Source: an uncultured Serinicoccus sp. | GTDB lineage: Bacteria; Actinomycetota; Actinomycetes; Actinomycetales; Dermatophilaceae | Direction: 5' to 3' | Assembly (NCBI RefSeq): GCF_947500995.1 | Contig: NZ_CANMUA010000003.1 | Span: 186,001 to 250,000 of the forward strand | Length of the DNA stretch: 64,000 nucleotides | Part shown: one piece after another, positions 1-64,000 of the stretch | Layout: every line of letters begins with the position of its first letter | Numbering within the stretch: the first letter of the stretch is position 1 | Translations under genes and position numbers: made by a program | Notes under the pieces: generated by a model | What the model saw: only the letters and a program-made list of their open reading frames with translations | What the model was told of the DNA's origin: nothing | Databases searched by the model: none

Positions 1-1
1 C

Positions 2-490
2 CCGGTGCTGGACCGCGACGACGCAGGTCGCTGGCGCCTGGGCCCGGAGGTCCACGTCGACTGGCTGGAGCTGACGGCCCTGGCCGGGCGGCGCCACACA
101 CCGCCGCGCGAGCTCGCGGAGGTCCTCGACCAGGCCCGCGGACCAGCCTTCTCCGGCACCCCCGGCACCCGCTACGGCTGGCTGGCCTTCCACCAGGCGG
201 CCCGGGACGCCCGCGTCGTCATCACCGCCGTGGCCCGGCACACCGCCTCGGCGCTCGCCGGCTCCGGCGACCGTCCGGCCGCCGAGCGGGCCCTGCGGGA
301 CGGCCTGACCCTCGTGCCGCAGGCCCAGGCCCTGTGGCGCGACCTGCTGCGTCTCCTCGGCGGGTCGGACCCCGACCACGCGGCCGGGGTGACCAGGGAG
401 ATGACGGCCGCGCTGGGCGACGCCGCCCTGGAGCCGGAGACCGTGTCCCTCGTTCAGCACCTCAGCCCGGACCTGCGCGAGCTCGGGTGA
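2..490 (+). CDS. C-terminal part of a BTAD-type (bacterial transcriptional activator domain) protein, cut by window edge
   Basis: The reading frame is already open at the window edge, so this is the 3' end of a longer gene; the GTG at position 5 is probably an internal Val. The visible ~162 residues begin in a stretch of the type 'GRWRLGPEVHVDW', which in BTAD proteins lies between the winged-helix part and the TPR-like helical bundle. They continue with Ala/Leu-rich helices, including repeated helix pairs around 'GDRPAAERALRDGLTLVP'. Such domains occur in actinobacterial SARP regulators and in large LysM/BTAD membrane proteins encoded beside type VII-like ATPases. Only 4 nt separate its stop from the next gene, so the two are co-transcribed. 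Which full-length protein it belongs to cannot be seen here. Confidence 0.6.
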   Translation, partial: PVLDRDDAGRWRLGPEVHVDWLELTALAGRRHTPPRELAEVLDQARGPAFSGTPGTRYGWLAFHQAARDARVVITAVARHTASALAGSGDRPAAERALRDGLTLVPQAQALWRDLLRLLGGSDPDHAAGVTREMTAALGDAALEPETVSLVQHLSPDLRELG

Positions 491-494
491 GCCG

Positions 495-3400
495 GTGCGG
501 CTGCTGATCACGGCGATCGCCGCGGCCGAGGGCCCCTCGGACCCGCTGGACCTCGTCGTCGACACCGAGGACGACGCCACCGTCGGCGACCTCGCCCTCG
601 CCCTGGCCCGCCGGGTGTCCGACGCCACCGCACGCCGGCGCCCGCTCGCCGCCATGGGGGCGGGCGGGGGTGCCGAGGCCCAGGTCCCGCAGCTGCGCGT
701 CGTGCGGAGCGAGGACGGACCCTCCTCGGCCCCGGTCGCGGTCGCCGACCGGGAGCGCGAGGCCGTGACCCCGCCCCCGCTCTACGTGGGTGACCGGCGG
801 CTCGACCCGGGTATGCCGCTGGCCGCGAGCCCGGTCCGCCACGGCTCCGTGGTCGGCGTCGGCGGGTCGGTGGGCGACCTGCTGGCCGAGCCGCGGGGGG
901 TGGTGGAGGTCCGGATCTCCTCCGGTCCCGGGGCGGGCACGGTGGCCCGGCTCAGCACCGGGGAGCACGTGGTCGGCAGCACGGTGCACGCCGCGGTGGC
1001 CATGCCCCCGGTGGGTCTGCCCGAGGTCTGCCTCACCGTGCAGGTGCGGCCCGACGGCACCGTCGTCCTCGACCCGGACCCGGACCTGCTGGGGGTGCTG
1101 CAGCAGCCGGTGTGGCGCAGCCGCCCGTTGCCGGGCCCGATCGTGCTCGACGCCGAGGCCGAGATCCAGCAGCGCCGTGCCGGCGAGAGCACCTACAGCG
1201 AGCTGCCGCCGGGGACCCGGGTCATCGGCGCCGACGCGCCCACGCCCCTGCTGCACATCGACCGCGAGGAGGTGGCGCCGGGCCAGGTGTGGGAGCCGGG
1301 GCAGGCCCTCGTGGTGGGTCCCTGCCTGCTCGAGCTCACCGTGCCGACGGCGCCCGACGCCTCGCTGTCGCTCAGCCCGCAGGGCGCCACCCTGGACTAC
1401 AACCGGCCGCCACGGCTGCTGCCCGCGGCCCGGCAGACCGAGTTCACCCTGCCCAACGAGCCGCGGCGGCCGCTGGGGCAGCAGATCCCCTGGGCCTTCA
1501 TCTTCCTGCCGGCCTTCGCGGGCCTGGCGATGTACCTCATCACCGGACGCCTCTACACGCTCATCTTCATCGCGCTGACGCCGCTCATGGCCATCTCCAA
1601 CTGGGTGAGTGGTCGGTCGCAGGAGCGCAAGCGCTACCGCAACGACTTCGCCGAGTACACCGCCCGGATGCGGAAGGTGCAGCAGAGCGCCCTCGCCGGC
1701 CTCTCCGACGAGCGGTCCGCCCGGCGACGTGACTTCGCCGACCCCGGTGAGGTGCTCATGACCGCCATCGGGCCCCGGCGACGCCTGTGGGAGCGGCGCC
1801 GCAGCGACCCGGACTGGCTGGTCGCCCGCTTCGGCACGGCCGACCAGGTGTCCTCGGTGACGGTGAAGTCCAACGCCCGGGAGGAGCACGAGGGGGACCT
1901 CGCGTGGACCGCCCCCGACGTGCCGGTCACGGTCAGCCTGCTGGAGGCCGGCGTGACCGGCCTGGCCGGTCCGGCCCGGCGCGCGGTGGGCCGGTGGGTC
2001 GTGGCCCAGCTGGCGGTCCTGCACTCACCGGTGGACCTGGACATGACCCTGCTCACCTCGGCCGACGGCGAGGCCGACTGGCACTGGACGCGGTGGCTGC
2101 CGCACCTGCGCTCCGACGACGGCGACCCCGAGCTGGCCCAGGTGGGGGTGGATGACGAGACCACGGCCCGGCGGATCGCCGAGCTGGTGGCCGAGCTCGA
2201 GCGCCGTCTCGAGCTCGCCGACTCGGGCTCGTTCTCGAGCAAGGGCGTGACCTTCCCGCCGCTGCTCGTCGTGCTCGACGGGTCCCGGCGGCTGCGCCTG
2301 CTGCCCGGCATGGTGCCGCTGCTGCAGCGCGGTCCCTCGGTCGGCATCACCTTCCTGTGCCTGGACGAGGACGAGCGGCTGCTGCCGGAGGAGTGCCGGG
2401 CCGTCGTCCAGGCCGACGAGCCGCTCATGCGGGTGACGGTGAGCGAGCAGTGGGTCATCGAGGGCGTCCGCCCTGACCTGGTCAGCCCCGCATGGGGGGA
2501 GCGGGTGGCACGGGCGGTGGCACCGGTGCGGGACGTGTCGGCCGAGGACGCCGCGGCGACGATCCCCACCTCGAGCCGCCTGCTCGACGTGCTCCGGCTC
2601 GACCCGCCCACCGCCGCCGCGGTGCAGGAGCGCTGGGTGTCGGTCGGGCGGACCACCCGGGCGGTCATCGGGGAGGGCACGGAAGGGGCCTTCGCCATCG
2701 ACATGGTCAAGGACGGTCCGCACGGCCTGGTGGCCGGCACCACGGGCTCGGGCAAGTCCGAGCTGCTGCAGACCGTCATCGCCTCGCTCGCGGTGCACAA
2801 CCGGCCCGACGAGATGACCTTCGTGCTCGTCGACTACAAGGGAGGTGCGGCCTTCAAGGACTGCAACCGCCTGCCGCACACCGTCGGGATGGTGACCGAC
2901 CTGGACGGCCACCTCACCGGTCGGGCGCTGGAGTCGCTGGGGGCCGAGCTGCGTCGTCGCGAGCACCAGCTGGCGGGTGCCGACGCCAAGGACATCGAGG
3001 ACTACCTCGCGACCCGGGGGCCCGACGACGAGCCGATGCCCCGGTTGCTCATCGTCATCGACGAGTTCGCCGCGCTCGTCGCCGAGCTCCCCGACTTCGT
3101 CACCGGGCTGGTCGACATCGCCCGGCGCGGGCGCTCCCTGGGGGTGCACCTCATCCTGGCGACGCAGCGGCCGGCCGGGGTGGTGAGCGCCGAGATCAAG
3201 TCCAACACCAATCTGCGGATCGCCCTGCGCGTGACCGACTCGGGAGACTCCCAGGACGTCATCGAGGCCCGCGACGCCGCCGAGATCTCGCAGTCGACGC
3301 CGGGGCGCGGCTACGCCCGGCTCGGCCACTCCAGCCTCATCCCCTTCCAGTCCTCCCGGGTCGGTGGGCGGCCGCGCGGGGAGGGCAGGGCCGCCGAGGT

Positions 3401-5174
3401 CGAGCTGCGGGGTATGCCGTTCGCCGAGCTCGGGGTCGCGCCGCCGCGGGCGCAGGCGGCGGAGGAGGACGTCTCGGTCGCGACCGACCTCGCGGCCCTC
3501 GTGCAGGCCTGCCAGGAGGCGAGCGAGGAGTCGGGGGTGCGCGCCCCGGCCAGCCCGTGGCTGCCGGCGCTGGACGACGTGGTCACCCTCGAGCAGCTGC
3601 TGGAGCAGTTCCCCGGTGCCGTGCCCGACGCCCGGACGATGCGCCTGCCGATCGGCGTCGTCGACCTCCCCGCGCAGCAGCGCCGGGACGTGGCGGCATA
3701 CAGCCTCGCGACCGGGTCCCACCTCGCGGTCGTCGGGGCCGCACGCACCGGACGATCCAGCGCGCTGCGGGTCCTCGCCGGGGCGGTCGCCCGGGACCTG
3801 TCGCCGGAGGACGTGCACGTCTACGGCGTGGACTGCGGCAACAACGCCCTGCTGCCGCTGCAGGCCCTCCCGCACGTGGGTGCGGTCGTCCTGCGCGACC
3901 AGACCGACCGCATGGAGCGGCTGGTCGGCCGCCTGCGCGCCCTCATCAGCGAGCGGCAGCAGCTGCTGGCGCAGGAGGGCTACGCCGACGTCGCCGAGCA
4001 GCGGGCGGCCGTGCCGCAGGAGGAGCGCCTGCCCTACGTGCTCGTGCTCTTCGACCGCTGGGAGGGCTTCTTCCAGGTCTACGACTCCCTCGACGGGGGT
4101 CGGCTGGTGGCCGCCGTCCAGCAGATCCTCCAGGAGGGTGCCGCCGTGGGGGTGCGGGTCGTCATGACCGGCGACCGCTCGGTGGTCATGGGTCGCATGG
4201 GCACGCTGCTGGACGACAAGATCATGCTGCGCATGACCGACCCCAGTGACTTCTCCAACATCGGCATGCCGGCCAAGAAGGTCCCCGAGCGGATGCCGGA
4301 GGGCCGTGGCTTCCGGGCCGACGGTCTCCGGGAGACGCAGTTCGCGCTGCTGGCCGACGACCCGGCCGGGACGGCCCAGGTGCGCGCCCTGCAGGCGCTC
4401 GGCAAGGCCGCCACGCAGCGGTATGCCGACCTGCCGCGCTCGCGTCGGCCGTTCCACGTCGACCTGCTCCCGGTCCGGTTCACCGCTCAGGAGGCGCACC
4501 GGCTGCGCGATGAGGAGCGGGCGCAAGGACTCACCGTCCCCGACACCGCGCTGGCCGTCGCCGTGGGCGGCGACACCCTGGGCCTGCGGCACCTCGACGC
4601 GGTCGAGCACGGTCCGGCCGTGCTGGTCACCGGCCCCCGCCGCAGCGGACGCTCCACCGTCCTGCGCCAGCTCGCCGACGAGGCGCTCCGGGCGCGGTGC
4701 CAGGTGGCCCTGGTCACGCCGCGCAAGAGCCCGTTGCGCGAGCTCGCCGGGTCGCCGGGGGTGCACGGGCCCTGGGACCTGGGCAGCGACCAGAGCGAGG
4801 TCACCGAGCAGCTCACCGCCCTCGTGGCAGGGGAGGAGCCCCTGGTCGTGCTCGTCGACGACACCGAGCTGGTCGGCTCGGACGGGTGGCTGGCCGAGGC
4901 CCTCGTCAAGGCCATCGAGCAGATGCGCGACTCCGACAGCATGCTCGTGGGTGCCGGCACGGCCTCGGACATGCAGAGCCACTACCGCGGCCCGTCCGCC
5001 GTGCTGAAGAAGGCGGGCACCGGTGTCCTGCTCAACCCGCAGTCCAGCGCGGACGCCGACCTCTTCGGGGCCCGCCTCAACAGGTCGGCCTACGGGCAGT
5101 CCCTGCCCCCGGGTGGCGGCTACCTCGTCCTGGCCGGCCAGGCGGAGCGGGTGCAGGTGGTCTGGCCCGGCTGA
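495..5174 (+). CDS. EccC/EssC-like FtsK-SpoIIIE ATPase of a type VII-like (WXG100) secretion system
   Basis: This 1559-residue membrane ATPase is the motor type that exports WXG100 substrates. Order of parts: an N-terminal ubiquitin-like/FHA-like region (residues about 1-300), two adjacent membrane helices (about 331-371), then three FtsK/SpoIIIE ATPase domains. Domain 1 has an intact Walker A, GTTGSGKS at 748-755 with Lys754, the FtsK signature VDYKGGAAF, and a Walker B LLIVIDEF near 850. Domains 2 (GAARTGRSS, near 1080) and 3 (GPRRSGRST, near 1380) carry Arg in place of the P-loop Lys, so they probably do not hydrolyse ATP and may act in substrate recognition or gating, as known for EccC/EssC. 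The N-terminal FHA-like part resembles Firmicute EssC more than mycobacterial EccCa/Cb. The start is GTG at 495, directly after the upstream gene. No eccB, eccD, eccE or mycosin gene is visible in the window. Confidence 0.88.
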   Translation: MRLLITAIAAAEGPSDPLDLVVDTEDDATVGDLALALARRVSDATARRRPLAAMGAGGGAEAQVPQLRVVRSEDGPSSAPVAVADREREAVTPPPLYVGDRRLDPGMPLAASPVRHGSVVGVGGSVGDLLAEPRGVVEVRISSGPGAGTVARLSTGEHVVGSTVHAAVAMPPVGLPEVCLTVQVRPDGTVVLDPDPDLLGVLQQPVWRSRPLPGPIVLDAEAEIQQRRAGESTYSELPPGTRVIGADAPTPLLHIDREEVAPGQVWEPGQALVVGPCLLELTVPTAPDASLSLSPQGATLDYNRPPRLLPAARQTEFTLPNEPRRPLGQQIPWAFIFLPAFAGLAMYLITGRLYTLIFIALTPLMAISNWVSGRSQERKRYRNDFAEYTARMRKVQQSALAGLSDERSARRRDFADPGEVLMTAIGPRRRLWERRRSDPDWLVARFGTADQVSSVTVKSNAREEHEGDLAWTAPDVPVTVSLLEAGVTGLAGPARRAVGRWVVAQLAVLHSPVDLDMTLLTSADGEADWHWTRWLPHLRSDDGDPELAQVGVDDETTARRIAELVAELERRLELADSGSFSSKGVTFPPLLVVLDGSRRLRLLPGMVPLLQRGPSVGITFLCLDEDERLLPEECRAVVQADEPLMRVTVSEQWVIEGVRPDLVSPAWGERVARAVAPVRDVSAEDAAATIPTSSRLLDVLRLDPPTAAAVQERWVSVGRTTRAVIGEGTEGAFAIDMVKDGPHGLVAGTTGSGKSELLQTVIASLAVHNRPDEMTFVLVDYKGGAAFKDCNRLPHTVGMVTDLDGHLTGRALESLGAELRRREHQLAGADAKDIEDYLATRGPDDEPMPRLLIVIDEFAALVAELPDFVTGLVDIARRGRSLGVHLILATQRPAGVVSAEIKSNTNLRIALRVTDSGDSQDVIEARDAAEISQSTPGRGYARLGHSSLIPFQSSRVGGRPRGEGRAAEVELRGMPFAELGVAPPRAQAAEEDVSVATDLAALVQACQEASEESGVRAPASPWLPALDDVVTLEQLLEQFPGAVPDARTMRLPIGVVDLPAQQRRDVAAYSLATGSHLAVVGAARTGRSSALRVLAGAVARDLSPEDVHVYGVDCGNNALLPLQALPHVGAVVLRDQTDRMERLVGRLRALISERQQLLAQEGYADVAEQRAAVPQEERLPYVLVLFDRWEGFFQVYDSLDGGRLVAAVQQILQEGAAVGVRVVMTGDRSVVMGRMGTLLDDKIMLRMTDPSDFSNIGMPAKKVPERMPEGRGFRADGLRETQFALLADDPAGTAQVRALQALGKAATQRYADLPRSRRPFHVDLLPVRFTAQEAHRLRDEERAQGLTVPDTALAVAVGGDTLGLRHLDAVEHGPAVLVTGPRRSGRSTVLRQLADEALRARCQVALVTPRKSPLRELAGSPGVHGPWDLGSDQSEVTEQLTALVAGEEPLVVLVDDTELVGSDGWLAEALVKAIEQMRDSDSMLVGAGTASDMQSHYRGPSAVLKKAGTGVLLNPQSSADADLFGARLNRSAYGQSLPPGGGYLVLAGQAERVQVVWPG

Positions 5175-5275
5175 GGCCGCCACCCCCGGGACAGGTGCCC
5201 TCGCCGCCCGGCGCCCGCCCCATGGGCAGGATGCTGCCGATGTCGTGCTTTGGCGCGAAGATGTCGGAGGTGGGG

Positions 5276-5304
5276 TGGACACGGCGTCCGGGTCTGCCTA
5301 GGGT
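5276..5304 (+). promoter_or_regulatory. Sigma-A-like promoter of the WXG100 gene
   Basis: TGGACA (5276-5281) and TAGGGT (5299-5304) are separated by 17 nt. This predicts a start near 5311 and an untranslated leader of about 78 nt before the WXG100 gene. It would let the substrate be expressed at a higher level than the upstream ATPase. The -10 sits in the string GGGTCTGCCTAGG, which is repeated almost exactly before the histidine kinase at 32383 and, with one change, before the ABC operon at 15529. Confidence 0.55.
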
Positions 5305-5388
5305 GAGGAACGGCCGCACCGCCGAGGGGTTTCATGGGGGATGCGGTCGGGACCATTTCCACGAACCCTCGGAAGGGGAGTACTACTC

Positions 5389-5664
5389 ATGGCCGTTGGT
5401 GGTGAACTCGCGACTCTGCGAGACCTGCACAAGACGCTCGACACCTCCGCCCTGGACATCCAGCGGGTGTCCGAGGACATCGACAAGTCGCTCAACAGCA
5501 CCGTCTGGACCGGTGCCAACTCGGAGAAGTTCAAGGACGCCTGGCAGACGTTCAAGCCGACGCTGACCCCCAAGCTGGTCGACGCGCTCAACGAGGCCAA
5601 GGAAGACATCAAGACGCAGCACAACAACCTGGCCGCCGCCACCGGCGAGTCGGACCGCATCTGA
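5389..5664 (+). CDS. WXG100 (ESAT-6-like) secreted protein
   Basis: The product has 91 residues, a typical WXG100 size, and is predicted to be a helical hairpin with the turn motif W-T-G ('VWTGANSEKF') at mid-length, where the family's WxG lies. The ATG at 5389 was chosen because it follows the purine-rich ribosome site GGAAGGGGAG by 8 nt and gives family length; an in-frame ATG at 5341 would add 16 residues of atypical sequence. It lies 0.2 kb downstream of the EccC-like ATPase, so it is its probable export substrate. A family-type C-terminal YxxxD/E export signal is not obvious: the protein ends in 'AAATGESDRI', so export may need a partner. It has its own promoter upstream and a strong hairpin downstream, forming a monocistronic unit. 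Confidence 0.88.
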   Translation: MAVGGELATLRDLHKTLDTSALDIQRVSEDIDKSLNSTVWTGANSEKFKDAWQTFKPTLTPKLVDALNEAKEDIKTQHNNLAAATGESDRI

Positions 5665-5678
5665 GTCATCCGTCGACG

Positions 5679-5709
5679 GGGCCGGGGAGCGCGAGGCGCT
5701 CCCCGGCCC
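5679..5709 (+). terminator. Strong hairpin terminator after the WXG100 gene
   Basis: A perfect 14-bp GC-only stem (GGGCCGGGGAGCGC pairing with its complement) surrounds a 3-nt GAG loop, 14 nt after the WXG100 stop codon. There is no T-run, as is usual in high-GC actinobacteria. Confidence 0.75.
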
Positions 5710-5754
5710 TCGTCGTCTGTCCGGGAGGTCGACGATGACCGTGTCTGCGTGTCT

Positions 5755-5785
5755 CTGACAGAATCGCTAGAGAACGGCATACAGT
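5755..5785 (+). promoter_or_regulatory. Promoter giving a probable leaderless transcript of the AAA+ ATPase
   Basis: CTGACA (5755-5760) lies 19 nt before TACAGT (5780-5785). The -10 ends 6 nt before the GTG start at 5792, and no Shine-Dalgarno sequence precedes that GTG, so transcription probably begins at or next to the start codon. The -10 overlaps a GGCATAC copy of the dispersed motif. Confidence 0.5.
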
Positions 5786-5791
5786 GCCATC

Positions 5792-7000
5792 GTGGATCCC
5801 ATCCGTAACCCCTACGCCCCCGGCGCCGGCCAGCGCCCACCCGAGCTCGCCGGCCGGGACGAGCAGCTCGACCGCTTCCGCGTGGTGCTCGAGCGCATCC
5901 AGCGCGGCCGCCCCGAACGCTCCATGGTGCTCACCGGGCTGCGCGGCGTCGGCAAGACCGTGCTCCTCAACGCGCTGCGGGGCGCCGCGGTGCGCTCCCG
6001 CTGGGGGACGGGGAAGTACGAGGCGCGTCCGGAGCAGGGCATGCGCCGGCCCATGGCGGCCGCGCTGCACGTGGCGGTGCGCGAGCTCGGGCACCCGCAG
6101 GGGGACGAGGTCGACCACGTGCTCGGCGTCATCAAGGCGTTCGCGCAGAAGGACCAGCCGGGGGCCAAGCTGCGGGACCGGTGGAACCCCGGCATCGAGG
6201 TCGCCGCGGTCACCGGGCGCGCCGACTCCGGCGACATCGAGATCGACCTCGTCGAGCTGCTCTCCGACGTGGGCGGGCTCGCGGCGGACGTCGGCAAGGG
6301 CGTCGGCGTCTTCATCGACGAGATGCAGGACCTCCAGCCCGATGACGTGTCGGCGATCTGCGCCGCCTGCCACGAGCTGAGCCAGTCGGCGCTGCCGGTC
6401 ATCGTCGTCGGCGCCGGGCTGCCCCACCTGCCCGCGGTGCTGTCGGCGAGCAAGTCCTACTCCGAGCGGCTCTTCCGCTACACCCGCATCGACCGGCTCT
6501 CCCGGGAGCAGGCCGAGCGGGCGCTGCAGCTGCCCGCGCAGGACGAGGACGCCACGTGGTCGCCGGAGGCGCTGTCGGCGATGTATGCCGCGACCGGCGG
6601 TTATCCCTACTTCCTGCAGGCCTACGGCAAGGAGGTGTGGGACCTCGCGCCGGAGTCCCCCATCACCGCCGAGGACGTGCGGGTCGCGGGCCCGGAGGCG
6701 GAGGCGGAGCTGGCGGTCGGCTTCTTCGGCAGCCGCTACGAGCGCGCGACGCCGGGGGAGCGGGAGTACCTCCGGGCGATGGCCGACCTGGCCGCGCAGC
6801 GGGTGGAGACGGGGGAGGAGATCGACGAGATCGAGTCGGTGGCGACCGCCGACATCGCCGGCCACCTGGGCCGCAAGCCGCAGTCGCTGTCGCCGCCGCG
6901 GGACGCGCTGCTCAAGAAGGGCCTCATCTACTCCGGCGAGCGCGGCCGGATCGCCTTCACGGTGCCGCACTTCGGCCGCTACCTGCGCGAGAACACCTGA
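5792..7000 (+). CDS. AAA+ ATPase of the Orc1/Cdc6-like or AAA_16 type
   Basis: The product has 402 residues. A P-loop GLRGVGKT lies near residues 49-56, preceded by the typical 'LAGRDEQLDRF' box of AAA_16/Cdc6-like ATPases. A Walker B-type VGVFIDEMQDL lies near 180, and sensor-type residues follow in 'VIVVGAGLPHLP'. A winged-helix-like C-terminal region (about 320-402) ends 'GRIAFTVPHFGRYLRE'. Such proteins occur singly in many actinobacteria, often with no known partner; a role in DNA binding or stress response is possible but not shown. It follows the type VII-like locus but has its own leaderless promoter, so a functional link is not established. Confidence 0.72.
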   Translation: MDPIRNPYAPGAGQRPPELAGRDEQLDRFRVVLERIQRGRPERSMVLTGLRGVGKTVLLNALRGAAVRSRWGTGKYEARPEQGMRRPMAAALHVAVRELGHPQGDEVDHVLGVIKAFAQKDQPGAKLRDRWNPGIEVAAVTGRADSGDIEIDLVELLSDVGGLAADVGKGVGVFIDEMQDLQPDDVSAICAACHELSQSALPVIVVGAGLPHLPAVLSASKSYSERLFRYTRIDRLSREQAERALQLPAQDEDATWSPEALSAMYAATGGYPYFLQAYGKEVWDLAPESPITAEDVRVAGPEAEAELAVGFFGSRYERATPGEREYLRAMADLAAQRVETGEEIDEIESVATADIAGHLGRKPQSLSPPRDALLKKGLIYSGERGRIAFTVPHFGRYLRENT

Positions 7001-7037
7001 GGGATCGGCCGGTGCCGCCGACACGACGGTGCCGATC

Positions 7038-7067
7038 GGCTCAGGTACGCACGTGCGCACCTGAGCC
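7038..7067. terminator. Bidirectional hairpin between convergent genes
   Basis: GGCTCAGGT pairs with ACCTGAGCC around the self-complementary core CGCACGTGCG, giving a long near-perfect palindrome. It lies between the AAA+ ATPase and the convergent aldo/keto reductase pseudogene, so it can end transcripts from both sides. Confidence 0.65.
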
Positions 7068-7120
7068 GTTCCGGACGGGCGTGTCGCCGGGACGCGGCGA
7101 CAGCCCGGCAAGCCGCATCC

Positions 7121-8053
7121 TCATCGGCCACGTTGCGGCCGCACGCGCGACCGCAACGTGCCGCGGGCCAGGGCCAGCAGGGAGCGGACGTCGCGCCGGC
7201 CGCCGTAGATGGTCATCGCGCGGTGGTCGCCGTAGTCCGCGATCGGCTCGACGCCGCGCAGCAGGTCCATGTCCTCCTCGGTGATGGTGAAGTCGACCTC
7301 CGCGTTCGCGCGCAGGTGGGCCGGGTCCGCCGACCTCGGCAGGGGGAGCAGGCCGAGCTGCAGGCAGTAGCGGATCGAGAGCTGCGGGACGCTCACGGCA
7401 TACCGCTGCGCGACCCGCGCGACCTCCTCGTTCTTCAGCAGCTCGCCGTGCGCGACGGAAGAGTGGGCCTCGACGAGGATGCCGCGGTCGCGTCAGTGCT
7501 GGATGAGGTCGTGCGGGGTGTTGCTGATGTGCGCGAGCACCTGGTTGACCATGGGCGCGACGGTGCACCCCTCGAGGATGTTGTCGACATCGGCGACCTC
7601 GAAGTTCGACAGCCCGATCGCCCGCACCGTGCCGGCCGCGAGCGCCTCCTCCAGCGCCCGCCAGACCTGCCGGTTCTCCTCGAGGTAGCGCTCCTCGCCA
7701 CCGAACCTCCGCCAGGGCGTCGGGCTGTGGACGAGCACGAGGTCCAGGTGGTCCAGCCCGGTCCGGCGCAGCGAGGCGTCGATGCCGTCCCGGGCCGCGC
7801 CGTAGGTCTTCGCCCCGGCGTCGACCTTGGTCGTGACGAAGACCTCGTCCCGGGGCACGCCGCTGCTGCGCACCGCCCTGCCCACGCCCTGCTCGTTGCG
7901 GTAGGCCGGGGCCGTGTCGACGTGCCGGTAGCCCAGGCGCAGCGCCTCGCCCACCGCCGGCACGACGGCCGTGTCGCTGACGAACCAGGTGCCGAGCCCG
8001 AGCCGGGGGATGCTGACCCCGTTGGCCAGGGTGGACGTCTCCTGCAGGATCAT
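7121..8053 (-). pseudogene. Aldo/keto reductase interrupted by one in-frame TGA
   Basis: Both halves of an AKR barrel lie in the same frame: residues 1-186 read from GTG... actually ATG at 8053 to 'HDLIQH', then TGA (codon at 7493-7495), then continuous sequence to the natural stop at 7121. The catalytic tetrad is present: Asp and Tyr in 'HVDTAPAYRNE', Lys in 'VTTKVD' and His in 'VLVHSP'. Homologues usually have Cys at the TGA position (HCRERG type), so one TGC-to-TGA change explains it. Downstream, the normally conserved 'EAYSP' reads 'EAHSS' with an uncharacteristic TCT codon, which suggests relaxed selection. Read-through as selenocysteine is the alternative; no selenocysteine genes are in this window. 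Total length without the stop would be about 310 residues. Confidence 0.75.
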
Positions 8054-8184
8054 GCGCCTCGCCTCCTCCGGGCCGCTGCGCGGTCGGCGCGGACGGGTCT
8101 ACTCTTCCTCATGCCGCCGCGCGCCGTCGGTCGGAGCGACCGGCGCCCAGCGGCATCCTCGGGCGGCACGGCGAAGGGACCGGT

Positions 8185-9628
8185 ATGAAGCTCCTGCTCA
8201 CCTCGGACGGGGTCACCAACCCCAGCATCGAGGAGGCCCTCGTGTCCCTCCTCGGCAAGCCCGTCGCCGAGTCCGCGGCGCTGGCCATCCCGACCGCGAC
8301 CTACGGGCACACGATGTGCGACCCCGGGAACGCCTGGCGCTTCCTCACCGGTGGGTCCTCCGCCCGGATGTGCGACCTGGGGTGGGCCTCGCTCGGCGTC
8401 CTCGAGCTCACCGCGCTGCCCAGCCTGCCCCGCGAGCGCTGGGTGCCCTGGGTCGAGGAGGCGGACGCGCTGCTGGTCGACGGCGGTGACGCGACCTACC
8501 TCGCCCACTGGATGCGCGAGTCCGGGCTCGCCGACCTGCTGCCGACGCTGACGGACACCGTGTGGGTCGGGCTGAGCGCGGGCAGCATGGTCCTGACCCC
8601 CCGGATCGGTGAGCCGTTCGTCACCTGGCGTCCCGACGGCTGGAGCGACCGGACCCTGGGCGTCGTCGACTTCTCGATCTACCCGCACGTCGGGATGAAC
8701 CCGATGGAGGGAGCCGACCGGTGGGTGGCGCCGCTGGGCGTGCCCGCCTACGCCCTCGACGACCAGAGCGCGGTCCAGGTGGTCGACGGCGCGGTGACGG
8801 TCGTCTCCGAGGGCGTCTGGCGGCACCTGTCCGCGGTCGAGGGTGGAGACCGGGACGAGCGCAGGGACGAGGAGGACGACGGGGCGACCCCGGCGCCGGA
8901 GGAGGCGTCCGCCCCGCGCGAGTTCCGCGGCGAGGACCTGTCCGGTGCCCGCTTCGTCGGGTGCTCGCTGTCCGGTGCCGTGATGCGCGCCGTCGACGTC
9001 GACGGTGCCGAGATCGACGCGCCGTGGCTGCTGGAGGGCGAGGGGACGCTGCTGGTCAACGGGGTCGACGTCGCGCCGCTGGTCGACGCCGAGCTCGACC
9101 GACCCCGGCCGGGCGCTGCGCCGGGCCGAGGACCCGGACGGGCTGCGGGCGGCGTGGGCCGCCCTGGAGACCGCCTGGGCGGGGGCGGTCGCCCGTGCCG
9201 AGGGTATGCCGCCCGGCACCGTGGACGTCTCCGTCGCCGGGGAGTGGAGCTTCGCCCAGACGCTGCGCCACCTCGTCATGGCGACCGACACCTGGCTGCG
9301 GCGGGCCGTGCTCGAGCTGGACGAGCCCTACCACCCGATCGGTCAGCCGAACGTCGAGTACGCCCTGGACGGGCACGACCCCGCCGTCTTCCACGAGACC
9401 GACCCCGGCTGGGAACGGGTGCTGCAGGTCCGGGCCGAACGGGTCGCGATGGTCCGCGACCACCTCGCGACGGTCACGACGGACGACCTCCAGGTGCCGC
9501 GGCGCAACCCGTGGGCACCGGCATACCCCGAGTCGACCCTCTCGTGCCTGCGCACCATCCTGGAGGAGGAGTGGGAGCACCTGCGGTTCGCGCAGCGCGA
9601 CCTCGACGTCATCGACGCGAGGACGTGA
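8185..9628 (+). pseudogene. Peptidase E-like (S51) domain fused to a pentapeptide-repeat/DinB domain, frameshifted
   Basis: Residues 1 to about 220 form an S51 peptidase (PepE/cyanophycinase-type alpha/beta fold). The putative nucleophile is Ser131 in 'GLSAGSM', and 'LLVDGGDATYL' precedes it. An acidic linker rich in E, D and R leads to two pentapeptide-type units ('DLSGARFVGCSLSGAV') and then a DinB-like four-helix domain ('SFAQTLRHLVMATDTWLRR', later 'EEEWEHLRF'). The DinB part continues in the next frame: deleting one C from the CCCC run at 9103-9106 restores 'ELDRPGRALRRAEDPDG' and one open frame to 9628. This is therefore a single-base insertion or a sequencing error. DinB-fold proteins often act as thiol-dependent, metal-binding enzymes; the function here is unknown. 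The ribosome site GAAGGGA precedes ATG 8185. Confidence 0.68.
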
Positions 9629-9631
9629 GCA

Positions 9632-9648
9632 GTCTCACGTGGTGAGAC
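9632..9648 (+). terminator. Short hairpin after the PepE-DinB gene
   Basis: GTCTCAC-GTG-GTGAGAC forms a perfect 7-bp stem with a 3-nt loop, 3 nt after the stop codon. Confidence 0.45.
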
Positions 9649-9790
9649 GTCGCCGCTGCTCAGTGGGGTGCGACGCGCGTTCCTGACCGGAGTCTGACCG
9701 TGGACAGGTTGCGACGTCCAGGTTGCCCCGTCACGGTGGAGGGGCCGCGGGGGAGCCTGCGGCGGTCCCCCTGTACTCGACTTCCCCTGA

Positions 9791-10669
<879 letters not shown>

Positions 10670-10693
10670 TGACGCAGGGCTGACGCGACGCAC

Positions 10694-10749
10694 GGTGGCC
10701 CGGACCCCGACCCCCTCGCTCACGCGACGCGGTCGGGGTCCGGGCCACC
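10694..10749. terminator. Bidirectional terminator between rpf and the lipoprotein gene
   Basis: A perfect 19-bp stem (10694-10712 pairing with 10731-10749, GGTGGCCCGGACCCCGACC type) encloses an 18-nt loop between two convergent genes. Confidence 0.85.
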
Positions 10750-10776
10750 GGCATACGCGGGGTCCGGAATCCGGGA

Positions 10777-11274
10777 TCAGGCCGCGCAGGCCTCCTCGAG
10801 CTCGGTCTGGGCCGCCTCGGAGTCGGAGACGTCCACCTCGGGGATCTCGATGACGTCCTCGGTGCGGGTCCCCGCCTCCACGACCGCGTCGTTGACCTCC
10901 TCGAAGGGGGCGTTGATCCGCTCGAGCAGGGCCGCGTGGTCCCCACCCGCCTCCTCGGCCAGCGTCATGAGCCGGCCGGAGAGCAGCGTCACCTCCGAGA
11001 AGGCGACCGGGTCGAGGTCGTCGCCGGAGCCGACGACGTCGCGCTGGGTGGCCGCGCGCTCCGCGAGCGGGGTCCCCTGGCTGGCGAAGAAGCCCTGGCA
11101 GGCGGGGTCGTCCGAGACGGCCATGCCCTCCTCGCCCGACGACGCCGCGTCGTCCCCGGCGCTCTCCTCCTGGGAGCTCTCAGGGGTGGTGCCCGCGTCC
11201 TCGTCCTCGGCCGAGCAGGCGCCGGTGAGGACAGCCAGGCTCATCACGGTGGCCATGGTCAGGGCACGTCGCAT
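10777..11274 (-). CDS. Small secreted lipoprotein of unknown function
   Basis: The product has 165 residues. A short signal peptide ends in the lipobox LTGAC, so the protein is predicted to be lipidated at Cys20 and anchored on the outer face of the membrane; lgt lies in the same window. An acidic Ser/Glu/Asp-rich linker (about 21-55) is followed by a small helical domain with two Cys ('DPACQGFFA' and the C-terminal 'EEACAA'), which could pair. No known domain was recognised. The start ATG follows an AGGAATGATC region on the coding strand. It is transcribed alone toward the shared terminator with rpf. Confidence 0.75.
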   Translation of the reverse strand: MRRALTMATVMSLAVLTGACSAEDEDAGTTPESSQEESAGDDAASSGEEGMAVSDDPACQGFFASQGTPLAERAATQRDVVGSGDDLDPVAFSEVTLLSGRLMTLAEEAGGDHAALLERINAPFEEVNDAVVEAGTRTEDVIEIPEVDVSDSEAAQTELEEACAA

Positions 11275-11418
11275 CAGATCATTCCTCCTTGTGTGGATGG
11301 TCGCCGTCCGACATGGACGACGCGTTCCGCCCGTGGCGGGCCCCCCGGCCCCGGCACGCGCGACGGTCCATCCTGCCTCACCGGTCCCGGTGCGGCGCGA
11401 CCGGGTGGCGCCGGCGGG

Positions 11419-11922
11419 CTACCAGCCCTGGGTGCCCGCCGCCCCCTTGAACGGGCCCCGCACCCTGGAGGTGATCCACCCGCCGTAGAAGCCGCCCTCC
11501 TGCGGCTGCACCCGCTCGCCGTCGACGTAGCAGCCGTCCGCCGGGTCGGTCGCACCGTCGATGGCGCTGGGCATGACGGCCGCGTAGTCGGCGATCTCGC
11601 GGAAGGCGGGGGTGGGGTCCGGGTAGGTCCACGCCGCCCGGCTCAGCCGGGTGCCGTCCACCACCAGGTCGAAGTAGGTCGCCGACCCCTTGAACTCGCA
11701 GGTCGTGCGGCGGTTGTCGCGGGCCGGCTGCAGGACGCCGGTGACGAAGGCGCCGAGCGGCAGGTAGTAGGTCGGCGGGTGCGAGGTCTCCAGCACCCGG
11801 ATCGCCGCGACGGTCTCGGCGATGGTCTGCCCGCCCGCGCGGATGACGACGTGCTCCCCCCCGGAGGTGTCCACGGCCGGGGGTCGCGGGTAGTCCCAGA
11901 CGGACTCGGTCTGTGCAGGCAT
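11419..11922 (-). CDS. DUF427 family protein
   Basis: The product has 167 residues from the ATG at 11922; the family typically starts with 'ESVWDYPRPP', found here at residues 5-14. The DUF427 core 'TYYLPLGAF' and 'RTTCEFKGSATYFDLVVDG', then 'AAWTYPDP' and 'IADYAAVMPS', is intact. The C-terminal 'EGGFYGGWITSRVRGPFKG' is common in actinobacterial members. The biochemical role of the family is not known. The longer reading frame would need a TTG start at 11958; the ATG is favoured because a -10-like TATGGT on the minus strand lies 6 nt before it, giving a leaderless transcript. Confidence 0.85.
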   Translation of the reverse strand: MPAQTESVWDYPRPPAVDTSGGEHVVIRAGGQTIAETVAAIRVLETSHPPTYYLPLGAFVTGVLQPARDNRRTTCEFKGSATYFDLVVDGTRLSRAAWTYPDPTPAFREIADYAAVMPSAIDGATDPADGCYVDGERVQPQEGGFYGGWITSRVRGPFKGAAGTQGW

Positions 11923-12049
11923 ACCCCGACCATAGGGCGGGTGGCCCGAAGTGACCAACGGGCGTCGGGCGGCGGCAGCCGGGACCGGGGCGGGTCGAGC
12001 CGCCTCCTCGTGGTCGGCCCCTGCTGCTCCCGGGCGCTACGCTGCCCGG

Positions 12050-12583
12050 ATGAACGATCGCGGACGCCGGGTGTCGGCCGGCCTCGACAAGGTCCGGAAC
12101 CTGCTCGGCCGGTCCCGGTCGACCGACGACGAGCCCCGGGTGCGGGCCCTGCCCGACCCGGGTGAGAGCCCCGTCGGTGAGCTGCCGCTCACCCCCGAGT
12201 CGCGCAAGATCGGCGAGGCGGAGCGGGCCCGGATCGACGCCGGCCTGGCGGCGGTGGCGGCGGACGGCGTGGACGTCGACGACCTGGCCTCGATCAGCGC
12301 CGGGCTCGACCGGGCGCTCGCCGGCTGGCTCGCGACCCAGGGCGCCGACGGGCACCACGAGGAGGTCGTCGAGCGGTATGCCGCGGCGATCGGGGAGCAC
12401 CTGCACCGGCACACCGACCTGGCCTGGGAGGTGGTCACCGACGTCTTCGGCACCGACCTCGCGGTCGCCGCGGGCGACTTCGTCGTCGTCCCCTCCAACC
12501 TCGTCGCGGTCCGCTGGATGCGGCGCGAGCGCGGGTGGGTGCCCCAGGTCGTGGGGCACATCGTCGAGGTCCGCAGCCGCTGA
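12050..12583 (+). CDS. Conserved hypothetical protein, possibly DUF3806-like
   Basis: The product has 177 residues, soluble, with no signal peptide. The basic N-terminus (1-40) looks disordered. From about residue 45 a helical/beta domain reads 'RIDAGLAAVAADGVDVDDL', then 'ERYAAAIGEHLHRHTDLAWEVVTDVFGTDLAV', and it ends in a beta-rich 'FVVVPSNLVAVRWMRRERGWVPQVVGHIVEVRSR'. The order and the closing segment resemble the DUF3806 pattern, but I am not certain. ATG 12050 is preceded at 6 nt by TACGCT, consistent with a leaderless message. It runs convergently with the potassium channel gene, 18 nt apart. Confidence 0.65.
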   Translation: MNDRGRRVSAGLDKVRNLLGRSRSTDDEPRVRALPDPGESPVGELPLTPESRKIGEAERARIDAGLAAVAADGVDVDDLASISAGLDRALAGWLATQGADGHHEEVVERYAAAIGEHLHRHTDLAWEVVTDVFGTDLAVAAGDFVVVPSNLVAVRWMRRERGWVPQVVGHIVEVRSR

Positions 12584-12601
12584 GCCGGGCGTCCGCCGCC
12601 C

Positions 12602-14380
12602 TCAGGCCTCGTCGGGCGGGGGGACGGGCCCGCGCGAGGCGGTGGCCTTCTCCCGGCCGGTGACCTTCTGCAGCTGGCGGAAGACCCAGGCCGTGGCGAC
12701 CTCGCGCCCGGTCGCGACGTACTCCACCGCGGAGTCGTGGAACACCGTGGAGCGGACGACCGCCAGGTCGAGCTCGCGGCCCAGCAGCAGCAGCGTGTCG
12801 CCCTCCTTGAGCTTCTCGTCCATCCCCGGGGTGAAGATGCGGCGTCCGGAGCGCACCAGCACCGCGGGGTAGACGGCGAGCCGCACGTCCCGCTCGTCCG
12901 GGTCGCGCACCAGGTCACCGAGCGTCAGCTCGTGCTCGCCCAGCCACCGCACCACGGCCGGGGCGCTCGTGAAGTCGAGGTCGAGGCGGGTGGAGATCGG
13001 CGTCTCGTCACCGACCACGGCGACGATCTCGTCCATGACCCGGCGGTCCCACTCGTCGTCCTCGTGCAGGACGTGGTCGATGAAGCTCCAGTAGTTCGGC
13101 GAGGTGATCCGGGCGACCGCCTCGCGGGCGAGCAGCTCGGTGGGGATGAAGACCGAGTCGGCGTCGAAGGCCTGCAGCGGTGCTGCGTTGACGGCCGAGT
13201 TCTGCCGGACGGCGATGAACAGTTGGTCGTTCTCGATGCGGGCGTGCGCGGCGTTGGCCATGTTGACGATGTCGGACTCGGCGCCGGCGATGAACCCCAC
13301 CGCGTCGGAGACGTCGGGACGGCCGTCGGCGGGGTCGACGAGGATGACGTCGAGCCCGGCGCTCTCCAGGTCGCGGGTCACCTCGAAGCCGAAGGTGCCG
13401 TCGGCGCAGACCACCCACTGCCCGTCGGTGAGGTGGGAGAGCCGGTGCGGCAGGTTCGAGCCGCGCTTGCTCATGAGCCAGGAGGCCAGCCGGAAGCCGG
13501 CCGGGCGGCGCAGGGCCATGACGAGGTAGGCGCCGTAGCGGTCGAAGGGGTTGATGATGACGTCGGCGGCGAAGTCGTGCATCTGCTGGGCGTGCTCGCG
13601 GTCGCTGCAGCGCGCGATGACCATGAGCTCGGGCCGCAGCAGGTTGACCGACATGACGACCGAGAGGTTCGTCTCGTCGCTGTCGGTGAGGGCGAGCACC
13701 GCCTCGCAGCGGTCGTGGCCGAGCCCCGCCAGGCCGAGCATGCGCGGGTCCCGGCCGCTCGCGGCGAAGCCGGGGTGGTCGCTGGAGTAGCCGTCGAGCG
13801 CGAGCTGCTGGACCCGCTCGGGGTCCTCGTCGAGGATGACGAAGTCGCGGCCCTGGTCCTCCAGCGCCCGGCAGACCGCCTCGCCCGCCTGGCCGTAGCC
13901 GACGACGAGGACGAAGGGGTTCTGGAGGCCGCGGACCTTGCGGCCGAAGCGCTGCAGCCGGATGGCCTGGCGGAAGGTCTGCTCCTGCGACAGCGACAGC
14001 AGGGAGCCGATGCTGTAGGACCAGGCGATGACGCAGGCGTAGATCGTCGCGGTGACCCACAGCCGCTGCGCGTAGCTGAACTCGTGCGGCACCTCGCCGT
14101 AGCCGATGGTGAGGCCCGTGTAGCTGATGACGTAGAAGCTGTCGAAGATGGCCAGCCGGTCCGGGTTCTCCTCGGTGCCGGGCATCATGCTGAGCCCGAA
14201 GGTCATGATGGCGAAGACGCTGACGATGACGACCAGCGGCGTGCGCATGCGGCGCAGGACGAGGAAGACGGCGTCGGTCGTCGGCAGCTCCATCGGCACG
14301 TCGACGCGGTAGCGGCGCAGCGAGTCCGGGCGCGGCCGGGCCGGCTTGCCGCGGCCGAGGAGCTGGAGGAGGTTGGCCAT
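12602..14380 (-). CDS. Two-helix potassium channel with TrkA-N (RCK) domains
   Basis: The product has 592 residues. An N-terminal ion-channel unit has two membrane helices (about 45-68 and 105-130) around a pore helix with the selectivity filter TIGYGE. A cytoplasmic RCK/TrkA-N Rossmann domain follows with the NAD-binding motif 'VVGYGQAGEAVCRAL' (GxGxxG type, near residue 160) and the acidic 'ILDEDPERV'. A second RCK-like part ('GAESDIVNMANAAHARIEND') and TrkA-C-type segments ('IFTPGMDEKLKEGDTLLLLG') follow. It should gate K+ flux in response to ligand or redox state. It lies 15 nt downstream of a small membrane protein gene transcribed first, so the two form an operon. Confidence 0.9.
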   Translation of the reverse strand: MANLLQLLGRGKPARPRPDSLRRYRVDVPMELPTTDAVFLVLRRMRTPLVVIVSVFAIMTFGLSMMPGTEENPDRLAIFDSFYVISYTGLTIGYGEVPHEFSYAQRLWVTATIYACVIAWSYSIGSLLSLSQEQTFRQAIRLQRFGRKVRGLQNPFVLVVGYGQAGEAVCRALEDQGRDFVILDEDPERVQQLALDGYSSDHPGFAASGRDPRMLGLAGLGHDRCEAVLALTDSDETNLSVVMSVNLLRPELMVIARCSDREHAQQMHDFAADVIINPFDRYGAYLVMALRRPAGFRLASWLMSKRGSNLPHRLSHLTDGQWVVCADGTFGFEVTRDLESAGLDVILVDPADGRPDVSDAVGFIAGAESDIVNMANAAHARIENDQLFIAVRQNSAVNAAPLQAFDADSVFIPTELLAREAVARITSPNYWSFIDHVLHEDDEWDRRVMDEIVAVVGDETPISTRLDLDFTSAPAVVRWLGEHELTLGDLVRDPDERDVRLAVYPAVLVRSGRRIFTPGMDEKLKEGDTLLLLGRELDLAVVRSTVFHDSAVEYVATGREVATAWVFRQLQKVTGREKATASRGPVPPPDEA

Positions 14381-14395
14381 CGTGGGCGGCGCCGC

Positions 14396-14782
14396 TCAGC
14401 GGCGGCGGTAGGAGACCGTCTCCACGACGAGCAGGACGATGGAGACGATGTTGGCGAGCAGCGCGCCGGCCGCGATGGAGACGACGCTGCTCATGTGCTG
14501 CCCGGTCAGCCCGCCCGGGTCGACGTGCCGGGCCCAGATCCACACGAGCGCGGCGACGATGAGCTGGATGCTGGCGACCAGGGAGGTGGCCAGGTGGACG
14601 GCACCGATCTGGGTGCGGTCGCCGAACTTCAGGATGGTCGCGATGATGTTGACCACGACGGCGGCGTACAGCTCGTAGACGTTGTGCAGCCGCGGGTTGT
14701 CGATGTCGCCGAGGACGTACCCGAAGTTCAGGGTCGCCGCCAGCAGGACGAAGAAGCCGAAGACGACTTTCTCAAGGTTCAC
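14396..14782 (-). CDS. Small four-helix membrane protein encoded with the potassium channel (DUF6394-like)
   Basis: The product has about 128 residues and almost entirely hydrophobic helices: 'VVFGFFVLLAATLNFGYVLG', then 'YELYAAVVVNIIATILKF', 'ATSLVASIQLIVAALVWIWA' and 'AGALLANIVSIVLLVVETV'. The internal 'LKFGDRTQIGAVHLATSLVA' is the kind of signature I associate with an uncharacterised family (DUF6394, from memory) often found beside TrkA-type channels. GTG 14782 gives the family-like start 'VNLEKVVFGFF'; GTG 14788 is equally possible. It may be an accessory subunit of the downstream channel, by association only. Confidence 0.7.
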   Translation of the reverse strand: MNLEKVVFGFFVLLAATLNFGYVLGDIDNPRLHNVYELYAAVVVNIIATILKFGDRTQIGAVHLATSLVASIQLIVAALVWIWARHVDPGGLTGQHMSSVVSIAAGALLANIVSIVLLVVETVSYRRR

Positions 14783-14836
14783 AGCCACGACGATAACGCC
14801 GCAGGTCTGTCGGTGCTGCCTCCTAGGGTGCGGGGC

Positions 14837-15358
14837 ATGGAACTCGACGAGGCGGGGGCGCTGGCCCGGGGGCTGATGAGGGAGCACGGTCTGGCCGGCT
14901 GGGGGTTCGGTTTCGACCGGGCCAAGGTCCGGGCCGGGGCGTGCCACTGGACCGACCGGCGGATCACGCTGAGCCGGGCGATCACGGCGGTGCACGACGA
15001 GGCGCAGGTGCGCGAGACGGTGCTGCACGAGGTCGCGCACGCCCTCGTCGGCCCCGGGCACGGCCACGACGCGGTATGGCGTGCCCGTGCCCGAGCCCTG
15101 GGCGCGACGGGGGACCGGTGCTACGCGGTGGGGGCGGACGGGCCCGTGGTGCCGGGGCGCTGGCAGGGCCGGTGCGCGGCCGGCCACCTCGTCCACCGCC
15201 ACCGGCGGCCGACGCGGGTGCTCGTCTGCACGCGCTGCCGGGGGGTGCCGGTGCGGCAGCGGGTCCTCGGCTGGACGCTCGACGGCCGTGGCGTGGACCC
15301 CTCCGAGCTGGGTCCGCACGTGGCGGCGGCGATGCGTCGGCTGGAGAGGTTGACGTAG
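14837..15358 (+). CDS. SprT-like zinc metalloprotein
   Basis: The product has 173 residues. The zinc site HEVAHAL followed by 'GPGHGHDAVW' is the SprT/M48-like HExxH arrangement with a downstream His. 'RAITAVHDEAQVRETVLHE' matches the SprT-like helix before the site. A C-terminal zinc-ribbon-like part has 'GRCAAGH' and 'VLVCTRC'. Eukaryotic SprT (Spartan) proteases cut DNA-protein crosslinks; bacterial members are uncharacterised. ATG 14837 is preceded at 7 nt by TAGGGT, fitting a leaderless transcript that diverges from the membrane protein and potassium channel genes. Confidence 0.82.
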   Translation: MELDEAGALARGLMREHGLAGWGFGFDRAKVRAGACHWTDRRITLSRAITAVHDEAQVRETVLHEVAHALVGPGHGHDAVWRARARALGATGDRCYAVGADGPVVPGRWQGRCAAGHLVHRHRRPTRVLVCTRCRGVPVRQRVLGWTLDGRGVDPSELGPHVAAAMRRLERLT

Positions 15359-15424
15359 CGTCCGGCCTGCGGTACCGGGAGCTGAGGGAAGACGGTTCCG
15401 TGACCAAAGCGTGACCTCGCTGGG

Positions 15425-15453
15425 CTGATCGCGCGCCGGGTCTGCGCTAGGTT
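15425..15453 (+). promoter_or_regulatory. Promoter of the sugar ABC transporter operon
   Basis: CTGATC (15425-15430) and TAGGTT (15448-15453) are 17 nt apart. The -10 is embedded in GGGTCTGCGCTAGG, nearly the same string as at the WXG100 promoter. The ribosome site GAGAGGAGCC precedes ATG 15529. No catabolite or LacI-type palindrome was obvious. Confidence 0.4.
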
Positions 15454-15528
15454 CCGAGAGAGTCGCTCATGTGATGCACCCCTGTTCCGTGAGGCGGTGG
15501 CCGTGGGCGCGGATGGAGAGAGGAGCCA

Positions 15529-16905
15529 ATGGTGGCGACTACGAGGTGGCGACGTGCCACGGTCCCGGCGCTCGCGGCAGCGCTCGGGCTGACCCTGGCG
15601 GGCTGTCTGCAGAATCCTGATGCCGGGTCGGGGGGAGCAGTAGGAGCGGTCGGCGCCGAGCCCGAGGAGGGCGACGGGAGCGTCAGCATCCTGGGTGCCT
15701 TCGGTGGAGCCGAGGAGGAGCTGTTCAACGCCTCCCTCCAGGAGTTCCAGGACGAGACCGGCATCACCATCGACTACGTCTCGGACCAAGACTTCACCAA
15801 CACCATCCAGGTGCGGGTGGACGCCGGCGACAAGCCGGACATCGGGCTCTTCCCGCAGCCCGGTGGTGTGCTCAGCCTCGCCGAGCGCGGAGAGCTGGTC
15901 CCGATCGACTCCATGCTCGACTACGACGAGATCGACCGCACCCTGGTCAACGGCTTCCTGGACTCGGCCCGCTTCGACGGCCGTGTCTACGCCGCGCCGA
16001 TGCGCATGGCGGTCAAGTCGATCGTCTGGTACCCCAAGGGCCCCTACGAGGAGGGCGGCTGGAACACCGAGCCGGCCAACCTCGACGAGCTCGACGAGGT
16101 CGCCGACCAGATCCGGACCGACGCCGACACGCCGCCCTGGTGCATCGGGTGGCAGTCCGACCAGGCCACCGGGTGGGTCGGCACCGACTGGGTGGAGGAG
16201 TACATGCTCCGCCTGCACGGCCCGGACGTCTACGACGACTGGATCTACCACCGCATCCCCTTCAACGACGAGCGGGTCGTCGAGGCGATCGAGACCTACG
16301 GCGACCTCGCCAACGAGGAGGGCAACGTCCTCGGCGGCTCCCGGGGCATCCTCAACACCCCGTTCGCCGAGGCGATGAACCCCGCCTTCAACGCTGACCC
16401 CGGCTGCTACCTCATGCGGCAGGGCAACTTCGCCACCACGTTCTTCCCCGAGGACGTCCAGGAGAACCTCGACGAGGAGGTCGGCATCTTCGTCTTCCCG
16501 CCCGCGGCGGACGGCTTCGACGGCCAGCCCATCCTCGGTGGTGGCGACCTGGCCGCCGCCTTCACCTACGACACCGACGTGGCCGCGGTGATGGAGTTCC
16601 TCTCCTCCGACGAGTTCGGCGGCCCGTGGGCCGAGGCCGGTGGGTGGCTCAGCCCCCACACCAGCTTCGACACGAGCCTCTACCCCGACGAGGTGACCCG
16701 GCAGATCGCCGAGTTCGGCTACACCTCGGACGTCTTCCGCTACGACGGCTCCGACGTCATGCCCCGCGAGGTGGGTTCGGGCTCGTTCTGGACCGGCATG
16801 GTCGAGTTCCAGAGCGGGTCCAAGACCGCCCAGGAGGTCGCGGACGACATCGAGGCGGGCTGGCCCGAGTCGGCCGACGCAAGTGAGGAGGGCGAGGACC
16901 AGTGA
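15529..16905 (+). CDS. Carbohydrate ABC transporter substrate-binding lipoprotein (alpha-glucoside type)
   Basis: The product has 458 residues. A signal peptide with lipobox LAGC anchors it at the outer membrane face. The body is a family 1 extracellular solute-binding protein: 'VSILGAFGGAEEELFNASLQEF', then 'DAGDKPDIGLFPQPGGVL' and 'GGDLAAAFTYDTDVAAVMEFL'. The combination 'KSIVWYPKGPYEEGGW' with 'ATGWVGTDWVEEYMLR' resembles AglE-type alpha-glucoside binding proteins. It starts the operon, overlaps the first permease by 4 nt, and is followed by an amylosucrase-like gene. This points to uptake of sucrose or other alpha-glucosides. Confidence 0.9.
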   Translation: MVATTRWRRATVPALAAALGLTLAGCLQNPDAGSGGAVGAVGAEPEEGDGSVSILGAFGGAEEELFNASLQEFQDETGITIDYVSDQDFTNTIQVRVDAGDKPDIGLFPQPGGVLSLAERGELVPIDSMLDYDEIDRTLVNGFLDSARFDGRVYAAPMRMAVKSIVWYPKGPYEEGGWNTEPANLDELDEVADQIRTDADTPPWCIGWQSDQATGWVGTDWVEEYMLRLHGPDVYDDWIYHRIPFNDERVVEAIETYGDLANEEGNVLGGSRGILNTPFAEAMNPAFNADPGCYLMRQGNFATTFFPEDVQENLDEEVGIFVFPPAADGFDGQPILGGGDLAAAFTYDTDVAAVMEFLSSDEFGGPWAEAGGWLSPHTSFDTSLYPDEVTRQIAEFGYTSDVFRYDGSDVMPREVGSGSFWTGMVEFQSGSKTAQEVADDIEAGWPESADASEEGEDQ

Positions 16906-18104
16906 GCACGACATCATCGACCCCTCCCGTCGGGGAGGAGGTACCACAGGCGCCCGCGGACGACGGCCCGGGCGGGGCAGGCAACGTCGGACCCTCCGAC
17001 GCCGGGCTCCAGCCGGGCAAGCTCGTCATCGGGGTGCTCGGCATCGCGGTCTCGGTCTGGCTGATCGGCAACCTCTTCCTCGCCTTCGCGTGGTACCCCC
17101 AGTGGTTCTTCGACAGCAAGCTGCTCATGGGCGCCCTCGGCCTCGTCGTGGGCGTCGGCGGTGCGGCCGTCCTCTTCTGGTTCCTCAACATGGCGATCGA
17201 GGCGCTGCCCCGACGGCTGGAGCACGGCGTCATGCCGTACGCCTTCCTGCTGCCGGGCTTCTCCCTCATCGGGTTGATGCTGCTGTTCCCGACGGTGCAG
17301 ACGATCCACTACAGCTTCGCCAACCGGAGCTCCACGGCCTACGTCGACCCGCTGTGGGCCAACTTCAGCAGCCTGTTCGCCAGCGGCGACTTCTGGTCGG
17401 CGATGTTCAACAACCTGCTGTGGATCGCCATCGTCCCGGCGATCACGGTGTCGCTGGGCGTCGTCGTCGCGGTGCTGGCCGACAAGCTGTCGTCCGCGAG
17501 CGAGAAGTGGTCCAAGAGCTTCATCTTCATGCCGATGGCCATCAGCTTCGTGGCCGCCTCGGCGATCTGGCTGACGACGGTCTACGGCTACCGGCCCCCG
17601 GGCGAGCCGCAGACCGCGGCGCTGAACGCCATCTGGGTCAACTGGTTCGGTCAGGACCCGGCCAGCTGGCTGGACATCGACACCGCCCGGCTCAACAGCA
17701 TCCTGCTCATGGTCATCCTCATCTGGCTGCAGACCGGCTTCGCGATGGTCCTGCTCAGCTCGGCGATCAAGGGTGTCCCCGAGGACACCCTCGAGGCGGC
17801 CCGGATCGACGGCGCGTCGGAGTGGCAGATCTTCTGGCAGGTCATCATCCCGCAGATCTGGGGCACCATCGTCACCGTCTTCATCACCGTGCTCATCCTG
17901 GTGATGAAGGTCTTCGACATCGTCTACGTGCTCACCAACGGGCGCAACAACACCGATGTCATCGCCAACATGTTCTTCCGGGAGATGTTCACCAACCGCG
18001 ACGCCGGACGGGCGACGGCCCTCATCGTCGTCCTGCTCGTCGCCATCATCCCCATCCTGATCTACCAGGTCAGGGACTTCCGTAAGCAGGAGGCCATGCG
18101 ATGA
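16902..18104 (+). CDS. ABC transporter permease 1 (MalF/AglF-like)
   Basis: The product has 400 residues. A disordered Pro/Gly-rich cytoplasmic N-terminus (1-45) precedes about eight membrane helices. The MalF-type EAA loop, which docks the ATPase, is 'EAARIDGASEWQIFWQVIIPQIWG'. The two extra N-terminal helices ('LVIGVLGIAVSVWLIGNLFL' and the following one) are typical of AglF-type subunits. The GTG start overlaps the upstream stop, so translation is coupled. No ATP-binding subunit is encoded in the operon. Confidence 0.9.
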   Translation: MSTTSSTPPVGEEVPQAPADDGPGGAGNVGPSDAGLQPGKLVIGVLGIAVSVWLIGNLFLAFAWYPQWFFDSKLLMGALGLVVGVGGAAVLFWFLNMAIEALPRRLEHGVMPYAFLLPGFSLIGLMLLFPTVQTIHYSFANRSSTAYVDPLWANFSSLFASGDFWSAMFNNLLWIAIVPAITVSLGVVVAVLADKLSSASEKWSKSFIFMPMAISFVAASAIWLTTVYGYRPPGEPQTAALNAIWVNWFGQDPASWLDIDTARLNSILLMVILIWLQTGFAMVLLSSAIKGVPEDTLEAARIDGASEWQIFWQVIIPQIWGTIVTVFITVLILVMKVFDIVYVLTNGRNNTDVIANMFFREMFTNRDAGRATALIVVLLVAIIPILIYQVRDFRKQEAMR

Positions 18105-18964
18105 ACGCCGGACGGCTCAAGGACGGGCGCCAGCGCAGTCCCGTCTCGATGGTGACCATGCTGCTGCTGGCGCTGCTGTGGACGCTGCCGACCCTGGGCC
18201 TGCTCGTCACCAGCTTCCGCAGCCGGGACGACGCGCTGACCAGCGGTTGGTGGTCGGCGATCATCAACCCGTTCGGCACCTCGTGGACTCTCGGCAACTA
18301 CACCGAGGTCTTCGAGCGGGCGGACATGGGCAACGCCTTCCTCAACGGCATCGTGGTGGCGGTGCCGGCGACGGTCATCCCCATCATGTTCGCCGCCTTC
18401 GCCGCCTACGCGTTCACCTTCCTCCAGTTCCGGTTCAAGGAGACGCTGTTCATCGTCATCGTCGCGGTGATGGTGGTCCCGATCCACGTGGCCTTCCAGC
18501 CGTTGCTCAACCTCTTCGGCCCCAACGGTCTGGGCATCTCGGGTCAGTACCTCGCGGTGTGGCTGCTGCACACCGGCTTCGGCATGCCGTTGTGCATCTA
18601 CGTGCTGCGCAACTACATGTCCACGCTGCCCTACAGCGTGGTGGAGTCGGCCCGGATCGACGGCTGCTCCAACTTCCAGATCTTCTGGAAGCTCGTGGCG
18701 CCGATGGCGATGCCGGCGATGGCGGCGTTCGCCACCCTGCAGTTCCTCTGGGTGTGGAACGACCTGCTCATCGCCAAGCTGTTCCTCAGCAACGACAACA
18801 CCACGGTGATCGTCAAGCTCCAGCAGCTGCTGGGCACCCAGGGTCAGGGCGCCGAGCTGCTGACCGCGGGGGCGTTCATCTCGATGGTGCTGCCGATGAT
18901 CGTCTTCTTCGCGCTCCAGAACTTCCTGGTGCGCGGCATGACGAGCGGCGCGGTCAAGGGCTGA
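18101..18964 (+). CDS. ABC transporter permease 2 (MalG/AglG-like)
   Basis: The product has 287 residues and six membrane helices, a standard MalG size. The EAA loop is 'ESARIDGCSNFQIFWKLVAPMAMPA'. Conserved MalG-like segments include 'LPTLGLLVTSFRSRDD' at the first periplasmic loop and 'FQPLLNLFGPNGLGISG'. ATGA overlap with permease 1 shows translational coupling. A terminator hairpin follows, so the amylosucrase-like gene is probably a separate unit. Confidence 0.92.
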   Translation: MNAGRLKDGRQRSPVSMVTMLLLALLWTLPTLGLLVTSFRSRDDALTSGWWSAIINPFGTSWTLGNYTEVFERADMGNAFLNGIVVAVPATVIPIMFAAFAAYAFTFLQFRFKETLFIVIVAVMVVPIHVAFQPLLNLFGPNGLGISGQYLAVWLLHTGFGMPLCIYVLRNYMSTLPYSVVESARIDGCSNFQIFWKLVAPMAMPAMAAFATLQFLWVWNDLLIAKLFLSNDNTTVIVKLQQLLGTQGQGAELLTAGAFISMVLPMIVFFALQNFLVRGMTSGAVKG

Positions 18965-18988
18965 CCGCGTCCGCGCCTGGCTCGACGT

Positions 18989-19029
18989 CGAGCGGGCGGG
19001 AGATCCCCGGTGGAGCTCCCGCCCGCTCG
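18989..19029 (+). terminator. Terminator of the sugar ABC operon
   Basis: A 14-bp perfect stem (CGAGCGGGCGGGAG pairing with 19016-19029) has a 13-nt loop and begins 25 nt after the permease stop. Confidence 0.75.
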
Positions 19030-19048
19030 TCGCGTCCGATGATTGGAT

Positions 19049-21046
19049 GTGACCGTGACACGTGAACTCCCCTGGCCCGTGGCACTTCCCCCGGAGGCCC
19101 GCGCCCGCACCGAGGCCGTCCTGGCCCCGCTGCCCGAGCATCGCCGCACCACCTTCGCCCTGCGCGTGGCCCGCTGGTGGGACGACCTCGTCGCCGGGCT
19201 CGCGCCCTACCCGGACCCGCCCGCCGTGGCCGCGCGGGTGCTCGAGCTGGCGGCGACGGCATACCGCGACCGCGACGAGGATCTGCACCTGCTGGACCAG
19301 CGACGGTCCCTGGAGCCGGACTGGTTCCAGCGCCCGGACGTCGTGGGCTACGCCGGCTACGCCGAGCGGCTCACCGAGGAGGGCACGCTCACCGCGCTCG
19401 CCCGGCTGGCCGACCACCTCACCGGTCTGGGCGTGCGCTACCTGCACCTCATGCCGCTGCTGCAACCGCGCCCGGCGCCCAACGACGGAGGGTATGCCGT
19501 CGCCGACTACCGCTCGGTGCGCGAGGACCTGGGGTCGATGGACGACCTGCGGTCCCTCACCGCGAGCCTGCGCGAGCGGGGCATCAGCGTGTGCCTCGAC
19601 CTGGTGCTCAACCACGTCGCCCGCGAGCACGCCTGGGCCCTGGCCGCGCGCGAGGGTGACGAGCGCTACCGCCGGTACTTCCACGTCTACCCCGACCGCG
19701 AGGTGCCCGACGCCTACGAGCGCACCCTGCTGGAGGTCTTCCCGGACTTCGCCCCCGGCAACTTCACCTGGGACGAGGAGCTGCAGGGGTGGGTCTGGAC
19801 GACCTTCAACGACTACCAGTGGGACCTGGCGTGGGACAACCCCGACGTCTTCGCCGAGCTGGCCGATGTCATCCTCTTCCTCGCCAACCAGGGCGTGGAG
19901 GTCCTGCGGCTGGACGCGATCGCGTTCATCTGGAAGCGCATGGGCACCCAGTGCCAGAACGAGCCCGAGGTGCACCAGCTCACGCAGGCGCTGCGGGCGC
20001 TGGCCCGGATGGCCGCTCCGGCGCTGGTCTTCAAGGCCGAGGCGATCGTCGGCCCCAACGAGGTGGTGCACTACCTCGGCCGGGGTCAGCACCACGGCAA
20101 GGTCTCCGACCTCGCCTACCACAACAGCCTCATGGTGCAGATCTGGTCGATGCTCGCCAGCGGCGACGCGCGGCTGGCCACCCACGCCCTCGGGCGCTTC
20201 CCTGCCGTCCCGTCCACGACGGCCTGGATCACCTACCTGCGCTGCCACGACGACATCGGCTGGGCCATCGACGACGACGACGCGCGCTCGGTGATGGTCG
20301 ACGGCCACGGTCACCGGACCTTCCTGTCGGACTACTACTCCGGGGAGTTCCCGGGCTCCGGGGCGACCGGGCTCGTCTTCCAGCACAACCCGCTCACCGG
20401 CGACCGCCGCATCTCCGGGTCGGCCGCCAGCCTGAGCGGGCTGGAGCGGGCGCTGGAGCTGGTGGACGGCGCCGTCGACGAGGAGGCGGCCACGGAGGCC
20501 GAGCACGCGGTCGACGAGGCGGTGGCCCGGCTCCTGCTGGGGTATGCCGTCGTCTACGGCTTCGGCGGGATCCCGGTCATCTGGTCGGGCGACGAGATCG
20601 CGAGCCTGGGCGACGCCGGGTGGGACCAGGTCCCCGAGCACGCGGCGGACAACCGCTGGGTCCACCGGCCCCGGCTGGACCGGGAGGAGGTCGCCGCCGC
20701 GCGCGAGGCGCCGGAGTCGGCCGCCGGGCGGGTGCTGCGGGGCATGCAGCACCTCGCCCGCACCCGGGCGTCCCTGCCCCACCTGCACGCGAGCGTCGGC
20801 GCGAAGGTCGTCGCGGCGCCGGACGCGGCGGTCTTCGTCGTGGTCCGCCGCCACCCGGTCGGCACCATGGTGCAGCTCTACAACCTCACGGCCGTGCCGC
20901 GCTCCGTCCCCGGCTGGTGGCTGCGGGAGCAGGGCCTGTCGGTGGACCGGACCGTGGACGCCCTCAACGGCTACCCGCCGAGCCTCACCGCCGACGGCTC
21001 GGTCTACCTGTCGACCTACCAGCCGGTGTGGCTCGTGCGCGGTTGA
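19049..21046 (+). CDS. Amylosucrase-like glycoside hydrolase family 13 enzyme
   Basis: The product has about 665 residues. The TIM-barrel motifs of GH13 are complete: 'VLNHVA', nucleophile Asp289 in 'LRLDAIAFIWKRMGTQCQN', acid Glu331 in 'VFKAEAIVGP' and 'RCHDDIGW' (Asp401/402). The stretch around the nucleophile and the long N-terminal helical region are typical of GH13 subfamily 4 (amylosucrase/sucrose hydrolase), which acts on sucrose to form alpha-1,4-glucan or release glucose and fructose. Sucrose specificity is inferred. Start choice is uncertain: TTG 19043, GTG 19049 or GTG 19055; no ribosome site is evident. It probably metabolises the sugar brought in by the ABC transporter just upstream. 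Confidence 0.85.
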   Translation: MTVTRELPWPVALPPEARARTEAVLAPLPEHRRTTFALRVARWWDDLVAGLAPYPDPPAVAARVLELAATAYRDRDEDLHLLDQRRSLEPDWFQRPDVVGYAGYAERLTEEGTLTALARLADHLTGLGVRYLHLMPLLQPRPAPNDGGYAVADYRSVREDLGSMDDLRSLTASLRERGISVCLDLVLNHVAREHAWALAAREGDERYRRYFHVYPDREVPDAYERTLLEVFPDFAPGNFTWDEELQGWVWTTFNDYQWDLAWDNPDVFAELADVILFLANQGVEVLRLDAIAFIWKRMGTQCQNEPEVHQLTQALRALARMAAPALVFKAEAIVGPNEVVHYLGRGQHHGKVSDLAYHNSLMVQIWSMLASGDARLATHALGRFPAVPSTTAWITYLRCHDDIGWAIDDDDARSVMVDGHGHRTFLSDYYSGEFPGSGATGLVFQHNPLTGDRRISGSAASLSGLERALELVDGAVDEEAATEAEHAVDEAVARLLLGYAVVYGFGGIPVIWSGDEIASLGDAGWDQVPEHAADNRWVHRPRLDREEVAAAREAPESAAGRVLRGMQHLARTRASLPHLHASVGAKVVAAPDAAVFVVVRRHPVGTMVQLYNLTAVPRSVPGWWLREQGLSVDRTVDALNGYPPSLTADGSVYLSTYQPVWLVRG

Positions 21047-21047
21047 C

Positions 21048-21067
21048 CTATACCCCCCGGGGTATAG
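21048..21067. promoter_or_regulatory. CsoR-type palindromic operator
   Basis: CTATACCCC-CC-GGGGTATAG is a perfect 9-bp inverted repeat with a 2-nt centre. It has the A/T-flanked C-run and G-run layout of CsoR-family sites and closely resembles the site before csoR at 43401-43417. A TTGACC just upstream (21043-21048) could be a -35 element, which would place the operator in the promoter spacer. Confidence 0.65.
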
Positions 21068-21123
21068 TAGTCTGGAGGTCAGGACGCCGCGACGGCGTCC
21101 GACGACCGACCGAGGAGCCCCCC

Positions 21124-21291
21124 GTGTGCCGAGCTGTCACCTGCAGGACCTGCGGCAGGACCACCTGGGCCGGCTGCGGCCAGCACGTCGACCAGGTCCG
21201 GCGCGGGGTGCCGGCCGGCCAGTGGTGCGACGGGCACGAGGGCACCGCCCCCTCCGGTGGTGGCCTGCTCTCCCGGCTCCTCGGGCGCTGA
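21124..21291 (+). CDS. Small Cys-rich protein (55 residues) behind a CsoR-type operator
   Basis: The gene is short, starts with GTG 21124 and has GAGGAG 6 nt upstream. The product carries five Cys in the first 20 residues or so ('VCRAVTCRTCGRTTWAGCGQHVDQV') and one more in 'WCDGHEG', with several His; this is a metal-binding, zinc-ribbon-like arrangement. The C-terminal tail 'GGGLLSRLLGR' is short and amphipathic. Similar small proteins, as I recall, are common in actinobacteria and annotated only as hypothetical. The CsoR-type palindrome 57 nt upstream, plus a short GGACGCCG/CGGCGTCC hairpin in the leader, suggest copper-responsive expression. Function is unknown; copper or zinc handling is inference. 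Confidence 0.75.
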   Translation: MCRAVTCRTCGRTTWAGCGQHVDQVRRGVPAGQWCDGHEGTAPSGGGLLSRLLGR

Positions 21292-21316
21292 CGACCGCGT
21301 TCCCCTGCGCGGTCCC

Positions 21317-21365
21317 GACGTCGGCCGTCCTCGCCCCATCCCTGTTCGCGAGGGCGGCCGACGTC
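21317..21365 (+). terminator. Terminator after the Cys-rich gene
   Basis: An 18-bp stem with one G-U pair (GACGTCGGCCG arms; 21317-21334 and 21348-21365) has a 13-nt loop. Confidence 0.7.
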
Positions 21366-21426
21366 CCTGCGGCGTGTGCCCGCCGGGCGCGCCGGGTCCC
21401 CTCGGTTCCGGACATAGGGTGTCGCC

Positions 21427-22932
21427 ATGCAGCTGAGCGACCTCGCCGCCCTCCTGGGGGCCCGCCTCGTCCCCGGCCCTGAGGCCGACGACGTGCGGGT
21501 CACCGGGGTGAGCCACCAGGCGGACTGGATCCGGCCGGGGGACGCCTTCGTGGCCATCCGCGGAGCCCGCTTCGACGGGCACACCTTCATCGACCGGGCC
21601 GTGCACGGCGGCGCGGTCGCCGTCATCGGCGAGGGGATGCCCGACGGAGCGACCTGCCCCGTGCCCTACCTGAGCGTCGAGGCGGTGCGGCCGGCGCTGG
21701 CCGACGCGGCCACCGCCCTCGCCGGGCGCCCCAGCGACGCGCTGCGGGTCATCGGCGTCACGGGGACCGACGGCAAGACCACCACCTCCTGCCTGGCGCT
21801 GCACCTGCTGCGGGAGGCGGGGCGGGCGAGCGGGCTGCTCTCGACGATCGGCTACCAGCTGCCCGACGGCGTGCTGCGCCAGCCGCCCTCGCACTTCACC
21901 ACCCCCGAGGCCCCGCAGGTCCAGCAGATCCTGCGCGACATCGTCGAGGCCGGTGCGAGCGACGCGGTGGTCGAGAGCTCCAGCCACGCCCTGGCGCTGG
22001 ACCGGGTGCGGGGGGTCGACTACGACGTCGCGGTGTGGACCAACCTCACCGGTGAGCACCTGGACTTCCACGGCACGATGGAGCAATACTTCGCCGACAA
22101 GGCCCGCCTCGTGCAGCGGGCTCGGCACAGCGTCCTCAACGTCGACGACCACCCCTGGGTCGAGCAGCTCCTGCCGATGGCGACCGCCGACGGGCACGGC
22201 GTGACGACCTACTCCGCCGAGGGCTCCGCGGCCGACTGGCGCGCCACCGACGTGGTCGAGGGGGCCGAGGCCATCACCTTCACCGTCCACGCGCCTCAGG
22301 GCGAGGTGCCGGCCCGGCTGCCGATGATCGGCCGCTTCAACGTGGCCAACGCCCTGGCCGCGATGGCCGGCGCCGCGGCCACCGGCGTGCCGCTGGCCGA
22401 GCTCGTCGCCGGACTCGCCACCTTCGCCGGGGTCGCCGGGCGGATGGAGATGGTGGAGCACGGCGACGGCGACCCGCGGGTCATCGTCGACTTCGCCCAC
22501 ACCCCGCCGAGCCTGGAGAAGGCGCTGGAGACGGTGCGGGTGACCACCCGGGGCCGGCTGTGGGTCGTGCTCGGCTCGGCCGGCGGGCCGCGCGACCCGT
22601 CCAAGCGAGCCCCGCTCGGCCGGGTCGCCACCCAGCTCGCCGACCACGTCGTGCTCACCGAGGAGGACCACCGCACCACCCCGCTGCAGGAGATCCTTGA
22701 GGAGATGGAGCGGGGGGCGCGCGAGGCCGGGCGCGACAACTTCGTCTCGATCGGCGACCGCACCGAGGCGATCCGGTATGCCGTGCGCGAGGCCGCCCCG
22801 GAGGACACCGTCCTGCTGGCCGGGAAGGGCCCGGAGGAGACCATGGAGCGCGGCACCGAGCTGGTGCCCTGGGACGAGGTCGGGGAGGCCCGTCGGGCGC
22901 TCGCGGCGCGACGGGGCGAGGACGTCAGCTAG
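21427..22932 (+). CDS. Orphan MurE-like Mur ligase
   Basis: The product has 501 residues and complete MurE architecture: an N-terminal UDP-sugar domain ('VTGVSHQADWIRPGDAFVAIRG'), the ATP loop 'GVTGTDGKTTT', the carbamylated-Lys region 'FADKARLV', and a C-terminal ligase domain. The amino-acid selection site, normally DNPR for diaminopimelate, reads 'EEDHRTTP' here: Arg is kept but the rest is altered. It is not in a division cell-wall cluster, so it is probably a second, specialised MurE paralogue. Possible roles are peptidoglycan side-chain variation, recycling, or an unrelated amide ligation. The -10-like TAGGGT ends 6 nt before ATG 21427, so it is probably leaderless. Its end overlaps lgt by 8 nt, tail to tail. 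Confidence 0.85.
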   Translation: MQLSDLAALLGARLVPGPEADDVRVTGVSHQADWIRPGDAFVAIRGARFDGHTFIDRAVHGGAVAVIGEGMPDGATCPVPYLSVEAVRPALADAATALAGRPSDALRVIGVTGTDGKTTTSCLALHLLREAGRASGLLSTIGYQLPDGVLRQPPSHFTTPEAPQVQQILRDIVEAGASDAVVESSSHALALDRVRGVDYDVAVWTNLTGEHLDFHGTMEQYFADKARLVQRARHSVLNVDDHPWVEQLLPMATADGHGVTTYSAEGSAADWRATDVVEGAEAITFTVHAPQGEVPARLPMIGRFNVANALAAMAGAAATGVPLAELVAGLATFAGVAGRMEMVEHGDGDPRVIVDFAHTPPSLEKALETVRVTTRGRLWVVLGSAGGPRDPSKRAPLGRVATQLADHVVLTEEDHRTTPLQEILEEMERGAREAGRDNFVSIGDRTEAIRYAVREAAPEDTVLLAGKGPEETMERGTELVPWDEVGEARRALAARRGEDVS

Positions 22933-23812
22933 CCGGCTGCTCCTCGACCGGCTCCGGCGTCTCCACCTCGGGGCGTCGCAGGGCGCGCACGACGAGCACG
23001 ACCCCGGCCAGGACGAGCGGGATCGTCAGCCACTGGCCCATGTTGAGACCGGTCGCCTCGGCGAACTCGGTCAGCTGGGCGTCCGGCTCCCGGAAGAACT
23101 CCACGACGAACCGCCCGCCGCCGACCCCGATCGCGAAGACCCCGGCCAGCAGGCCGGGCCGCCAGCGCGCCCGGGTGCGCCAGAAGAGCCAGAAGAGCAC
23201 GAGGATGAGCAGCGCCCCCTCGAGCGCCGCCTCGTAGAGCTGGCTCGGGTGCCGGGGCTGCTCGCCCGCTCCGGGGAACACCATGGCCCACGGGACGTCG
23301 CTGGGCCGGCCCCACAGCTCGCCGTTGATGAAGTTGGCGATGCGGCCGAGCATCATGCCGATCGGCACGTTGACCGCGATGTAGTCGGTGACCCGCACCG
23401 GGCTCAGGTGGTTGCGCCAGGTGAACCACGCCATCGCGACGAGCACCCCGATGAGGCCGCCGTGGAAGCTCATCCCCCCGTTCCACGGCTGCAGGATCTC
23501 CCAGGAGGTCCAGAGCGAGGGGTTGTAGAACGTGGCGTAGCCGAGGCGGCCGCCGATGATGATGCCGAAGGTCACCCCGATCATGAGGTCGTCCACCTGC
23601 CGCGGCGTGATGGGACTCCCGGGCGCCTTGGCCATGCGGACGAAGTGCCAGTAGCCGAGCAGGATGCCCAGCAGGTAGGCCAGCGCGTAGTAGCGCAGCG
23701 TGAAGAAGCCCAGGTCGATGCCCGGGGAGAGCCCCAGGTCCTCCCAGCGCAACGGTGAGTCGTCGCCGGAGGCGCTCGCGGCGAGCAGGGCCAGGTCGGT
23801 CAGCAGCGGCAC
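22925..23812 (-). CDS. lgt: Prolipoprotein diacylglyceryl transferase
   Basis: The product has 295 residues and about seven membrane helices. It transfers diacylglycerol from phosphatidylglycerol to the lipobox Cys of prolipoproteins at the membrane. The family signature 'LGRIANFINGELWGRPS' (with the essential Arg) and the catalytic His region 'GGMSFHGGLIG' are intact, and 'HPSQLYEAALEG' follows. The GTG start at 23812 has TATCGT 7 nt upstream, a leaderless arrangement. Several lipoproteins in this window (10777, 15529 and 39195) are its substrates. It is not next to the usual trp genes. Confidence 0.95.
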   Translation of the reverse strand: MPLLTDLALLAASASGDDSPLRWEDLGLSPGIDLGFFTLRYYALAYLLGILLGYWHFVRMAKAPGSPITPRQVDDLMIGVTFGIIIGGRLGYATFYNPSLWTSWEILQPWNGGMSFHGGLIGVLVAMAWFTWRNHLSPVRVTDYIAVNVPIGMMLGRIANFINGELWGRPSDVPWAMVFPGAGEQPRHPSQLYEAALEGALLILVLFWLFWRTRARWRPGLLAGVFAIGVGGGRFVVEFFREPDAQLTEFAEATGLNMGQWLTIPLVLAGVVLVVRALRRPEVETPEPVEEQPAS

Positions 23813-23921
23813 GAGCGCGACGATATCCGGTGGGCCTGGGTATGCCGTGCCCCGCGCCGCGGTGGCCGGGCCCGGCGGCGACCGAGGACGCCGGAGGACG
23901 CCGGTGCGCCGTCCGCCCGGC

Positions 23922-25046
23922 TCAGGTGCCGAACGCGGCGAGCACCTCGGCCCGGGTGACGTCGGCCAGGGACGCGTGCTGCCAGCGGGGCAGACGGTCC
24001 TTGTCGACGAGCTGGGCGCGGACGCCCTCGGCGAAGTCGGGGTGGGCCGCGAAGACCGGGCCCAGCCGCAGGTCCTGCGCCAGGACCTCCTCGACGGTCA
24101 GGGACGCCGCCCGGCGCAGCGCCTCCAGCGTCACCGCCACCGAGTGGGGGGAGCGCGAGCCGACCAGCTCACCCGCCTCCCGGGCGGCGGGCTCGGAGTG
24201 CTCGCGCAGGCGCCGGAGGATCTCCGCGGCGTCGTCCCCGGCGTAGCACTCGTCGATCCAGGGCCGCTGCTGCTGCAGCCAGGACGGGGACGTCCCGGCC
24301 GGGTCCGTGGTGCCGGTGCTGGCCCGTCCGCCGGCCGGGTCGGCGTCGCCCGCCGCGTCAGGGGTCCGGACGAAGGAGGCCAGGGTCGCCGCGTCCCGCG
24401 TGGGGTCCTCGCGCAGGGCGGCGAGGACCTCCTCCTGGGTGCTGCTCGGCACCACGGCGTCGGCCATGCCGAGCAGCACCGCGTCCGCCCCGCCCACCGG
24501 CGCGCCGGTCAGCGCGACGTGGGTGCCGGTCTCGCCGGGGGCGCGCGAGAGCGGGTGCAGCCCGGCGACATCGGGGAAGAAGCCGATGACGACCTCCGGC
24601 ATGGCCAGCTGGGTCCGCTCGGTCACCAGCCGCACCGACCCGTGCGCCGAGACCCCCACGCCCCCGCCCATGACGATGCCGTCCATCCACGCGACGTAGG
24701 GCTTGGGGTAGGCCGCGACCAGGGCGTCCACGGCATACTCCGCCTCCCAGTAGTCGAGCGCCTCCTGCTCGCGGCCGGCGAGGATCGCCTCCCGCAGCGC
24801 GCGGACGTCGCCCCCGGCGCACAGCCCCCGCTCCCCGGCGCCGTCGAGCACGACCGCCGCGATGGTGTCGTCGTCGGCCCACGCCCGCAGCTGGTGCAGC
24901 AGCGAGTCGATGCTGGGCCGGTCCAGCGCGTTGATCGCGCGCGGGCGGTCCAGGCGCACCCTGCCCAGCGGGCCGTCCACGGCATACACCACCCCCGCTC
25001 CGTGGCCCTCGGCCGGCTGCCAGGTCAGGGAGGCGTCGTCGCGCAT
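23922..25046 (-). CDS. 3-hydroxyisobutyryl-CoA hydrolase (crotonase family)
   Basis: The product has 374 residues. The crotonase oxyanion hole is seen in 'GLCAGGDVRAL' and 'IVMGGGVGVSAHG'. The long C-terminal extension with 'FFPDVAGLHPLSRAPGETGTHVALTG' and the closing 'DKDRLPRWQHASLADVT' identifies the HIBCH branch rather than a plain enoyl-CoA hydratase. It hydrolyses 3-hydroxyisobutyryl-CoA in valine breakdown. An inserted Ala/Gly/Thr/Asp-rich loop (about residues 237-257) is probably a surface insertion. It stands alone between lgt and a divergent DUF5926-type gene. Confidence 0.88.
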   Translation of the reverse strand: MRDDASLTWQPAEGHGAGVVYAVDGPLGRVRLDRPRAINALDRPSIDSLLHQLRAWADDDTIAAVVLDGAGERGLCAGGDVRALREAILAGREQEALDYWEAEYAVDALVAAYPKPYVAWMDGIVMGGGVGVSAHGSVRLVTERTQLAMPEVVIGFFPDVAGLHPLSRAPGETGTHVALTGAPVGGADAVLLGMADAVVPSSTQEEVLAALREDPTRDAATLASFVRTPDAAGDADPAGGRASTGTTDPAGTSPSWLQQQRPWIDECYAGDDAAEILRRLREHSEPAAREAGELVGSRSPHSVAVTLEALRRAASLTVEEVLAQDLRLGPVFAAHPDFAEGVRAQLVDKDRLPRWQHASLADVTRAEVLAAFGT

Positions 25047-25084
25047 GCAGGCAGGCTCTCACGACGCACGTAGACTCGCCCGCT

Positions 25085-25993
25085 ATGGGTAAGGCATCAC
25101 GCAAGAAGCGGCAGGCGGGCGGCACGCAGGCGCAGGGGTCGGCACGGCCGGCGCCCTTCGTCTCCCGGCCCTTCGAGGGTCTCGCGGACGAGAGCGAGTG
25201 GGTGGCGATGCGGGAGATCCTCCCCGCCGCCTCGGCTCCGGTCACCCTCGCCGTCCCCGAGGGCACGACGGTCTCCGGCCGCGAGGTCCCCGCGGGCGAG
25301 CACGAGGTCACCCTGGTCACCGTCCTGCCCGCGGCGATGCCGGCGATCCACCGCGAGAACGGCGAGGTGCTCGTCGCCCTCCAGTCCCGCACCAGCAGCG
25401 GTGACGCCTCCCGCGACATCGTCGCCGCCGCCCTCACCGCGCTCGCCGCGGACCCGGGCACCTCGGTCAACTCGGTGCGCCCGGCGACCACCGACACCCC
25501 GCGGCTGCAGGACGTCCTGGTCGAGGGGCAGCAGCTGGCCGTCGAGGTGCACGACGACTTCGGCTTCTGGCTCGGCGAGGACGCCAGCGAGGAGATGACG
25601 GCCGCGCTCGAGCAGATGAACGAGTCGGCCGTCCCCATGGCCCGCGTCGAGGGCGTGCCCACCGCGTTCTGGTGCCACATGTCGGGGCGGTCCTACATCC
25701 GGTGGATCCTCGACGAGGACGAGGACACGGCGCTGCAGGCGCTGGCCCGGCTCCAGGCCGCCCACGAGCACACCCTGGGCGAGGGCACCGACCTCATCGG
25801 CGCGTTCCGGGCCTGCGGGGTGCTCGTGCCCGTCCTGGAGGTGCCCGCCGACAGCGCCGCCGAGGACCACGCCGAGGCGCTGACCGCGCTCCAGGAGCGG
25901 TATGCCGCCGCCCTCGGCCAGGAGGCGGCGCTCACCGAGCCCGAGCGCCGGGCCAGGAACGCCCTGGTCTCCCGCCAGGTCACCCTGCGCTGA
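25085..25993 (+). CDS. DUF5926-type conserved actinobacterial protein
   Basis: The product has 302 residues. The N-terminus 'MGKASRKKRQ' is basic, and the rest is an acidic globular protein with 'FVSRPFEGLADESEWVAMREILPAA' and 'DFGFWLG', a pattern I associate with DUF5926 (sometimes mis-annotated as SecA or topoisomerase). It has no membrane segments, and the biochemical role is unknown. ATG 25085 is preceded at 8 nt by TAGACT, suggesting a leaderless or nearly leaderless start. A glycosyltransferase gene follows 4 nt later, so they form an operon. Confidence 0.75.
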   Translation: MGKASRKKRQAGGTQAQGSARPAPFVSRPFEGLADESEWVAMREILPAASAPVTLAVPEGTTVSGREVPAGEHEVTLVTVLPAAMPAIHRENGEVLVALQSRTSSGDASRDIVAAALTALAADPGTSVNSVRPATTDTPRLQDVLVEGQQLAVEVHDDFGFWLGEDASEEMTAALEQMNESAVPMARVEGVPTAFWCHMSGRSYIRWILDEDEDTALQALARLQAAHEHTLGEGTDLIGAFRACGVLVPVLEVPADSAAEDHAEALTALQERYAAALGQEAALTEPERRARNALVSRQVTLR

Positions 25994-25997
25994 GCCG

Positions 25998-26924
25998 ATG
26001 AGCGCGTCGCAGCCGGTGGAGGGCGTCCCGCAGGAGCTCGTCGTGGCCGTCGTGCCCGCCAAGGACGAGGAGGCCCGGATCGGCGCCACCCTCGCGGCCC
26101 TGCAGCGGCTGCCGCTGGTGGGCGCGGTCGTGGTGGTCGACGACGGGTCGACCGACCAGACGGCGCACGTGGCCGAGTGGTCGGGCCGGGTCGAGGTGGT
26201 CCGGCACGAGCGCAACCGCGGCAAGGCCGCCGCCATGACCACGGGCGTGGCCCGGGCGCAGGAGCTGCGCCCCGGTGCGCCCGTGCTCTTCGTGGACGCC
26301 GACCTCGAGGAGTCGGCCGCCGAGCTCGGGCCCATCATCACGCCGGTGCTCGTCGGCCAGGCCGACATGACGATCGCGGTCCTGCCCCCGCAGCCCGGTG
26401 CCGCCGGGCTGGGTCTCGTCGTGCGGACCGCCTCCGCCGGCATCCGCCGGCTCACCGGCTGGGAGCCCACGCAACCGCTCTCCGGGCAGCGCTGCCTCAC
26501 CCGGGAGGCGCTCCTGGACGCGATGCCGCTGGCGCGGGGGTGGGGCGTCGAGGTCGGCCTGACCATCGACGTCATCCGCTCCGGCCGTCGGGTGCTGGAG
26601 ATCCCCTGCGAGGTGCGCCACCGGGCCACCGGGCGCGACCTGTCGTCCCAGGCCCACCGCGCCCGTCAGCTGGCGGACGTCTCGCTGGCGCTGGCCGAGC
26701 GCTCGGGGGTGCCCGACAAGGTCCGCGAGGGCGGGCTCGAGGGCAGCCGGATCGCCCGCGAGCAGGGGGCCAGGCTCGCGCAGACCGCCCGCGAGCGCGG
26801 GGTGCCGCTGGCGCGCCGGACCGCCGGCCAGGTCACCGAGCAGGTGCAGCGGCACGGCCGCCCGCTCCTGGACCGGGCGAAGGCGGCCTACGAGGAGCGC
26901 GCGCGTCGTCGTCCGGACGCCTGA
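25998..26924 (+). CDS. Family 2 glycosyltransferase
   Basis: The product has 308 residues. The GT-A fold is recognisable: 'VVAVVPAKDEEARIGATLAAL', 'VVVVDDGSTDQTA', 'NRGKAAAMTTGV' and the DxD-type 'VLFVDADLEE'. The acceptor side includes 'GQRCLTREALLDAM' and 'GWGVEVGLTIDVI'. The C-terminal part (about 230-308) is a basic helical extension with Arg/Gln repeats and no membrane helix. Donor and acceptor are unknown; the sequence is closest to dolichyl-phosphate-mannose/glucosyl-3-phosphoglycerate synthase-like GT2 enzymes. Confidence 0.82.
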   Translation: MSASQPVEGVPQELVVAVVPAKDEEARIGATLAALQRLPLVGAVVVVDDGSTDQTAHVAEWSGRVEVVRHERNRGKAAAMTTGVARAQELRPGAPVLFVDADLEESAAELGPIITPVLVGQADMTIAVLPPQPGAAGLGLVVRTASAGIRRLTGWEPTQPLSGQRCLTREALLDAMPLARGWGVEVGLTIDVIRSGRRVLEIPCEVRHRATGRDLSSQAHRARQLADVSLALAERSGVPDKVREGGLEGSRIAREQGARLAQTARERGVPLARRTAGQVTEQVQRHGRPLLDRAKAAYEERARRRPDA

Positions 26925-26996
26925 GGCACACCGTGGCTCTGTCCCGAGCGCGCCCTGCGGTGCGCCTGACGCCCGGGGCCCTCCTCGGCCGCACCC

Positions 26997-29129
26997 TCAG
27001 CGTGCCTGCGCCTCCCCCTCGGGGGCGAGCAGCAGGATCCCGGCCGTCACGAGCATCGTCAGGCAGAGGGCGACCGCCGCGATGCCGGAGTCGTTGAGGA
27101 CCCAGGCGACCGTCATACCCGCCAGCGCGGCTCCCGCCACCGGCGTCACGCCCGGCTCGCGCCACAGCGGGTCGCTCCACCCCGGCCGGCGGACGACGAC
27201 CCAGGCCACGGCGAGGAGGGCGGCGACCGCCAACCAGGACAGGGGGTAGCTCACGAGGATCCCCAGGCTCTGCTCCAGCTTGCGGGTGACGATGCCGAGG
27301 GCCTCGCCGTCCAGGGCGGACTGCACGAACGCCCCCAGGTGGGTGCGTCGCTCGGGCCCCCGCAGCCAGTCGAGCACCATCGCCAGCAGCGCCAGGACCA
27401 CCGACCCGCCGGCCACCACGAGCAGCGAGCGCCAGGTCCACCGGATGCCCAGCGCGGCGAGCAGCAGCAGGCCGGTCACGACCGCCGTGGCCGGGACGCT
27501 GCCGAAGTCGGCGCCCGCACCCGGAGCCGCGCCGAGCAGCAGCGACGCCCCGCCCAGCAGGGCCACGGCCAGGGCCGCGCCGCGGCGCGGGAGCCAGCTG
27601 AGGACGGCGGCCAGGACGCCGAGCAGCGCGCCCAGCAGCATGCCGAAGCCGACGTTGCCCTGCCCGTAGAACCGGCCCGCCGTGACCGGCTGCAGCCCGA
27701 GGACGCTCACCAGCCCCAGGCGGGAGGACCAGATCGTGTCCACGCCGACGACGACGAGGGTCGCGGCCGCGACGAGCGCGGGGAGGAGCAGGGGGCTGCG
27801 GCGCCCGGGTCCGGTCACCGGGCCGGCCCGGTGGGCGAGGGAGACCGCCAGGGCGGCGACCAGCGCGGCGACGGTGAGGACGGTGGCCGTGAGCGCCGGC
27901 CAGGGCTGCCCTGCCCGCCACCACGGCACCAGGCCGGCGAGGAAGGTGGCGGCGGGCACCGCCATGACCGTCGCCGTGGTGCCGACGAGCAGGCGACGGC
28001 TGCCGAGCAGGCCGGCGAGCCCGACCAGCGGGAAGAGCACCACGGCCAGGGCGCCGAGGCTCCACGGGGCCAGTCTCTTGGCGTCGCTGACCGCCGCCGC
28101 CAGGTCCGCGGCCTCCCGGGCGGGGTCCGCGCCCGTGCCCTCCACGGCGGTGGCCGGGGAGCCGGGCAGGTCGGCACCGGACGGGCCGGGCGGGACGTCC
28201 GCCAGGGAGAGGACGGTCGGCGTGAGGTCCACCAGCTGCACGAGCCCGGTCTGCCGGGTGGAGCCCGAGCTCAGCTGCGCCGGTGGCGGGAGCTCCTGCG
28301 AGCCTCCCGCCGGACCGTGGACCACGAGCACCTGCGCGTCGGGGCGGCCGGCGGTCTGCCCCATCCCGCTCACCACCAGCGTGCTGCGGTCCGGGAGCCC
28401 CGCGACGAGGTCGGCGAGGGCCGCGTCGGTGGCCTCCAGCACGTCCGAGCGGTCCCCCTCCAGGATGGTCGGCCCGGCGAGGAGGTGGACGTGGCACCCG
28501 GGGTCGAGGGCCGGCCCGGCGAGCAGCCCGGCGCTCGCGGTGTCCAGCTGCGGCCGGCCGGCCGCGTCGGGGGTGGCGGTCAGGCCGTAGGTCGCGACGC
28601 ACCCCCCGGCCGCCTCGACCGGCCCGGTGAGGGCGTGCAGGTCGGGCTCGGGGGAGTCCGGAGCGCCCCACGGCAGCATCGCGTCCGGGCCGCAGCCGAG
28701 CGCGTCGCGGTCGGTGCGGGTGCCGGTGCCGACCGTCAGCCAGGCGTCGGCGGCGCAGGTCACCTCGTCGGGTCCGCGGACGACCAGCGCCGCGGTCCGG
28801 CCGGTCCGCGCCAGCGACCGGAGCGTCGGTGTGCCGTCGTCCACGAGGTCCCAGGTGAGCCCCGGTATGCCCACCAGCACCACCTGCGGGTCCGTGGCCG
28901 TGGCCAGCGGCCGGGTGTCCGGGGCGTGCGCGGGGGCCAGGCCCGTCACCACGGCGACGACGGCCAGACCCCAGGAGAGGAGGACCGCCGCCACGAGCCC
29001 CCAGGCCGCCCGGGGCGACCTCGGGCCGCCCGTCACTCGTCCCGCCGTGGCCTCAGGGTCGCCGACCGGCGGTGTCCACCCGTCGGGCCCCCGCTGCACG
29101 CTGCCCGGCTCGCGCCGACCGTCTCCCAT
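26997..29129 (-). CDS. Large membrane protein with an extracytoplasmic alkaline-phosphatase-like domain
   Basis: The product has 710 residues. The disordered cytoplasmic N-terminus (1-40) is followed by one membrane helix (about 42-65). An external domain (about 75-340) looks like an AlkP/sulfatase-fold remnant ('VVLVGIPGLTWDLVDDGTPTLRSLA', 'TLVVSGMGQ' and 'LVQLVDLTPTVLSLADV'). About ten membrane helices follow to the C-terminus. The metal-ligand residues of a true alkaline phosphatase are not clearly complete. Similar proteins are found in many actinobacteria near cell-envelope genes; the function is not known, but a role in envelope polymer modification is plausible. Nothing recognisable lies in the 70-nt gaps on each side. 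Confidence 0.75.
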   Translation of the reverse strand: MGDGRREPGSVQRGPDGWTPPVGDPEATAGRVTGGPRSPRAAWGLVAAVLLSWGLAVVAVVTGLAPAHAPDTRPLATATDPQVVLVGIPGLTWDLVDDGTPTLRSLARTGRTAALVVRGPDEVTCAADAWLTVGTGTRTDRDALGCGPDAMLPWGAPDSPEPDLHALTGPVEAAGGCVATYGLTATPDAAGRPQLDTASAGLLAGPALDPGCHVHLLAGPTILEGDRSDVLEATDAALADLVAGLPDRSTLVVSGMGQTAGRPDAQVLVVHGPAGGSQELPPPAQLSSGSTRQTGLVQLVDLTPTVLSLADVPPGPSGADLPGSPATAVEGTGADPAREAADLAAAVSDAKRLAPWSLGALAVVLFPLVGLAGLLGSRRLLVGTTATVMAVPAATFLAGLVPWWRAGQPWPALTATVLTVAALVAALAVSLAHRAGPVTGPGRRSPLLLPALVAAATLVVVGVDTIWSSRLGLVSVLGLQPVTAGRFYGQGNVGFGMLLGALLGVLAAVLSWLPRRGAALAVALLGGASLLLGAAPGAGADFGSVPATAVVTGLLLLAALGIRWTWRSLLVVAGGSVVLALLAMVLDWLRGPERRTHLGAFVQSALDGEALGIVTRKLEQSLGILVSYPLSWLAVAALLAVAWVVVRRPGWSDPLWREPGVTPVAGAALAGMTVAWVLNDSGIAAVALCLTMLVTAGILLLAPEGEAQAR

Positions 29130-29201
29130 GGCTCACCTCCCCGAGCATGGTCCCACGGCGGCCCGCCGGATCCCCGGGGAGCGACGGCATACCCTGAGCG
29201 C

Positions 29202-29657
29202 GTGGACGCTGCACGCCTGGACCCCGAGCTGCTCGCCTGGACCGCCGGCGCGATCGCCCTGCTCGCCCTGCTGGTCACGGCCGTCGTCTGGCGACGGCTG
29301 CGGGTGGTCGACCGGCGGCTGACCCAGCTCGTCGAGGCGGGTGCGCCCACCACGCCGGAGCGCGGGCGGATCGAGGCGCTCGAGCAGGAGCTGGCGAGCG
29401 TGCGCGGTGACCTCGCGCAGGCGCTGCGCCACGTGGCGGTCGTCCGCTACGACGCCTTCGGGGACATGGGGGGCCGGATGAGCTTCTCGGCCGCGGTCGT
29501 CGACGACACGGGGGACGGCATGGTCATCAGCTCGATCCACGCCCGCGGGGAGAGCCGGACCTACGCCAAGGGCATCGTCGGCGGCGACTCCGAGATCGTC
29601 CTCACGCCCGAGGAGCGGCAGGCGCTCGACGCCGCCCGCACCGGCCAGGACACCTGA
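29202..29657 (+). CDS. DUF4446-type small membrane protein
   Basis: The product has 151 residues: one N-terminal membrane helix ('AGAIALLALLVTAVVW'), a coiled-coil-like middle ('RGRIEALEQELASVRGDLAQALRHV'), and the family's signature C-terminal domain 'VVRYDAFGDMGGRMSFSAAVVDDTGDGMVISSIHAR'. The GTG start at 29202 follows TACCCT by 6 nt within a GGCATACC copy of the dispersed motif, so it is predicted to be leaderless. Function is unknown. Confidence 0.82.
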   Translation: MDAARLDPELLAWTAGAIALLALLVTAVVWRRLRVVDRRLTQLVEAGAPTTPERGRIEALEQELASVRGDLAQALRHVAVVRYDAFGDMGGRMSFSAAVVDDTGDGMVISSIHARGESRTYAKGIVGGDSEIVLTPEERQALDAARTGQDT

Positions 29658-29665
29658 CCTTTCCC

Positions 29666-29753
29666 GCACAGGACGCGTGGTGGGGCCGCACAGGACGCGT
29701 GGTGGGGCCGCACAGGACGCGTGGTGGGGCGGCACAAAACACGTGGTGGGGCC
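29666..29753 (+). repeat. Four tandem copies of a 22-bp repeat (forward array)
   Basis: Units begin at 29666, 29688, 29710 and 29732, each 22 bp and starting GCACAGGACGCGTGG (the last is degenerate, GCACAAAACACGTGG). They are followed by GGGGCC-type ends. The region is non-coding, between a plus-strand and a minus-strand gene end. The same 22-bp family is found again at 60375-60447. Confidence 0.85.
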
Positions 29754-29778
29754 GCGCCGAACCGCCCACCGTGACTCG

Positions 29779-29846
29779 GTGTATGCCGAGCGCGCGTCCG
29801 GTGTATGCCGAGGACGTGTCCGGTGTGTGCCTAGCGCGCGTCCTGT
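29779..29846 (-). repeat. Three tandem 22-bp units in the opposite sense
   Basis: Units of 22 bp begin GGTGTATGCCGAG and end CGCGCGTCC; the third reads GGTGTGTGCCTAG. Read on the minus strand they carry GGACGCG, the core of the preceding array, so arrays 29666-29753 and this one face each other across a 25-nt centre. A further fragment, ACGCGTCCGGTGCGG, lies near 29905. Coordinates may be off by one. Confidence 0.7.
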
Positions 29847-29931
29847 GCGGAGGAGCCGGAGCCGCTGGCGGAGGGGCGCCGCCCGCACCGGCCAGGACAG
29901 CTGACGCGTCCGGTGCGGACCTGAGGGGCGG

Positions 29932-30954
29932 TCAGGCGGCGGTCCCGGGCAGGCGCACCAGCAGGCTGCCGGGGTCCACCTGCACCCGGATGGCCATCAC
30001 GGTGCCGATGGTGTCCCCGTCGATCTCCAGCTCCACCGGCTTGTCCGACACGATCCGCACCTCCGGGCTCTGGAAGTGCTCGACCCGCCGGTGCCCGATG
30101 CGGCGCCGGGTGGTGAGCTGGGCGACGGTCGCGGCCCAGCCGACGACCCCCTCGGGCGAGAGCAGCACCGCGTCCATGGTGCCGTCGTCGGCGAGCGCGT
30201 CGGGCAGCAGCTCCATCCCGCCCTGCAGCCTGCCCACGTTGCCGACCATGACCGAGCGCACCCGCCGGCGGACCTGCCCGCTCCCCGGCATCCGCAGAGC
30301 GACGGTGAACTGGGGTCCCTTGAGGTGCTGCAGCCCGGTCACGAGATAGGCCAGCCACCCGACGCGGTCCTTGAGCTTCTCCGGCGCGGCAGCCATGACC
30401 TCCGCGTCGAACCCGAGGCCCGCCATGACGAGGAAGCGGTGCTCCTCACGCACGTCCGGGCTGGTCCGGTCGTCGACGGCGTCGTCCATGTCGACGCTCT
30501 TGGAGGGCTGGCCCTCCTCGTCCTCCAGCCGCGCCTCCAGCTGGGAGGTCGTGGGCCGGAGGAGCTCGAGCCGGCAGGTGTCGATGGGGGCCGTCCGGCC
30601 GGTGAGGGCGATCGTCAGGGCCCGGTCCAGGGACTCGACCGGCAGCTCGAGGTTGCGGGCGAGCAGGTTGCCGGTGCCCCCGGGCAGCAGCCCCACCGGT
30701 ACCCCCGAACCCGCCAGCGCGGCCCCGACGGCCCGGACCGTCCCGTCGCCCCCCAGCGGGCAGACGACGTCCACTCTCGCCTCCAGGGCCTGGGCCGTCT
30801 GGCCGGGCCCGGGGTCCTCGGCGGTGGTCTCCAGCCAGAGCGGCTCCTCCCAGCCGTGCCGGCGGCATACCTCCTCCACCCGCCGGCGCACGCGACCCAC
30901 GTCCGAGAACTTCGTGGGGTTGACGATGACGGCCGCCCGGCCAGCAGAATCCAT
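29932..30954 (-). CDS. Diacylglycerol kinase-like lipid kinase
   Basis: The product has 340 residues. The DAGK catalytic signature is complete: 'AAVIVNPTKFSDVGRV' (nucleotide-binding start), 'VVCPLGGDGTVRAVG' (GGDGT), and 'GLLPGGTGNLLARNL'. The C-terminal beta-sandwich domain with 'MAGLGFDAEVMAAAPEKLKDRVGWLAYL' is typical of the YegS/DgkB family. It phosphorylates diacylglycerol or a related lipid or sphingoid base; the substrate is not known. The start at 30954 has TAGGGT 6 nt upstream on its own strand, so it appears leaderless. Confidence 0.88.
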   Translation of the reverse strand: MDSAGRAAVIVNPTKFSDVGRVRRRVEEVCRRHGWEEPLWLETTAEDPGPGQTAQALEARVDVVCPLGGDGTVRAVGAALAGSGVPVGLLPGGTGNLLARNLELPVESLDRALTIALTGRTAPIDTCRLELLRPTTSQLEARLEDEEGQPSKSVDMDDAVDDRTSPDVREEHRFLVMAGLGFDAEVMAAAPEKLKDRVGWLAYLVTGLQHLKGPQFTVALRMPGSGQVRRRVRSVMVGNVGRLQGGMELLPDALADDGTMDAVLLSPEGVVGWAATVAQLTTRRRIGHRRVEHFQSPEVRIVSDKPVELEIDGDTIGTVMAIRVQVDPGSLLVRLPGTAA

Positions 30955-30960
30955 GCCGTG

Positions 30961-30984
30961 ACCCTACCGACCCGCCAGTAGGCT
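30961..30984. promoter_or_regulatory. Divergent leaderless promoters of the lipid kinase and serS
   Basis: Only 37 nt separate the two start codons. TAGGGT on the minus strand (30966 to 30961) lies 6 nt before the kinase ATG, and TAGGCT on the plus strand (30979-30984) lies 7 nt before the serS ATG. Their -35 regions must overlap each other's coding start, and neither gene has a Shine-Dalgarno sequence. Confidence 0.6.
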
Positions 30985-30991
30985 TGGCCGC

Positions 30992-32272
30992 ATGATCGAC
31001 CTCCGCGACCTGCGCACCGACCCCGACCGCGTCCGCACCAGCCAGCAGGCCCGTGGCGAGGACCCGTCCGTCGTCGACCAGGTGCTCTCCGCGGACGAGG
31101 CGCACCGCAGCGCGCTCGCGCAGTTCGAGGCCGCGCGGGCCGAGCAGAAGGCGTTCGGCAAGAAGGTGGCCCAGGCCCAGGGCGAGGAGAAGCAGGCCCT
31201 GCTCGCCGAGGTGAAGGAGCTGGCCGCCCGGGTCAAGGCGCTGGACGCGCAGGCCGGGGAGGCGGCGAGCGCCCGCGACGAGGCGATGCGCCGGATCGGC
31301 AACGTCGTCATGGACGGCGTACCGGTCGGCGGCGAGGACGACTTCGTCACCCTCGAGGAGGTCGGCACCCCCCGCGACTTCGCGGCCGAGGGCTTCGAGC
31401 CCCGCGACCACCTCGCGCTCGGGGAGGGGCTCGGTGCCATCGACATGGCCCGGGGCGCCAAGGTCGCCGGCGCCCGGTTCTACTACCTGCTCGGCGACGG
31501 CGCCCGGCTCGAGCAGGCGCTCATGGGCCTGGCCCAGCAGATCGCGCAGGAGGAGGGCTTCGTCCCGGCGGTCGTCCCCAACCTCGTGCGCCCCGAGACC
31601 ATGGCCGGCGCGGGCTTCCTCGACGCCCACGCCGACGAGGTCTACCGCCTGGAGGCCGACGACCTCTACCTCATCGGCACCTCCGAGGTCGCGCTGGCCG
31701 GGCTGCACGCCGACGAGATCCTCGACCTGGCCGACGGCCCGCTGCGGTACGTCGCGACCTCCACCTGCTACCGCCGCGAGGCCGGGTCCTACGGCAAGGA
31801 CACCAAGGGCATCTTCCGGGTGCACCAGTTCACCAAGACCGAGATGTTCGTCTACTGCCGCGTCGAGGACGCCGAGGCCGAGCACCAGAACCTCCTGCGC
31901 ATCGAGCGGCGTCTGCTCGACGCCCTCGAGCTGCCCTACCGCATCATCGACGTCGCGGCCGGCGACCTCGGCGGCCCGGCGGCCCGCAAGTTCGACTGCG
32001 AGGCGTGGGTGCCGACGCAGGAGAGGTACCGCGAGCTCACCTCGACGTCGAACTGCACGACCTTCCAGGCGCGTCGCCTGGGCACCCGCGAGCGCGACCC
32101 GCACGGTTCGGGCACCCGGGCCGTGGCGACCCTCAACGGCACGGTCGCGACGAGCACCCGCCCGATCGTCGCGCTCCTGGAGAACCACCAGCAGGCCGAC
32201 GGCAGCGTCCGCGTCCCGGAGGCCCTGCGTCCCTTCCTCGGGGGCATGTCCTCGCTCACCCCCCGGGGATGA
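30992..32272 (+). CDS. serS: Seryl-tRNA synthetase
   Basis: The product has 426 residues. An N-terminal antiparallel coiled coil that grips tRNA(Ser) (about residues 25-100, rich in Glu, Lys and Ala) precedes a class II catalytic domain. Motif 2 is visible as '[24 protein letters not shown]' and motif 3 as '[19 protein letters not shown]'; the serine site 'GTSEVALAG' is present. It charges tRNA(Ser) (and tRNA(Sec) if present). Size is normal, and the gene appears to be leaderless. Confidence 0.97.
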
Positions 32273-32382
32273 GTCCCGGCCCCCGACCCGTCGTGATCTC
32301 CCCCGTGCGGCGGAGGCACGCCCGCGTCGGGTCTGCCTAGGCTGGTCCCCGTGGTGAGACGAGAGCGCGGGCGGGACCTGCC

Positions 32383-33813
32383 GTGATCCGGGCGGTCGAG
32401 GGCTGGTTCGGGGTCGACGAGGTCTGGGAGCGTCCCGCCCCCGGGCCCGGGGAGCTGCGGGCCGACCTGCGGTGGGCCCTGGTGGCGCTGGTGACGATCA
32501 CCGTGTCGCAGGAGCTGACCCGCTCGCTCGGGCTCCTGCAGGACGAGCGCTACGGGCCGGTGTGGCAGTACGCCGGGGTCGTCTCGCTGTCCGCCCTCAT
32601 CGTCGTGCGGCGGCGCCTGCCGGTCTTCGTCACGCTGGCGGCAGGCACCCACATGATCCTCATGTCCCTGGTCATGCCCATGACGATGTCGCAGCTGACG
32701 ACGCAGATGGCCTACTTCCTGCTCATCTTCTCGGGGATGGCCTGGGCGAGGAACCGGCGGGCGCTCGCGGGCGCGGTGGTCGTCGTGCTCGTGCTCCTGG
32801 TGCTGCTCTTCGCCTGGACGTATGCCCTCGGCTCGGGCATCGAGGACATCCGCCGCAACCTGGGTGAGTCGGAGGTCGAGCAGGTGGGGCCCCTGCCGAC
32901 GGTGCTCGCCGTGGTGCTCTTCTCGATCCTCGGCAACACGATCTTCTTCGGCTTCGCGATCGGCCTGGGCCAGGTGGCCTGGCGGGGAGCCATGCGCCGC
33001 GCCCAGGTGGAGGAGCAGGCCGACACGATCCGCGCGCAGACCGAGCGGCTCACCGACCAGGCGGTCGTGGCCGAGCGGCTGCGCATCGCCCGCGAGCTGC
33101 ACGACGTCGTCGCGCACCACGTCTCGGTCATGGGGGTGCAGGCGGCCGCCGCCCGGCGGGTCATGGAGCGCGACCCCGAGGCCGCGCACGACTCGCTCAC
33201 CGCGATCGAGCGGGCCGCCCGCGACGGGGTGGCGCAGATGCGGGACCTCCTGGGGACGTTGCGCGTCGCCGACGGCCACGGGGACGGCGCCCACCAGGAC
33301 GGCCACGGGGACGGCCGGCCCGCGCCGGAGCCCACCGACCGGGCACCGCAGCCCACGCTCGCGACCCTGCCGCAGCTCATCGAGCAGGCCACCACGCCGC
33401 TCTGCGCGGTCACCGGCGAGGTGGTCGAGTCCGCGCCGGGGGCGGCCGGCCGCGTGCCCCCGCCGCTGCAGCTGTCCGCCTACCGGATCGTGCAGGAGGC
33501 GCTGGCCAACGTGCGCCGCCACTCCACCGCCCGGCACGCCCGCGCCACCGTGAGGGTCGACGAGGACGCGGGGACGGTCGAGGTCGAGGTCGTCGACGAC
33601 GGGTCACCCCGGGTCGGCACCTCCGGTACCGGCCTGGGGCTGCAGGGGATGCGCGAGCGCGCGGACTACCTCGGCGGCGGCGTGGAGGCCGGTCCCCGCA
33701 CCGGGGGGCCGGGCTGGCGGGTGCGCGTCTGGCTGCCGCTGGACGGGCACCGGGCCACCGCCCGCACCACCGCGGCCGGCACCCCGGCCACCCTGAGGAG
33801 GGCCTTGTCGTGA
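32383..33813 (+). CDS. NarL-type sensor histidine kinase
   Basis: The product has 476 residues. Several N-terminal membrane helices (about 30-200) sense an unknown signal. The HisKA_3 dimer domain follows with phosphorylated His240 in 'RIARELHDVVAHHVSVMGV', then a HATPase_c domain with 'AYRIVQEALANVRRHS' (N box) and 'VEVVDDGSP...GTGLGLQGMRERA' (G boxes). A His/Asp/Gly-rich insertion lies between them. It overlaps the response regulator start by 4 nt and, with the ABC exporter downstream, resembles drug- or envelope-stress systems of the LiaS/DesK class. The promoter string GGGTCTGCCTAGG lies just upstream. Confidence 0.9.
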   Translation: MIRAVEGWFGVDEVWERPAPGPGELRADLRWALVALVTITVSQELTRSLGLLQDERYGPVWQYAGVVSLSALIVVRRRLPVFVTLAAGTHMILMSLVMPMTMSQLTTQMAYFLLIFSGMAWARNRRALAGAVVVVLVLLVLLFAWTYALGSGIEDIRRNLGESEVEQVGPLPTVLAVVLFSILGNTIFFGFAIGLGQVAWRGAMRRAQVEEQADTIRAQTERLTDQAVVAERLRIARELHDVVAHHVSVMGVQAAAARRVMERDPEAAHDSLTAIERAARDGVAQMRDLLGTLRVADGHGDGAHQDGHGDGRPAPEPTDRAPQPTLATLPQLIEQATTPLCAVTGEVVESAPGAAGRVPPPLQLSAYRIVQEALANVRRHSTARHARATVRVDEDAGTVEVEVVDDGSPRVGTSGTGLGLQGMRERADYLGGGVEAGPRTGGPGWRVRVWLPLDGHRATARTTAAGTPATLRRALS

Positions 33814-34508
33814 CCACCTCCCCGCTGCGGGTCCTGCTCGTCGACGACCAGCCGCTGCTCCTGCAGGGCTTCTCGATGATCCTGTCGACGGAGGCCGACG
33901 TCGAGGTGGTCGGCCAGGCCGCCGACGGGCGGGAGGCGCTGGCCGCGGTGGCCGCGCACCGCCCGGACGTCGTCCTCATGGACGTCCAGATGCCGGTGCT
34001 CGACGGCATCGAGGCCACCCGGCGCATCGTCAGCGAGCACCCGCACGTCAAGGTCGTCATCCTCACCACCTTCGACCGCGACGACTACCTCTTCGACGCC
34101 CTCGAGGCCGGTGCGAGCGGTTTCCTGCTCAAGAACGCCGAGGCGGACGACCTCGTCGACGCCGTCCGGGCCGCCGCCGAAGGTCACGCGCTGCTGGCCC
34201 CGGAGGTCACGATGCGGGTCATCGACCGGATGGCCGGCGGCCCGCGGGGCCCCGGCCCGGGGCCGGCGGGCGACCCGGAGACCGCGCTGCCGCAGCTGAC
34301 CGAGCGCGAGCGCGAGGTGCTGCGGATGATGGCGCGGGGGCTGTCCAACGCCGAGATCGCGGCCGAGGCCTTCGTCAGCGAGGCCACCGTGAAGACCCAC
34401 GTCTCCAACGTCCTGGCCAAGCTGCTCGTCCGGGACCGGGTGCAGGCCGTCATCGCCGCCTACGAGGCCGGGCTGGTCCGGCCGGGCACCTCGTCGTCTC
34501 CGTCCTGA
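33810..34508 (+). CDS. LuxR/NarL-family response regulator
   Basis: The product has 232 residues. The receiver domain has the acidic pair in 'VLLVDDQPLL', phospho-acceptor Asp58 in 'VVLMDVQMPVLDGIEA', the Thr in 'ILTTFDRDDY' and the Lys in 'FLLKNAEADDL'. A 30-residue Gly/Pro-rich linker leads to the LuxR DNA-binding domain 'LTEREREVLRMMARGLSNAEIA' with 'SEATVKTHVSNVLAKL'. Cognate partner of the overlapping kinase. The likely target is the ABC-2 exporter starting 113 nt downstream. Confidence 0.94.
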   Translation: MTTSPLRVLLVDDQPLLLQGFSMILSTEADVEVVGQAADGREALAAVAAHRPDVVLMDVQMPVLDGIEATRRIVSEHPHVKVVILTTFDRDDYLFDALEAGASGFLLKNAEADDLVDAVRAAAEGHALLAPEVTMRVIDRMAGGPRGPGPGPAGDPETALPQLTEREREVLRMMARGLSNAEIAAEAFVSEATVKTHVSNVLAKLLVRDRVQAVIAAYEAGLVRPGTSSSPS

Positions 34509-34621
34509 GGGGGAGCCGAGGATCGGCGGCACGACCGATGTCCCGCCGCCCCCGCCCCCACTAGCGTGACGGCATACCAGCCGTGTCCCGCCGGGACGCG
34601 GGACGACGAGAGGGGGCACAC

Positions 34622-35503
34622 GTGCTCGAGCTGCACGGACTGAGCCGGAGCTACGGAGAGCACCGCGCCGTCGACGAGGTGAGCTTCACCGTCCCGGACG
34701 GGCGCATGGTGGGCTTCGTCGGCGGCAACGGCGCCGGCAAGACCACGACCATGCGGATGATCATGGGCGTCCTGGCCCCGACCGCCGGTGAGGTCCGGTG
34801 GGACGGCGAGCCGGTCACCCGGGCCGACCGGGTGCGCTTCGGCTACATGCCCGAGGAGCGCGGGCTCTACCCCAAGCAGCCGGTCCTGGCCCAGCTCACC
34901 TACCTCGGGCGGCTGCACGGCATGACGCAGTCCAGCGCCCGGGAGCGCTCCGAGGAGCTGCTGACCCGCTTCGGGCTCGGGGAACGGCTCACGAGCAAGG
35001 TCGAGACCCTTTCGCTGGGCAACCAGCAGCGGGCCCAGATCATCGCCTCGGTGCTCGGGGACCCCAAGATGCTCGTGCTCGACGAGCCGTTCAGCGGCCT
35101 GGACCCCTCGGCCGTGGACCAGATGAGCGCGCTGCTGCGCGAGCACACCGCGAACGGCACCCCGGTCCTCTTCTCCTCCCACCAGCTCGACCTCGTCGAC
35201 CGGCTCTGCGACTCCATCGTGGTCCTGCACGCGGGGCGGGTCGTCGCCCAGGGCACCTCGGAGGACCTGCGGGCCAGCGCCCCGCTGCGCTACCGGCTGG
35301 TGACCACCGGTGACACCGGGTGGGTCCGCGGGGCGGCGGGCGTCCAGGTCATCGACCTGGACGGACCGAGCGCGCTGGTCCAGCCCGAGGACGAGGCGTC
35401 GGCGGAGCGGCTGCTCACCGACGCCGTCGCCCGCGGCGGGGTGCGGGAGTTCTCCCGCATTCGGCCGACCTTGTCCGAGATCTACCGAGAGGTGGCCGCA
35501 TGA
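34622..35503 (+). CDS. ABC-2 exporter ATP-binding protein (NatA-like)
   Basis: The product has 293 residues. Walker A is 'GGNGAGKTTTMRM', the signature is 'LSLGNQQRAQI' (LSxGQ with N), Walker B is 'MLVLDEPFSGLDPSA', and the switch His is in 'LFSSHQLDLVDRLCD'. The 'MPEERGLYPKQPVLAQLTYL' stretch is typical of NatA/YhaQ-like exporters, and the C-terminal ~80 residues are the usual accessory domain. The GTG start at 34622 was chosen with AGAGGGGGC upstream. Its substrate is unknown; regulation by the adjacent two-component system is likely. Confidence 0.92.
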   Translation: MLELHGLSRSYGEHRAVDEVSFTVPDGRMVGFVGGNGAGKTTTMRMIMGVLAPTAGEVRWDGEPVTRADRVRFGYMPEERGLYPKQPVLAQLTYLGRLHGMTQSSARERSEELLTRFGLGERLTSKVETLSLGNQQRAQIIASVLGDPKMLVLDEPFSGLDPSAVDQMSALLREHTANGTPVLFSSHQLDLVDRLCDSIVVLHAGRVVAQGTSEDLRASAPLRYRLVTTGDTGWVRGAAGVQVIDLDGPSALVQPEDEASAERLLTDAVARGGVREFSRIRPTLSEIYREVAA

Positions 35504-36681
35504 GCACCCGAGCCCCCTGGACCCTCGTCGCCGCGCGCGAGATCCAGGTCAAGCTGACCGACAAGAACTTCCTCGTCGGCACGGCCCTGACCCTCGTGCT
35601 GCTGCTCGGGGCGATGTTCCTCCCCGCCCTCATCGGCGGGGGCGCGCCGTCCTACGACGTCGCGGTCACCGACGAGGCGGCCACCGGTGTCGTCGAGCAG
35701 GCCGAGGAGTCGCTGCAGGCCGCGGACGAGGAGTCCGCGATCACCGCGGTCGACGTGGCCGACCGGGTGGCGGCCGAGACCGCCGTGCTGGACGGTGACG
35801 TGGACGCCGCCCTGGTGGGCGAGCCGGGCGCCTGGGAGCTCCTGCACGACGGCGGGGCCCCCACCAGCCTCGACGGAGCGTTGAGCGAGGCGGTCAGCGC
35901 CTCCGCCATGGCGGCCAACGCCGAGGCGGCGGGGACGACCGTCGCCGACCTCACGGCCGGGAGCGACCTCGCCCAGGTCGACCTGGCGGCCGACGACGGC
36001 GCCATGACCGGGCCGCTGGCCTTCGTGCTGGGCTTCGCGTTCGCCATGCTCTTCTACTTCGCCGCCCTCATGTTCGGGATGCAGATCGCCAACAGCGTGG
36101 TCGAGGAGAAGCAGTCGCGCATCATCGAGATCCTCGCCGCCAAGATCCCCACCCGCCAGCTGCTCATGGGCAAGGTCCTGGGCAACACCGTGCTGGCCTT
36201 CGGTCAGCTGGCCCTCATCGCGGCGGTCAGCCTGGTCGGCCTCACCGTCGTCGACCTCGACGTGGCCCTGCCGGGCCTCACCCAGGCGATCCTGTGGTAC
36301 CTGCCGTTCTTCCTGGTGGGCTTCCTCGCCCTGGCTTGCGTCTGGGCGGCTGCCGGCGCCCTGGCCTCGCGGACCGAGGACCTCCAGCAGACGACGATGC
36401 CGCTGACGATGGTGCTCGTCGTGCTCTTCATCATCGGGCTCTACCTCGAGGGCACGTGGCAGCAGGTGTTCTCCTTCGTGCCGGTGGCCTCCACCTTCGT
36501 CATGCCGGTCCGGATCATCGAGGGGGACGCGGCGATCTGGGAGCCGGTGCTGGCGCTGGCGCTCGCCCTCGTCTTCTGCGCGGTGACCATCACCCTGGGC
36601 TCGCGCCTCTACGAGCGGGCGCTGCTGCACACCTCCGGCAGCCTGTCCTGGCGTCGGGCCATGTCGCTGTCGAAGGACTGA
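35500..36681 (+). CDS. ABC-2 exporter permease (NatB/YhaP-like)
   Basis: The product has 393 residues. One N-terminal helix ('NFLVGTALTLVLLLGAMFLPAL') is followed by a large extracytoplasmic domain rich in Ala, Asp and Glu (about 50-175). A cluster of about six helices follows, with the conserved 'MFGMQIANSVVEEKQSRIIEILAAKIPTRQLL' between them. This matches Na+ or drug exporters of the NatB type. The ATGA overlap with the ATPase gene shows a coupled pair. Confidence 0.9.
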   Translation: MSTRAPWTLVAAREIQVKLTDKNFLVGTALTLVLLLGAMFLPALIGGGAPSYDVAVTDEAATGVVEQAEESLQAADEESAITAVDVADRVAAETAVLDGDVDAALVGEPGAWELLHDGGAPTSLDGALSEAVSASAMAANAEAAGTTVADLTAGSDLAQVDLAADDGAMTGPLAFVLGFAFAMLFYFAALMFGMQIANSVVEEKQSRIIEILAAKIPTRQLLMGKVLGNTVLAFGQLALIAAVSLVGLTVVDLDVALPGLTQAILWYLPFFLVGFLALACVWAAAGALASRTEDLQQTTMPLTMVLVVLFIIGLYLEGTWQQVFSFVPVASTFVMPVRIIEGDAAIWEPVLALALALVFCAVTITLGSRLYERALLHTSGSLSWRRAMSLSKD

Positions 36682-36728
36682 CCAGGCTCCGCCGGGGTCG
36701 GGCGGAGGCGGGTGGATAGGCTGGCGGG

Positions 36729-37580
36729 GTGACCGACCCCGACCAGCTCGACCCCGCCTCCGCCACCGCGTCCCCGCTGCTCGTGGCGCTGGACGTGGAC
36801 GGCACCATCGTCCACCACGACGGCTACCTCGCCCCGCGCGTGCGGGAGACGGTCCAGGCGCTGGCGGCCCTGCCGCACGTCACCGTGATGATCGCCACCG
36901 GACGCTCGGTGCTCTCGACCCTGCCGGTCATGGACCAGCTGGGGCTGAGCACGACCGGCCGCCCCGCCGTCTGCTCCAACGGGGCGGTGACGATCAGCGC
37001 GGCGCCGGAGGTGGCCGAGGGCTACGAGCTCGTCGACATGGTGACCTTCGACCCGGCGCCGGCCATCGCCCTCGTGCACACCCACCTGCCCTCGGCGCTG
37101 GTCGCGGTCGAGGAGATCGGGGTCGGCTTCAAGGTGAGCACGCCGTTCCCGCCCGGCGAGCTGTGGGGCGAGGAGCGGGTGGTGCCCGTCGAGGAGCTGG
37201 GCGCCCGGCCCGCGACGCGGGTGACCTTCCGCGAGCCCACGCTCAGCTCGGCCGACTTCACCGCGCTCGTGGAACGCATCGGGCTGCACGGGGTGTCCTA
37301 CGCCGTGGGCTACAGCGCCTGGCTGGACCTCGCGCCCGAGGGCGTGTCCAAGGCGTCGGCGCTGGAGCTCGTGCGGCGCCGGCTCGGTGTGCAGCCGCAT
37401 CGCACGGTCGCGGTCGGCGACCAGCGCAACGACCTGGAGATGCTGCACTGGGCCGCCGTCGGGTATGCCATGGGCCAGGCCCCCGAGGAGGTGCTCCGGG
37501 TCGCGGACCGCACCACCGGGGCGGTCGAGGAGGACGGTCTGGCCGACGCCCTCGACGAGGTCCTCGCCGAGCTGGTCTGA
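36729..37580 (+). CDS. HAD-superfamily hydrolase, Cof type
   Basis: The product has 283 residues. HAD motif I is 'LVALDVDGTIVHHDG', motif II is 'VMIATGRSVLS', and motifs III/IV are 'GVSKASALELV' and 'VAVGDQRNDLEMLHWA'. The C2B-type cap lies in the middle. Such enzymes dephosphorylate sugar phosphates, FMN or other small phosphates; the substrate cannot be told. The GTG start at 36729 lies 6 nt after TAGGCT, so it is probably leaderless, and a small CTCCGCC/GGCGGAG hairpin upstream may end the ABC transcript. It overlaps or abuts the next gene by 2 nt of spacing. Confidence 0.9.
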   Translation: MTDPDQLDPASATASPLLVALDVDGTIVHHDGYLAPRVRETVQALAALPHVTVMIATGRSVLSTLPVMDQLGLSTTGRPAVCSNGAVTISAAPEVAEGYELVDMVTFDPAPAIALVHTHLPSALVAVEEIGVGFKVSTPFPPGELWGEERVVPVEELGARPATRVTFREPTLSSADFTALVERIGLHGVSYAVGYSAWLDLAPEGVSKASALELVRRRLGVQPHRTVAVGDQRNDLEMLHWAAVGYAMGQAPEEVLRVADRTTGAVEEDGLADALDEVLAELV

Positions 37581-37582
37581 GC

Positions 37583-38383
37583 GTGCTCATCACCTCGCCC
37601 GCGAACCCGCGCATCAAGGCGGTCGTGGGCCTGCGGCGGCGCCGGACCCGCGAGGCGGAGCGGCGCACGGTCGTGGAGGGGCACGAGGAGCTCGCCCTGG
37701 CCCTGGAGGCCGGCGTCGTCCCCGAGCTGCTCCTGGTCTGCCCCGAGCTCATGGCCGACGGCGTGCTCGACGACGTGCTGGCCCGGGTCGACGAGCTGGC
37801 CGTCGAGACGGTGGAGGCCTCGCGCGCGGCCTTCGAGAAGGCCGCCTACCGCGAGGGCCCCGACGGGGTGCTCGCGGTCGTGCCGACGACGCAGCGCCGG
37901 CCGCGGGACCTGACGCTCCCGGACGATGCGCTGGTGCTCGTCTGCGAGGGGGTGGAGAAGCCGGGCAACCTGGGGGCCGTGCTGCGGACCGCCGACGCCG
38001 CCGGGGTGGACGCCGTGGTCGCGGCGGCCCCGGTGACCGACTGGGGCAACCCCAACACCGTCCGGGCCTCCAAGGGCACGGCCTTCTCCGTGCCCGTCGC
38101 CGCGGACGGCACGGCGGCGACCCTCGACTGGCTGGACGGGCACGGCATACCTCTCGTCGCGGCCACCCCCGACACCGACGCGCTGCACACCTCCGTGGAC
38201 TACCGCGGACCCGTCGCGATCGCCGTCGGCACGGAGAAGACCGGCCTCACCGAGCAGGTCCTCGAGCGGGCCGCGCACCGGGTGCGCATCCCGATGGCCG
38301 GTCGCGTCAACTCCCTCAACGTCGCGACCTCGGCCGCGATCATCGTCTACGAGGCGGTCCGGCAACGGGGCGGAGGTCGATGA
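37583..38383 (+). CDS. TrmH/SpoU-family RNA 2'-O-methyltransferase
   Basis: The product has 266 residues. The N-terminal substrate-binding part starts 'ITSPANPRIKAVVGLRRRRTREAE' (the SpoU_sub_bind type), followed by the knotted SPOUT domain: 'EGVEKPGNLGAVLRTADAAGVDAVV', 'NPNTVRASKGTAFSVPV', 'AIAVGTEKTGL' and 'VRIPMAGRVNSLNVATSAAI'. This is the standard set for 23S rRNA or tRNA ribose methylation. It lies 2 nt after the HAD gene, so it is co-transcribed. Confidence 0.92.
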   Translation: MLITSPANPRIKAVVGLRRRRTREAERRTVVEGHEELALALEAGVVPELLLVCPELMADGVLDDVLARVDELAVETVEASRAAFEKAAYREGPDGVLAVVPTTQRRPRDLTLPDDALVLVCEGVEKPGNLGAVLRTADAAGVDAVVAAAPVTDWGNPNTVRASKGTAFSVPVAADGTAATLDWLDGHGIPLVAATPDTDALHTSVDYRGPVAIAVGTEKTGLTEQVLERAAHRVRIPMAGRVNSLNVATSAAIIVYEAVRQRGGGR

Positions 38384-38409
38384 CCTCCCCGAAACAGGGG
38401 TGTGTCACG

Positions 38410-39066
38410 ATGAGCGCCATGCGTATCGACCACGTGAGTTATGCGGCCGGCCCGGAGGGGCTCCAGGCCACGGCGGAGCGCCTGGCGGCGCAGCTCGAGG
38501 TCACCCCGCACGACGGCGGGGTGCACCCGCGCTTCGGGACCCGCAACGTCATCCTCCCGCTCGCCGACCAGCGCTACGTCGAGGTCGTCGAGGTGCTCGA
38601 CCACCCGGCCTCGGACAAGGCGCCCTTCGGCCAGGCCGTGCGGGCCCGGTCCGCCGCCGGAGGGGGCTGGATGGCCTGGGTCGTCGCCGTCGACGACCTC
38701 GCCCCGGTCGAGGAGCGGCTCGGCCGTCCCTCGGTCGAGGGGCACCGGCACACCCCGGAGGGGGTGCAGCTGCGGTGGCGGCAGATCGGCGTCAAGAACG
38801 TCATCGACCACGGCAACCGGCCGTTCTTCGTCCGCTGGGAGTCCGACGCCGACCACCACCCGTCCCGGCTGGCGGAGTCGGCGACCCGGCTGACCGGCCT
38901 CACCATCGGCGGGGACTTCCCCGAGGTGCGCGAGTGGCTCGGGCTGACCGGGGAGCCCCAGGGGTCGTTCGAGAGCCAGATCGAGTTCGGCTTCCTCGAG
39001 GACGACGACTGCCCGTGCCTGGTCCAGGTCTCCTTCGAGACGCCCCAGGGGCCCGCCGCGATCTGA
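38410..39066 (+). CDS. VOC-family (glyoxalase-like) protein
   Basis: The product has 218 residues. 'IDHVSYAAGPEGLQATAERLAAQL' at the start, 'GTRNVILPLADQRYVEVVEVLDHPA' and later 'FFVRWESDADHHPS' match the Glyoxalase_3-type VOC domain fold with paired beta-alpha-beta-beta-beta units. Candidate metal ligands are His in 'RIDHV' and Glu in 'RYVEVVEV'. The reaction is unknown. ATG 38410 and ATG 38419 are both possible starts. It is probably the last gene of the run beginning at 36729. Confidence 0.82.
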   Translation: MSAMRIDHVSYAAGPEGLQATAERLAAQLEVTPHDGGVHPRFGTRNVILPLADQRYVEVVEVLDHPASDKAPFGQAVRARSAAGGGWMAWVVAVDDLAPVEERLGRPSVEGHRHTPEGVQLRWRQIGVKNVIDHGNRPFFVRWESDADHHPSRLAESATRLTGLTIGGDFPEVREWLGLTGEPQGSFESQIEFGFLEDDDCPCLVQVSFETPQGPAAI

Positions 39067-39116
39067 GCTCCCGCGCTCCGGGACAGCTCCCGACCCTCAC
39101 GATCGGGCCAAGGGAT

Positions 39117-39159
39117 CGTCAAGAAATCCTTGTCAGAGCGTCAAGAACGACGCTAGCGT
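39117..39159 (+). promoter_or_regulatory. Promoter with a spaced direct repeat before the lipoprotein gene
   Basis: TTGTCA (39130-39135) and TAGCGT (39154-39159) are 18 nt apart. The sequence CGTCAAGAA occurs at 39117-39125 and again at 39139-39147, two helical turns apart and straddling the -35, a layout expected for a DNA-binding regulator. The ribosome site GGAGGAGAG precedes GTG 39195. Confidence 0.5.
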
Positions 39160-39194
39160 GTGCGCCCAACGCCCCCGTCGCGGAGGAGAGCACC

Positions 39195-40549
39195 GTGCGT
39201 CCGAAGCTGTCGTCGCGCCGCGGAGGAGCGGCCGGGCTGGTGCTGCTGCTCGTCCTGGGGGCCTGCGGGCAGGGCGGTGAGGACGTGGCCGACGAGAATG
39301 TCGTCGTCGTCCACTCCGGCGACGCGGAACCGGCAGCCGACGTGGCAGACCTGGACGTGGCCGCCGGCGGTGAGTACCCGTTGTCCCTCGAGGAGCGCTG
39401 CACCACCGACGAGGCGCCGGGGTGCCCGGGCGACCCGACGGTCCTCGCGGGAGCGGGGACGACCTTCGTCTCCGACCACCTGCGCATCACCTACCGGGGC
39501 GGCCGTACGGTGCGCCAGCTGTCCGGCAACGAGGCCAACCCGGAGTTCCTGGGGGTGGCCGCGGTGTTCGACCTCGAGGTGGTGGGCGACCGGGCGCTCG
39601 AGCTGACCAGCTTCCGCGGCTTCGACGAGCTCCGCGTCGACGTGTTCACGACGTCCGGGCAGGGTTCGGGCAGCCTCAGCGAGTGCGCGTACGGCTGGAC
39701 CGCGCCCACCGGTGTGCACGGTGACCCGACGTTTCTGGAGCCCGGCACCCGGCTGACGGCCATCTACTGCTTCGCCTCCCGGGGGCCGGAGTCCTTCCTC
39801 GCGGGAGATCCTGTGCTGCAGATCTCCGGGGACGGAGCCGCCGTGCTCACCCTGCGCGACGCCGACCCCGACGAGGCCGCCCTGGACGACGTGCTGGCCT
39901 CCATCGAGTGGGTCGCCGAGCACCAGGGGGCAGCGGCGGATGACACCGGGCTGGCGCTGTTCGACCGCTACTGGGGCGAGCTGCACGCGTCCGGGGAGCC
40001 CCTCGTGACCGTCGACACCCGCGATGCGGACGCGGAGGCGGCCGGTGCCGGCGCACCCGTCGCCGGGTCCGAGCCGCAGCCGGAGGACGGCGCCGTGGTC
40101 CCGGCCCCGCCGGCGGTGGGTCCGGAGGGCGCCGGGCTGGAGGAGGGCTTCGGCGAGGGCTCGGGGCCGTTCGGCGACGAGGTGTGGGTCGGCGACGACC
40201 CCGGGGGCCAGGGGTCGGACGGACCGGCCCCCGGCGGCGGTGAGGACGGGGTGATCGCCTACGACGCCTGGGAGGCGGCCTGGTTGCTCTGGGAGGAGGA
40301 GCTGCCTGCGGGCGGGTACCTGGACCTGTGCGAGGAGGAGCCGACCGGCGAGTACGCGTGCGTGGAGGTCGTCGAGGAGACCACGGCGGGCGCGCTGGTC
40401 GGACTGCGCCTGGGACCGACGGCCGACCCTGACGAGCGGGACACCTGGGCGACGCTGACGACCGACGGCCAGAGGTGGACCATCGACGAGCGGTGGGACG
40501 TCGGCGACGGCCCGCCGCCCGACTGGGTGCCTGCCACGACCGGGTCGGG

Positions 40550-40553
<4 letters not shown>
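39195..40553 (+). CDS. Secreted lipoprotein of unknown function
   Basis: The product has 452 residues. The signal peptide ends with lipobox VLGAC. A Cys-containing beta-rich domain (about 55-270) reads 'YPLSLEERCTTDEAPGCPGDPTVL', 'HLRITYRGGRTVRQLSGNEANPE' and 'LTAIYCFASRGPESFL'. A long Pro/Gly/Glu/Asp-rich low-complexity linker (about 275-360) follows. A smaller C-terminal domain begins 'YDAWEAAWLLWEEELPAGGYLDLCEEEP'. No known family was recognised. The even number of Cys suggests disulfides outside the cell. Its end overlaps copA by 4 nt, tail to tail. Confidence 0.75.
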
Positions 40554-42769
<2,216 letters not shown>

Positions 42770-42800
42770 CGGCTCCTCCTGGAGCGGGGGTGGGGCAGGG

Positions 42801-43040
42801 TCAGGCGCTGGCGGTGTAGCCGGCCTCCTCGACCGCCGCCCGTGCGGCGCCGAGGTCGAGCGGGCCGTCGGAGACGACGAAGACGTCGGTCTCGCCGCCC
42901 TTGACGAGGTCCTCGACGCGGACCTCCAGGACGTTCTCGATCTCCTGCAGCTCCTCGGTGACGGAGGAGACGCAGTGCTCGCAGGTCATGCCGGAGACGA
43001 CGACCTTGGTGGTCTGGTTCTGCAGCGGGGTGTCGGTCAT
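42801..43040 (-). CDS. copZ: CopZ-like copper chaperone
   Basis: The product has 79 residues with the ferredoxin-like heavy-metal-associated fold: 'KVVVSGMTCEHCVSSVTEELQEI' with the CxxC copper site, and the closing 'AAVEEAGYTASA'. It would hand Cu(I) to CopA or to CsoR. ATG 43040 was chosen over the longer frame (43073) because GGAGAGCACC sits just before it and the family length fits. Confidence 0.93.
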   Translation of the reverse strand: MTDTPLQNQTTKVVVSGMTCEHCVSSVTEELQEIENVLEVRVEDLVKGGETDVFVVSDGPLDLGAARAAVEEAGYTASA

Positions 43041-43103
43041 GGTGCTCTCCTGGGTATGCGGTGCGGCCGGCACGCTAGGCCCGGCGCCTGGGTGCGTGCT
43101 GGG

Positions 43104-43391
43104 TCAGCTGCGGACGAGCCGGGCGATGGCCGCGGAGGCCTCCCGGACCTTCTCGTCCTTGGCCTCCTCGGACTCGGCGGCGGCGTCGACGACGCAGTGG
43201 CCGATGTGGTCCTCGAGCAGGCCGAGGCTCACCGCCTGCAGCGCCTTGGTCGCGGCGCTCACCTGGGTGAGCACGTCGATGCAGTAGGTGTCGTCCTCGA
43301 CCATCCGGGCGATGCCGCGCACCTGGCCCTCGATGCGGCGCAGCCGCTTGAGGTAGTCCTCCTTGGACCCGGTGTATCCGTTCACAGCCAT
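43104..43391 (-). CDS. csoR: Copper-sensing transcriptional repressor CsoR
   Basis: The product has 95 residues. The all-helical CsoR fold is evident: 'YLKRLRRIEGQVRGIARMVEDDTYCIDVLTQVSAATKAL'. The Cu(I) ligand set Cys-His-Cys is present, in 'YCIDV' and in 'EDHIGHCVVDA'. Copper binding releases it from DNA and derepresses copZ-copA. The operator lies 10 nt upstream of its ATG. Confidence 0.95.
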   Translation of the reverse strand: MAVNGYTGSKEDYLKRLRRIEGQVRGIARMVEDDTYCIDVLTQVSAATKALQAVSLGLLEDHIGHCVVDAAAESEEAKDEKVREASAAIARLVRS

Positions 43392-43400
43392 GACAACAGC

Positions 43401-43417
43401 ATACCCCCTGAGGGTAT
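43401..43417. promoter_or_regulatory. CsoR operator of the copper operon
   Basis: ATACCC-CCTGA-GGGTAT is an inverted repeat just upstream of csoR. It matches the style of the palindrome at 21048-21067, which supports one regulon of two loci. Confidence 0.75.
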
Positions 43418-43423
43418 TTCCGC

Positions 43424-43483
43424 AGGCCTCGGGTCGCCCGCCTCGAGGGCACCGGCGGTCCCGGGAGGACCGTGCCGAGGCCT
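43424..43483 (-). terminator. Possible terminator between the copper operon promoter and the carboxylesterase end
   Basis: AGGCCTCGG (43424-43432) pairs with CCGAGGCCT (43475-43483). The loop contains a second hairpin, GGTCC-CGGGA-GGACC. It lies at the end of the carboxylesterase gene and would insulate csoR from it. Confidence 0.45.
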
Positions 43484-44922
43484 CACCCGTGGCCCGTGGC
43501 CACCAGGTCGAGCACCTCCGGTGGGTGTCCTCGCCAGATCTCCAGCGAGACCTGCTCCGGATAGTCCGTGACCGTCGGCTCGAGGTCGAAGATCCGGGTG
43601 GCGCCGGTCTGGTGGCCGGGCCAGCCGGGGTCGCCCGTCGCGGCGAACGCCACCCAGGCGCTGCGCATCTGCTCCGAGACGACGCCCGCCTCCTCCGTGG
43701 CGTCGCCGATGAGCAGGGCCGGCTCGCCCGCGGACAGGGTGCCGAAGACGAGCGGCACGTCCACCCCGTGACACGCCCCCAGCGCGCCGCCCATCCCGGG
43801 GGCGGGCCACGTCAGCTCGTAGAGGTATGCCGGCCCACCGGCCCGCAGCTGTGCCTGCGCGAGCTGCAGCGACGGCATGCGGAACAGCCAGTCGGAGCGC
43901 ACGACCTCGTCGAGCTCAGCGGGGTCGGGGAAGGCCTCGAGGTAGCGGTGGGGGTCGGGCGCGAAGGTCTCCGCCGTCCGGCGGGCCTCGTCACGGGTGA
44001 GGTCACCGAGGCCCCCGGTGAGCATCGTGAGCAGGCGTTGCTCGTCCCGCGTGTGACCCACCACCAGCTCCACCTGCCCGCTCAGACCCTCCCACGGCGT
44101 CGTCGGCAGGACGTCACCGTCGACCACGGGTGCGAAGAGGCAGGACGCGTGGGCCGCACGACCCCACCGGCCGGCGTGCTCCGCGATCCGGCTCGCCACG
44201 GCGTCGGCCGCGAGGGGCAGCAGCCACGGGTCCAGGCCGGGGAGGTCGGCCGGCGCCACCGCGAGCTCGGCGGCACAGGTGCGCGTGATGTCGGCCGCCA
44301 GGTCAGGGGTGAAGACCGTCCCCTGCACGCTCTGGGCGATGGCCCGCCGGAAGAGTCCGGTGGCGAGCGGCATCGCCAGCAGGGCCGCCACCGACCCCCC
44401 ACCCGCCGACTGGCCGAAGACGGTGACCCGGTCCGGGTCGCCGCCGAACCGGGCGATGTTGTCCCGGACCCACCGCAGGGCGGCGACCTGGTCCAGGAGG
44501 CCGCGGTTGGGTGCCGTGCCGTCGATGAGTCCGAAGCCTGCGAGCCCGACCCGGTAGTTGAAGGTCACCAGGACGACGCCGTCGCGGGCCAGGACGGTGC
44601 CGTCGTACTCGGGCAGGCCGGACGTCCCGAGGAGGTAGGCCCCGCCGTGGACCCACACCATGACCGGCAGGCTGCCGTCCAGGGCGGGCGACCACACGTT
44701 GACGGTGAGCCACCCCTCGTCCGCCTGGACGAGACCGTCGGTGGCCTGCGGGCACGGTGGTCCGAACGAGATCGCGTCGCGGACGCCGGACCACGGGACG
44801 GCGGGCCGAGGGGGGTCGAAGGGGGCGGGGAGGGAGGCGAACGGCATCCCTCGGAAGATGCTGATGCCGTCCCGGACGACGCCGCGCACCGCACCCCCGG
44901 TGATGGTGAGCTCCGGGTCCAT
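43483..44922 (-). CDS. Type B carboxylesterase
   Basis: The product has 479 residues. The carboxylesterase/cholinesterase fold shows 'GIFRGMPFASLP' in 'ISIFRGMPFA', the oxyanion hole 'VMVWVHGGAYLLG', and the nucleophile elbow 'VTVFGQSAGGGSVAAL'. 'NYRVGLAGFGLIDG' and 'GLLDQVAALRWVRDNIARFGGDP' are family signatures. The catalytic His lies late in 'ACHGVDVPLVFG'. No signal peptide, so it is an intracellular esterase of unknown substrate. It stands alone, tail toward the copper operon. Confidence 0.93.
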   Translation of the reverse strand: MDPELTITGGAVRGVVRDGISIFRGMPFASLPAPFDPPRPAVPWSGVRDAISFGPPCPQATDGLVQADEGWLTVNVWSPALDGSLPVMVWVHGGAYLLGTSGLPEYDGTVLARDGVVLVTFNYRVGLAGFGLIDGTAPNRGLLDQVAALRWVRDNIARFGGDPDRVTVFGQSAGGGSVAALLAMPLATGLFRRAIAQSVQGTVFTPDLAADITRTCAAELAVAPADLPGLDPWLLPLAADAVASRIAEHAGRWGRAAHASCLFAPVVDGDVLPTTPWEGLSGQVELVVGHTRDEQRLLTMLTGGLGDLTRDEARRTAETFAPDPHRYLEAFPDPAELDEVVRSDWLFRMPSLQLAQAQLRAGGPAYLYELTWPAPGMGGALGACHGVDVPLVFGTLSAGEPALLIGDATEEAGVVSEQMRSAWVAFAATGDPGWPGHQTGATRIFDLEPTVTDYPEQVSLEIWRGHPPEVLDLVATGHG

Positions 44923-45004
44923 ACCTGATGATGCTCCCGCGAGGGCTGCGGCGTCGACCGCGATGGCGGCCCTGCCGGGTCCTCGACCGACCTATCCTGA
45001 GCAC

Positions 45005-45490
45005 ATGGCCGGTGACGGTGCCGCAGGATCGCGCCGACCCGTGCTGGTCGTCGTCTGCGGGCTCCCGGGTAGCGGCAAGACGACGCTGGCCCGGCGGCTG
45101 GCGGAGCGAGGGCAGCTGGTGCGGCTGTGCGCCGACGACTGGATGGAACGCCGGGGGATGTCGCTGTGGGACCTCGAGGCCCGGGCGGAGGTGGAGCGGG
45201 AGCAGCACGGGGTGATGCTCACGCTGCTCGACGAGCGCCGCGGTGTCGTCGTCGAGTGGGGCACGTGGTTCCGACGGGAGCGGGACGCCCTGCGCGAGGT
45301 GGGGCGCTCCCGGGGCGCGCGGGTCGAGCTGCGCTTCCTCGACGCGCCCGACGAGGAGCTGTGGCGACGGATCGCCGGCCGGCGGCGCGAGGACCCGCCG
45401 ATCACCCTCGCCGACCTGCGGTCCTGGAGGGAGCTCTTCGAGGTACCGACCGAGCAGGAGCTCGCCCTCTTCGACGAACCGGAGGACTGA
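45005..45490 (+). CDS. Small P-loop kinase-like ATPase (AAA_33 type)
   Basis: The product has 161 residues. The P-loop 'VCGLPGSGKTTLARRLAE' near residue 17 is followed by 'RLCADDWMERRGM', a lid-type region with Asp-Asp. It ends with 'ITLADLRSWRELFEVPTEQELALFDEPED', a pattern common to zeta-toxin/chloramphenicol-phosphotransferase-like kinases of unknown substrate. ATG 45005 is 6 nt after TATCCT, so it is probably leaderless. Confidence 0.82.
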   Translation: MAGDGAAGSRRPVLVVVCGLPGSGKTTLARRLAERGQLVRLCADDWMERRGMSLWDLEARAEVEREQHGVMLTLLDERRGVVVEWGTWFRRERDALREVGRSRGARVELRFLDAPDEELWRRIAGRRREDPPITLADLRSWRELFEVPTEQELALFDEPED

Positions 45491-45531
45491 CGGAGCCCGG
45501 CGACCTGGGCGGGGGCCGTAGGGTCAGGATC

Positions 45532-46023
45532 GTGGTCGTCTCCTTCCTGCTGCTGCCGAGTCCGCTCCTGCCGGTGTCGACGTATGCCGGTCTGGCCTCC
45601 GCGTTGGAGCAGGCGGGAGCCGAGGTCGTCGTCGCACCGGTGGAGGCCGGCCCGGGGCTCGATCCGCACGCCCTCGTCCGCGAGTGGGCCGGGCTGGTGG
45701 AGCCCGGGGCGACCGTGCTGGCGCACAGCAACGCGGGCTATCTCGCCCCGGCCACGAGGGCGGCGGCGAGGTCGGCCGGCAGGAACCCCCGTGACGTCGT
45801 CTTCGTGGATGCAGCCCTGCCGCCGGAGGCCGGGTCGGCGCCGCTGGCCCCGGCGCGGTTCCGGGAGCACCTCGCCGGGCTCGCCGGCGCTGACGGCCTG
45901 CTGCCGCCCTGGACCCGCTGGTGGCCGCGGGAGGTCGTCGACCAGGTCGTCCCGGCCGACCGGTTCGACCCCGGGGCGGTGGCGCTCGAGGTCGTCACGC
46001 TGCGCGAGCAGCTACCGGGCTGA
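45532..46023 (+). CDS. Alpha/beta-hydrolase-like protein
   Basis: The product has 163 residues, short for an alpha/beta hydrolase. It begins 'VVVSFLLLPSPLLPVSTYAGLASAL' and contains 'TVLAHSNAGYLAPATRAAA', a nucleophile-elbow-like Gly-His-Ser-Asn-Ala-Gly-type sequence, then 'VVFVDAALPP'. The cap and the last His are short, so it may be a reduced member with no proven activity. TAGGGT lies 7 nt before GTG 45532 (leaderless). Its end overlaps the metallo-hydrolase gene by 12 nt, tail to tail. Confidence 0.6.
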   Translation: MVVSFLLLPSPLLPVSTYAGLASALEQAGAEVVVAPVEAGPGLDPHALVREWAGLVEPGATVLAHSNAGYLAPATRAAARSAGRNPRDVVFVDAALPPEAGSAPLAPARFREHLAGLAGADGLLPPWTRWWPREVVDQVVPADRFDPGAVALEVVTLREQLPG

Positions 46024-46917
46024 CGCCTCCCCGGCCGCAGGTCTCTCGGCGGCGGCTGATCCCTCGCCGGCGGCTGGCCCCTCGCCGGCCGACCCCGCGG
46101 CGGCGCGGCGCTGCGCGACGCCCCGCGCCTGGCCAGTGTGGATGTCGCGGACCCACTCCCAACCCGCGGGCACGTCGGGGCCGATCCGCGGGTCGTCGGG
46201 TTCCAGCCCCTCGCGCAGGGCGTGCAGGTAGGCCCGGTCGAGGTCGATACGAGCTCGCACCTGGGGTCCGCGGGCGACCGACCCGTGCCCCGGGACGACG
46301 ACGTCGACGTCGTCCGCGACGGACTCCAGCACCCGCAGCCCGGCGAGGTGGTCCTCGACCGGGTCGCTGCCCTCGCGGGCCTCGTCGAGCATGGGGACGA
46401 AGACGTCGGACAGCATGTCGCCGACGACGAGGACGCGGCTGGCGACGACGAGCAGCGCCGCGTGGCCGGGGGAGTGCGCCGGGTGCTCGAGGACCCGCAC
46501 CGCCGGCCCCTCCCACGGCAGCTCGATGGCGCCCTGGGGCAGTCCGGTGACGAGGCCGAAGGGCTCGAGCGGCACCTCGTCGACGATCTCGGGTGGCAGA
46601 CCCTCCCGCACCCGGGTCCGCCAGTCCGGCTGTGCGCGCAGCTCGCGCAGAGATGAGGCGCACCGGGCCGTGCCGAACCGGGGCGCGTCACCGAGGTCGG
46701 GGTGCCAGAGCACGTGGTCCCAGTCGGGGTGGGTCGCGAAGCCTGCCGTCACCCGGCCGCCGAGCTCACGGAGGTCTTGGGCGAGCTCGCGCAGCTCGGT
46801 GTCCGTGACCCCCGGGTCCACGAGCAGCACCCCTGACGGTCCGCGCACCACCACGGTGTTGTTGCGGAGCAGCTCGCTCTGGTGGACCAGGACGTCGTCC
46901 GTGACGCGCTGCAGCAT
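46012..46917 (-). CDS. Metallo-beta-lactamase-fold hydrolase
   Basis: The product has 301 residues. The MBL metal site is 'FATHPDWDHVLWH' (HxDxDH type), with further ligands in 'HPAHSPGHAALLV', 'VVGDMLSD' and 'VVPGHGSVA'. The last ~30 residues are Ala/Gly/Glu repeats. ATG 46917 follows the ribosome site GGAGGAGAGCC; the longer frame upstream (to 47052) looks non-coding. Likely a lactamase-like hydrolase acting on a small ester, amide or thioester. Confidence 0.88.
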   Translation of the reverse strand: MLQRVTDDVLVHQSELLRNNTVVVRGPSGVLLVDPGVTDTELRELAQDLRELGGRVTAGFATHPDWDHVLWHPDLGDAPRFGTARCASSLRELRAQPDWRTRVREGLPPEIVDEVPLEPFGLVTGLPQGAIELPWEGPAVRVLEHPAHSPGHAALLVVASRVLVVGDMLSDVFVPMLDEAREGSDPVEDHLAGLRVLESVADDVDVVVPGHGSVARGPQVRARIDLDRAYLHALREGLEPDDPRIGPDVPAGWEWVRDIHTGQARGVAQRRAAAGSAGEGPAAGEGSAAAERPAAGEASAR

Positions 46918-47099
46918 GGGCTCTCCTCCGCACGCCGCCGATCGTCGGCCTGTGTGCCGCCGAGGTCCTCGGTGGCCGGCCGGCGTCGTCAGGTGTGACC
47001 GCGTCGGCGTGCTGCACTCATCGGTGTCGCGGCGATGAGAATGGCGGACCACCGTGGTCTGGTGCAGTAGAGAACCGGCCCGAGGAGAGGTGGACCGCC

Positions 47100-47663
47100 G
47101 TGCGCAGGCTGACCTTCGCCATGAACGTGAGCCTGGACGGCTACGTCGCCACCCCGGACGGTGGCCTCGACTGGAGCGAGCCGAGCGACGAGCTGTTCGA
47201 GTGGTGGTCCGACCGCGTGGGTGCGACGGAGCTTGCGCTCTACGGGCGCCGGTTGTGGGAGGACATGAGCTCCCACTGGCCGACCGCGGACCAGCAGCCC
47301 GGCGCCACCCCGGCGCACCGTGAGTACGCGCGCCGCTGGCGGGCCATGCCGAAGGTCGTCTTCTCCTCCACGGCGTGCCCGGTCGACTGGAACACCAGGC
47401 TGGTCACCGGCGACGCGATGAGCGAGATCCGTCGGCTCAAGGACGAGGACGGCGGGCCGATGGACATCGGGGGTGCCACCCTGGCCGCCGCCGCGATGCG
47501 CGCCGGCCTCGTCGACGAGTACGTCCTGGTCACCACCCCGGTCCTGGTGGGTGGTGGCACGCCGTTCTTCGCGACCCTGGACCGCTGGGTGCACCTGGAC
47601 CTCGTGGAGACCAGGACGTTCCCCGGCGGCGTCCTGATGACCAGGTACGCGGCCCGCCACTGA
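47100..47663 (+). CDS. Dihydrofolate reductase-family (RibD_C-like) reductase
   Basis: The product has 187 residues. It starts 'RRLTFAMNVSLDGYVATPDGGLDW', the usual opening of the YwjB/RibD_C group, and has 'GRRLWEDMSSHW', 'KVVFSSTA', 'GPMDIGGATLAAAAMRAGLVDEY' and 'PVLVGGGTPFF'. These enzymes bind NADPH; the substrate is generally unknown and need not be folate. GTG 47100 is preceded by GAGGAGAGG. It diverges from the metallo-hydrolase gene across a 182-nt region. Confidence 0.88.
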   Translation: MRRLTFAMNVSLDGYVATPDGGLDWSEPSDELFEWWSDRVGATELALYGRRLWEDMSSHWPTADQQPGATPAHREYARRWRAMPKVVFSSTACPVDWNTRLVTGDAMSEIRRLKDEDGGPMDIGGATLAAAAMRAGLVDEYVLVTTPVLVGGGTPFFATLDRWVHLDLVETRTFPGGVLMTRYAARH

Positions 47664-47694
47664 GCTCTCGGTGGCACACTCGCCCCGCCCGCCC

Positions 47695-47773
47695 TTGCCG
47701 GCCTCGGGGCGCCCCCGCCCGTGCCGGCCTCGGGGCGCCCCCGCCCGTGCCGGCCTGGGGGGCGCCCCCGCCC
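47695..47773. repeat. Three tandem copies of a 26-bp repeat
   Basis: Units start at 47695, 47721 and 47747 (the last is 27 bp, with one extra G). Each contains GCCGGCCTCGGGG and CGCCCCCGCCC. It lies in the intergenic region just after the DHFR-like gene, and directly precedes the inverted-repeat element. Confidence 0.8.
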
Positions 47774-47779
47774 GTACCC

Positions 47780-47972
47780 CGCCGGAGACGTCACGATGAG
47801 TGACCCCGCGAATCAGTCCGCCCTTGATGCAGCCGGTGACTCACCGGCGCACTGAGTCGGAGGACGACTCAGCGGCGGACTGCGTCTCCCGGCGACTCAG
47901 TGGCTCGCTGATCCGGGGAGTGACTCGGTGGCGCGCTGATTCTGAGGGTGACTCATCGTGACGTCTCCGGCG
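47780..47972. repeat. 193-bp element with 22-bp perfect terminal inverted repeats and internal 28-bp repeats
   Basis: Positions 47780-47801 are the exact reverse complement of 47951-47972 (core GGAGACGTCACGATGAGT), and similarity extends about 20 bp inward. Inside lie four 28-bp units at 47837, 47865, 47893 and 47921, each starting (T/C)GACTC, with a partial fifth running into the right end. It has no open reading frame and no obvious target-site duplication. It resembles a non-autonomous mobile element (MITE) or a large regulatory hairpin; which is undecided. The remaining 47973-48132 shows nothing recognisable except a ribosome site before 48133. Confidence 0.85.
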
Positions 47973-48132
47973 AACGACCCTGGAGCGTGCCCAGGAAGCC
48001 CGGGGCAGGTGGGCGGGGGGGACTAGTCTGACTGGCGGGAGCGCGGCGAGGTGGGCGGCACCCGGTCCCCGGTGTCCGCCCGGTGACCGCCACGTGCCGG
48101 AGCCCGTCGAGGGGACGTCGAGAGGAGAGGCG

Positions 48133-48507
48133 ATGTCGACACGGGACCGGACGGTCACTGCCCTGGGGTTGGGTGGGGTGGCCGCGTTCCAGCTGGCCCT
48201 GGCGCTGGGCGCGCCGTGGGGCCGGGCGAGCTACGGCGGCCAGCACGAGGGGGTGCTGCCGCGACGGCTGAGATGGGTGAGCGCCGGGGCCACGGTGGTC
48301 TACGCCGGTGTGGCCGTCACCGTCGCCAGCGAGCGGACACCGCCACGGGTGCGGCGCGGCGTCCTCACCGCGGTGGCCGGGCTGATGTCGGTGGCCGTCG
48401 TCCCGAACGCGATGTCCCGCTCCGCCCTCGAGCGGGCCATCTGGACGCCCGCCTCGGGCGCGCTCGCGTATGCCGCCTGGCGGGCCCGAGGTTCGGCAGG
48501 GGAGTGA
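48133..48507 (+). CDS. Small integral membrane protein of unknown function
   Basis: The product has 124 residues with four predicted helices: 'LGLGGVAAFQLALALGAPWG', 'VSAGATVVYAGVAVTVA', 'GVLTAVAGLMSVAVVPNAMS' and 'TPASGALAYAAWRA'. 'GAPWGRASYGGQHEGVLPRRLR' between helices 1 and 2 is a loop pattern I associate with a widespread uncharacterised actinobacterial family. ATG 48133 follows AGAGGAGAGG by 3 nt. Confidence 0.75.
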   Translation: MSTRDRTVTALGLGGVAAFQLALALGAPWGRASYGGQHEGVLPRRLRWVSAGATVVYAGVAVTVASERTPPRVRRGVLTAVAGLMSVAVVPNAMSRSALERAIWTPASGALAYAAWRARGSAGE

Positions 48508-48571
48508 CGAGAGCCGAGAGCGGCGGCCCACGGGGAGCTGACACGCGGAGCGTGGCCACCGCCCGTCAGCG

Positions 48572-49189
48572 TCAGCCCAGCTCGAAGAGGTAGGCGGAGG
48601 CCGATCGGGTGTAGGCGACCCCGCGGCCGCTGGCGCGGATGCGCTCCGCGTCGGCCAGGTCTGGGCGTCGGGGGACGAGGTGTTCCTCGAGCCGCTCGGT
48701 GGACACGCGGTAGCGGCCGTCGCGGTGGTCGACGACCGCGACAAGGGTCCAGGCGGGGTCCAGGGCGGCCAGGCTCGCGTCGCCGTGGCTGGCGTTGGCC
48801 AGGAGACGTCCTCCGCGGCGCAGGTAGGGGCGGGTGTGCTCCGAGACGGGCCCGGCGTAGAGCGAGACGATGAGATCCACGCTGCGCTGCGGGACCTCCA
48901 ACGGTCCGGTGTAGTCGGCTTCGAGGAAGCGCACCCGAGCCCCGGCGCCGGGCCGGGTCCGTCCCGACAGCTCCTGCTGCACCAGGTCGGTGTCGGCGAA
49001 GAACCTCGCCGCCCGGACGTCGGTGTCCACGTAGGTGACCGAGGCGATCGCGGTGGACGGTGACAGGTCGACGTAGCTACCCGGGTAGAGCGCCTCCTCC
49101 ACCGGGCGGAGGTCGGCGACGGCGGCGAACAGCTCGGACCGGTCCCCGATGGACTCCCTGTACTGCGACCACGTCGCGCGCCGCGCCAT
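48572..49189 (-). CDS. Possible SAM-dependent methyltransferase-like protein
   Basis: The product has 205 residues, soluble. The order of 'YPGSYVDLSPSTAIASVTYVDTD' (possible motif I acidic end), 'VRFLEADYTGPLEVPQRSVDLIVSLYAGPVSEHTRPYLRRGGRLLANASHGDASLA' split over a motif IV/V-like region is reminiscent of class I methyltransferases, but the Gly-rich motif I is absent. It is therefore only tentative. ATG 49189 lies 6 nt after a TTGGAT; the longer frame would start with TTG. It is followed by the RNase gene in the opposite reading context. Confidence 0.55.
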   Translation of the reverse strand: MARRATWSQYRESIGDRSELFAAVADLRPVEEALYPGSYVDLSPSTAIASVTYVDTDVRAARFFADTDLVQQELSGRTRPGAGARVRFLEADYTGPLEVPQRSVDLIVSLYAGPVSEHTRPYLRRGGRLLANASHGDASLAALDPAWTLVAVVDHRDGRYRVSTERLEEHLVPRRPDLADAERIRASGRGVAYTRSASAYLFELG

Positions 49190-49225
49190 ACCCGCATCCA
49201 ACCACCACCGGCGGGACCGGCAGCC

Positions 49226-49747
49226 TCAGCCCGCCGGGGCGAACTCGCAGAAGCTCTCGTAGTGGTCGTCGGTGTAGTACCAGACCTCGGGGTCGACCTC
49301 GTCCCCACCGGTGACCACCCGCTTCGCGCCGCGGTGCGAGAGGCCCGGGGTCTGGACGGTGAACTCCCGGTAGTACCCCCGCTCCTCCTGCGGCAGGAGA
49401 CCCTCCTGGTTCCTGAACGTGGACCCGTCCCGTTCCGGGTAGGCGTAGGGCCCGCCCTCCTCGACGTCGTCGACCACCGGCTCGAGCTCGGGCGGCAGCA
49501 CCCCGTCGGTGCAGGCGTCGACGTCGTCCCAGGCGCGGGTGTCCGTGCCCTGGGCGCCGCGCCCCGCCGCGTCCTCAGCAGCGGGCTCGCCCGTCACCGT
49601 CGCCGACGGCTCACCCGTCCCTGCCGAGGGCTCCCCCACCCCTGCCGAGGGCTCCCCCACCCCGCTGACCCGCCCGAGCGCCAGCCACACCACGAGGGCT
49701 GCGAGCACCACGAGCACGGCGGCGGAGACCACCCGGAACCGGGTCAC
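49226..49747 (-). CDS. Membrane-anchored or secreted guanyl-specific ribonuclease (RNase Sa/barnase-like)
   Basis: The product has 173 residues. An N-terminal helix ('VVSAAVLVVLAALVVWLAL') acts as anchor or signal. A low-complexity linker has GEPSAG repeats. The catalytic domain then matches microbial RNases of the N1/T1 group: 'GGPYAYPERDGSTFRNQEGLLP', the Glu in 'YYREFTVQTPG', Arg in 'GAKRVVTGG' and His in 'YYTDDHYESFCEF', all the expected active-site residues. A Cys pair lies in 'DACTDG' and 'SFCEF'. It cleaves RNA after G. The GTG start overlaps the barstar stop by 4 nt. Confidence 0.92.
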   Translation of the reverse strand: MTRFRVVSAAVLVVLAALVVWLALGRVSGVGEPSAGVGEPSAGTGEPSATVTGEPAAEDAAGRGAQGTDTRAWDDVDACTDGVLPPELEPVVDDVEEGGPYAYPERDGSTFRNQEGLLPQEERGYYREFTVQTPGLSHRGAKRVVTGGDEVDPEVWYYTDDHYESFCEFAPAG

Positions 49748-50103
49748 GGCCGCTCGGAGGTCCGCACCGCCCCGAAGGCCACCACGGCCAGGGCGTCGGC
49801 GTCGTCGAGGATCTCGGCCAGGATCCACCACGCCCGACCGTCACGGGCCGCCAGCGCCCCCGCCTCCTGCCACAGCAGGGCCACCTCCTGACCGTCCCAG
49901 AGGTCGCGCAGGTCGCGCAGCGTGTCGGCCATCGCGTCCAGGTTGGTCGAGGCCGGCTCCGGCAGCCGGAGCGCGTGCGCCAGCTGCGCCTGGGTCTCCC
50001 GCAACCCTCCGGCGGGTGGGGTGGTGATGGTGGTGAGGGCATACCCGGCCTGGGCGAAGTGCGCCTCCGCGTCGCCCAGACGTTCGGCGGGCAGGAGGAT
50101 CAC
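49744..50103 (-). CDS. Barstar-family ribonuclease inhibitor
   Basis: The product has 119 residues. The barstar pattern is visible: an initial beta strand 'VILLPAERLGDAEAHFAQAGYAL', the inhibitory helix region 'LPEPASTNLDAMADTLRDL' (with the conserved Asn-Leu-Asp-Ala), and 'VALLWQEAGALAAR'. It lies between purB and the RNase gene with stop/start overlaps on both sides. It is therefore expected to be produced before the RNase and to protect the cell from the enzyme inside. The GTG start is at 50103. Confidence 0.92.
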   Translation of the reverse strand: MILLPAERLGDAEAHFAQAGYALTTITTPPAGGLRETQAQLAHALRLPEPASTNLDAMADTLRDLRDLWDGQEVALLWQEAGALAARDGRAWWILAEILDDADALAVVAFGAVRTSERP

Positions 50104-51554
50104 GCGTCCCCCAGGTGCTCGACCAGGTCCGGCGCCAGACCGACGTAGGTCGCCGGCGTGAGCGCGACCAGCCGCTCCTCCTCCTGCGCCGGCAGCCCCA
50201 GGCCGCGGACGAACTCGACCAGCTCGGCCTGCCCGATGCGCCGCCCCCGGGTCAGCTCCTTGAGCCGCTCGTAGGGGTTGCTCATCCCCTCCACCCCGCG
50301 CGCGGCGAGCGCCCGCATCACCGACTGCACCGGCTCGGCGAGCACCTCCCAGTTGGCGTCGAGGTCGGCGGCCATCGCCTCCGGCACGGCGTCCAGCCCG
50401 GCCAGCCCGCGGCTGACGTTGTCCAGCGCCAGCAGGCTGTGCCCGAGCGCGGTGCCCGCGTTGCGCTGCATCGAGGAGTCGGTGAGGTCGCGCTGCAGCC
50501 GGCTGGTGACCAGCGTCGAGGCGAGCACGTCGAGCAGGGCGTTGCTCACCTCGAGGTTGGCCTCGGCGTTCTCGAAGCGGATCGGGTTGACCTTGTGCGG
50601 CATGGTCGAGGAGCCGACGGTGCCCTGTCCGCGCACCTGGGCGAAGTAGCCCATGGAGATGTAGGTCCACACGTCGGTGGCCAGGTTGTGCAGGATCCGG
50701 TTGAACCGCGCGATGTCGGCGTACAGCTCGGCCTGCCAGTCGTGGCTCTCGATCTGCGTGGTCAGCGGGTTCCAGGTCAGCCCCAGGTGCTCGACGAAGT
50801 CCCGGCTGAGCCGCTGCCAGTCCGCCCCCGGCACCGCCTCGACGTGCGCGCCGTAGGTGCCGGTGGCCCCGTTGAGCTTGCCCAGGTATGCCGCCCCCTC
50901 GACCCTGCGCAGCTGTCGCGTCAGCCGGTGCGCCAGCACCGCCAGCTCCTTGCCCATCGTCGTGGGGGTGGCCGGCTGGCCGTGCGTGTGCGCCAGCAGC
51001 GGCACCTCGGCGAGCTCGCGGGCCATCGAGGCGAGCTGGCCCACCAGGGCCTGCGCCCGCGGCAGCCAGACCTCCTGGACGGCGCCCTGCACCATGAGGG
51101 CGTAGGACGTGTTGTTGATGTCCTCGCTGGTGCAGGCGAAGTGGATGAGCTGTCCCAGGGCCTCGGCGCGCGCGGCGCCGTCGCCGACCCCGGACCCGGC
51201 GAGCAGGGTGGTCAGCCGCCCGCGCAGGAAGTACTCCACCGCCTTGACGTCGTGCACCGTCTCGGCCTCGATGGCCCGGAGCTCGGCGATGGCGTCGGCG
51301 TCGAAGTCGACCACCAGCGCCCGCAGCGCCGCCCGCTCGTCCTCGGAGATGCCCGGCGCTCCCGGCACCACCTCGTGCTGCACCAGGTGCAGCAGCCACT
51401 CGACCTCGACGTGCAGGCGTGCCCGGTTGAGAGCGGCCTCCGAGAGATGGTCGACCAACGGCGCGACCGCCCCACGGTACCTCCCGTCCAGGGCGCCCAG
51501 GGCGATGGTGGGAGAGAGCTCGGCGAGCGGCGTGCGGGCGGGAGGCAGCGGCAT
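50100..51554 (-). CDS. purB: Adenylosuccinate lyase
   Basis: The product has 484 residues. It converts SAICAR to AICAR and adenylosuccinate to AMP plus fumarate in purine synthesis. The superfamily signature 'SSTMPHKVNPIRFENAEANL' is complete, with the catalytic loop Ser. The His in 'LLAHTHGQPATPTTMG' and 'FACTSEDINNTSYAL' are the family's active-site segments. ATG 51554 gives the family start; upstream codons in frame look non-coding. The GTGA overlap with the barstar gene puts a housekeeping gene at the head of the RNase operon. Confidence 0.96.
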   Translation of the reverse strand: MPLPPARTPLAELSPTIALGALDGRYRGAVAPLVDHLSEAALNRARLHVEVEWLLHLVQHEVVPGAPGISEDERAALRALVVDFDADAIAELRAIEAETVHDVKAVEYFLRGRLTTLLAGSGVGDGAARAEALGQLIHFACTSEDINNTSYALMVQGAVQEVWLPRAQALVGQLASMARELAEVPLLAHTHGQPATPTTMGKELAVLAHRLTRQLRRVEGAAYLGKLNGATGTYGAHVEAVPGADWQRLSRDFVEHLGLTWNPLTTQIESHDWQAELYADIARFNRILHNLATDVWTYISMGYFAQVRGQGTVGSSTMPHKVNPIRFENAEANLEVSNALLDVLASTLVTSRLQRDLTDSSMQRNAGTALGHSLLALDNVSRGLAGLDAVPEAMAADLDANWEVLAEPVQSVMRALAARGVEGMSNPYERLKELTRGRRIGQAELVEFVRGLGLPAQEEERLVALTPATYVGLAPDLVEHLGDA

Positions 51555-51618
51555 GCACCCATCTTGGCAGGGGCGCGGCACGACGCCGCACGGGCGCCTG
51601 GACCCCGGCGGCCATGGC

Positions 51619-51663
51619 GTCAACATGACGTTGACGTTCTCCGAGTGTCAACGTATGGTTGAC
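51619..51663. promoter_or_regulatory. Two identical palindromes GTCAAC-N5-GTTGAC, likely autoregulatory operator
   Basis: GTCAAC-ATGAC-GTTGAC lies at 51619-51635 and GTCAAC-GTATG-GTTGAC at 51647-51663. The centres are 28 bp apart, and the second ends 2 nt before the ATG at 51666. They lie between divergent purB and the membrane/HTH gene pair; the TTGAC strings may double as -35 elements. Confidence 0.7.
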
Positions 51664-51665
51664 GC

Positions 51666-51959
51666 ATGACCACTCCTTCCGCCGCCACCGCGATGTCCCG
51701 GGTCCGCCTCACCGCCGGCCTGGTCGCGATCGCCATCGGCTTCGTCACCTACGCGCTGAGCCGCGCCGTCGACTCCGGCTTCGTCCACGGCTTCTTCCAG
51801 GGCGCCACCCTGGCGCTCATGGTCGCCGGTGCCTACCTGGTCGGGGCCGCGATGTGGCACCGACGCAGCCGGGGACAGGGCGAGGACGACCGGCACTGGC
51901 TGCCCAGCCGCGACGGTGCCGACGACGGGCCCGCTCCCGACACCCGGGACCCCCGGTGA
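51666..51959 (+). CDS. Small two-helix membrane protein
   Basis: The product has 97 residues. Two predicted helices ('VRLTAGLVAIAIGFVTYALS' and 'FFQGATLALMVAGAYLVGAAMW') are followed by a charged, disordered cytoplasmic tail ending in Asp/Arg/Pro. No known family was recognised. It is translated as the first gene of a pair; the next gene starts within its stop codon. It lies directly behind the two palindromes, so it is probably controlled by its partner. Confidence 0.7.
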   Translation: MTTPSAATAMSRVRLTAGLVAIAIGFVTYALSRAVDSGFVHGFFQGATLALMVAGAYLVGAAMWHRRSRGQGEDDRHWLPSRDGADDGPAPDTRDPR

Positions 51960-52540
51960 GCCAGGCCCACCCCGAGGGGGACCTCGCCGCCCAGATCGGG
52001 CACGTCATCCTCGACGGCGGTCCGGAACCGGGGGGTCAGACGCTGGACGGCGACGACCACCTCCGTCTGGTGCGCCGCGCCGCGCTGGCCCACGAGGTGA
52101 GCGGCGAGCTGCTGCAGCAGGCGGTGACCGCCGCCCGCTCCGGCGGGCAGAGCTGGGCGACCCTCGGCCAGGAGCTGGGGCTGAGCAGGCAGGGCGCCCA
52201 GCAGCGTTTCGGCGGGGCTGGTCGTCGGACCGGGGTCGCCGACGACGCAGGTCCGAGCGCCGGGAGCACGGAGCGTCCGGACGAGCGGTGGCTCGGTCCG
52301 GTCACCGCCGTCGACGAGCTGGGCGAGCTCGAGCTCGCCGGCCAGCTCGGCTGGCACACCGTCGAGGCCGGCATGTTCCGGCACCGGATGGTGCGGACGG
52401 CGACCCGGTGGGAGCACCGCCGGGTGCTGTGGGCGCGCACCACCTCGAGCTACCTCACCGACGGGTGGCAGGTAGGGGCCAGGGCCTTCCCGTGGCTCTA
52501 CCTGGTGCGGGACACGGGTCTTCCGGTGGAGGGGCGCTGA
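51956..52540 (+). CDS. Putative HTH DNA-binding protein
   Basis: The product has 194 residues. An N-terminal helical region contains 'AARSGGQSWATLGQELGLSRQGAQQRFGGAG', a helix-turn-helix pattern with Gln/Arg recognition residues, of the kind seen in small actinobacterial regulators. The C-terminal half ('LGELELAGQLGWHTVEAGMFRHRMVRTATRWEHRRV') is a separate beta-rich domain of unknown function. Coupled to the membrane protein gene by a GTGA overlap. It is the obvious candidate to bind the palindromes at 51619-51663. Confidence 0.65.
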   Translation: MSQAHPEGDLAAQIGHVILDGGPEPGGQTLDGDDHLRLVRRAALAHEVSGELLQQAVTAARSGGQSWATLGQELGLSRQGAQQRFGGAGRRTGVADDAGPSAGSTERPDERWLGPVTAVDELGELELAGQLGWHTVEAGMFRHRMVRTATRWEHRRVLWARTTSSYLTDGWQVGARAFPWLYLVRDTGLPVEGR

Positions 52541-52603
52541 GTCTCGCCGACGACGTGCCCCCGGTCCTTCGGGCGGGGCGGCACCGGTCGAGGCGCGGCA
52601 GGC

Positions 52604-52942
52604 TCAGCGCTTCTTGGCGTCCGGGTCGATCTCGTCGGCGTTGACGTAGTCGCCGGTGACGCGGTCGCGGTGCTCCCGGGCGATGCGGGTGGCCTCCTCG
52701 GCCTCCCGGTGCAGCTGGTCGGCGTGCAGCTGCGCCTCGCGCGCCTTGCCCTGCAGCTCACGGGCCCGCTCCTCGGCGCTCTGCGCGTAGGACTCGCCGG
52801 ACTGCGCCTTCTCCCGGAGCCCCGCCGCCTCCTCGCGGGCCGCCGCGAGCCGCTTGTTGCGAGCGATCATCGCCCAGACGGCGAGCGCCGCCACCACGAC
52901 GAGGGCGATGACGACGATCCAGACGACGGTCGAGGTGTCCAT
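52604..52942 (-). CDS. Small membrane-anchored coiled-coil protein
   Basis: The product has 112 residues. One N-terminal helix ('TVVWIVVIALVVVAALAVWAMIA') is followed by a Glu/Arg/Ala-rich coiled coil (about 30-95) and 'DYVNADEIDPDAKKR'. It has no known domain. The ATG at 52942 is the start. It is convergent with the HTH gene and shares its strand with cydDC, which ends 10 nt upstream. Confidence 0.7.
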   Translation of the reverse strand: MDTSTVVWIVVIALVVVAALAVWAMIARNKRLAAAREEAAGLREKAQSGESYAQSAEERARELQGKAREAQLHADQLHREAEEATRIAREHRDRVTGDYVNADEIDPDAKKR

Positions 52943-52952
52943 GCCCCGCAAC

Positions 52953-55900
52953 CTAGCCGATGTGCTGCGGGACCGCTCGGTCGTCCGCTGCCTCGGGGGC
53001 GTCCCGGCCGACCCGGTGGTCGGTCCAGCGGCCGGTGACCGGTGCGGTGTGGCTCACCAGCACGACCGAGCGGCCGCTGCCGAGACCGGCCAGCAACCCG
53101 CCGAGCGAGCGCTCGGCCGTCGCGTCGTCGAGGTGCGCGGTGGGCTCGTCCAGCAGGACGACCGACCGCCCGGACAGCAGCGCGCGGGCCAGCGCGAGGC
53201 GGCTGCGCTCCCCGCCGGACAGGCCGGTCAGGGGGGTGTCCAGGCCGCGCGGGAGGGTGGCGAACCAGCCGCCGAGGTCGACCGCCGCGAGCGCGTCGAG
53301 CACCTCGCCGTCGGTCGCGCCGGGTGAGGCGAGCACGAGGTTGGCGCGGACCGACCCCGCGAAGGCGTGCGGTTCGTCGTCGACGACGGCCACGAGCGCG
53401 CGGGTCTGGTCCAGGTCCAGCCCCCGCACGTCCGCGCCGTGCCGGCTCACTGCGTCCCCGTCCGCGCCGGACACGAGGGAGCAGCCACCGTCCGGGTCGA
53501 GGTGGCGCGCGAGCACGGCCAGGGCCGTCGACTTGCCGGCCCCGTTGGGCCCGGCGAGGCGGATGCGGTCGCCCGGCTGCACGTCGAGGTCGAGCGGGGA
53601 CAGGTCGGGTGCCGCACGGTGCTCCGGCACGGGCGACCACCGTGCGGAGACGCCCCGCAGCTGCAGCGCCGGCGGTCCCGTCGGCGCCGCGGCGGTCCCG
53701 CGTCCGGCCACGGCCGGCGTCTGGTCGACGAGCGCGTCCAGGCGGGCCCGTGCCGACCGGGCCCGGGCCCGCGCGCCCGCCACGTCGGGGACCCCCGCCC
53801 AGGCGTCGGCCAGCGCGAGCGGCACCAGCGCGACGAGCGCCGCGAAGGGGCCGCTCAGCGCCCCGACGGCCCGCGCGTCGAACGCCAGCAGCGCCACGGC
53901 CGTGGCGGTCGCCGCGACGACCACCCACGTGGCCACCAGCCCCGCCGCCCGGGCCCGGGTGAGCCGCGCCTCGCCACGGCGGTGCGCCTCCTCGGCCCGC
54001 AGCACGGGGTCGAGCAGCTGCCGGTGCTCTCCGGCGAGCCCACTGACCGCCTGGACGGGGAGCAGCTGGGCGGCCAGTGCGGTGGCCCGGTCGCGCACCT
54101 CGCCGCGTCGCGCGACCGCCGCGTCCTGGGCGGGGCGCTCGGCGGCATACCCGAGGAGGCCGACGAGGGCGACGACCAGCCCTCCGGTCGCGACCACCAG
54201 GCCGGCGGCCGGCAGGTGCCAGCCGGCGACCGCCGCCCCGACGAGGGTCGCGATGCCCGTGGACCACCCCGGCACGCTCACCCGCACGTGCTCGTCGACG
54301 ACGTCCTCGAGGTCCCGGGCGGCGGCGGTGAGCACCTGGCCCCGGCTGCGCCGGCCCAGGCGGGCCGGGGTGAGCGGGATGAGCGCGGCGTAGAGGTCCG
54401 CCCGTCGGCCCGACAGGTCGTCCAGGGCGACGTCGTGGCTGACCACCCGCTCGGCGTAGCGGAACACCGGGCGGAAGATGCCGAACGCCCGCACGCCCAC
54501 GATCGCCACGAGCAGCGTGAGCACGACCGGCATCGTCGAGGCCTGCACGATGAGCCACCCCGAGGTCGCCGTCAGGGCCACGCCGCAGCCGACGGAGGCA
54601 CCACCGAGCAGGCAGGCCAGCGCCAGGCCGCGGCGGCCGCGGGGGGTCCGGACGGGGGCGACCTCCCCGGGGCGCGGGACCGCATCGGCCTCCGGCTCGG
54701 CCCTGCGGCCGACGTCGGAGTCGTCCCCGGGGTCGGCCTCGGGATCCGCCGCGGGGTCGGGCAGGGGCAGGACGGGTGCGGCGAGGTGGTGGACGGGCCC
54801 CCCGGTCCCGGGCGCCGGCTCCGCGGCCCCCTCGAGCCGCCAGTGGTCGTCTGCGAGCGCGGCCAGGTAGCAGTCGTGCGTCACGACGACGATGCGTCGC
54901 GTCTCCGCCAGCTCGGTGATGACCTGGTGAAGCCGGGGTATGCCGTCTACCGCCACGTTGGCCGTCGGCTCGTCCAGCAGGAGCAGCCGTGCGGGTGAGA
55001 GGGTGGCCCGGGCCAGGGCCAGCCGCGCCCGCTGACCGGCCGACAGGCCGACGCCGTCGTCGCCGAGCCAGGTGTCCAGCCCGTGCCGGTCCGCCAGCTG
55101 GCGCCAGAGCCCGACCCGGTCCAAGGCCTCCCTCATCGCCGTGTCGGTCGCGTCGGGGTCGGCGATCGCCAGGTTGTCGCGCACGGTGCCCGGCAGCAGG
55201 AGCGGCCGCTGGGTCGCCAGGTGTGCCGCGGGTGCGCTGACCGCCCCCGCGGCGGGGGTGCGCAGCCCGGCCAGCAGCTCCAGCACCGTGGTCTTGCCGG
55301 CTCCGCTCGGGCCGGTGAGCGCGGTGACACCGGGGCCGGGCGGTGTGCGCAGCGACAGCTCCGTCAGCGTGCGGACCCGGCCGGGGTGGGCGTAGGACAC
55401 CTCGGTGAGACCGATCGGCCCCCCGGCCGCACGCCCACCGGGGCCCTGCGCCGCCGCGCCCCCCAGCACCCCCTCGGCCGCCAGCTCCTCCAGCACCTGC
55501 GCCCCGTCGGCGGCGTTGTGGAACTCGGCGCCGACCCGGCGGACCGGCCAGTACGCCTCGGGCGCCAGCAGGATCGCGGTGAGCCCGACGACGAGGTCCA
55601 TCCCGCCGTGCGCGAGCCGCAGCCCCACGGCCACGGCCACCATGGCGACGGAGATCGTCGCCAGCAGCTCCAGGGCCGCCGTCGACAGGAAGGCCGTGCG
55701 CAGGGTCGCGACGCTCGCCCGCCGGTGCCGCTCGCCGACCTCGCGGACCACCTCGACCTGCGCCCGGGCCCGGCCGTAGGCCACCAGCGTCGGGAGCCCC
55801 TTCATGACGTCGAGGAAGTGTCCGGCCAGCAGCTCCATCGCGCCCCACCGGCGCTGGGTCTCGTCCCGCGTGTGCATCCCGATGAGCGCGGCGAAGAGCG

Positions 55901-56402
55901 GCAGCAGCGGCAGCGTCAGCACGACGATGAGCGCGCTCCACGGGTCCACCACGACCAGCGCGACCAGCGTCAGCGCCGGCACCACGGCAGCCGTGACGAG
56001 CGCGGGGAGGTAGCGCGCGACATACGGCTCGAGGGCGCTGACGCCGTCGGTGGCGCGGGTCACCGCGACCTCGGTCCGGGGCCGGGCCTCGACCGGTCGC
56101 CCCAGCCAGTGCCGCAGCAGCGCCTCCCGGACGATGCCCACGATGCGCAGCCCGGCGCGCCGCGCCACGAGCTCACCCGTCCCGGCGAGCACGCCGCGCA
56201 AGACGAGCACCGCGACCAGCCAGCCGAGGTATGACGCGAGCTCCTCGCGCGAACCCCGCACCACCGCCCCCACGACGAGGGCCAGGGTGAGGGCCTGCGC
56301 GATCGCGACGACCCCCGTGAGGATGCCGACCACGGACAGCGAGGCCACCGGGACGCGGGTCGCCGGGAGCGCGCGCAGCAGGGCAGGGTCGAAGGGTCGC
56401 AC
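52953..56402 (-). CDS. cydDC: Fused CydD-CydC thiol-reductant ABC exporter
   Basis: The product has 1149 residues and contains both half-transporters in one chain. Half 1 has six membrane helices and a nucleotide domain with Walker A 'GPSGAGKTTVLELLAG' near residue 370, signature 'VGLSAGQRARLALARA' and 'LLLLDEPTANV'. Half 2 repeats this with 'GPNGAGKSTALAVLAR' near 957 and 'LTGLSGGERSRLALARALL'. It exports cysteine or glutathione needed for assembly of cytochrome bd. Such a fusion is common in actinobacteria. It is the last gene of the cydA-cydB-cydDC transcription unit. Confidence 0.94.
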   Translation of the reverse strand: MRPFDPALLRALPATRVPVASLSVVGILTGVVAIAQALTLALVVGAVVRGSREELASYLGWLVAVLVLRGVLAGTGELVARRAGLRIVGIVREALLRHWLGRPVEARPRTEVAVTRATDGVSALEPYVARYLPALVTAAVVPALTLVALVVVDPWSALIVVLTLPLLPLFAALIGMHTRDETQRRWGAMELLAGHFLDVMKGLPTLVAYGRARAQVEVVREVGERHRRASVATLRTAFLSTAALELLATISVAMVAVAVGLRLAHGGMDLVVGLTAILLAPEAYWPVRRVGAEFHNAADGAQVLEELAAEGVLGGAAAQGPGGRAAGGPIGLTEVSYAHPGRVRTLTELSLRTPPGPGVTALTGPSGAGKTTVLELLAGLRTPAAGAVSAPAAHLATQRPLLLPGTVRDNLAIADPDATDTAMREALDRVGLWRQLADRHGLDTWLGDDGVGLSAGQRARLALARATLSPARLLLLDEPTANVAVDGIPRLHQVITELAETRRIVVVTHDCYLAALADDHWRLEGAAEPAPGTGGPVHHLAAPVLPLPDPAADPEADPGDDSDVGRRAEPEADAVPRPGEVAPVRTPRGRRGLALACLLGGASVGCGVALTATSGWLIVQASTMPVVLTLLVAIVGVRAFGIFRPVFRYAERVVSHDVALDDLSGRRADLYAALIPLTPARLGRRSRGQVLTAAARDLEDVVDEHVRVSVPGWSTGIATLVGAAVAGWHLPAAGLVVATGGLVVALVGLLGYAAERPAQDAAVARRGEVRDRATALAAQLLPVQAVSGLAGEHRQLLDPVLRAEEAHRRGEARLTRARAAGLVATWVVVAATATAVALLAFDARAVGALSGPFAALVALVPLALADAWAGVPDVAGARARARSARARLDALVDQTPAVAGRGTAAAPTGPPALQLRGVSARWSPVPEHRAAPDLSPLDLDVQPGDRIRLAGPNGAGKSTALAVLARHLDPDGGCSLVSGADGDAVSRHGADVRGLDLDQTRALVAVVDDEPHAFAGSVRANLVLASPGATDGEVLDALAAVDLGGWFATLPRGLDTPLTGLSGGERSRLALARALLSGRSVVLLDEPTAHLDDATAERSLGGLLAGLGSGRSVVLVSHTAPVTGRWTDHRVGRDAPEAADDRAVPQHIG

Positions 56403-56429
56403 GCGGCTCAGCGCTCCGGTGCCGTCACG

Positions 56430-57509
56430 TCAGCGGTCCGCCCCGGCCCGCTCGCCGCCGTCGACGACGGCCGCGTGGTGGACCCCGGTGGGGATGTGGT
56501 GCCCGGACACCCGCTTGCGGAACGCCCAGTAGCTCCACGCGGTGTAGAGCAGCATGACGGGCGTGAAGACGAGCGCCACGACCGTCATGATGCCGAGCGT
56601 CTTCTGGCTCGAGCTGGCGTTCTCCGCCGTGAGCGACCAGGCGGGGTCCAGGCTGGAGGGCATCACGTCGGGGAAGAGCGCGAGGAACAGCGACGTGGTG
56701 GCCAGCGCGATCGCGACGAAGGTGCCGGTGAAGGCCCAGCCCTCCCGGCCACGGGCCGCCGCGAGCAGCCCGCCCACCAGGCCGGCCGCGGCCACCCCGG
56801 CCACCAGCCAGGAGGCCGTCGTCCCGGTGCGGACGTGCAGGATGCCCAGCCACAGCACGGCCAGCACGGCGCTCGCCGCCCCCAGCCGCAGCGCCAGCGC
56901 CCGGGCGTCGTGGCGCAGCCGGCCGTCGGTCTTGAGCGCCACGAAGAGCGCGCCGTGGGTGAGGAAGAGGGTGAGCGTGGTCAGCCCGCCGAGCAGGGCC
57001 ACCGGACCCAGGAGGTTCCAGAACCCGCCGACGTACTCCATGTCCGCGTCGATGGGCACCCCGAGCACGATGTTGGTGAAGGCCACCCCCCACAGCAGCG
57101 CCGGGACGAAGGACCCGACGACCACCATGGCGTCCATCCTGGCCCGCCAGGCGGGGGAGTCGACCTTGCCGCGGTACTCCAGCCCCACGCCGCGCAGGAT
57201 GAGCCCGACGAGGATGAGCAGCAGCGGCAGGTAGAACCCGGAGAAGAGGGTGGCGTACCAGTGCGGGAAGGCGGCGAAGATGGCCCCGCCCGCGGTGAGC
57301 AGCCAGACCTCGTTGCCGTCCCAGAACGGACCGATGGCCGAGAGCATCTGCCGCTTGCGGGTCTCCCCGGTGTGCGGGGCCTCGCCCTCGGTCTCGTCTC
57401 GGCCGAGCACCGGGAGCAGCATGCCCACGCCGTAGTCGAAGCCCTCCAGGCAGAAGTACCCGACCCAGAGGACGGCGATGAGGATGAACCAGATCGTGGT
57501 GAGTTCCAT
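56430..57509 (-). CDS. cydB: Cytochrome bd ubiquinol/menaquinol oxidase subunit II
   Basis: The product has 359 residues and about eight to nine helices. The family opening 'LTTIWFILIAVLWVGYFCLEGFDYGVGMLLP' is intact, as is 'GPFWDGNEVWLLTAGGAIFAAFP' (conserved Trp, Asn and Glu) and 'GTTASWLV'. It pairs with CydA to form the oxygen-reducing bd oxidase. It starts 12 nt after cydA. Confidence 0.96.
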   Translation of the reverse strand: MELTTIWFILIAVLWVGYFCLEGFDYGVGMLLPVLGRDETEGEAPHTGETRKRQMLSAIGPFWDGNEVWLLTAGGAIFAAFPHWYATLFSGFYLPLLLILVGLILRGVGLEYRGKVDSPAWRARMDAMVVVGSFVPALLWGVAFTNIVLGVPIDADMEYVGGFWNLLGPVALLGGLTTLTLFLTHGALFVALKTDGRLRHDARALALRLGAASAVLAVLWLGILHVRTGTTASWLVAGVAAAGLVGGLLAAARGREGWAFTGTFVAIALATTSLFLALFPDVMPSSLDPAWSLTAENASSSQKTLGIMTVVALVFTPVMLLYTAWSYWAFRKRVSGHHIPTGVHHAAVVDGGERAGADR

Positions 57510-57521
57510 GACGTCCCTGTC

Positions 57522-58985
57522 TCAGTAGGTGAAGACGAACGCGTCGTCGTCGTCGCGGGTCCGGGGGTCGTAGGACGCGTCCTCGGGCACCTGCTCCGCG
57601 CCGGCCCGGCCGTAGCGCAGGAGGAGACCGACCTCGACGACGGCGAGCACGCCGTAGAGGAGGGTGAAGACGGTCATCGAGGTCAGCACCTCGGCGGCGG
57701 TCGTGCCCGGGGAGACGCCGGTCTGGGTCGTCATGAGGCCCATGACGAGCCAGGGCTGGCGCCCCATCTCGGTGAACATCCAGCCGAAGGTGTTGGCCAG
57801 CAGCGGCAGCAGCAGCACGAGGAGCCCGGCCCAGCCCCACATCCGGTGCCCGAGCCGCTGCTCGTCGGTCTCGCTGCCCCGACCCCGCAGCACCCACAGG
57901 ACCGCGGCCGCGATCGCCATGGCCGCGAAGCCCAGCCCCATCATGAGGCGGAAGGTCCAGTAGGTGACCGGGATGACCGGCCGGTAGTCCTCGACGGCGG
58001 TCAGCTCGGAGCCGGCGTAGGTCAGCTCGTAGCGGTCCTGGATGTGGTCGATGCCCTCCACGGCGCCGTCGAGGGTCCCGGTGGCGAGGTAGGACAGCAG
58101 CTTCGGCACGGTCAGCGCCCAGACCTCCTCGCTCCCGTCGAGGGTGCCGATGGTGACGATGGAGAACGGGGCGCCCTCACCCTCGGGCACGTCCTCGTAG
58201 AGCGCCTCGGCGGCGGCCATCTTCATCGGCTGCACCTCGGTCATCACCTTCCCCTGCAGGTCACCGGACACGATGACGCCGAGGGAGGCGACCAGCACGG
58301 TGACGGCACCGAGCTTGGCGGCCTTGCGGTACATCGGCTTGTCCGTCCCCGGGGTGGCGCCGCGCCACAGGTGCCACATCGCGAAGGCCAGGACGAAACC
58401 GCCACCGGTCATGTAGGCCGCGGCGATGACGTGCGGGAAGGTCACCAGCTGCACCGGGTTGGTGAGGACCGCGAGGAAGTCGGTGAGCTCGGCCCGGCCG
58501 GTCTCCGGGTTGAGCCGGTAGCCGACGGGGTTCTGCATGAAGGAGTTGGCGGCGAGGATGAAGTAGGCCGACAGCAGGGTCCCGATGTGCACGAGCCAGA
58601 TGGCCGCGGCGTGCAGCTTCTCCGGGATCCGTCCCCAGCCGAAGATCCACAGCCCGAGGAAGGTCGACTCCAGGAAGAACGCCAGCAGTGCCTCGATCGC
58701 CAGCGGGGCGCCGAAGATGTCGCCGACGAAGCGCGAGTAGTCCGACCAGTTCATCCCGAACTGGAACTCCTGCACGATGCCGGTGACCAGGCCCAGCGCG
58801 AAGTTGATGGTGAAGAGCTTGCCGTAGAACTTCGTCAGCCGCAGCCACTGCGGGTTCCGGGTGCGCATCCACTGCGTCTGCATGACGGCCACGAGCAGGC
58901 TGAGTCCGATCGTGATCGGCACGAAGAAGTAGTGGTAGACGGTGGTGATGCCGAACTGCCAGCGGGCCAGGTCGAGTGCATCCAC
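57522..58985 (-). CDS. cydA: Cytochrome bd oxidase subunit I
   Basis: The product has 487 residues. The heme ligand His18 lies in 'TTVYHYFFVPITIG', other ligand regions include 'GFVLAFAMWHLWRG' and 'MMLGFAAM', and the proton-channel 'ESTFLGLWIFGWGRIPEKLHAAAIW' is present. The Q-loop is short ('MKMAAAEALYEDVPEGEGAPFSIV'). It reduces O2 with low-oxygen affinity as part of bd oxidase. Its promoter region carries a BlaI-like box (59016-59050). Confidence 0.97.
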   Translation of the reverse strand: MDALDLARWQFGITTVYHYFFVPITIGLSLLVAVMQTQWMRTRNPQWLRLTKFYGKLFTINFALGLVTGIVQEFQFGMNWSDYSRFVGDIFGAPLAIEALLAFFLESTFLGLWIFGWGRIPEKLHAAAIWLVHIGTLLSAYFILAANSFMQNPVGYRLNPETGRAELTDFLAVLTNPVQLVTFPHVIAAAYMTGGGFVLAFAMWHLWRGATPGTDKPMYRKAAKLGAVTVLVASLGVIVSGDLQGKVMTEVQPMKMAAAEALYEDVPEGEGAPFSIVTIGTLDGSEEVWALTVPKLLSYLATGTLDGAVEGIDHIQDRYELTYAGSELTAVEDYRPVIPVTYWTFRLMMGLGFAAMAIAAAVLWVLRGRGSETDEQRLGHRMWGWAGLLVLLLPLLANTFGWMFTEMGRQPWLVMGLMTTQTGVSPGTTAAEVLTSMTVFTLLYGVLAVVEVGLLLRYGRAGAEQVPEDASYDPRTRDDDDAFVFTY

Positions 58986-59015
58986 GAAGGGTGCCTCCCG
59001 TCTGCGAGGAGTGAA

Positions 59016-59050
59016 CTACGTGACGTCGTAGATGCTACCCCTCGTCGTAG
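59016..59050 (-). promoter_or_regulatory. Palindromic box in the cydA promoter, possible BlaI site
   Basis: CTACG-N6-CGTAG (59016-59031) overlaps the start of a predicted minus-strand promoter. The string CGTCGTAG occurs at 59024-59031 and again at 59043-59050, flanking the -10-like TAGCAT (59037 to 59032). The palindrome has the CTAC/GTAG ends seen in BlaI/MecI operators, and a blaI-M56 pair is the next upstream unit. Confidence 0.5.
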
Positions 59051-59059
59051 CCGAGGAGG

Positions 59060-59923
59060 TCACCCGGCCGGCGTGAGAAGGGTCACGGTGACGGCGACAG
59101 GGATGGCGAGGACCACGGCGGACAGGGCGGTGACCGCCAGGCGGGTATGCCGCGGCGCCGGCGGGTGGCTGAGCAGCCGGACCCGGGCGGTGACCTCGGG
59201 GGTCGCGGCCGGGGCCATGGCGACCAGGGCCCGGGCGAGGTCCGTGGGTCCGGTGCGCTGCTCGGCGATCCGGTCGGCGAGCGCCTCGGTGAGCAGCTGC
59301 ACCTCGGTCAGGGCCGCGGGCACCCGCAGGCCGCGGGGGACAGCCTCGTGCAGGACGGTGAACAGCTCGAGGAGCAGGTCGTGCCGGGCGTCGAGGTGCC
59401 CCTGCTCGTGGGCGAGGACGGCGCGCAGCTCGGTGGCGCCCAGCCGGTCCAGGGCGGCGCGGGTGAGGACGATGCGGTGCCCGTGCCCCGGCAGACAGTA
59501 GGCGCTGGGGTTGCCCAGGGCGAGGACGGTGACGTCCGGCCGGGTGATGCCGTCGGCGCCACCGGCCAGGGTGTCGTCGAGGTGCTCCCCGACGAGGTCG
59601 ACCAATTCTCGGTGCCGGGTGCGGCGGCGGCGCAGGTCGGTGCCGACGCGGTGCCCGGAGGCGAGCAGCCGCACGAGCATGACCCCGGACAGGAGGAGGG
59701 CCAGGCCCAGGAGCAACGGCTGGGACAGGCCCGTGGTGAGCACCGCGGTGGGGGCGGCCAGCAGCGCGCACAGGACGCCGGCCAGGCTGACCGACTGCCA
59801 CAGCAGCAGGCCCGGACCCGGCATGCGACGCAGCGCGGTCCAGGCGGGGAGCACGCGGGGCGCGCCCAGGACGAGGAGGAGGGCGGCCAGGACGACGGCG
59901 GCGGTCAGCAGCGGGCCGCCCAT
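59060..59923 (-). CDS. M56-family membrane metallopeptidase (BlaR1/MecR1-like)
   Basis: The product has 287 residues and several membrane helices. The zinc protease motif HEQGHLDARHD (HExxH plus downstream residues) is preceded by 'LGATELRAVLAHEQGH', typical of M56. It lacks the penicillin-binding sensor domain of BlaR1, as most actinobacterial M56 proteins do. It probably cleaves the BlaI-like repressor encoded just upstream and so switches its regulon on. It starts 16 nt after that repressor gene. Confidence 0.9.
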   Translation of the reverse strand: MGGPLLTAAVVLAALLLVLGAPRVLPAWTALRRMPGPGLLLWQSVSLAGVLCALLAAPTAVLTTGLSQPLLLGLALLLSGVMLVRLLASGHRVGTDLRRRRTRHRELVDLVGEHLDDTLAGGADGITRPDVTVLALGNPSAYCLPGHGHRIVLTRAALDRLGATELRAVLAHEQGHLDARHDLLLELFTVLHEAVPRGLRVPAALTEVQLLTEALADRIAEQRTGPTDLARALVAMAPAATPEVTARVRLLSHPPAPRHTRLAVTALSAVVLAIPVAVTVTLLTPAG

Positions 59924-59939
59924 GGCGGGGGGCGTGAGG

Positions 59940-60332
59940 TCAGGCGCCGCGGCGGCGCTCGACCTCGGCGAGCGCGGCCCGCAGGTCGTCGAGCTCGCCG
60001 GGGCTGGCGTCGTCCAGGAAGTGCAGCATCGCGGCGGTCCGGTCGGCCTGGACGGTGTCGAGGGCCGAGCGCAGGGCGCCGGCGGCGAGCTCCTCGCGGC
60101 TGGCGGCGGGGGAGTACTGCCAGGCCCGCCCCTCGCGGGTCCGCTCGGTCACGCCCTTCTTCGTCAGCCGGTCCAGGACCGTCATGACCGTGGTGTAGGC
60201 CAGCTCCTTGTGGTGCTCGCGCCGCTCCAGGTGGTCCAGGACGTCACGGACCGACAGCTCTGGTCCCTCGGACCAGAGGATGTCCATCACGGCGCGCTCC
60301 AGGTCGCCGAGGGAGGTGCTGCGCAGGGGCAT
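59940..60332 (-). CDS. BlaI/MecI/CopY-family winged-helix repressor
   Basis: The product has 130 residues. The N-terminal winged helix is clear: 'LGDLERAVMDILWSEGPELSVRDVLDHLE' with 'LAYTTVMTVLDRLTKKGVTER'. The C-terminal dimer helices are shorter than in BlaI of staphylococci, as usual in actinobacteria. It is paired with the M56 protease. Signal and targets are not known; cyd, immediately downstream, is a plausible one. Confidence 0.93.
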   Translation of the reverse strand: MPLRSTSLGDLERAVMDILWSEGPELSVRDVLDHLERREHHKELAYTTVMTVLDRLTKKGVTERTREGRAWQYSPAASREELAAGALRSALDTVQADRTAAMLHFLDDASPGELDDLRAALAEVERRRGA

Positions 60333-60374
60333 GTGACAAAGGGTACGCCCCCCACCTGGGAACCACCCCGGTCT

Positions 60375-60447
60375 GCACCGGACGCGTGGTCGGATCGCAC
60401 CGGACGCGTGCTCCGGGCGCACCGGACGCGTGGTCGGGTCGCACCGG
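60375..60447 (+). repeat. Tandem 22-bp repeats related to the 29.7-kb arrays
   Basis: Full units start at 60375, 60397 and 60419, each 22 bp and beginning GCACCGGACGCGTG; a partial fourth (GCACCGG, 60441) merges into a GGTATGCC copy. Against the 29666 array, C replaces A in the fifth base and the tail differs. It lies in the gap between the BlaI-like gene start and the galE stop. Confidence 0.8.
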
Positions 60448-60454
60448 TATGCCG

Positions 60455-61471
60455 TCAGTCGGGGTAGCCCTGCGGGTTCGCCTGCTGCCACCGCCACGTG
60501 TCGGCGCACATGTCCTCCACCGACCGGCTCGCCCGCCACCCCAGCTCGGTCTCGGCGAGCGAGGGGTCGGCATACGAGCTGGCGATGTCGCCCGGGCGGC
60601 GCCCGACGATCTCGTAGGGGATCTGCTGCCCGCTGGCGCGCTCGAACGCGGACACCAGCTCGAGCACCGAGGTGCCGCGTCCGGTGCCGAGGTTCCAGAC
60701 TGACAGCGGACGGTCGTGGCCGCTGATCCACTCCAGCGCCGCGACGTGACCCTCCGCGAGGTCCTGGACGTGGATGTAGTCCCGCACGCCGGTCCCGTCG
60801 ACCGTGTCGTAGTCGTCGCCGAAGACCGCGAGCTTCTCCCGCCGCCCGACCGCGACCTGGGCCACGAAGGGCATGAGGTTGTTGGGGATGTCGGAGGGGT
60901 CCTCGCCGATCCGTCCGGAGGGGTGCGCGCCGACCGGGTTGAAGTAGCGCAGCAAGGCCACCTTGAGCTGCGGGTAGGCATGGGTCACGTCGCGCAGGAT
61001 CTGCTCGTTCATGACCTTGGTCCACCCGTAGGGGTTGGTCGCGGAGGTCGGCAGCCCCTCGGTCATCGGCACCGGCGCGTCCTCGCCGTAGACGGTGGCG
61101 CTGGAGGAGAAGACCAGGTAGGGCACGTCGTGCGCGACCATCGCCTCGACCAGCCGGAGGGTCGCGCCGATGTTGTTGCGGTAGTAGTCGATCGGCTTCT
61201 CGACCGACTCACCGACCGCCTTGTACGCCGCGAAGTGGATGACCGCGTCGAAGCGCTCCTGGCCGAGCAGCGAGTCGACCTTGTCGCCGTCGGCGAGGTC
61301 GAAGGCGTGCACCGGGACGGGGATGCCGGCCAGCTCCTCCAGGCGCGGCGTCACCGACGGCTTGCTGTTGGAGAAGTCGTCCACGACGACCACCTCGTGG
61401 CCCGCCCGGGCCAGGGCGATGACCGTGTGGGACCCGATGTAGCCGGCGCCGCCGGTGACGAGAACGCGCAT
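60455..61471 (-). CDS. galE: UDP-glucose 4-epimerase
   Basis: The product has 338 residues, extended-SDR family. The NAD site GGAGYIGSH begins at residue 7. The catalytic pair Tyr-x-x-x-Lys is in 'NPYGWTKVMNEQI', and the Ser/Thr partner is in 'VFSSSATVYGED'. The sugar-nucleotide region has 'RYFNPVGAHPSGRIGEDP' and 'RDYIHVQDLAEGHV'. It interconverts UDP-glucose and UDP-galactose for the Leloir route or for cell-surface glycans. It is alone in its unit, divergent from the deaminase gene. Confidence 0.95.
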   Translation of the reverse strand: MRVLVTGGAGYIGSHTVIALARAGHEVVVVDDFSNSKPSVTPRLEELAGIPVPVHAFDLADGDKVDSLLGQERFDAVIHFAAYKAVGESVEKPIDYYRNNIGATLRLVEAMVAHDVPYLVFSSSATVYGEDAPVPMTEGLPTSATNPYGWTKVMNEQILRDVTHAYPQLKVALLRYFNPVGAHPSGRIGEDPSDIPNNLMPFVAQVAVGRREKLAVFGDDYDTVDGTGVRDYIHVQDLAEGHVAALEWISGHDRPLSVWNLGTGRGTSVLELVSAFERASGQQIPYEIVGRRPGDIASSYADPSLAETELGWRASRSVEDMCADTWRWQQANPQGYPD

Positions 61472-61587
61472 GGCGTCATGGTGTCAGACGGCAGCTCCGG
61501 TATGCCGTGACCCGGCCCGGCCCGACCTGCGTGCCCGACGACGCCTCGCGTCGCCCGGGCGCCCGCCGCCCGGCATACCCTCGGGGC

Positions 61588-62079
61588 GTGAGCGAACGCA
61601 CGAGCATCTCCGCGACCGACCGGACCCACCTCTCCCGGGCCGTCGAGCTGGCCGAGGCCGCGCTCGACGCCGGTGACGAGCCCTTCGGCTCATTGCTCGT
61701 GTCGGCCGACGGAGAGGTGCTGCTCGAGGACCACAACCACGTCTCCGGCGGCGACCACACCCAGCACCCCGAGTTCGCGATCGCCCGGTGGGCCGCGCAG
61801 CACCTCTCGCCGCAGGAGCGCGCGACGAGCACGGTCTACACCTCCGGTGAGCACTGCCCGATGTGCGCCGCCGCGCACGGGTGGGTGGGGCTGGGACGCA
61901 TCGTCTACGCCTCCTCGACCGAGCAGCTCTCCGCGTGGTCGGCTCAGCTGGGCAGGCCACCGGGACCCGTCGCGCCGCTGCCGATCACCGCGCTCGTGCC
62001 GGACGCCGTCGTCGCCGGCCCGGACCCGGAGCTCTCGGAGCGGGTCCGCGCCCTGCACGCCCGCCACGCCTCCTCCTGA
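61588..62079 (+). CDS. Zinc-dependent nucleoside/guanine deaminase-like protein
   Basis: The product has 163 residues, cytidine-deaminase superfamily. The zinc ligands are present with changes: HPE in 'QHPEFAIAR' (for HAE, Ala to Pro) with the catalytic Glu, and two Cys in 'SGEHCPMCAAAHGW' (for PCxxC). This is the tRNA-adenosine/guanine deaminase subgroup. The Ala-to-Pro change is not rare in this subgroup, but activity is uncertain. GTG 61588 follows TACCCT by 5 nt inside a GGCATACC motif, so it appears leaderless. Confidence 0.82.
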   Translation: MSERTSISATDRTHLSRAVELAEAALDAGDEPFGSLLVSADGEVLLEDHNHVSGGDHTQHPEFAIARWAAQHLSPQERATSTVYTSGEHCPMCAAAHGWVGLGRIVYASSTEQLSAWSAQLGRPPGPVAPLPITALVPDAVVAGPDPELSERVRALHARHASS

Positions 62080-62114
62080 CCGTGGAGATGCGGCCCCGGC
62101 CACGATTCCACGGT
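62079..62114. terminator. Possible terminator between the deaminase and the ABC genes
   Basis: ACCGTGGA (62079-62086) pairs with TCCACGGT (62107-62114) around a 20-nt loop containing GGCCCCGGCC. The two flanking genes are convergent. Confidence 0.5.
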
Positions 62115-62128
62115 CGGGCGGGCAGGGC

Positions 62129-62854
62129 TCAGACCCGCCGCCCGTCGTGCAGCTCGACGACCTGGTCGGCCCGCTCCATGAGCACCGGGTCGTGGGTGGA
62201 CACCACGGAGGCGATGCCGCGCTCGTGGGTGAGGCGCACCAGCAGTTCCATGACCATCGCGCCGGTCTCGGAGTCCAGCTGTCCGGTGGGCTCGTCCGCG
62301 ACGAGGATGTCCGGCTCGCCGACGAGGGCCCGCGCGATGCCGACCCGCTGCTGCTGGCCGCCGGACAGCTCGTAGGGTCGCTGCCTGCTGTGCCGGGCCA
62401 GCCCGACGAGCTCCAGCGCCTCCTCGACCCGGCGGGCCCGCTCGCCCACGGCCGTGCGCTGGAGCCGCAGCGGGACCTCGACGTTCTCGGCGGCCGACAG
62501 CACCGGCACCAGCCCGAAGCTCTGGAAGACGTAGCCGATGCGCTCCCGCCGGACCGCCAGCACCTCCTTCTCCGGCAGCTCGGACAGGACCCGCCCGTCG
62601 TCGAGCAGCACCTGACCGGCGTCGGGCCGGTCGAGCCCGCCCAGCAGGTTGAGCAGGGTCGTCTTGCCCGACCCCGACGGGCCGCGCACCACGGTGAGGC
62701 GCCCGGCGGACACGTCCAGGTCCACCCCGGCGACGGCGTGCACCTGGGTGGCGCCCGCACCGAAGGTCCGGTGCAGGCCCACCGCCCGCAGCACCGACGG
62801 CGGTCCGTCGACCGCCTCGTCCGCGTCGGCGCGGTATGCCGTCGGCTCAGTCAT
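62129..62854 (-). CDS. MacB/LolD-type ABC ATP-binding protein
   Basis: The product has 241 residues. Walker A 'GPSGSGKTTLLNLLGG', signature 'YELSGGQQQRVGIARAL', Walker B 'ILVADEPTGQLD' and switch His 'VVSTHDPVL' are all present. The 'GYVFQSFGLVPVLSAAENVEVPLRL' stretch is typical of LolD/MacB. It starts with ATG 62854, 8 nt inside the preceding gene's 3' end. It follows a second ATPase gene and an FtsX-like permease in the same operon. Confidence 0.92.
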   Translation of the reverse strand: MTEPTAYRADADEAVDGPPSVLRAVGLHRTFGAGATQVHAVAGVDLDVSAGRLTVVRGPSGSGKTTLLNLLGGLDRPDAGQVLLDDGRVLSELPEKEVLAVRRERIGYVFQSFGLVPVLSAAENVEVPLRLQRTAVGERARRVEEALELVGLARHSRQRPYELSGGQQQRVGIARALVGEPDILVADEPTGQLDSETGAMVMELLVRLTHERGIASVVSTHDPVLMERADQVVELHDGRRV

Positions 62855-63863
62855 CGTCGTCCTCCTGCGTGTCGACCGCGCGCCCGGCGCCCGTCCGGTG
62901 CTCCTCGTCGTCGGGCCAGACCTGCACGTGGGTGCTCTCGTGCTCCAGCCGCACCCGGTCGCGCAGGCCCAGCTCCTCGACATGGGCCTGCGGCAGCTGG
63001 ATCCGCCCGGCCCGGTCGATGACGGTGTACTCCCGGGCGACCCGTCGCTGCTCGCCCGACTCGTCGGTCACGACGTACCGGAGCACCTCGGTCGAGGTGC
63101 GGCCGTCCCGGATCGCGACCGTGCGCCGCACGTGGTCGGAGACGGTGGGGTCGTGGGTGACCACGAGCACGGTGGTGCCGAGACTGCCGGCGGCCTCGCG
63201 CATCACCTCGAGGACCTGGGCGGAGGCGGTGTCGTCGAGCTCACCGGTCGGCTCGTCGGCGAGCAGCACGGCCGGTGAGTTGGCCAGGGCGGTGGCGATC
63301 GCCACCCGCTGCTGCTGCCCGCCGGACAGCTCGGTCGGCCGGCGGTCGGCGCAGTCGCCGAGGCCGAGCAGGTCGAGCAGGTCCTCCACCCGCCGGGCGC
63401 GTTCGCGCCGGCCGGAGATGACCGTGGGCAGGGCGACGTTCTCGGCCGCGGAGAGGAAGGGCAGCAGGTTGCGGGAGGTCTGCTGCCACACGAAGCCGAC
63501 GGTGTGCCGCTGGTAGTCCACCCGCTGCGCGCGGCTCATCGACAGCAGGTCCACCCCCGCGACCCGCGCACGGCCTCCGGTCGGCCGGTCGAGCCCGGAG
63601 AGGATGCCGAGCAGCGTCGACTTCCCCGAGCCGCTGGCCCCGACCAGCGCGACGACGTCGCCGGGGTCGACGACGAGGTTGAGCCCCTGCAGGGCCTGGA
63701 CCTCCACGCCCTCGGTGGAGTAGATCCGCACCAGGTCCTCGCACCAGATGTCCGGGCCCTGGTGCTCGCGGACCGTCCCGAGGGTGGCGTGGTCGTCCAC
63801 GGTCGCGAGCCTGGTCGAGTCGTCCACGGTCTGCTCCTGGTGGTGCTGAGGGGTCGTGCTCAT
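62847..63863 (-). CDS. ABC ATP-binding protein with an AbrB/SpoVT-like C-terminal tail
   Basis: The product has 338 residues. The ABC domain (about 40-250) has Walker A 'GASGSGKSTLLGIL', signature 'TELSGGQQQRVAIATAL', Walker B 'VLLADEPTGELD' and His in 'VVTHDPTVSD'. A segment then reads 'YTVIDRAGRIQLPQAHVEELGLRDRVRLEHESTH', the pattern of an AbrB/MazE/SpoVT swapped-hairpin DNA-binding domain (residues about 280-320). It is an unusual fusion of an exporter ATPase and a transcription-factor fold. It overlaps both neighbours by 4-8 nt. Confidence 0.85.
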   Translation of the reverse strand: MSTTPQHHQEQTVDDSTRLATVDDHATLGTVREHQGPDIWCEDLVRIYSTEGVEVQALQGLNLVVDPGDVVALVGASGSGKSTLLGILSGLDRPTGGRARVAGVDLLSMSRAQRVDYQRHTVGFVWQQTSRNLLPFLSAAENVALPTVISGRRERARRVEDLLDLLGLGDCADRRPTELSGGQQQRVAIATALANSPAVLLADEPTGELDDTASAQVLEVMREAAGSLGTTVLVVTHDPTVSDHVRRTVAIRDGRTSTEVLRYVVTDESGEQRRVAREYTVIDRAGRIQLPQAHVEELGLRDRVRLEHESTHVQVWPDDEEHRTGAGRAVDTQEDDDD

Positions 63864-64000
63864 CGGTCCTCCCCGACGCGCAGGGCCTGCGCGAGGTTGG
63901 TGCGCCCGGCGAGCCAGGCGCTGGTGGTGACGGCGGTCAGGACGGTCAGGACCACCGCGCCGAGCACGGCGCCCAGCAGCGGCAGGTCGAGGTGGAGGGC
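63860..64000 (-). CDS. C-terminus of an FtsX-like ABC permease, cut by the window edge
   Basis: The last 46 codons read 'ALHLDLPLLGAVLGAVVLTVLTAVTTSAWLAGRTNLAQALRVGEDR'-type sequence split here as a hydrophobic helix (LGAVLGAVVLTVLTAVTTSA) and the common FtsX-family ending 'RTNLAQALRVGEDR'. Its TGA overlaps the ATG of the next ATPase gene (ATGA). It continues beyond position 64000. Confidence 0.75.
   Translation of the reverse strand, partial: ALHLDLPLLGAVLGAVVLTVLTAVTTSAWLAGRTNLAQALRVGEDR

What the first reader, a model, noticed from the sequence alone, without database searches (positions are those of the whole stretch)
810..62840. GGTATGCC(G) is about 15-fold over-represented and forces rare codons
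By eye I count 30 exact copies on both strands. Composition alone (assuming about 73 % GC) predicts about 2. About 27 of 30 have a following G, so the unit is nearer GGTATGCCG. It lies in all three coding phases: CGG TAT GCC (Arg-Tyr-Ala), GGT ATG CC (Gly-Met-Pro), GAG GTA TGC (Glu-Val-Cys, lipid kinase), and on the antisense GGC ATA CC, which uses the very rare ATA codon for Ile (38144, 28864, 54937). TAT and ATA are otherwise scarce in these genes. Selection therefore acts on the DNA word, not the protein. Candidates are a chromosome-organising or segregation motif, a recombination hot-spot, an uptake sequence or a methylase/regulator target. Strand use is 19:11, not strongly polar.
Basis: partly seen in the sequence, partly recalled or inferred. 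Interest (0 to 1): 0.72.

Follow-up and report, generated by a model that had tools for sequence, protein, structure and literature searches.

The report
Family-wide DNA uptake word in actinobacteria
A nine-letter DNA word recurs about 1,400 times in this actinobacterium and, in genus-specific spellings, in most genomes of its family; it looks like the self-recognition tag that some bacteria use to choose which free DNA to take up, a tag best known from two Gram-negative families.

Summary
GGTATGCC occurs 30 times in the window (shuffles: 0.7) and 1,415 times in the 3.8 Mb genome, against 8 for the reversed word. The unit is GGTATGCCG with a few tolerated positions. It is asymmetric, equal on both strands, without replichore polarity, and its third-codon A/T bases are held against mutation. 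With one-off forms it accounts for 16 of 23 TAT codons in the window.

It runs through the family Dermatophilaceae: by my thresholds 110 of 163 genomes (35 of 48 genera) are rich in one of three related spellings (GTATGCCG, GGATGCCG, GTACGNCG). None of 271 sampled genomes from other families of the order is rich in GTATGCCG; the other spellings were not counted there.

The genome carries comEA, comEC and tad (Flp pilus) clusters of the kind Micrococcus luteus needs for transformation. The 10 genomes clearly lacking one tadA have none of the words. Prophages or recombinase elements sit inside comEC or tadA in several relatives, as elements elsewhere do to block transformation.

Best reading: a DNA uptake sequence with dialects, read by a Tad-pilus transformation machine, which would be the first in Gram-positives. 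Uptake is untested and the receptor unknown. Chi, KOPS, restriction and repeat-element readings fit worse.

The parts
810..817 (+). GGTATGCC copy, sense in gene 495-5174
   Evidence: gene context
3411..3418 (+). GGTATGCC copy, sense in gene 495-5174
4420..4427 (+). GGTATGCC copy, sense, NGG TAT GCC frame
7397..7404 (-). GGTATGCC copy, just outside called gene 7121-7396
9203..9210 (+). GGTATGCC copy, overlaps a called start codon (9206)
9520..9527 (-). GGTATGCC copy, antisense in gene 9206-9628
11918..11925 (-). GGTATGCC copy, at the edge of gene 11419-11922
12375..12382 (+). GGTATGCC copy, sense, NGG TAT GCC frame
19258..19265 (-). GGTATGCC copy, antisense in gene 19079-21046
19491..19498 (+). 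GGTATGCC copy, sense, NGG TAT GCC frame
20541..20548 (+). GGTATGCC copy, sense, NGG TAT GCC frame
22775..22782 (+). GGTATGCC copy, sense, NGG TAT GCC frame
23839..23846 (+). GGTATGCC copy, intergenic
25899..25906 (+). GGTATGCC copy, sense, NGG TAT GCC frame
28864..28871 (+). GGTATGCC copy, antisense, frame with a rare ATA codon
29186..29193 (-). GGTATGCC copy, intergenic
30864..30871 (-). GGTATGCC copy, sense (Val-Cys frame) in a diacylglycerol-kinase-type gene 29932-30954
34571..34578 (-). GGTATGCC copy, intergenic
37462..37469 (+). GGTATGCC copy, sense, NGG TAT GCC frame
38144..38151 (-). GGTATGCC copy, antisense, frame with a rare ATA codon
43824..43831 (+). GGTATGCC copy, antisense in gene 43483-44922
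50038..50045 (-). GGTATGCC copy, sense, NGG TAT GCC frame, in gene 49744-50103
50885..50892 (+). GGTATGCC copy, antisense in gene 50100-51554
54144..54151 (-). GGTATGCC copy, sense, NGG TAT GCC frame, in gene 52953-56402
54937..54944 (+). GGTATGCC copy, antisense, frame with a rare ATA codon
59144..59151 (+). GGTATGCC copy, antisense in gene 59060-59923
60446..60453 (+). GGTATGCC copy, intergenic
61499..61506 (+). GGTATGCC copy, intergenic
61572..61579 (-). GGTATGCC copy, intergenic
62833..62840 (+). GGTATGCC copy, antisense near the start of gene 62129-62854

Best explanation
The word is a DNA uptake sequence (DUS). Cells of this Ornithinimicrobium-like species take up free DNA with a transformation machine made of a Tad/Flp pilus, ComEA and ComEC. 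A surface component binds double-stranded DNA best when it carries GGTATGCCG. Fragments with the word are imported and recombined more often, so alleles that carry or gain the word spread, the word accumulates across the chromosome, and foreign DNA is discriminated against. Genera of the family have drifted to different spellings (dialects), and lineages that lose the machine lose the word. Shown here: the word, its constraint, its related spellings, the presence of the machine by homology, the co-absence with one tadA, and mobile elements sitting in comEC and tadA. Inferred: that the species is competent, that uptake prefers the word, and that the receptor is a pilin of a Tad cluster or ComEA.
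For: 1,415 copies per 3.8 Mb against 8 for the reversed word. Asymmetric: GGTATACC (4, expected 2.5) and GGCATGCC (18, expected 47) are not enriched, and strong excess of one-off forms occurs only at positions 0, 6 and 8. No polarity round a complete relative's chromosome; 62 sense, 64 antisense. Third-codon A/T bases held in 6 of 7 relatives compared. Related spellings by genus, 3 of 110 genomes passing two thresholds. Near-cognate GTACGNCG falls as GTATGCCG rises (genus-level rho -0.60, n = 44). GTATGCCG rich in 0 of 271 sampled other-family genomes of the order. comEA, comEC and two tad clusters in the own genome. tadA of one cluster clearly absent in 10 of 163 genomes, none of which has the words. 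Prophages in comEC of G002 and G018, recombinase elements in tadA of several genomes, a known way in which elements disable transformation (PMC4774983 passages). Sampled prophage DNA is poor in the word: 2 GTATGCCG in 43.5 kb against 9 in 21.5 kb of flank.
Against: No uptake data exist for this species in what I saw. ComEC is nearly universal (161 of 163) and so says nothing about the word. 43 of 153 genomes counted as having the tadA have none of the three words. Seven of the 153 have intermediate scores whose matches were not listed; if they are counted as lacking tadA, 5 of 17 are word-rich (p = 8e-4). With a laxer GTACGNCG threshold (350 per Mb) two of the ten tadA-less genomes, G058 and G117, would pass. 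The ten fall in 6 genera and no tree-based correction was made. Genomes with broken comEC or tadA (G002, G018, G015, G145 and others) keep the word; that fits recent breaks but is not support. The comEC damage in word-less G023 lies near a contig end and may be an assembly fault. Spacing is not more regular than chance (CV 0.86 and 0.99) and close inverted pairs are rare. A locus of another family (Enemella) is rich in GTACGCCG and GGCGTACG, so the third spelling may not be limited to this family.
Confidence: 0.72

Rival explanations
1. The word is the binding site of a chromosome-organising (nucleoid-associated or condensin-loading) protein of this family, kept at about one site per 2.7 kb for chromosome structure.
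For: Genome-wide, both strands, conserved at third codon positions, scarce in recent inserts, confined to the family as far as GTATGCCG was counted. These features do not separate it from an uptake sequence.
Against: Requires a protein and over a thousand sites to change together at each change of spelling; GTATGCCG density varies from 15 to 543 per Mb within one genus; one genus has a GTATGCCG member and a GTACGNCG member (G133, G132); no reason for co-absence with a pilus ATPase.
Confidence: 0.14
2. A recombination hot-spot or Chi-type site that controls a RecBCD/AdnAB-type enzyme.
For: Short asymmetric genome-wide word.
Against: Chi is biased to the leading strand (recalled); in a complete relative (20 stretches of 20 kb) the best half-chromosome split gives 52.4% (null mean 54.9%, p = 0.97).
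Confidence: 0.05
3. A FtsK-orienting (KOPS) or other replichore-polar segregation signal.
For: Genome-wide distribution.
Against: No polarity along the chromosome.
Confidence: 0.02
4. A methylase, restriction or epigenetic target.
For: Short, non-palindromic word, as many methylase targets are (recalled).
Against: Restriction selects against its word, not for it; one word group spans 35 genera. No methylation data were available.
Confidence: 0.03
5. Copies of a mobile repeat, or a codon-usage or mutation-bias artefact.
For: None beyond repetition.
Against: Little conserved flank beyond positions 8-10; it uses rare codons of the genome; the reversed word is not enriched; G023, same genus and 73.5% GC in the stretches read, has 38 copies.
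Confidence: 0.01

Closest known systems
DNA uptake sequence (DUS) of Neisseriaceae
   Same: Short word in thousands of copies, related dialects within one family (eight described; PMC3630211, passages read).
   Different: Different phylum (Actinomycetota), different word (the overlap of GTATGCCGT with the extended Neisseria form ATGCCGTCTGAA, which is recalled, is probably chance), no clear PilM-type type IV pilus in the genus (2 of 31 with weak partial hits), few close inverted pairs.
Uptake signal sequence (USS) of Pasteurellaceae
   Same: 9-base core with two spellings in one family (AAGTGCGGT and ACAAGCGGT; PMC3630211 passage).
   Different: Host, word and machine; here at least three spellings.
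Micrococcus luteus Flp-pilus transformation
   Same: comEA, comEC and two tad clusters, both clusters needed there (PMC4322843, passages read); the genome here has clusters of similar layout.
   Different: 'Uptake sequence' occurs 0 times in PMC4322843 and PMC12849477; Micrococcus genomes were not searched for a word beyond one 21 kb M. terreus locus.
Chi / KOPS (recalled)
   Same: Short genome-wide oriented words.
   Different: Those are polar along the replichores; this is not.
HIP1 of cyanobacteria (recalled)
   Same: Very abundant octamer.
   Different: HIP1 is a palindrome; this word is not.

Membership tests
DNA uptake sequence (DUS/USS) | Short word present in hundreds to thousands of copies, far above expectation | tested here: met
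   1,415 copies, reversed control 8
DNA uptake sequence (DUS/USS) | Asymmetric word on both strands without replichore polarity | tested here: met
DNA uptake sequence (DUS/USS) | Constraint on the DNA word inside coding sequence | tested here: met
   19/19 v 291/590 and the same direction in five more relatives; not in word-less G023 (1/4 v 18/110)
DNA uptake sequence (DUS/USS) | Related dialects among relatives | tested here: met
DNA uptake sequence (DUS/USS) | Depleted in recently acquired DNA | tested here: met
   Prophage inserts 2 per 43.5 kb v 9 per 21.5 kb of flank; small numbers, part of each prophage only
DNA uptake sequence (DUS/USS) | Transformation machinery encoded | tested here: met
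   comEA, comEC, tad clusters by homology
DNA uptake sequence (DUS/USS) | Host is naturally competent | not testable with these tools
   Needs the bench
DNA uptake sequence (DUS/USS) | DNA carrying the word is taken up preferentially | not testable with these tools
   The defining functional test; needs the bench
DNA uptake sequence (DUS/USS) | A surface receptor that binds the word | not tested
   Candidates only: TadE/TadG-like pilins, ComEA
DNA uptake sequence (Neisseria type) | Frequent close inverted pairs acting as terminators (recalled) | tested here: not met
   2 inverted pairs within 60 bases among 156 copies; 7 among 275 in G007. A Neisseria trait, not required of uptake words in general (recalled).
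Chi site | Leading-strand bias | tested here: not met
KOPS | Polarity towards the terminus | tested here: not met
Dispersed repeat element | Homologous flanks around the copies | tested here: not met
   flank information small beyond positions 8-10
Micrococcus-type tad transformation system | Two tad clusters plus comEA and comEC | tested here: met
   L118, L117, L015; likeness to M. luteus tad-1 and tad-2 judged by gene order only, and 4 of 5 TadE/TadG-like hits are below the Pfam cut-off

The most novel reading that the evidence does not exclude
An actinobacterial family uses DNA uptake sequences with genus-level dialects, read by a Tad/Flp competence pilus: a third, independent origin of uptake specificity and the first in Gram-positive bacteria, with mobile elements fighting back by inserting into comEC and tadA.
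Probability: 0.63. Interest if true: 0.92.

Novelty: new variant of a known kind. Interest (0 to 1): 0.86.

Why it matters
A 2013 paper calls the need for short uptake sequences unique to Neisseria and Pasteurellaceae (PMC3630211, passage), both Gram-negative. A third case, in monoderm bacteria with a Tad pilus, would show that uptake specificity evolves repeatedly and with a different machine. Because spellings differ by genus, it offers a large natural series for the open question whether such words arise by passive drive or as barriers between species. It would also mark which of many little-studied environmental actinobacteria are probably transformable, and show how to label DNA for their genetics.

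Tried and rejected
Palindromic site: rejected, GGTATACC and GGCATGCC are not enriched. PilMNO-type pilus as the machine: PilM (PF11104) is missing from 29 of 31 genus members; G006 and G019 give weak partial hits. ComEC presence as a predictor: useless, 55 of 58 and 161 of 163 genomes have it. Replichore polarity: none. Regular spacing and inverted-pair terminators: not found. Intergenic preference: 9 of 30 copies in the window lie outside or at the edge of called genes, but 464 kb gave only 1.25-fold and G007 1.45-fold. Rfam: no match in the window at the gathering score. Searching papers for the word itself: 400 papers, 20 listed, none of those titles on uptake words or actinobacterial repeats.

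De novo dialect calls rest on 40-80 kb for most genomes and a Markov-2 model corrected with an outgroup pool; G131 CGATGCGG, G076 CGGATTCG and G106 GAAGGGGG were not checked genome-wide. Thresholds (GTATGCCG >=100/Mb and >=2.5x control; GGATGCCG >=300/Mb and >=3.5x; GTACGNCG >=600/Mb and >=2.5x) were chosen by me; moving the last to 350 or 900 gives 123 or 109 positive genomes. Confidence was lowered from 0.75 to 0.72, and the novel case from 0.65 to 0.63, on rechecking the G023 break, the seven intermediate tadA scores and the Enemella locus.
Full report
CHECK OF THE OBSERVATION. GGTATGCC occurs 30 times in the window, 19 + and 11 -, exactly in the stated range; 100 shuffles gave mean 0.71, maximum 4. 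The next base is G in 26 of 30. In the genome that holds the window (G000, 3,805,170 bases, 45 contigs; window = C3:186001-250000) there are 752 + 663 copies and 4 + 4 copies of the reversed word. The proposed 6th-order Markov test cannot decide, since at orders 5-6 the motif is already in the model's words. Orders 1-3 give 6-11 expected against 156 observed in 464 kb.

SHAPE OF THE WORD. In 464 kb of the own genome (the window plus 400 kb) the best words overlap GGTATGCCG followed most often by T or C. One-off forms are strongly over-represented at positions 0 (T, A, C), 6 (A, G, T) and 8 (C, T); a G at positions 2 or 3 is up only 1.6- to 1.7-fold, and most other changes in GTATG and at position 7 are near or below expectation. 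This looks like a recognition site with tolerated positions rather than neutral decay. Flanks carry little information beyond positions 8-10. In the relative G007 the ninth base is G or C about equally.

WHERE IT SITS. In 464 kb: 62 sense, 64 antisense, 25 intergenic, 5 at edges; intergenic density 1.25 times coding. In 400 kb of a complete relative (G007, 20 stretches): 100, 128, 37, 10; 1.45 times. Genes were called by my own script. The frame NGG TAT GCC is preferred (44 of 62 sense). In the window's called genes 9 of 23 TAT codons lie inside the word and 7 more in near copies; 3 of 4 ATA codons lie inside it. Polarity around the G007 chromosome is nil (130 + and 145 -; best half split 52.4%, p = 0.97).

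CONSTRAINT. Window against syntenic DNA of seven relatives: A/T bases at third codon positions inside the word are kept in 19/19, 14/18, 14/16, 13/15, 13/16 and 7/13 cases (G030, G012, G018, G011, G007, G004) against 291/590, 193/559, 139/516, 102/359, 103/426 and 70/340 elsewhere. In word-less G023 it is 1/4 against 18/110. Matching by codon, with the first two bases kept, gives 18/18 (expected 10.8), 14/17 (7.8), 11/13 (6.1), 10/10 (7.7), 10/12 (6.2), 5/9 (3.5), and no usable codon in G023; that control is itself partly made of near copies. Whole words are kept in 23/28, 21/27, 20/23, 13/20, 12/18 and 4/17 aligned sites (expected 18.0, 14.3, 10.0, 6.1, 5.3, 3.8), and 0/5 in G023 (0.8). The effect is weak by G004.

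WHO HAS IT. By seryl-tRNA synthetase the nearest named record is an Ornithinimicrobium MAG (81% identity), then other Dermatophilaceae and related families; the genus name is an inference. In the first set of relatives GGTATGCC is at least six times control in 30 of 31 genus members, the exception being G023 (38 copies, control 7). Three of five other family genera (g4, g5, g6) are raised too. The 22 genomes of other families have 3-111 copies, the highest being G045 (111, control 24). Over 163 family genomes at least 90% complete I counted GTATGCCG, GGATGCCG and GTACGNCG. By the thresholds, 93 are rich in the first, 8 in the second, 12 in the third; 110 of 163 in any, 35 of 48 genera; G088, G089 and G155 pass two. 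Ten of twelve g2 genomes and G117 lie near, but below, a threshold. In a sample of the order, 26 rows are of the own family and 271 of others; none of the 271 reaches the GTATGCCG threshold. The other two spellings were not counted outside the family, and one named locus of another family, Enemella, is rich in GTACGCCG and GGCGTACG (22 each in 21 kb, expected 1.5 and 0.8).

DIALECTS. De novo counts on 40-80 kb for most genomes, and 17-21 kb for named loci, gave GTATGNCG in G033, CGGATGCCG in G087 and G184, GTACGNCG forms in G138, G132, G070 and Austwickia, CGTACGTC in G069, and GGTATGCG in one MAG; no clear word in G023, G032, G075, G090, G142 and G186. Within genus g55, G132 has 8,164 GTACGNCG (control 688) and 19 GTATGCCG, while G133 has 3,681 GTATGCCG. 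The near-cognate GTACGNCG drops relative to its control where GTATGCCG is common: median ratio 0.97 in GTATGCCG-rich genomes against 1.73 in the rest, the 12 GTACGNCG-rich genomes left out; Spearman -0.50 over 151 genomes, -0.60 over 44 genera. This is what drive towards a word would do, though base composition was controlled only by the reversed word.

THE MACHINE. The own genome has comEA (SLBB and HHH domains) next to comEC (Competence plus metallo-beta-lactamase domains, 809 aa). It has a tad cluster on contig C7 with a TadA, two T2SSF-type proteins, a 67-aa protein without a Pfam match and TadE/TadG-like proteins. A second on C1 has a TadA, two T2SSF-type proteins and a 68-aa protein with a GMTTAEY site that Pfam places in DUF4244; I take it for a Flp-type pilin by eye. 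Of five TadE/TadG-like hits only one passes the Pfam cut-off. M. luteus needs both of its tad clusters for transformation (PMC4322843, passages). Three further tad loci exist.

LINK BETWEEN MACHINE AND WORD. The C7 TadA finds only distant matches (E 1e-51 or weaker) in 10 of 163 genomes (G058, G076, G077, G090, G117-G119, G142-G144) and better ones in 153. None of the 10 has any of the three words; 110 of the 153 do (Fisher p = 7e-6; by genus 0 of 6 against 35 of 42, p = 1.4e-4). Seven of the 153 (G026, G027, G108, G121, G122, G141, G158) have intermediate scores and their matches were not listed; counted as lacking, 5 of 17 are word-rich and p is 8e-4. With a GTACGNCG threshold of 350 per Mb, G058 and G117 would count as word-bearing. 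Phylogeny was not controlled. ComEC does not discriminate. In G023, the one genus member without the word, the match to ComEC ends at residue 394 of 809 and the last 155 bases of the contig do not align to it; no second half was found. Insertion, rearrangement and assembly fault cannot be told apart.

ELEMENTS INSIDE COMPETENCE GENES. In G002 and G018 comEC is split at about the same codon (277-290) by inserts of about 40 kb. Both carry a large serine integrase; G002 also has tail tape-measure, tail and endolysin genes, and G018 DNA primase and endolysin genes. TadA of C7 is split at residues 205-211, at its nucleotide-binding loop (GKTT from 208), in G168, G183 and G145, cut there in G022, split near 223-232 in G128, and cut or split near 85-110 in G015, G001 and G123. 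Recombinases were confirmed by Pfam in G168, G015 and G123 and seen by eye in others. Elements that disable competence genes are a known phenomenon (PMC4774983, passages). This argues that comEC and this tadA serve transformation in the family. The sampled prophage DNA is poor in the word: 2 GTATGCCG in 43.5 kb against 9 in 21.5 kb of flanks. These genomes still carry the word, so their breaks would have to be recent.

MECHANISM AND RIVALS. The features together match an uptake sequence. A chromosome-organising site remains the main rival, because conservation and scarcity in inserts do not separate the two; the spellings, the spread of densities within a genus and the co-absence with a pilus ATPase favour uptake. 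The receptor is unknown.

WHAT IS IN PRINT. In PMC3630211 (passages) the need for uptake sequences is called unique to Neisseria and Pasteurellaceae. A 2025 review names Neisseria as the exception (PMC12236230, passages). A Veillonella study looked for such a word without settling it (PMC5397411, passages). Searches of the held library combining uptake-sequence terms with Actinobacteria, Gram-positive, family and genus names gave 0 papers, 15 listed of 35, 15 of 78 and 20 of 81; no listed title reports one in Actinomycetota. The library lacks most subscription journals. 'Uptake sequence' does not occur in two M. luteus competence papers.

Noticed in passing
G002 (L122, L123) and G018 (L124, L125): Two prophages with large serine integrases sit at about the same place inside comEC in two species of the genus, recalling the comK prophage of Listeria.
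   Followed up: partly
L231, L232, L233, L234, L235, L236, L237, L239: tadA of the C7-type cluster is split or cut in several genera, with recombinase genes in the inserted DNA where checked; three are split and one cut at residues 205-211, the nucleotide-binding loop.
   Followed up: partly
L127 (G015): comEC lacks the stretch between residues 367 and 504 but is still an open frame of 666 aa.
   Followed up: no
L062 (Enemella dayhoffiae): GCGTACGC and GGCGTACG, 22 copies each in 21 kb against 0.8 expected: possibly an iterated word in another actinobacterial family.
   Followed up: no
L077 (Propioniciclava), L105 (Actinomycetales MAG): GGCGTCCG 38 against 5.0 and GGACGGTT 12 against 0.7 expected; further candidate iterated words.
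   Followed up: no
L171-L172 (G106), L175-L176 (G131), L207-L208 (G076): Other repeated words in family members without the three main spellings: GAAGGGGG, CGATGCGG, CGGATTCG.
   Followed up: no
L019, L021 (starts of own contigs C2 and C5), L120, L121: Lower-GC stretches with 0-1 copies of the word, a first gene of about 1,900 aa on each of L019 and L021, and extra tad loci on L120 and L121; they look like integrated mobile DNA.
   Followed up: no
G088, G089: Both GTATGCCG (about 1,200) and GGATGCCG (about 2,100) are raised in the same genomes, perhaps a change of spelling in progress.
   Followed up: no
G045: A genome of another family with 111 GGTATGCC against a control of 24, mildly raised.
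   Followed up: no
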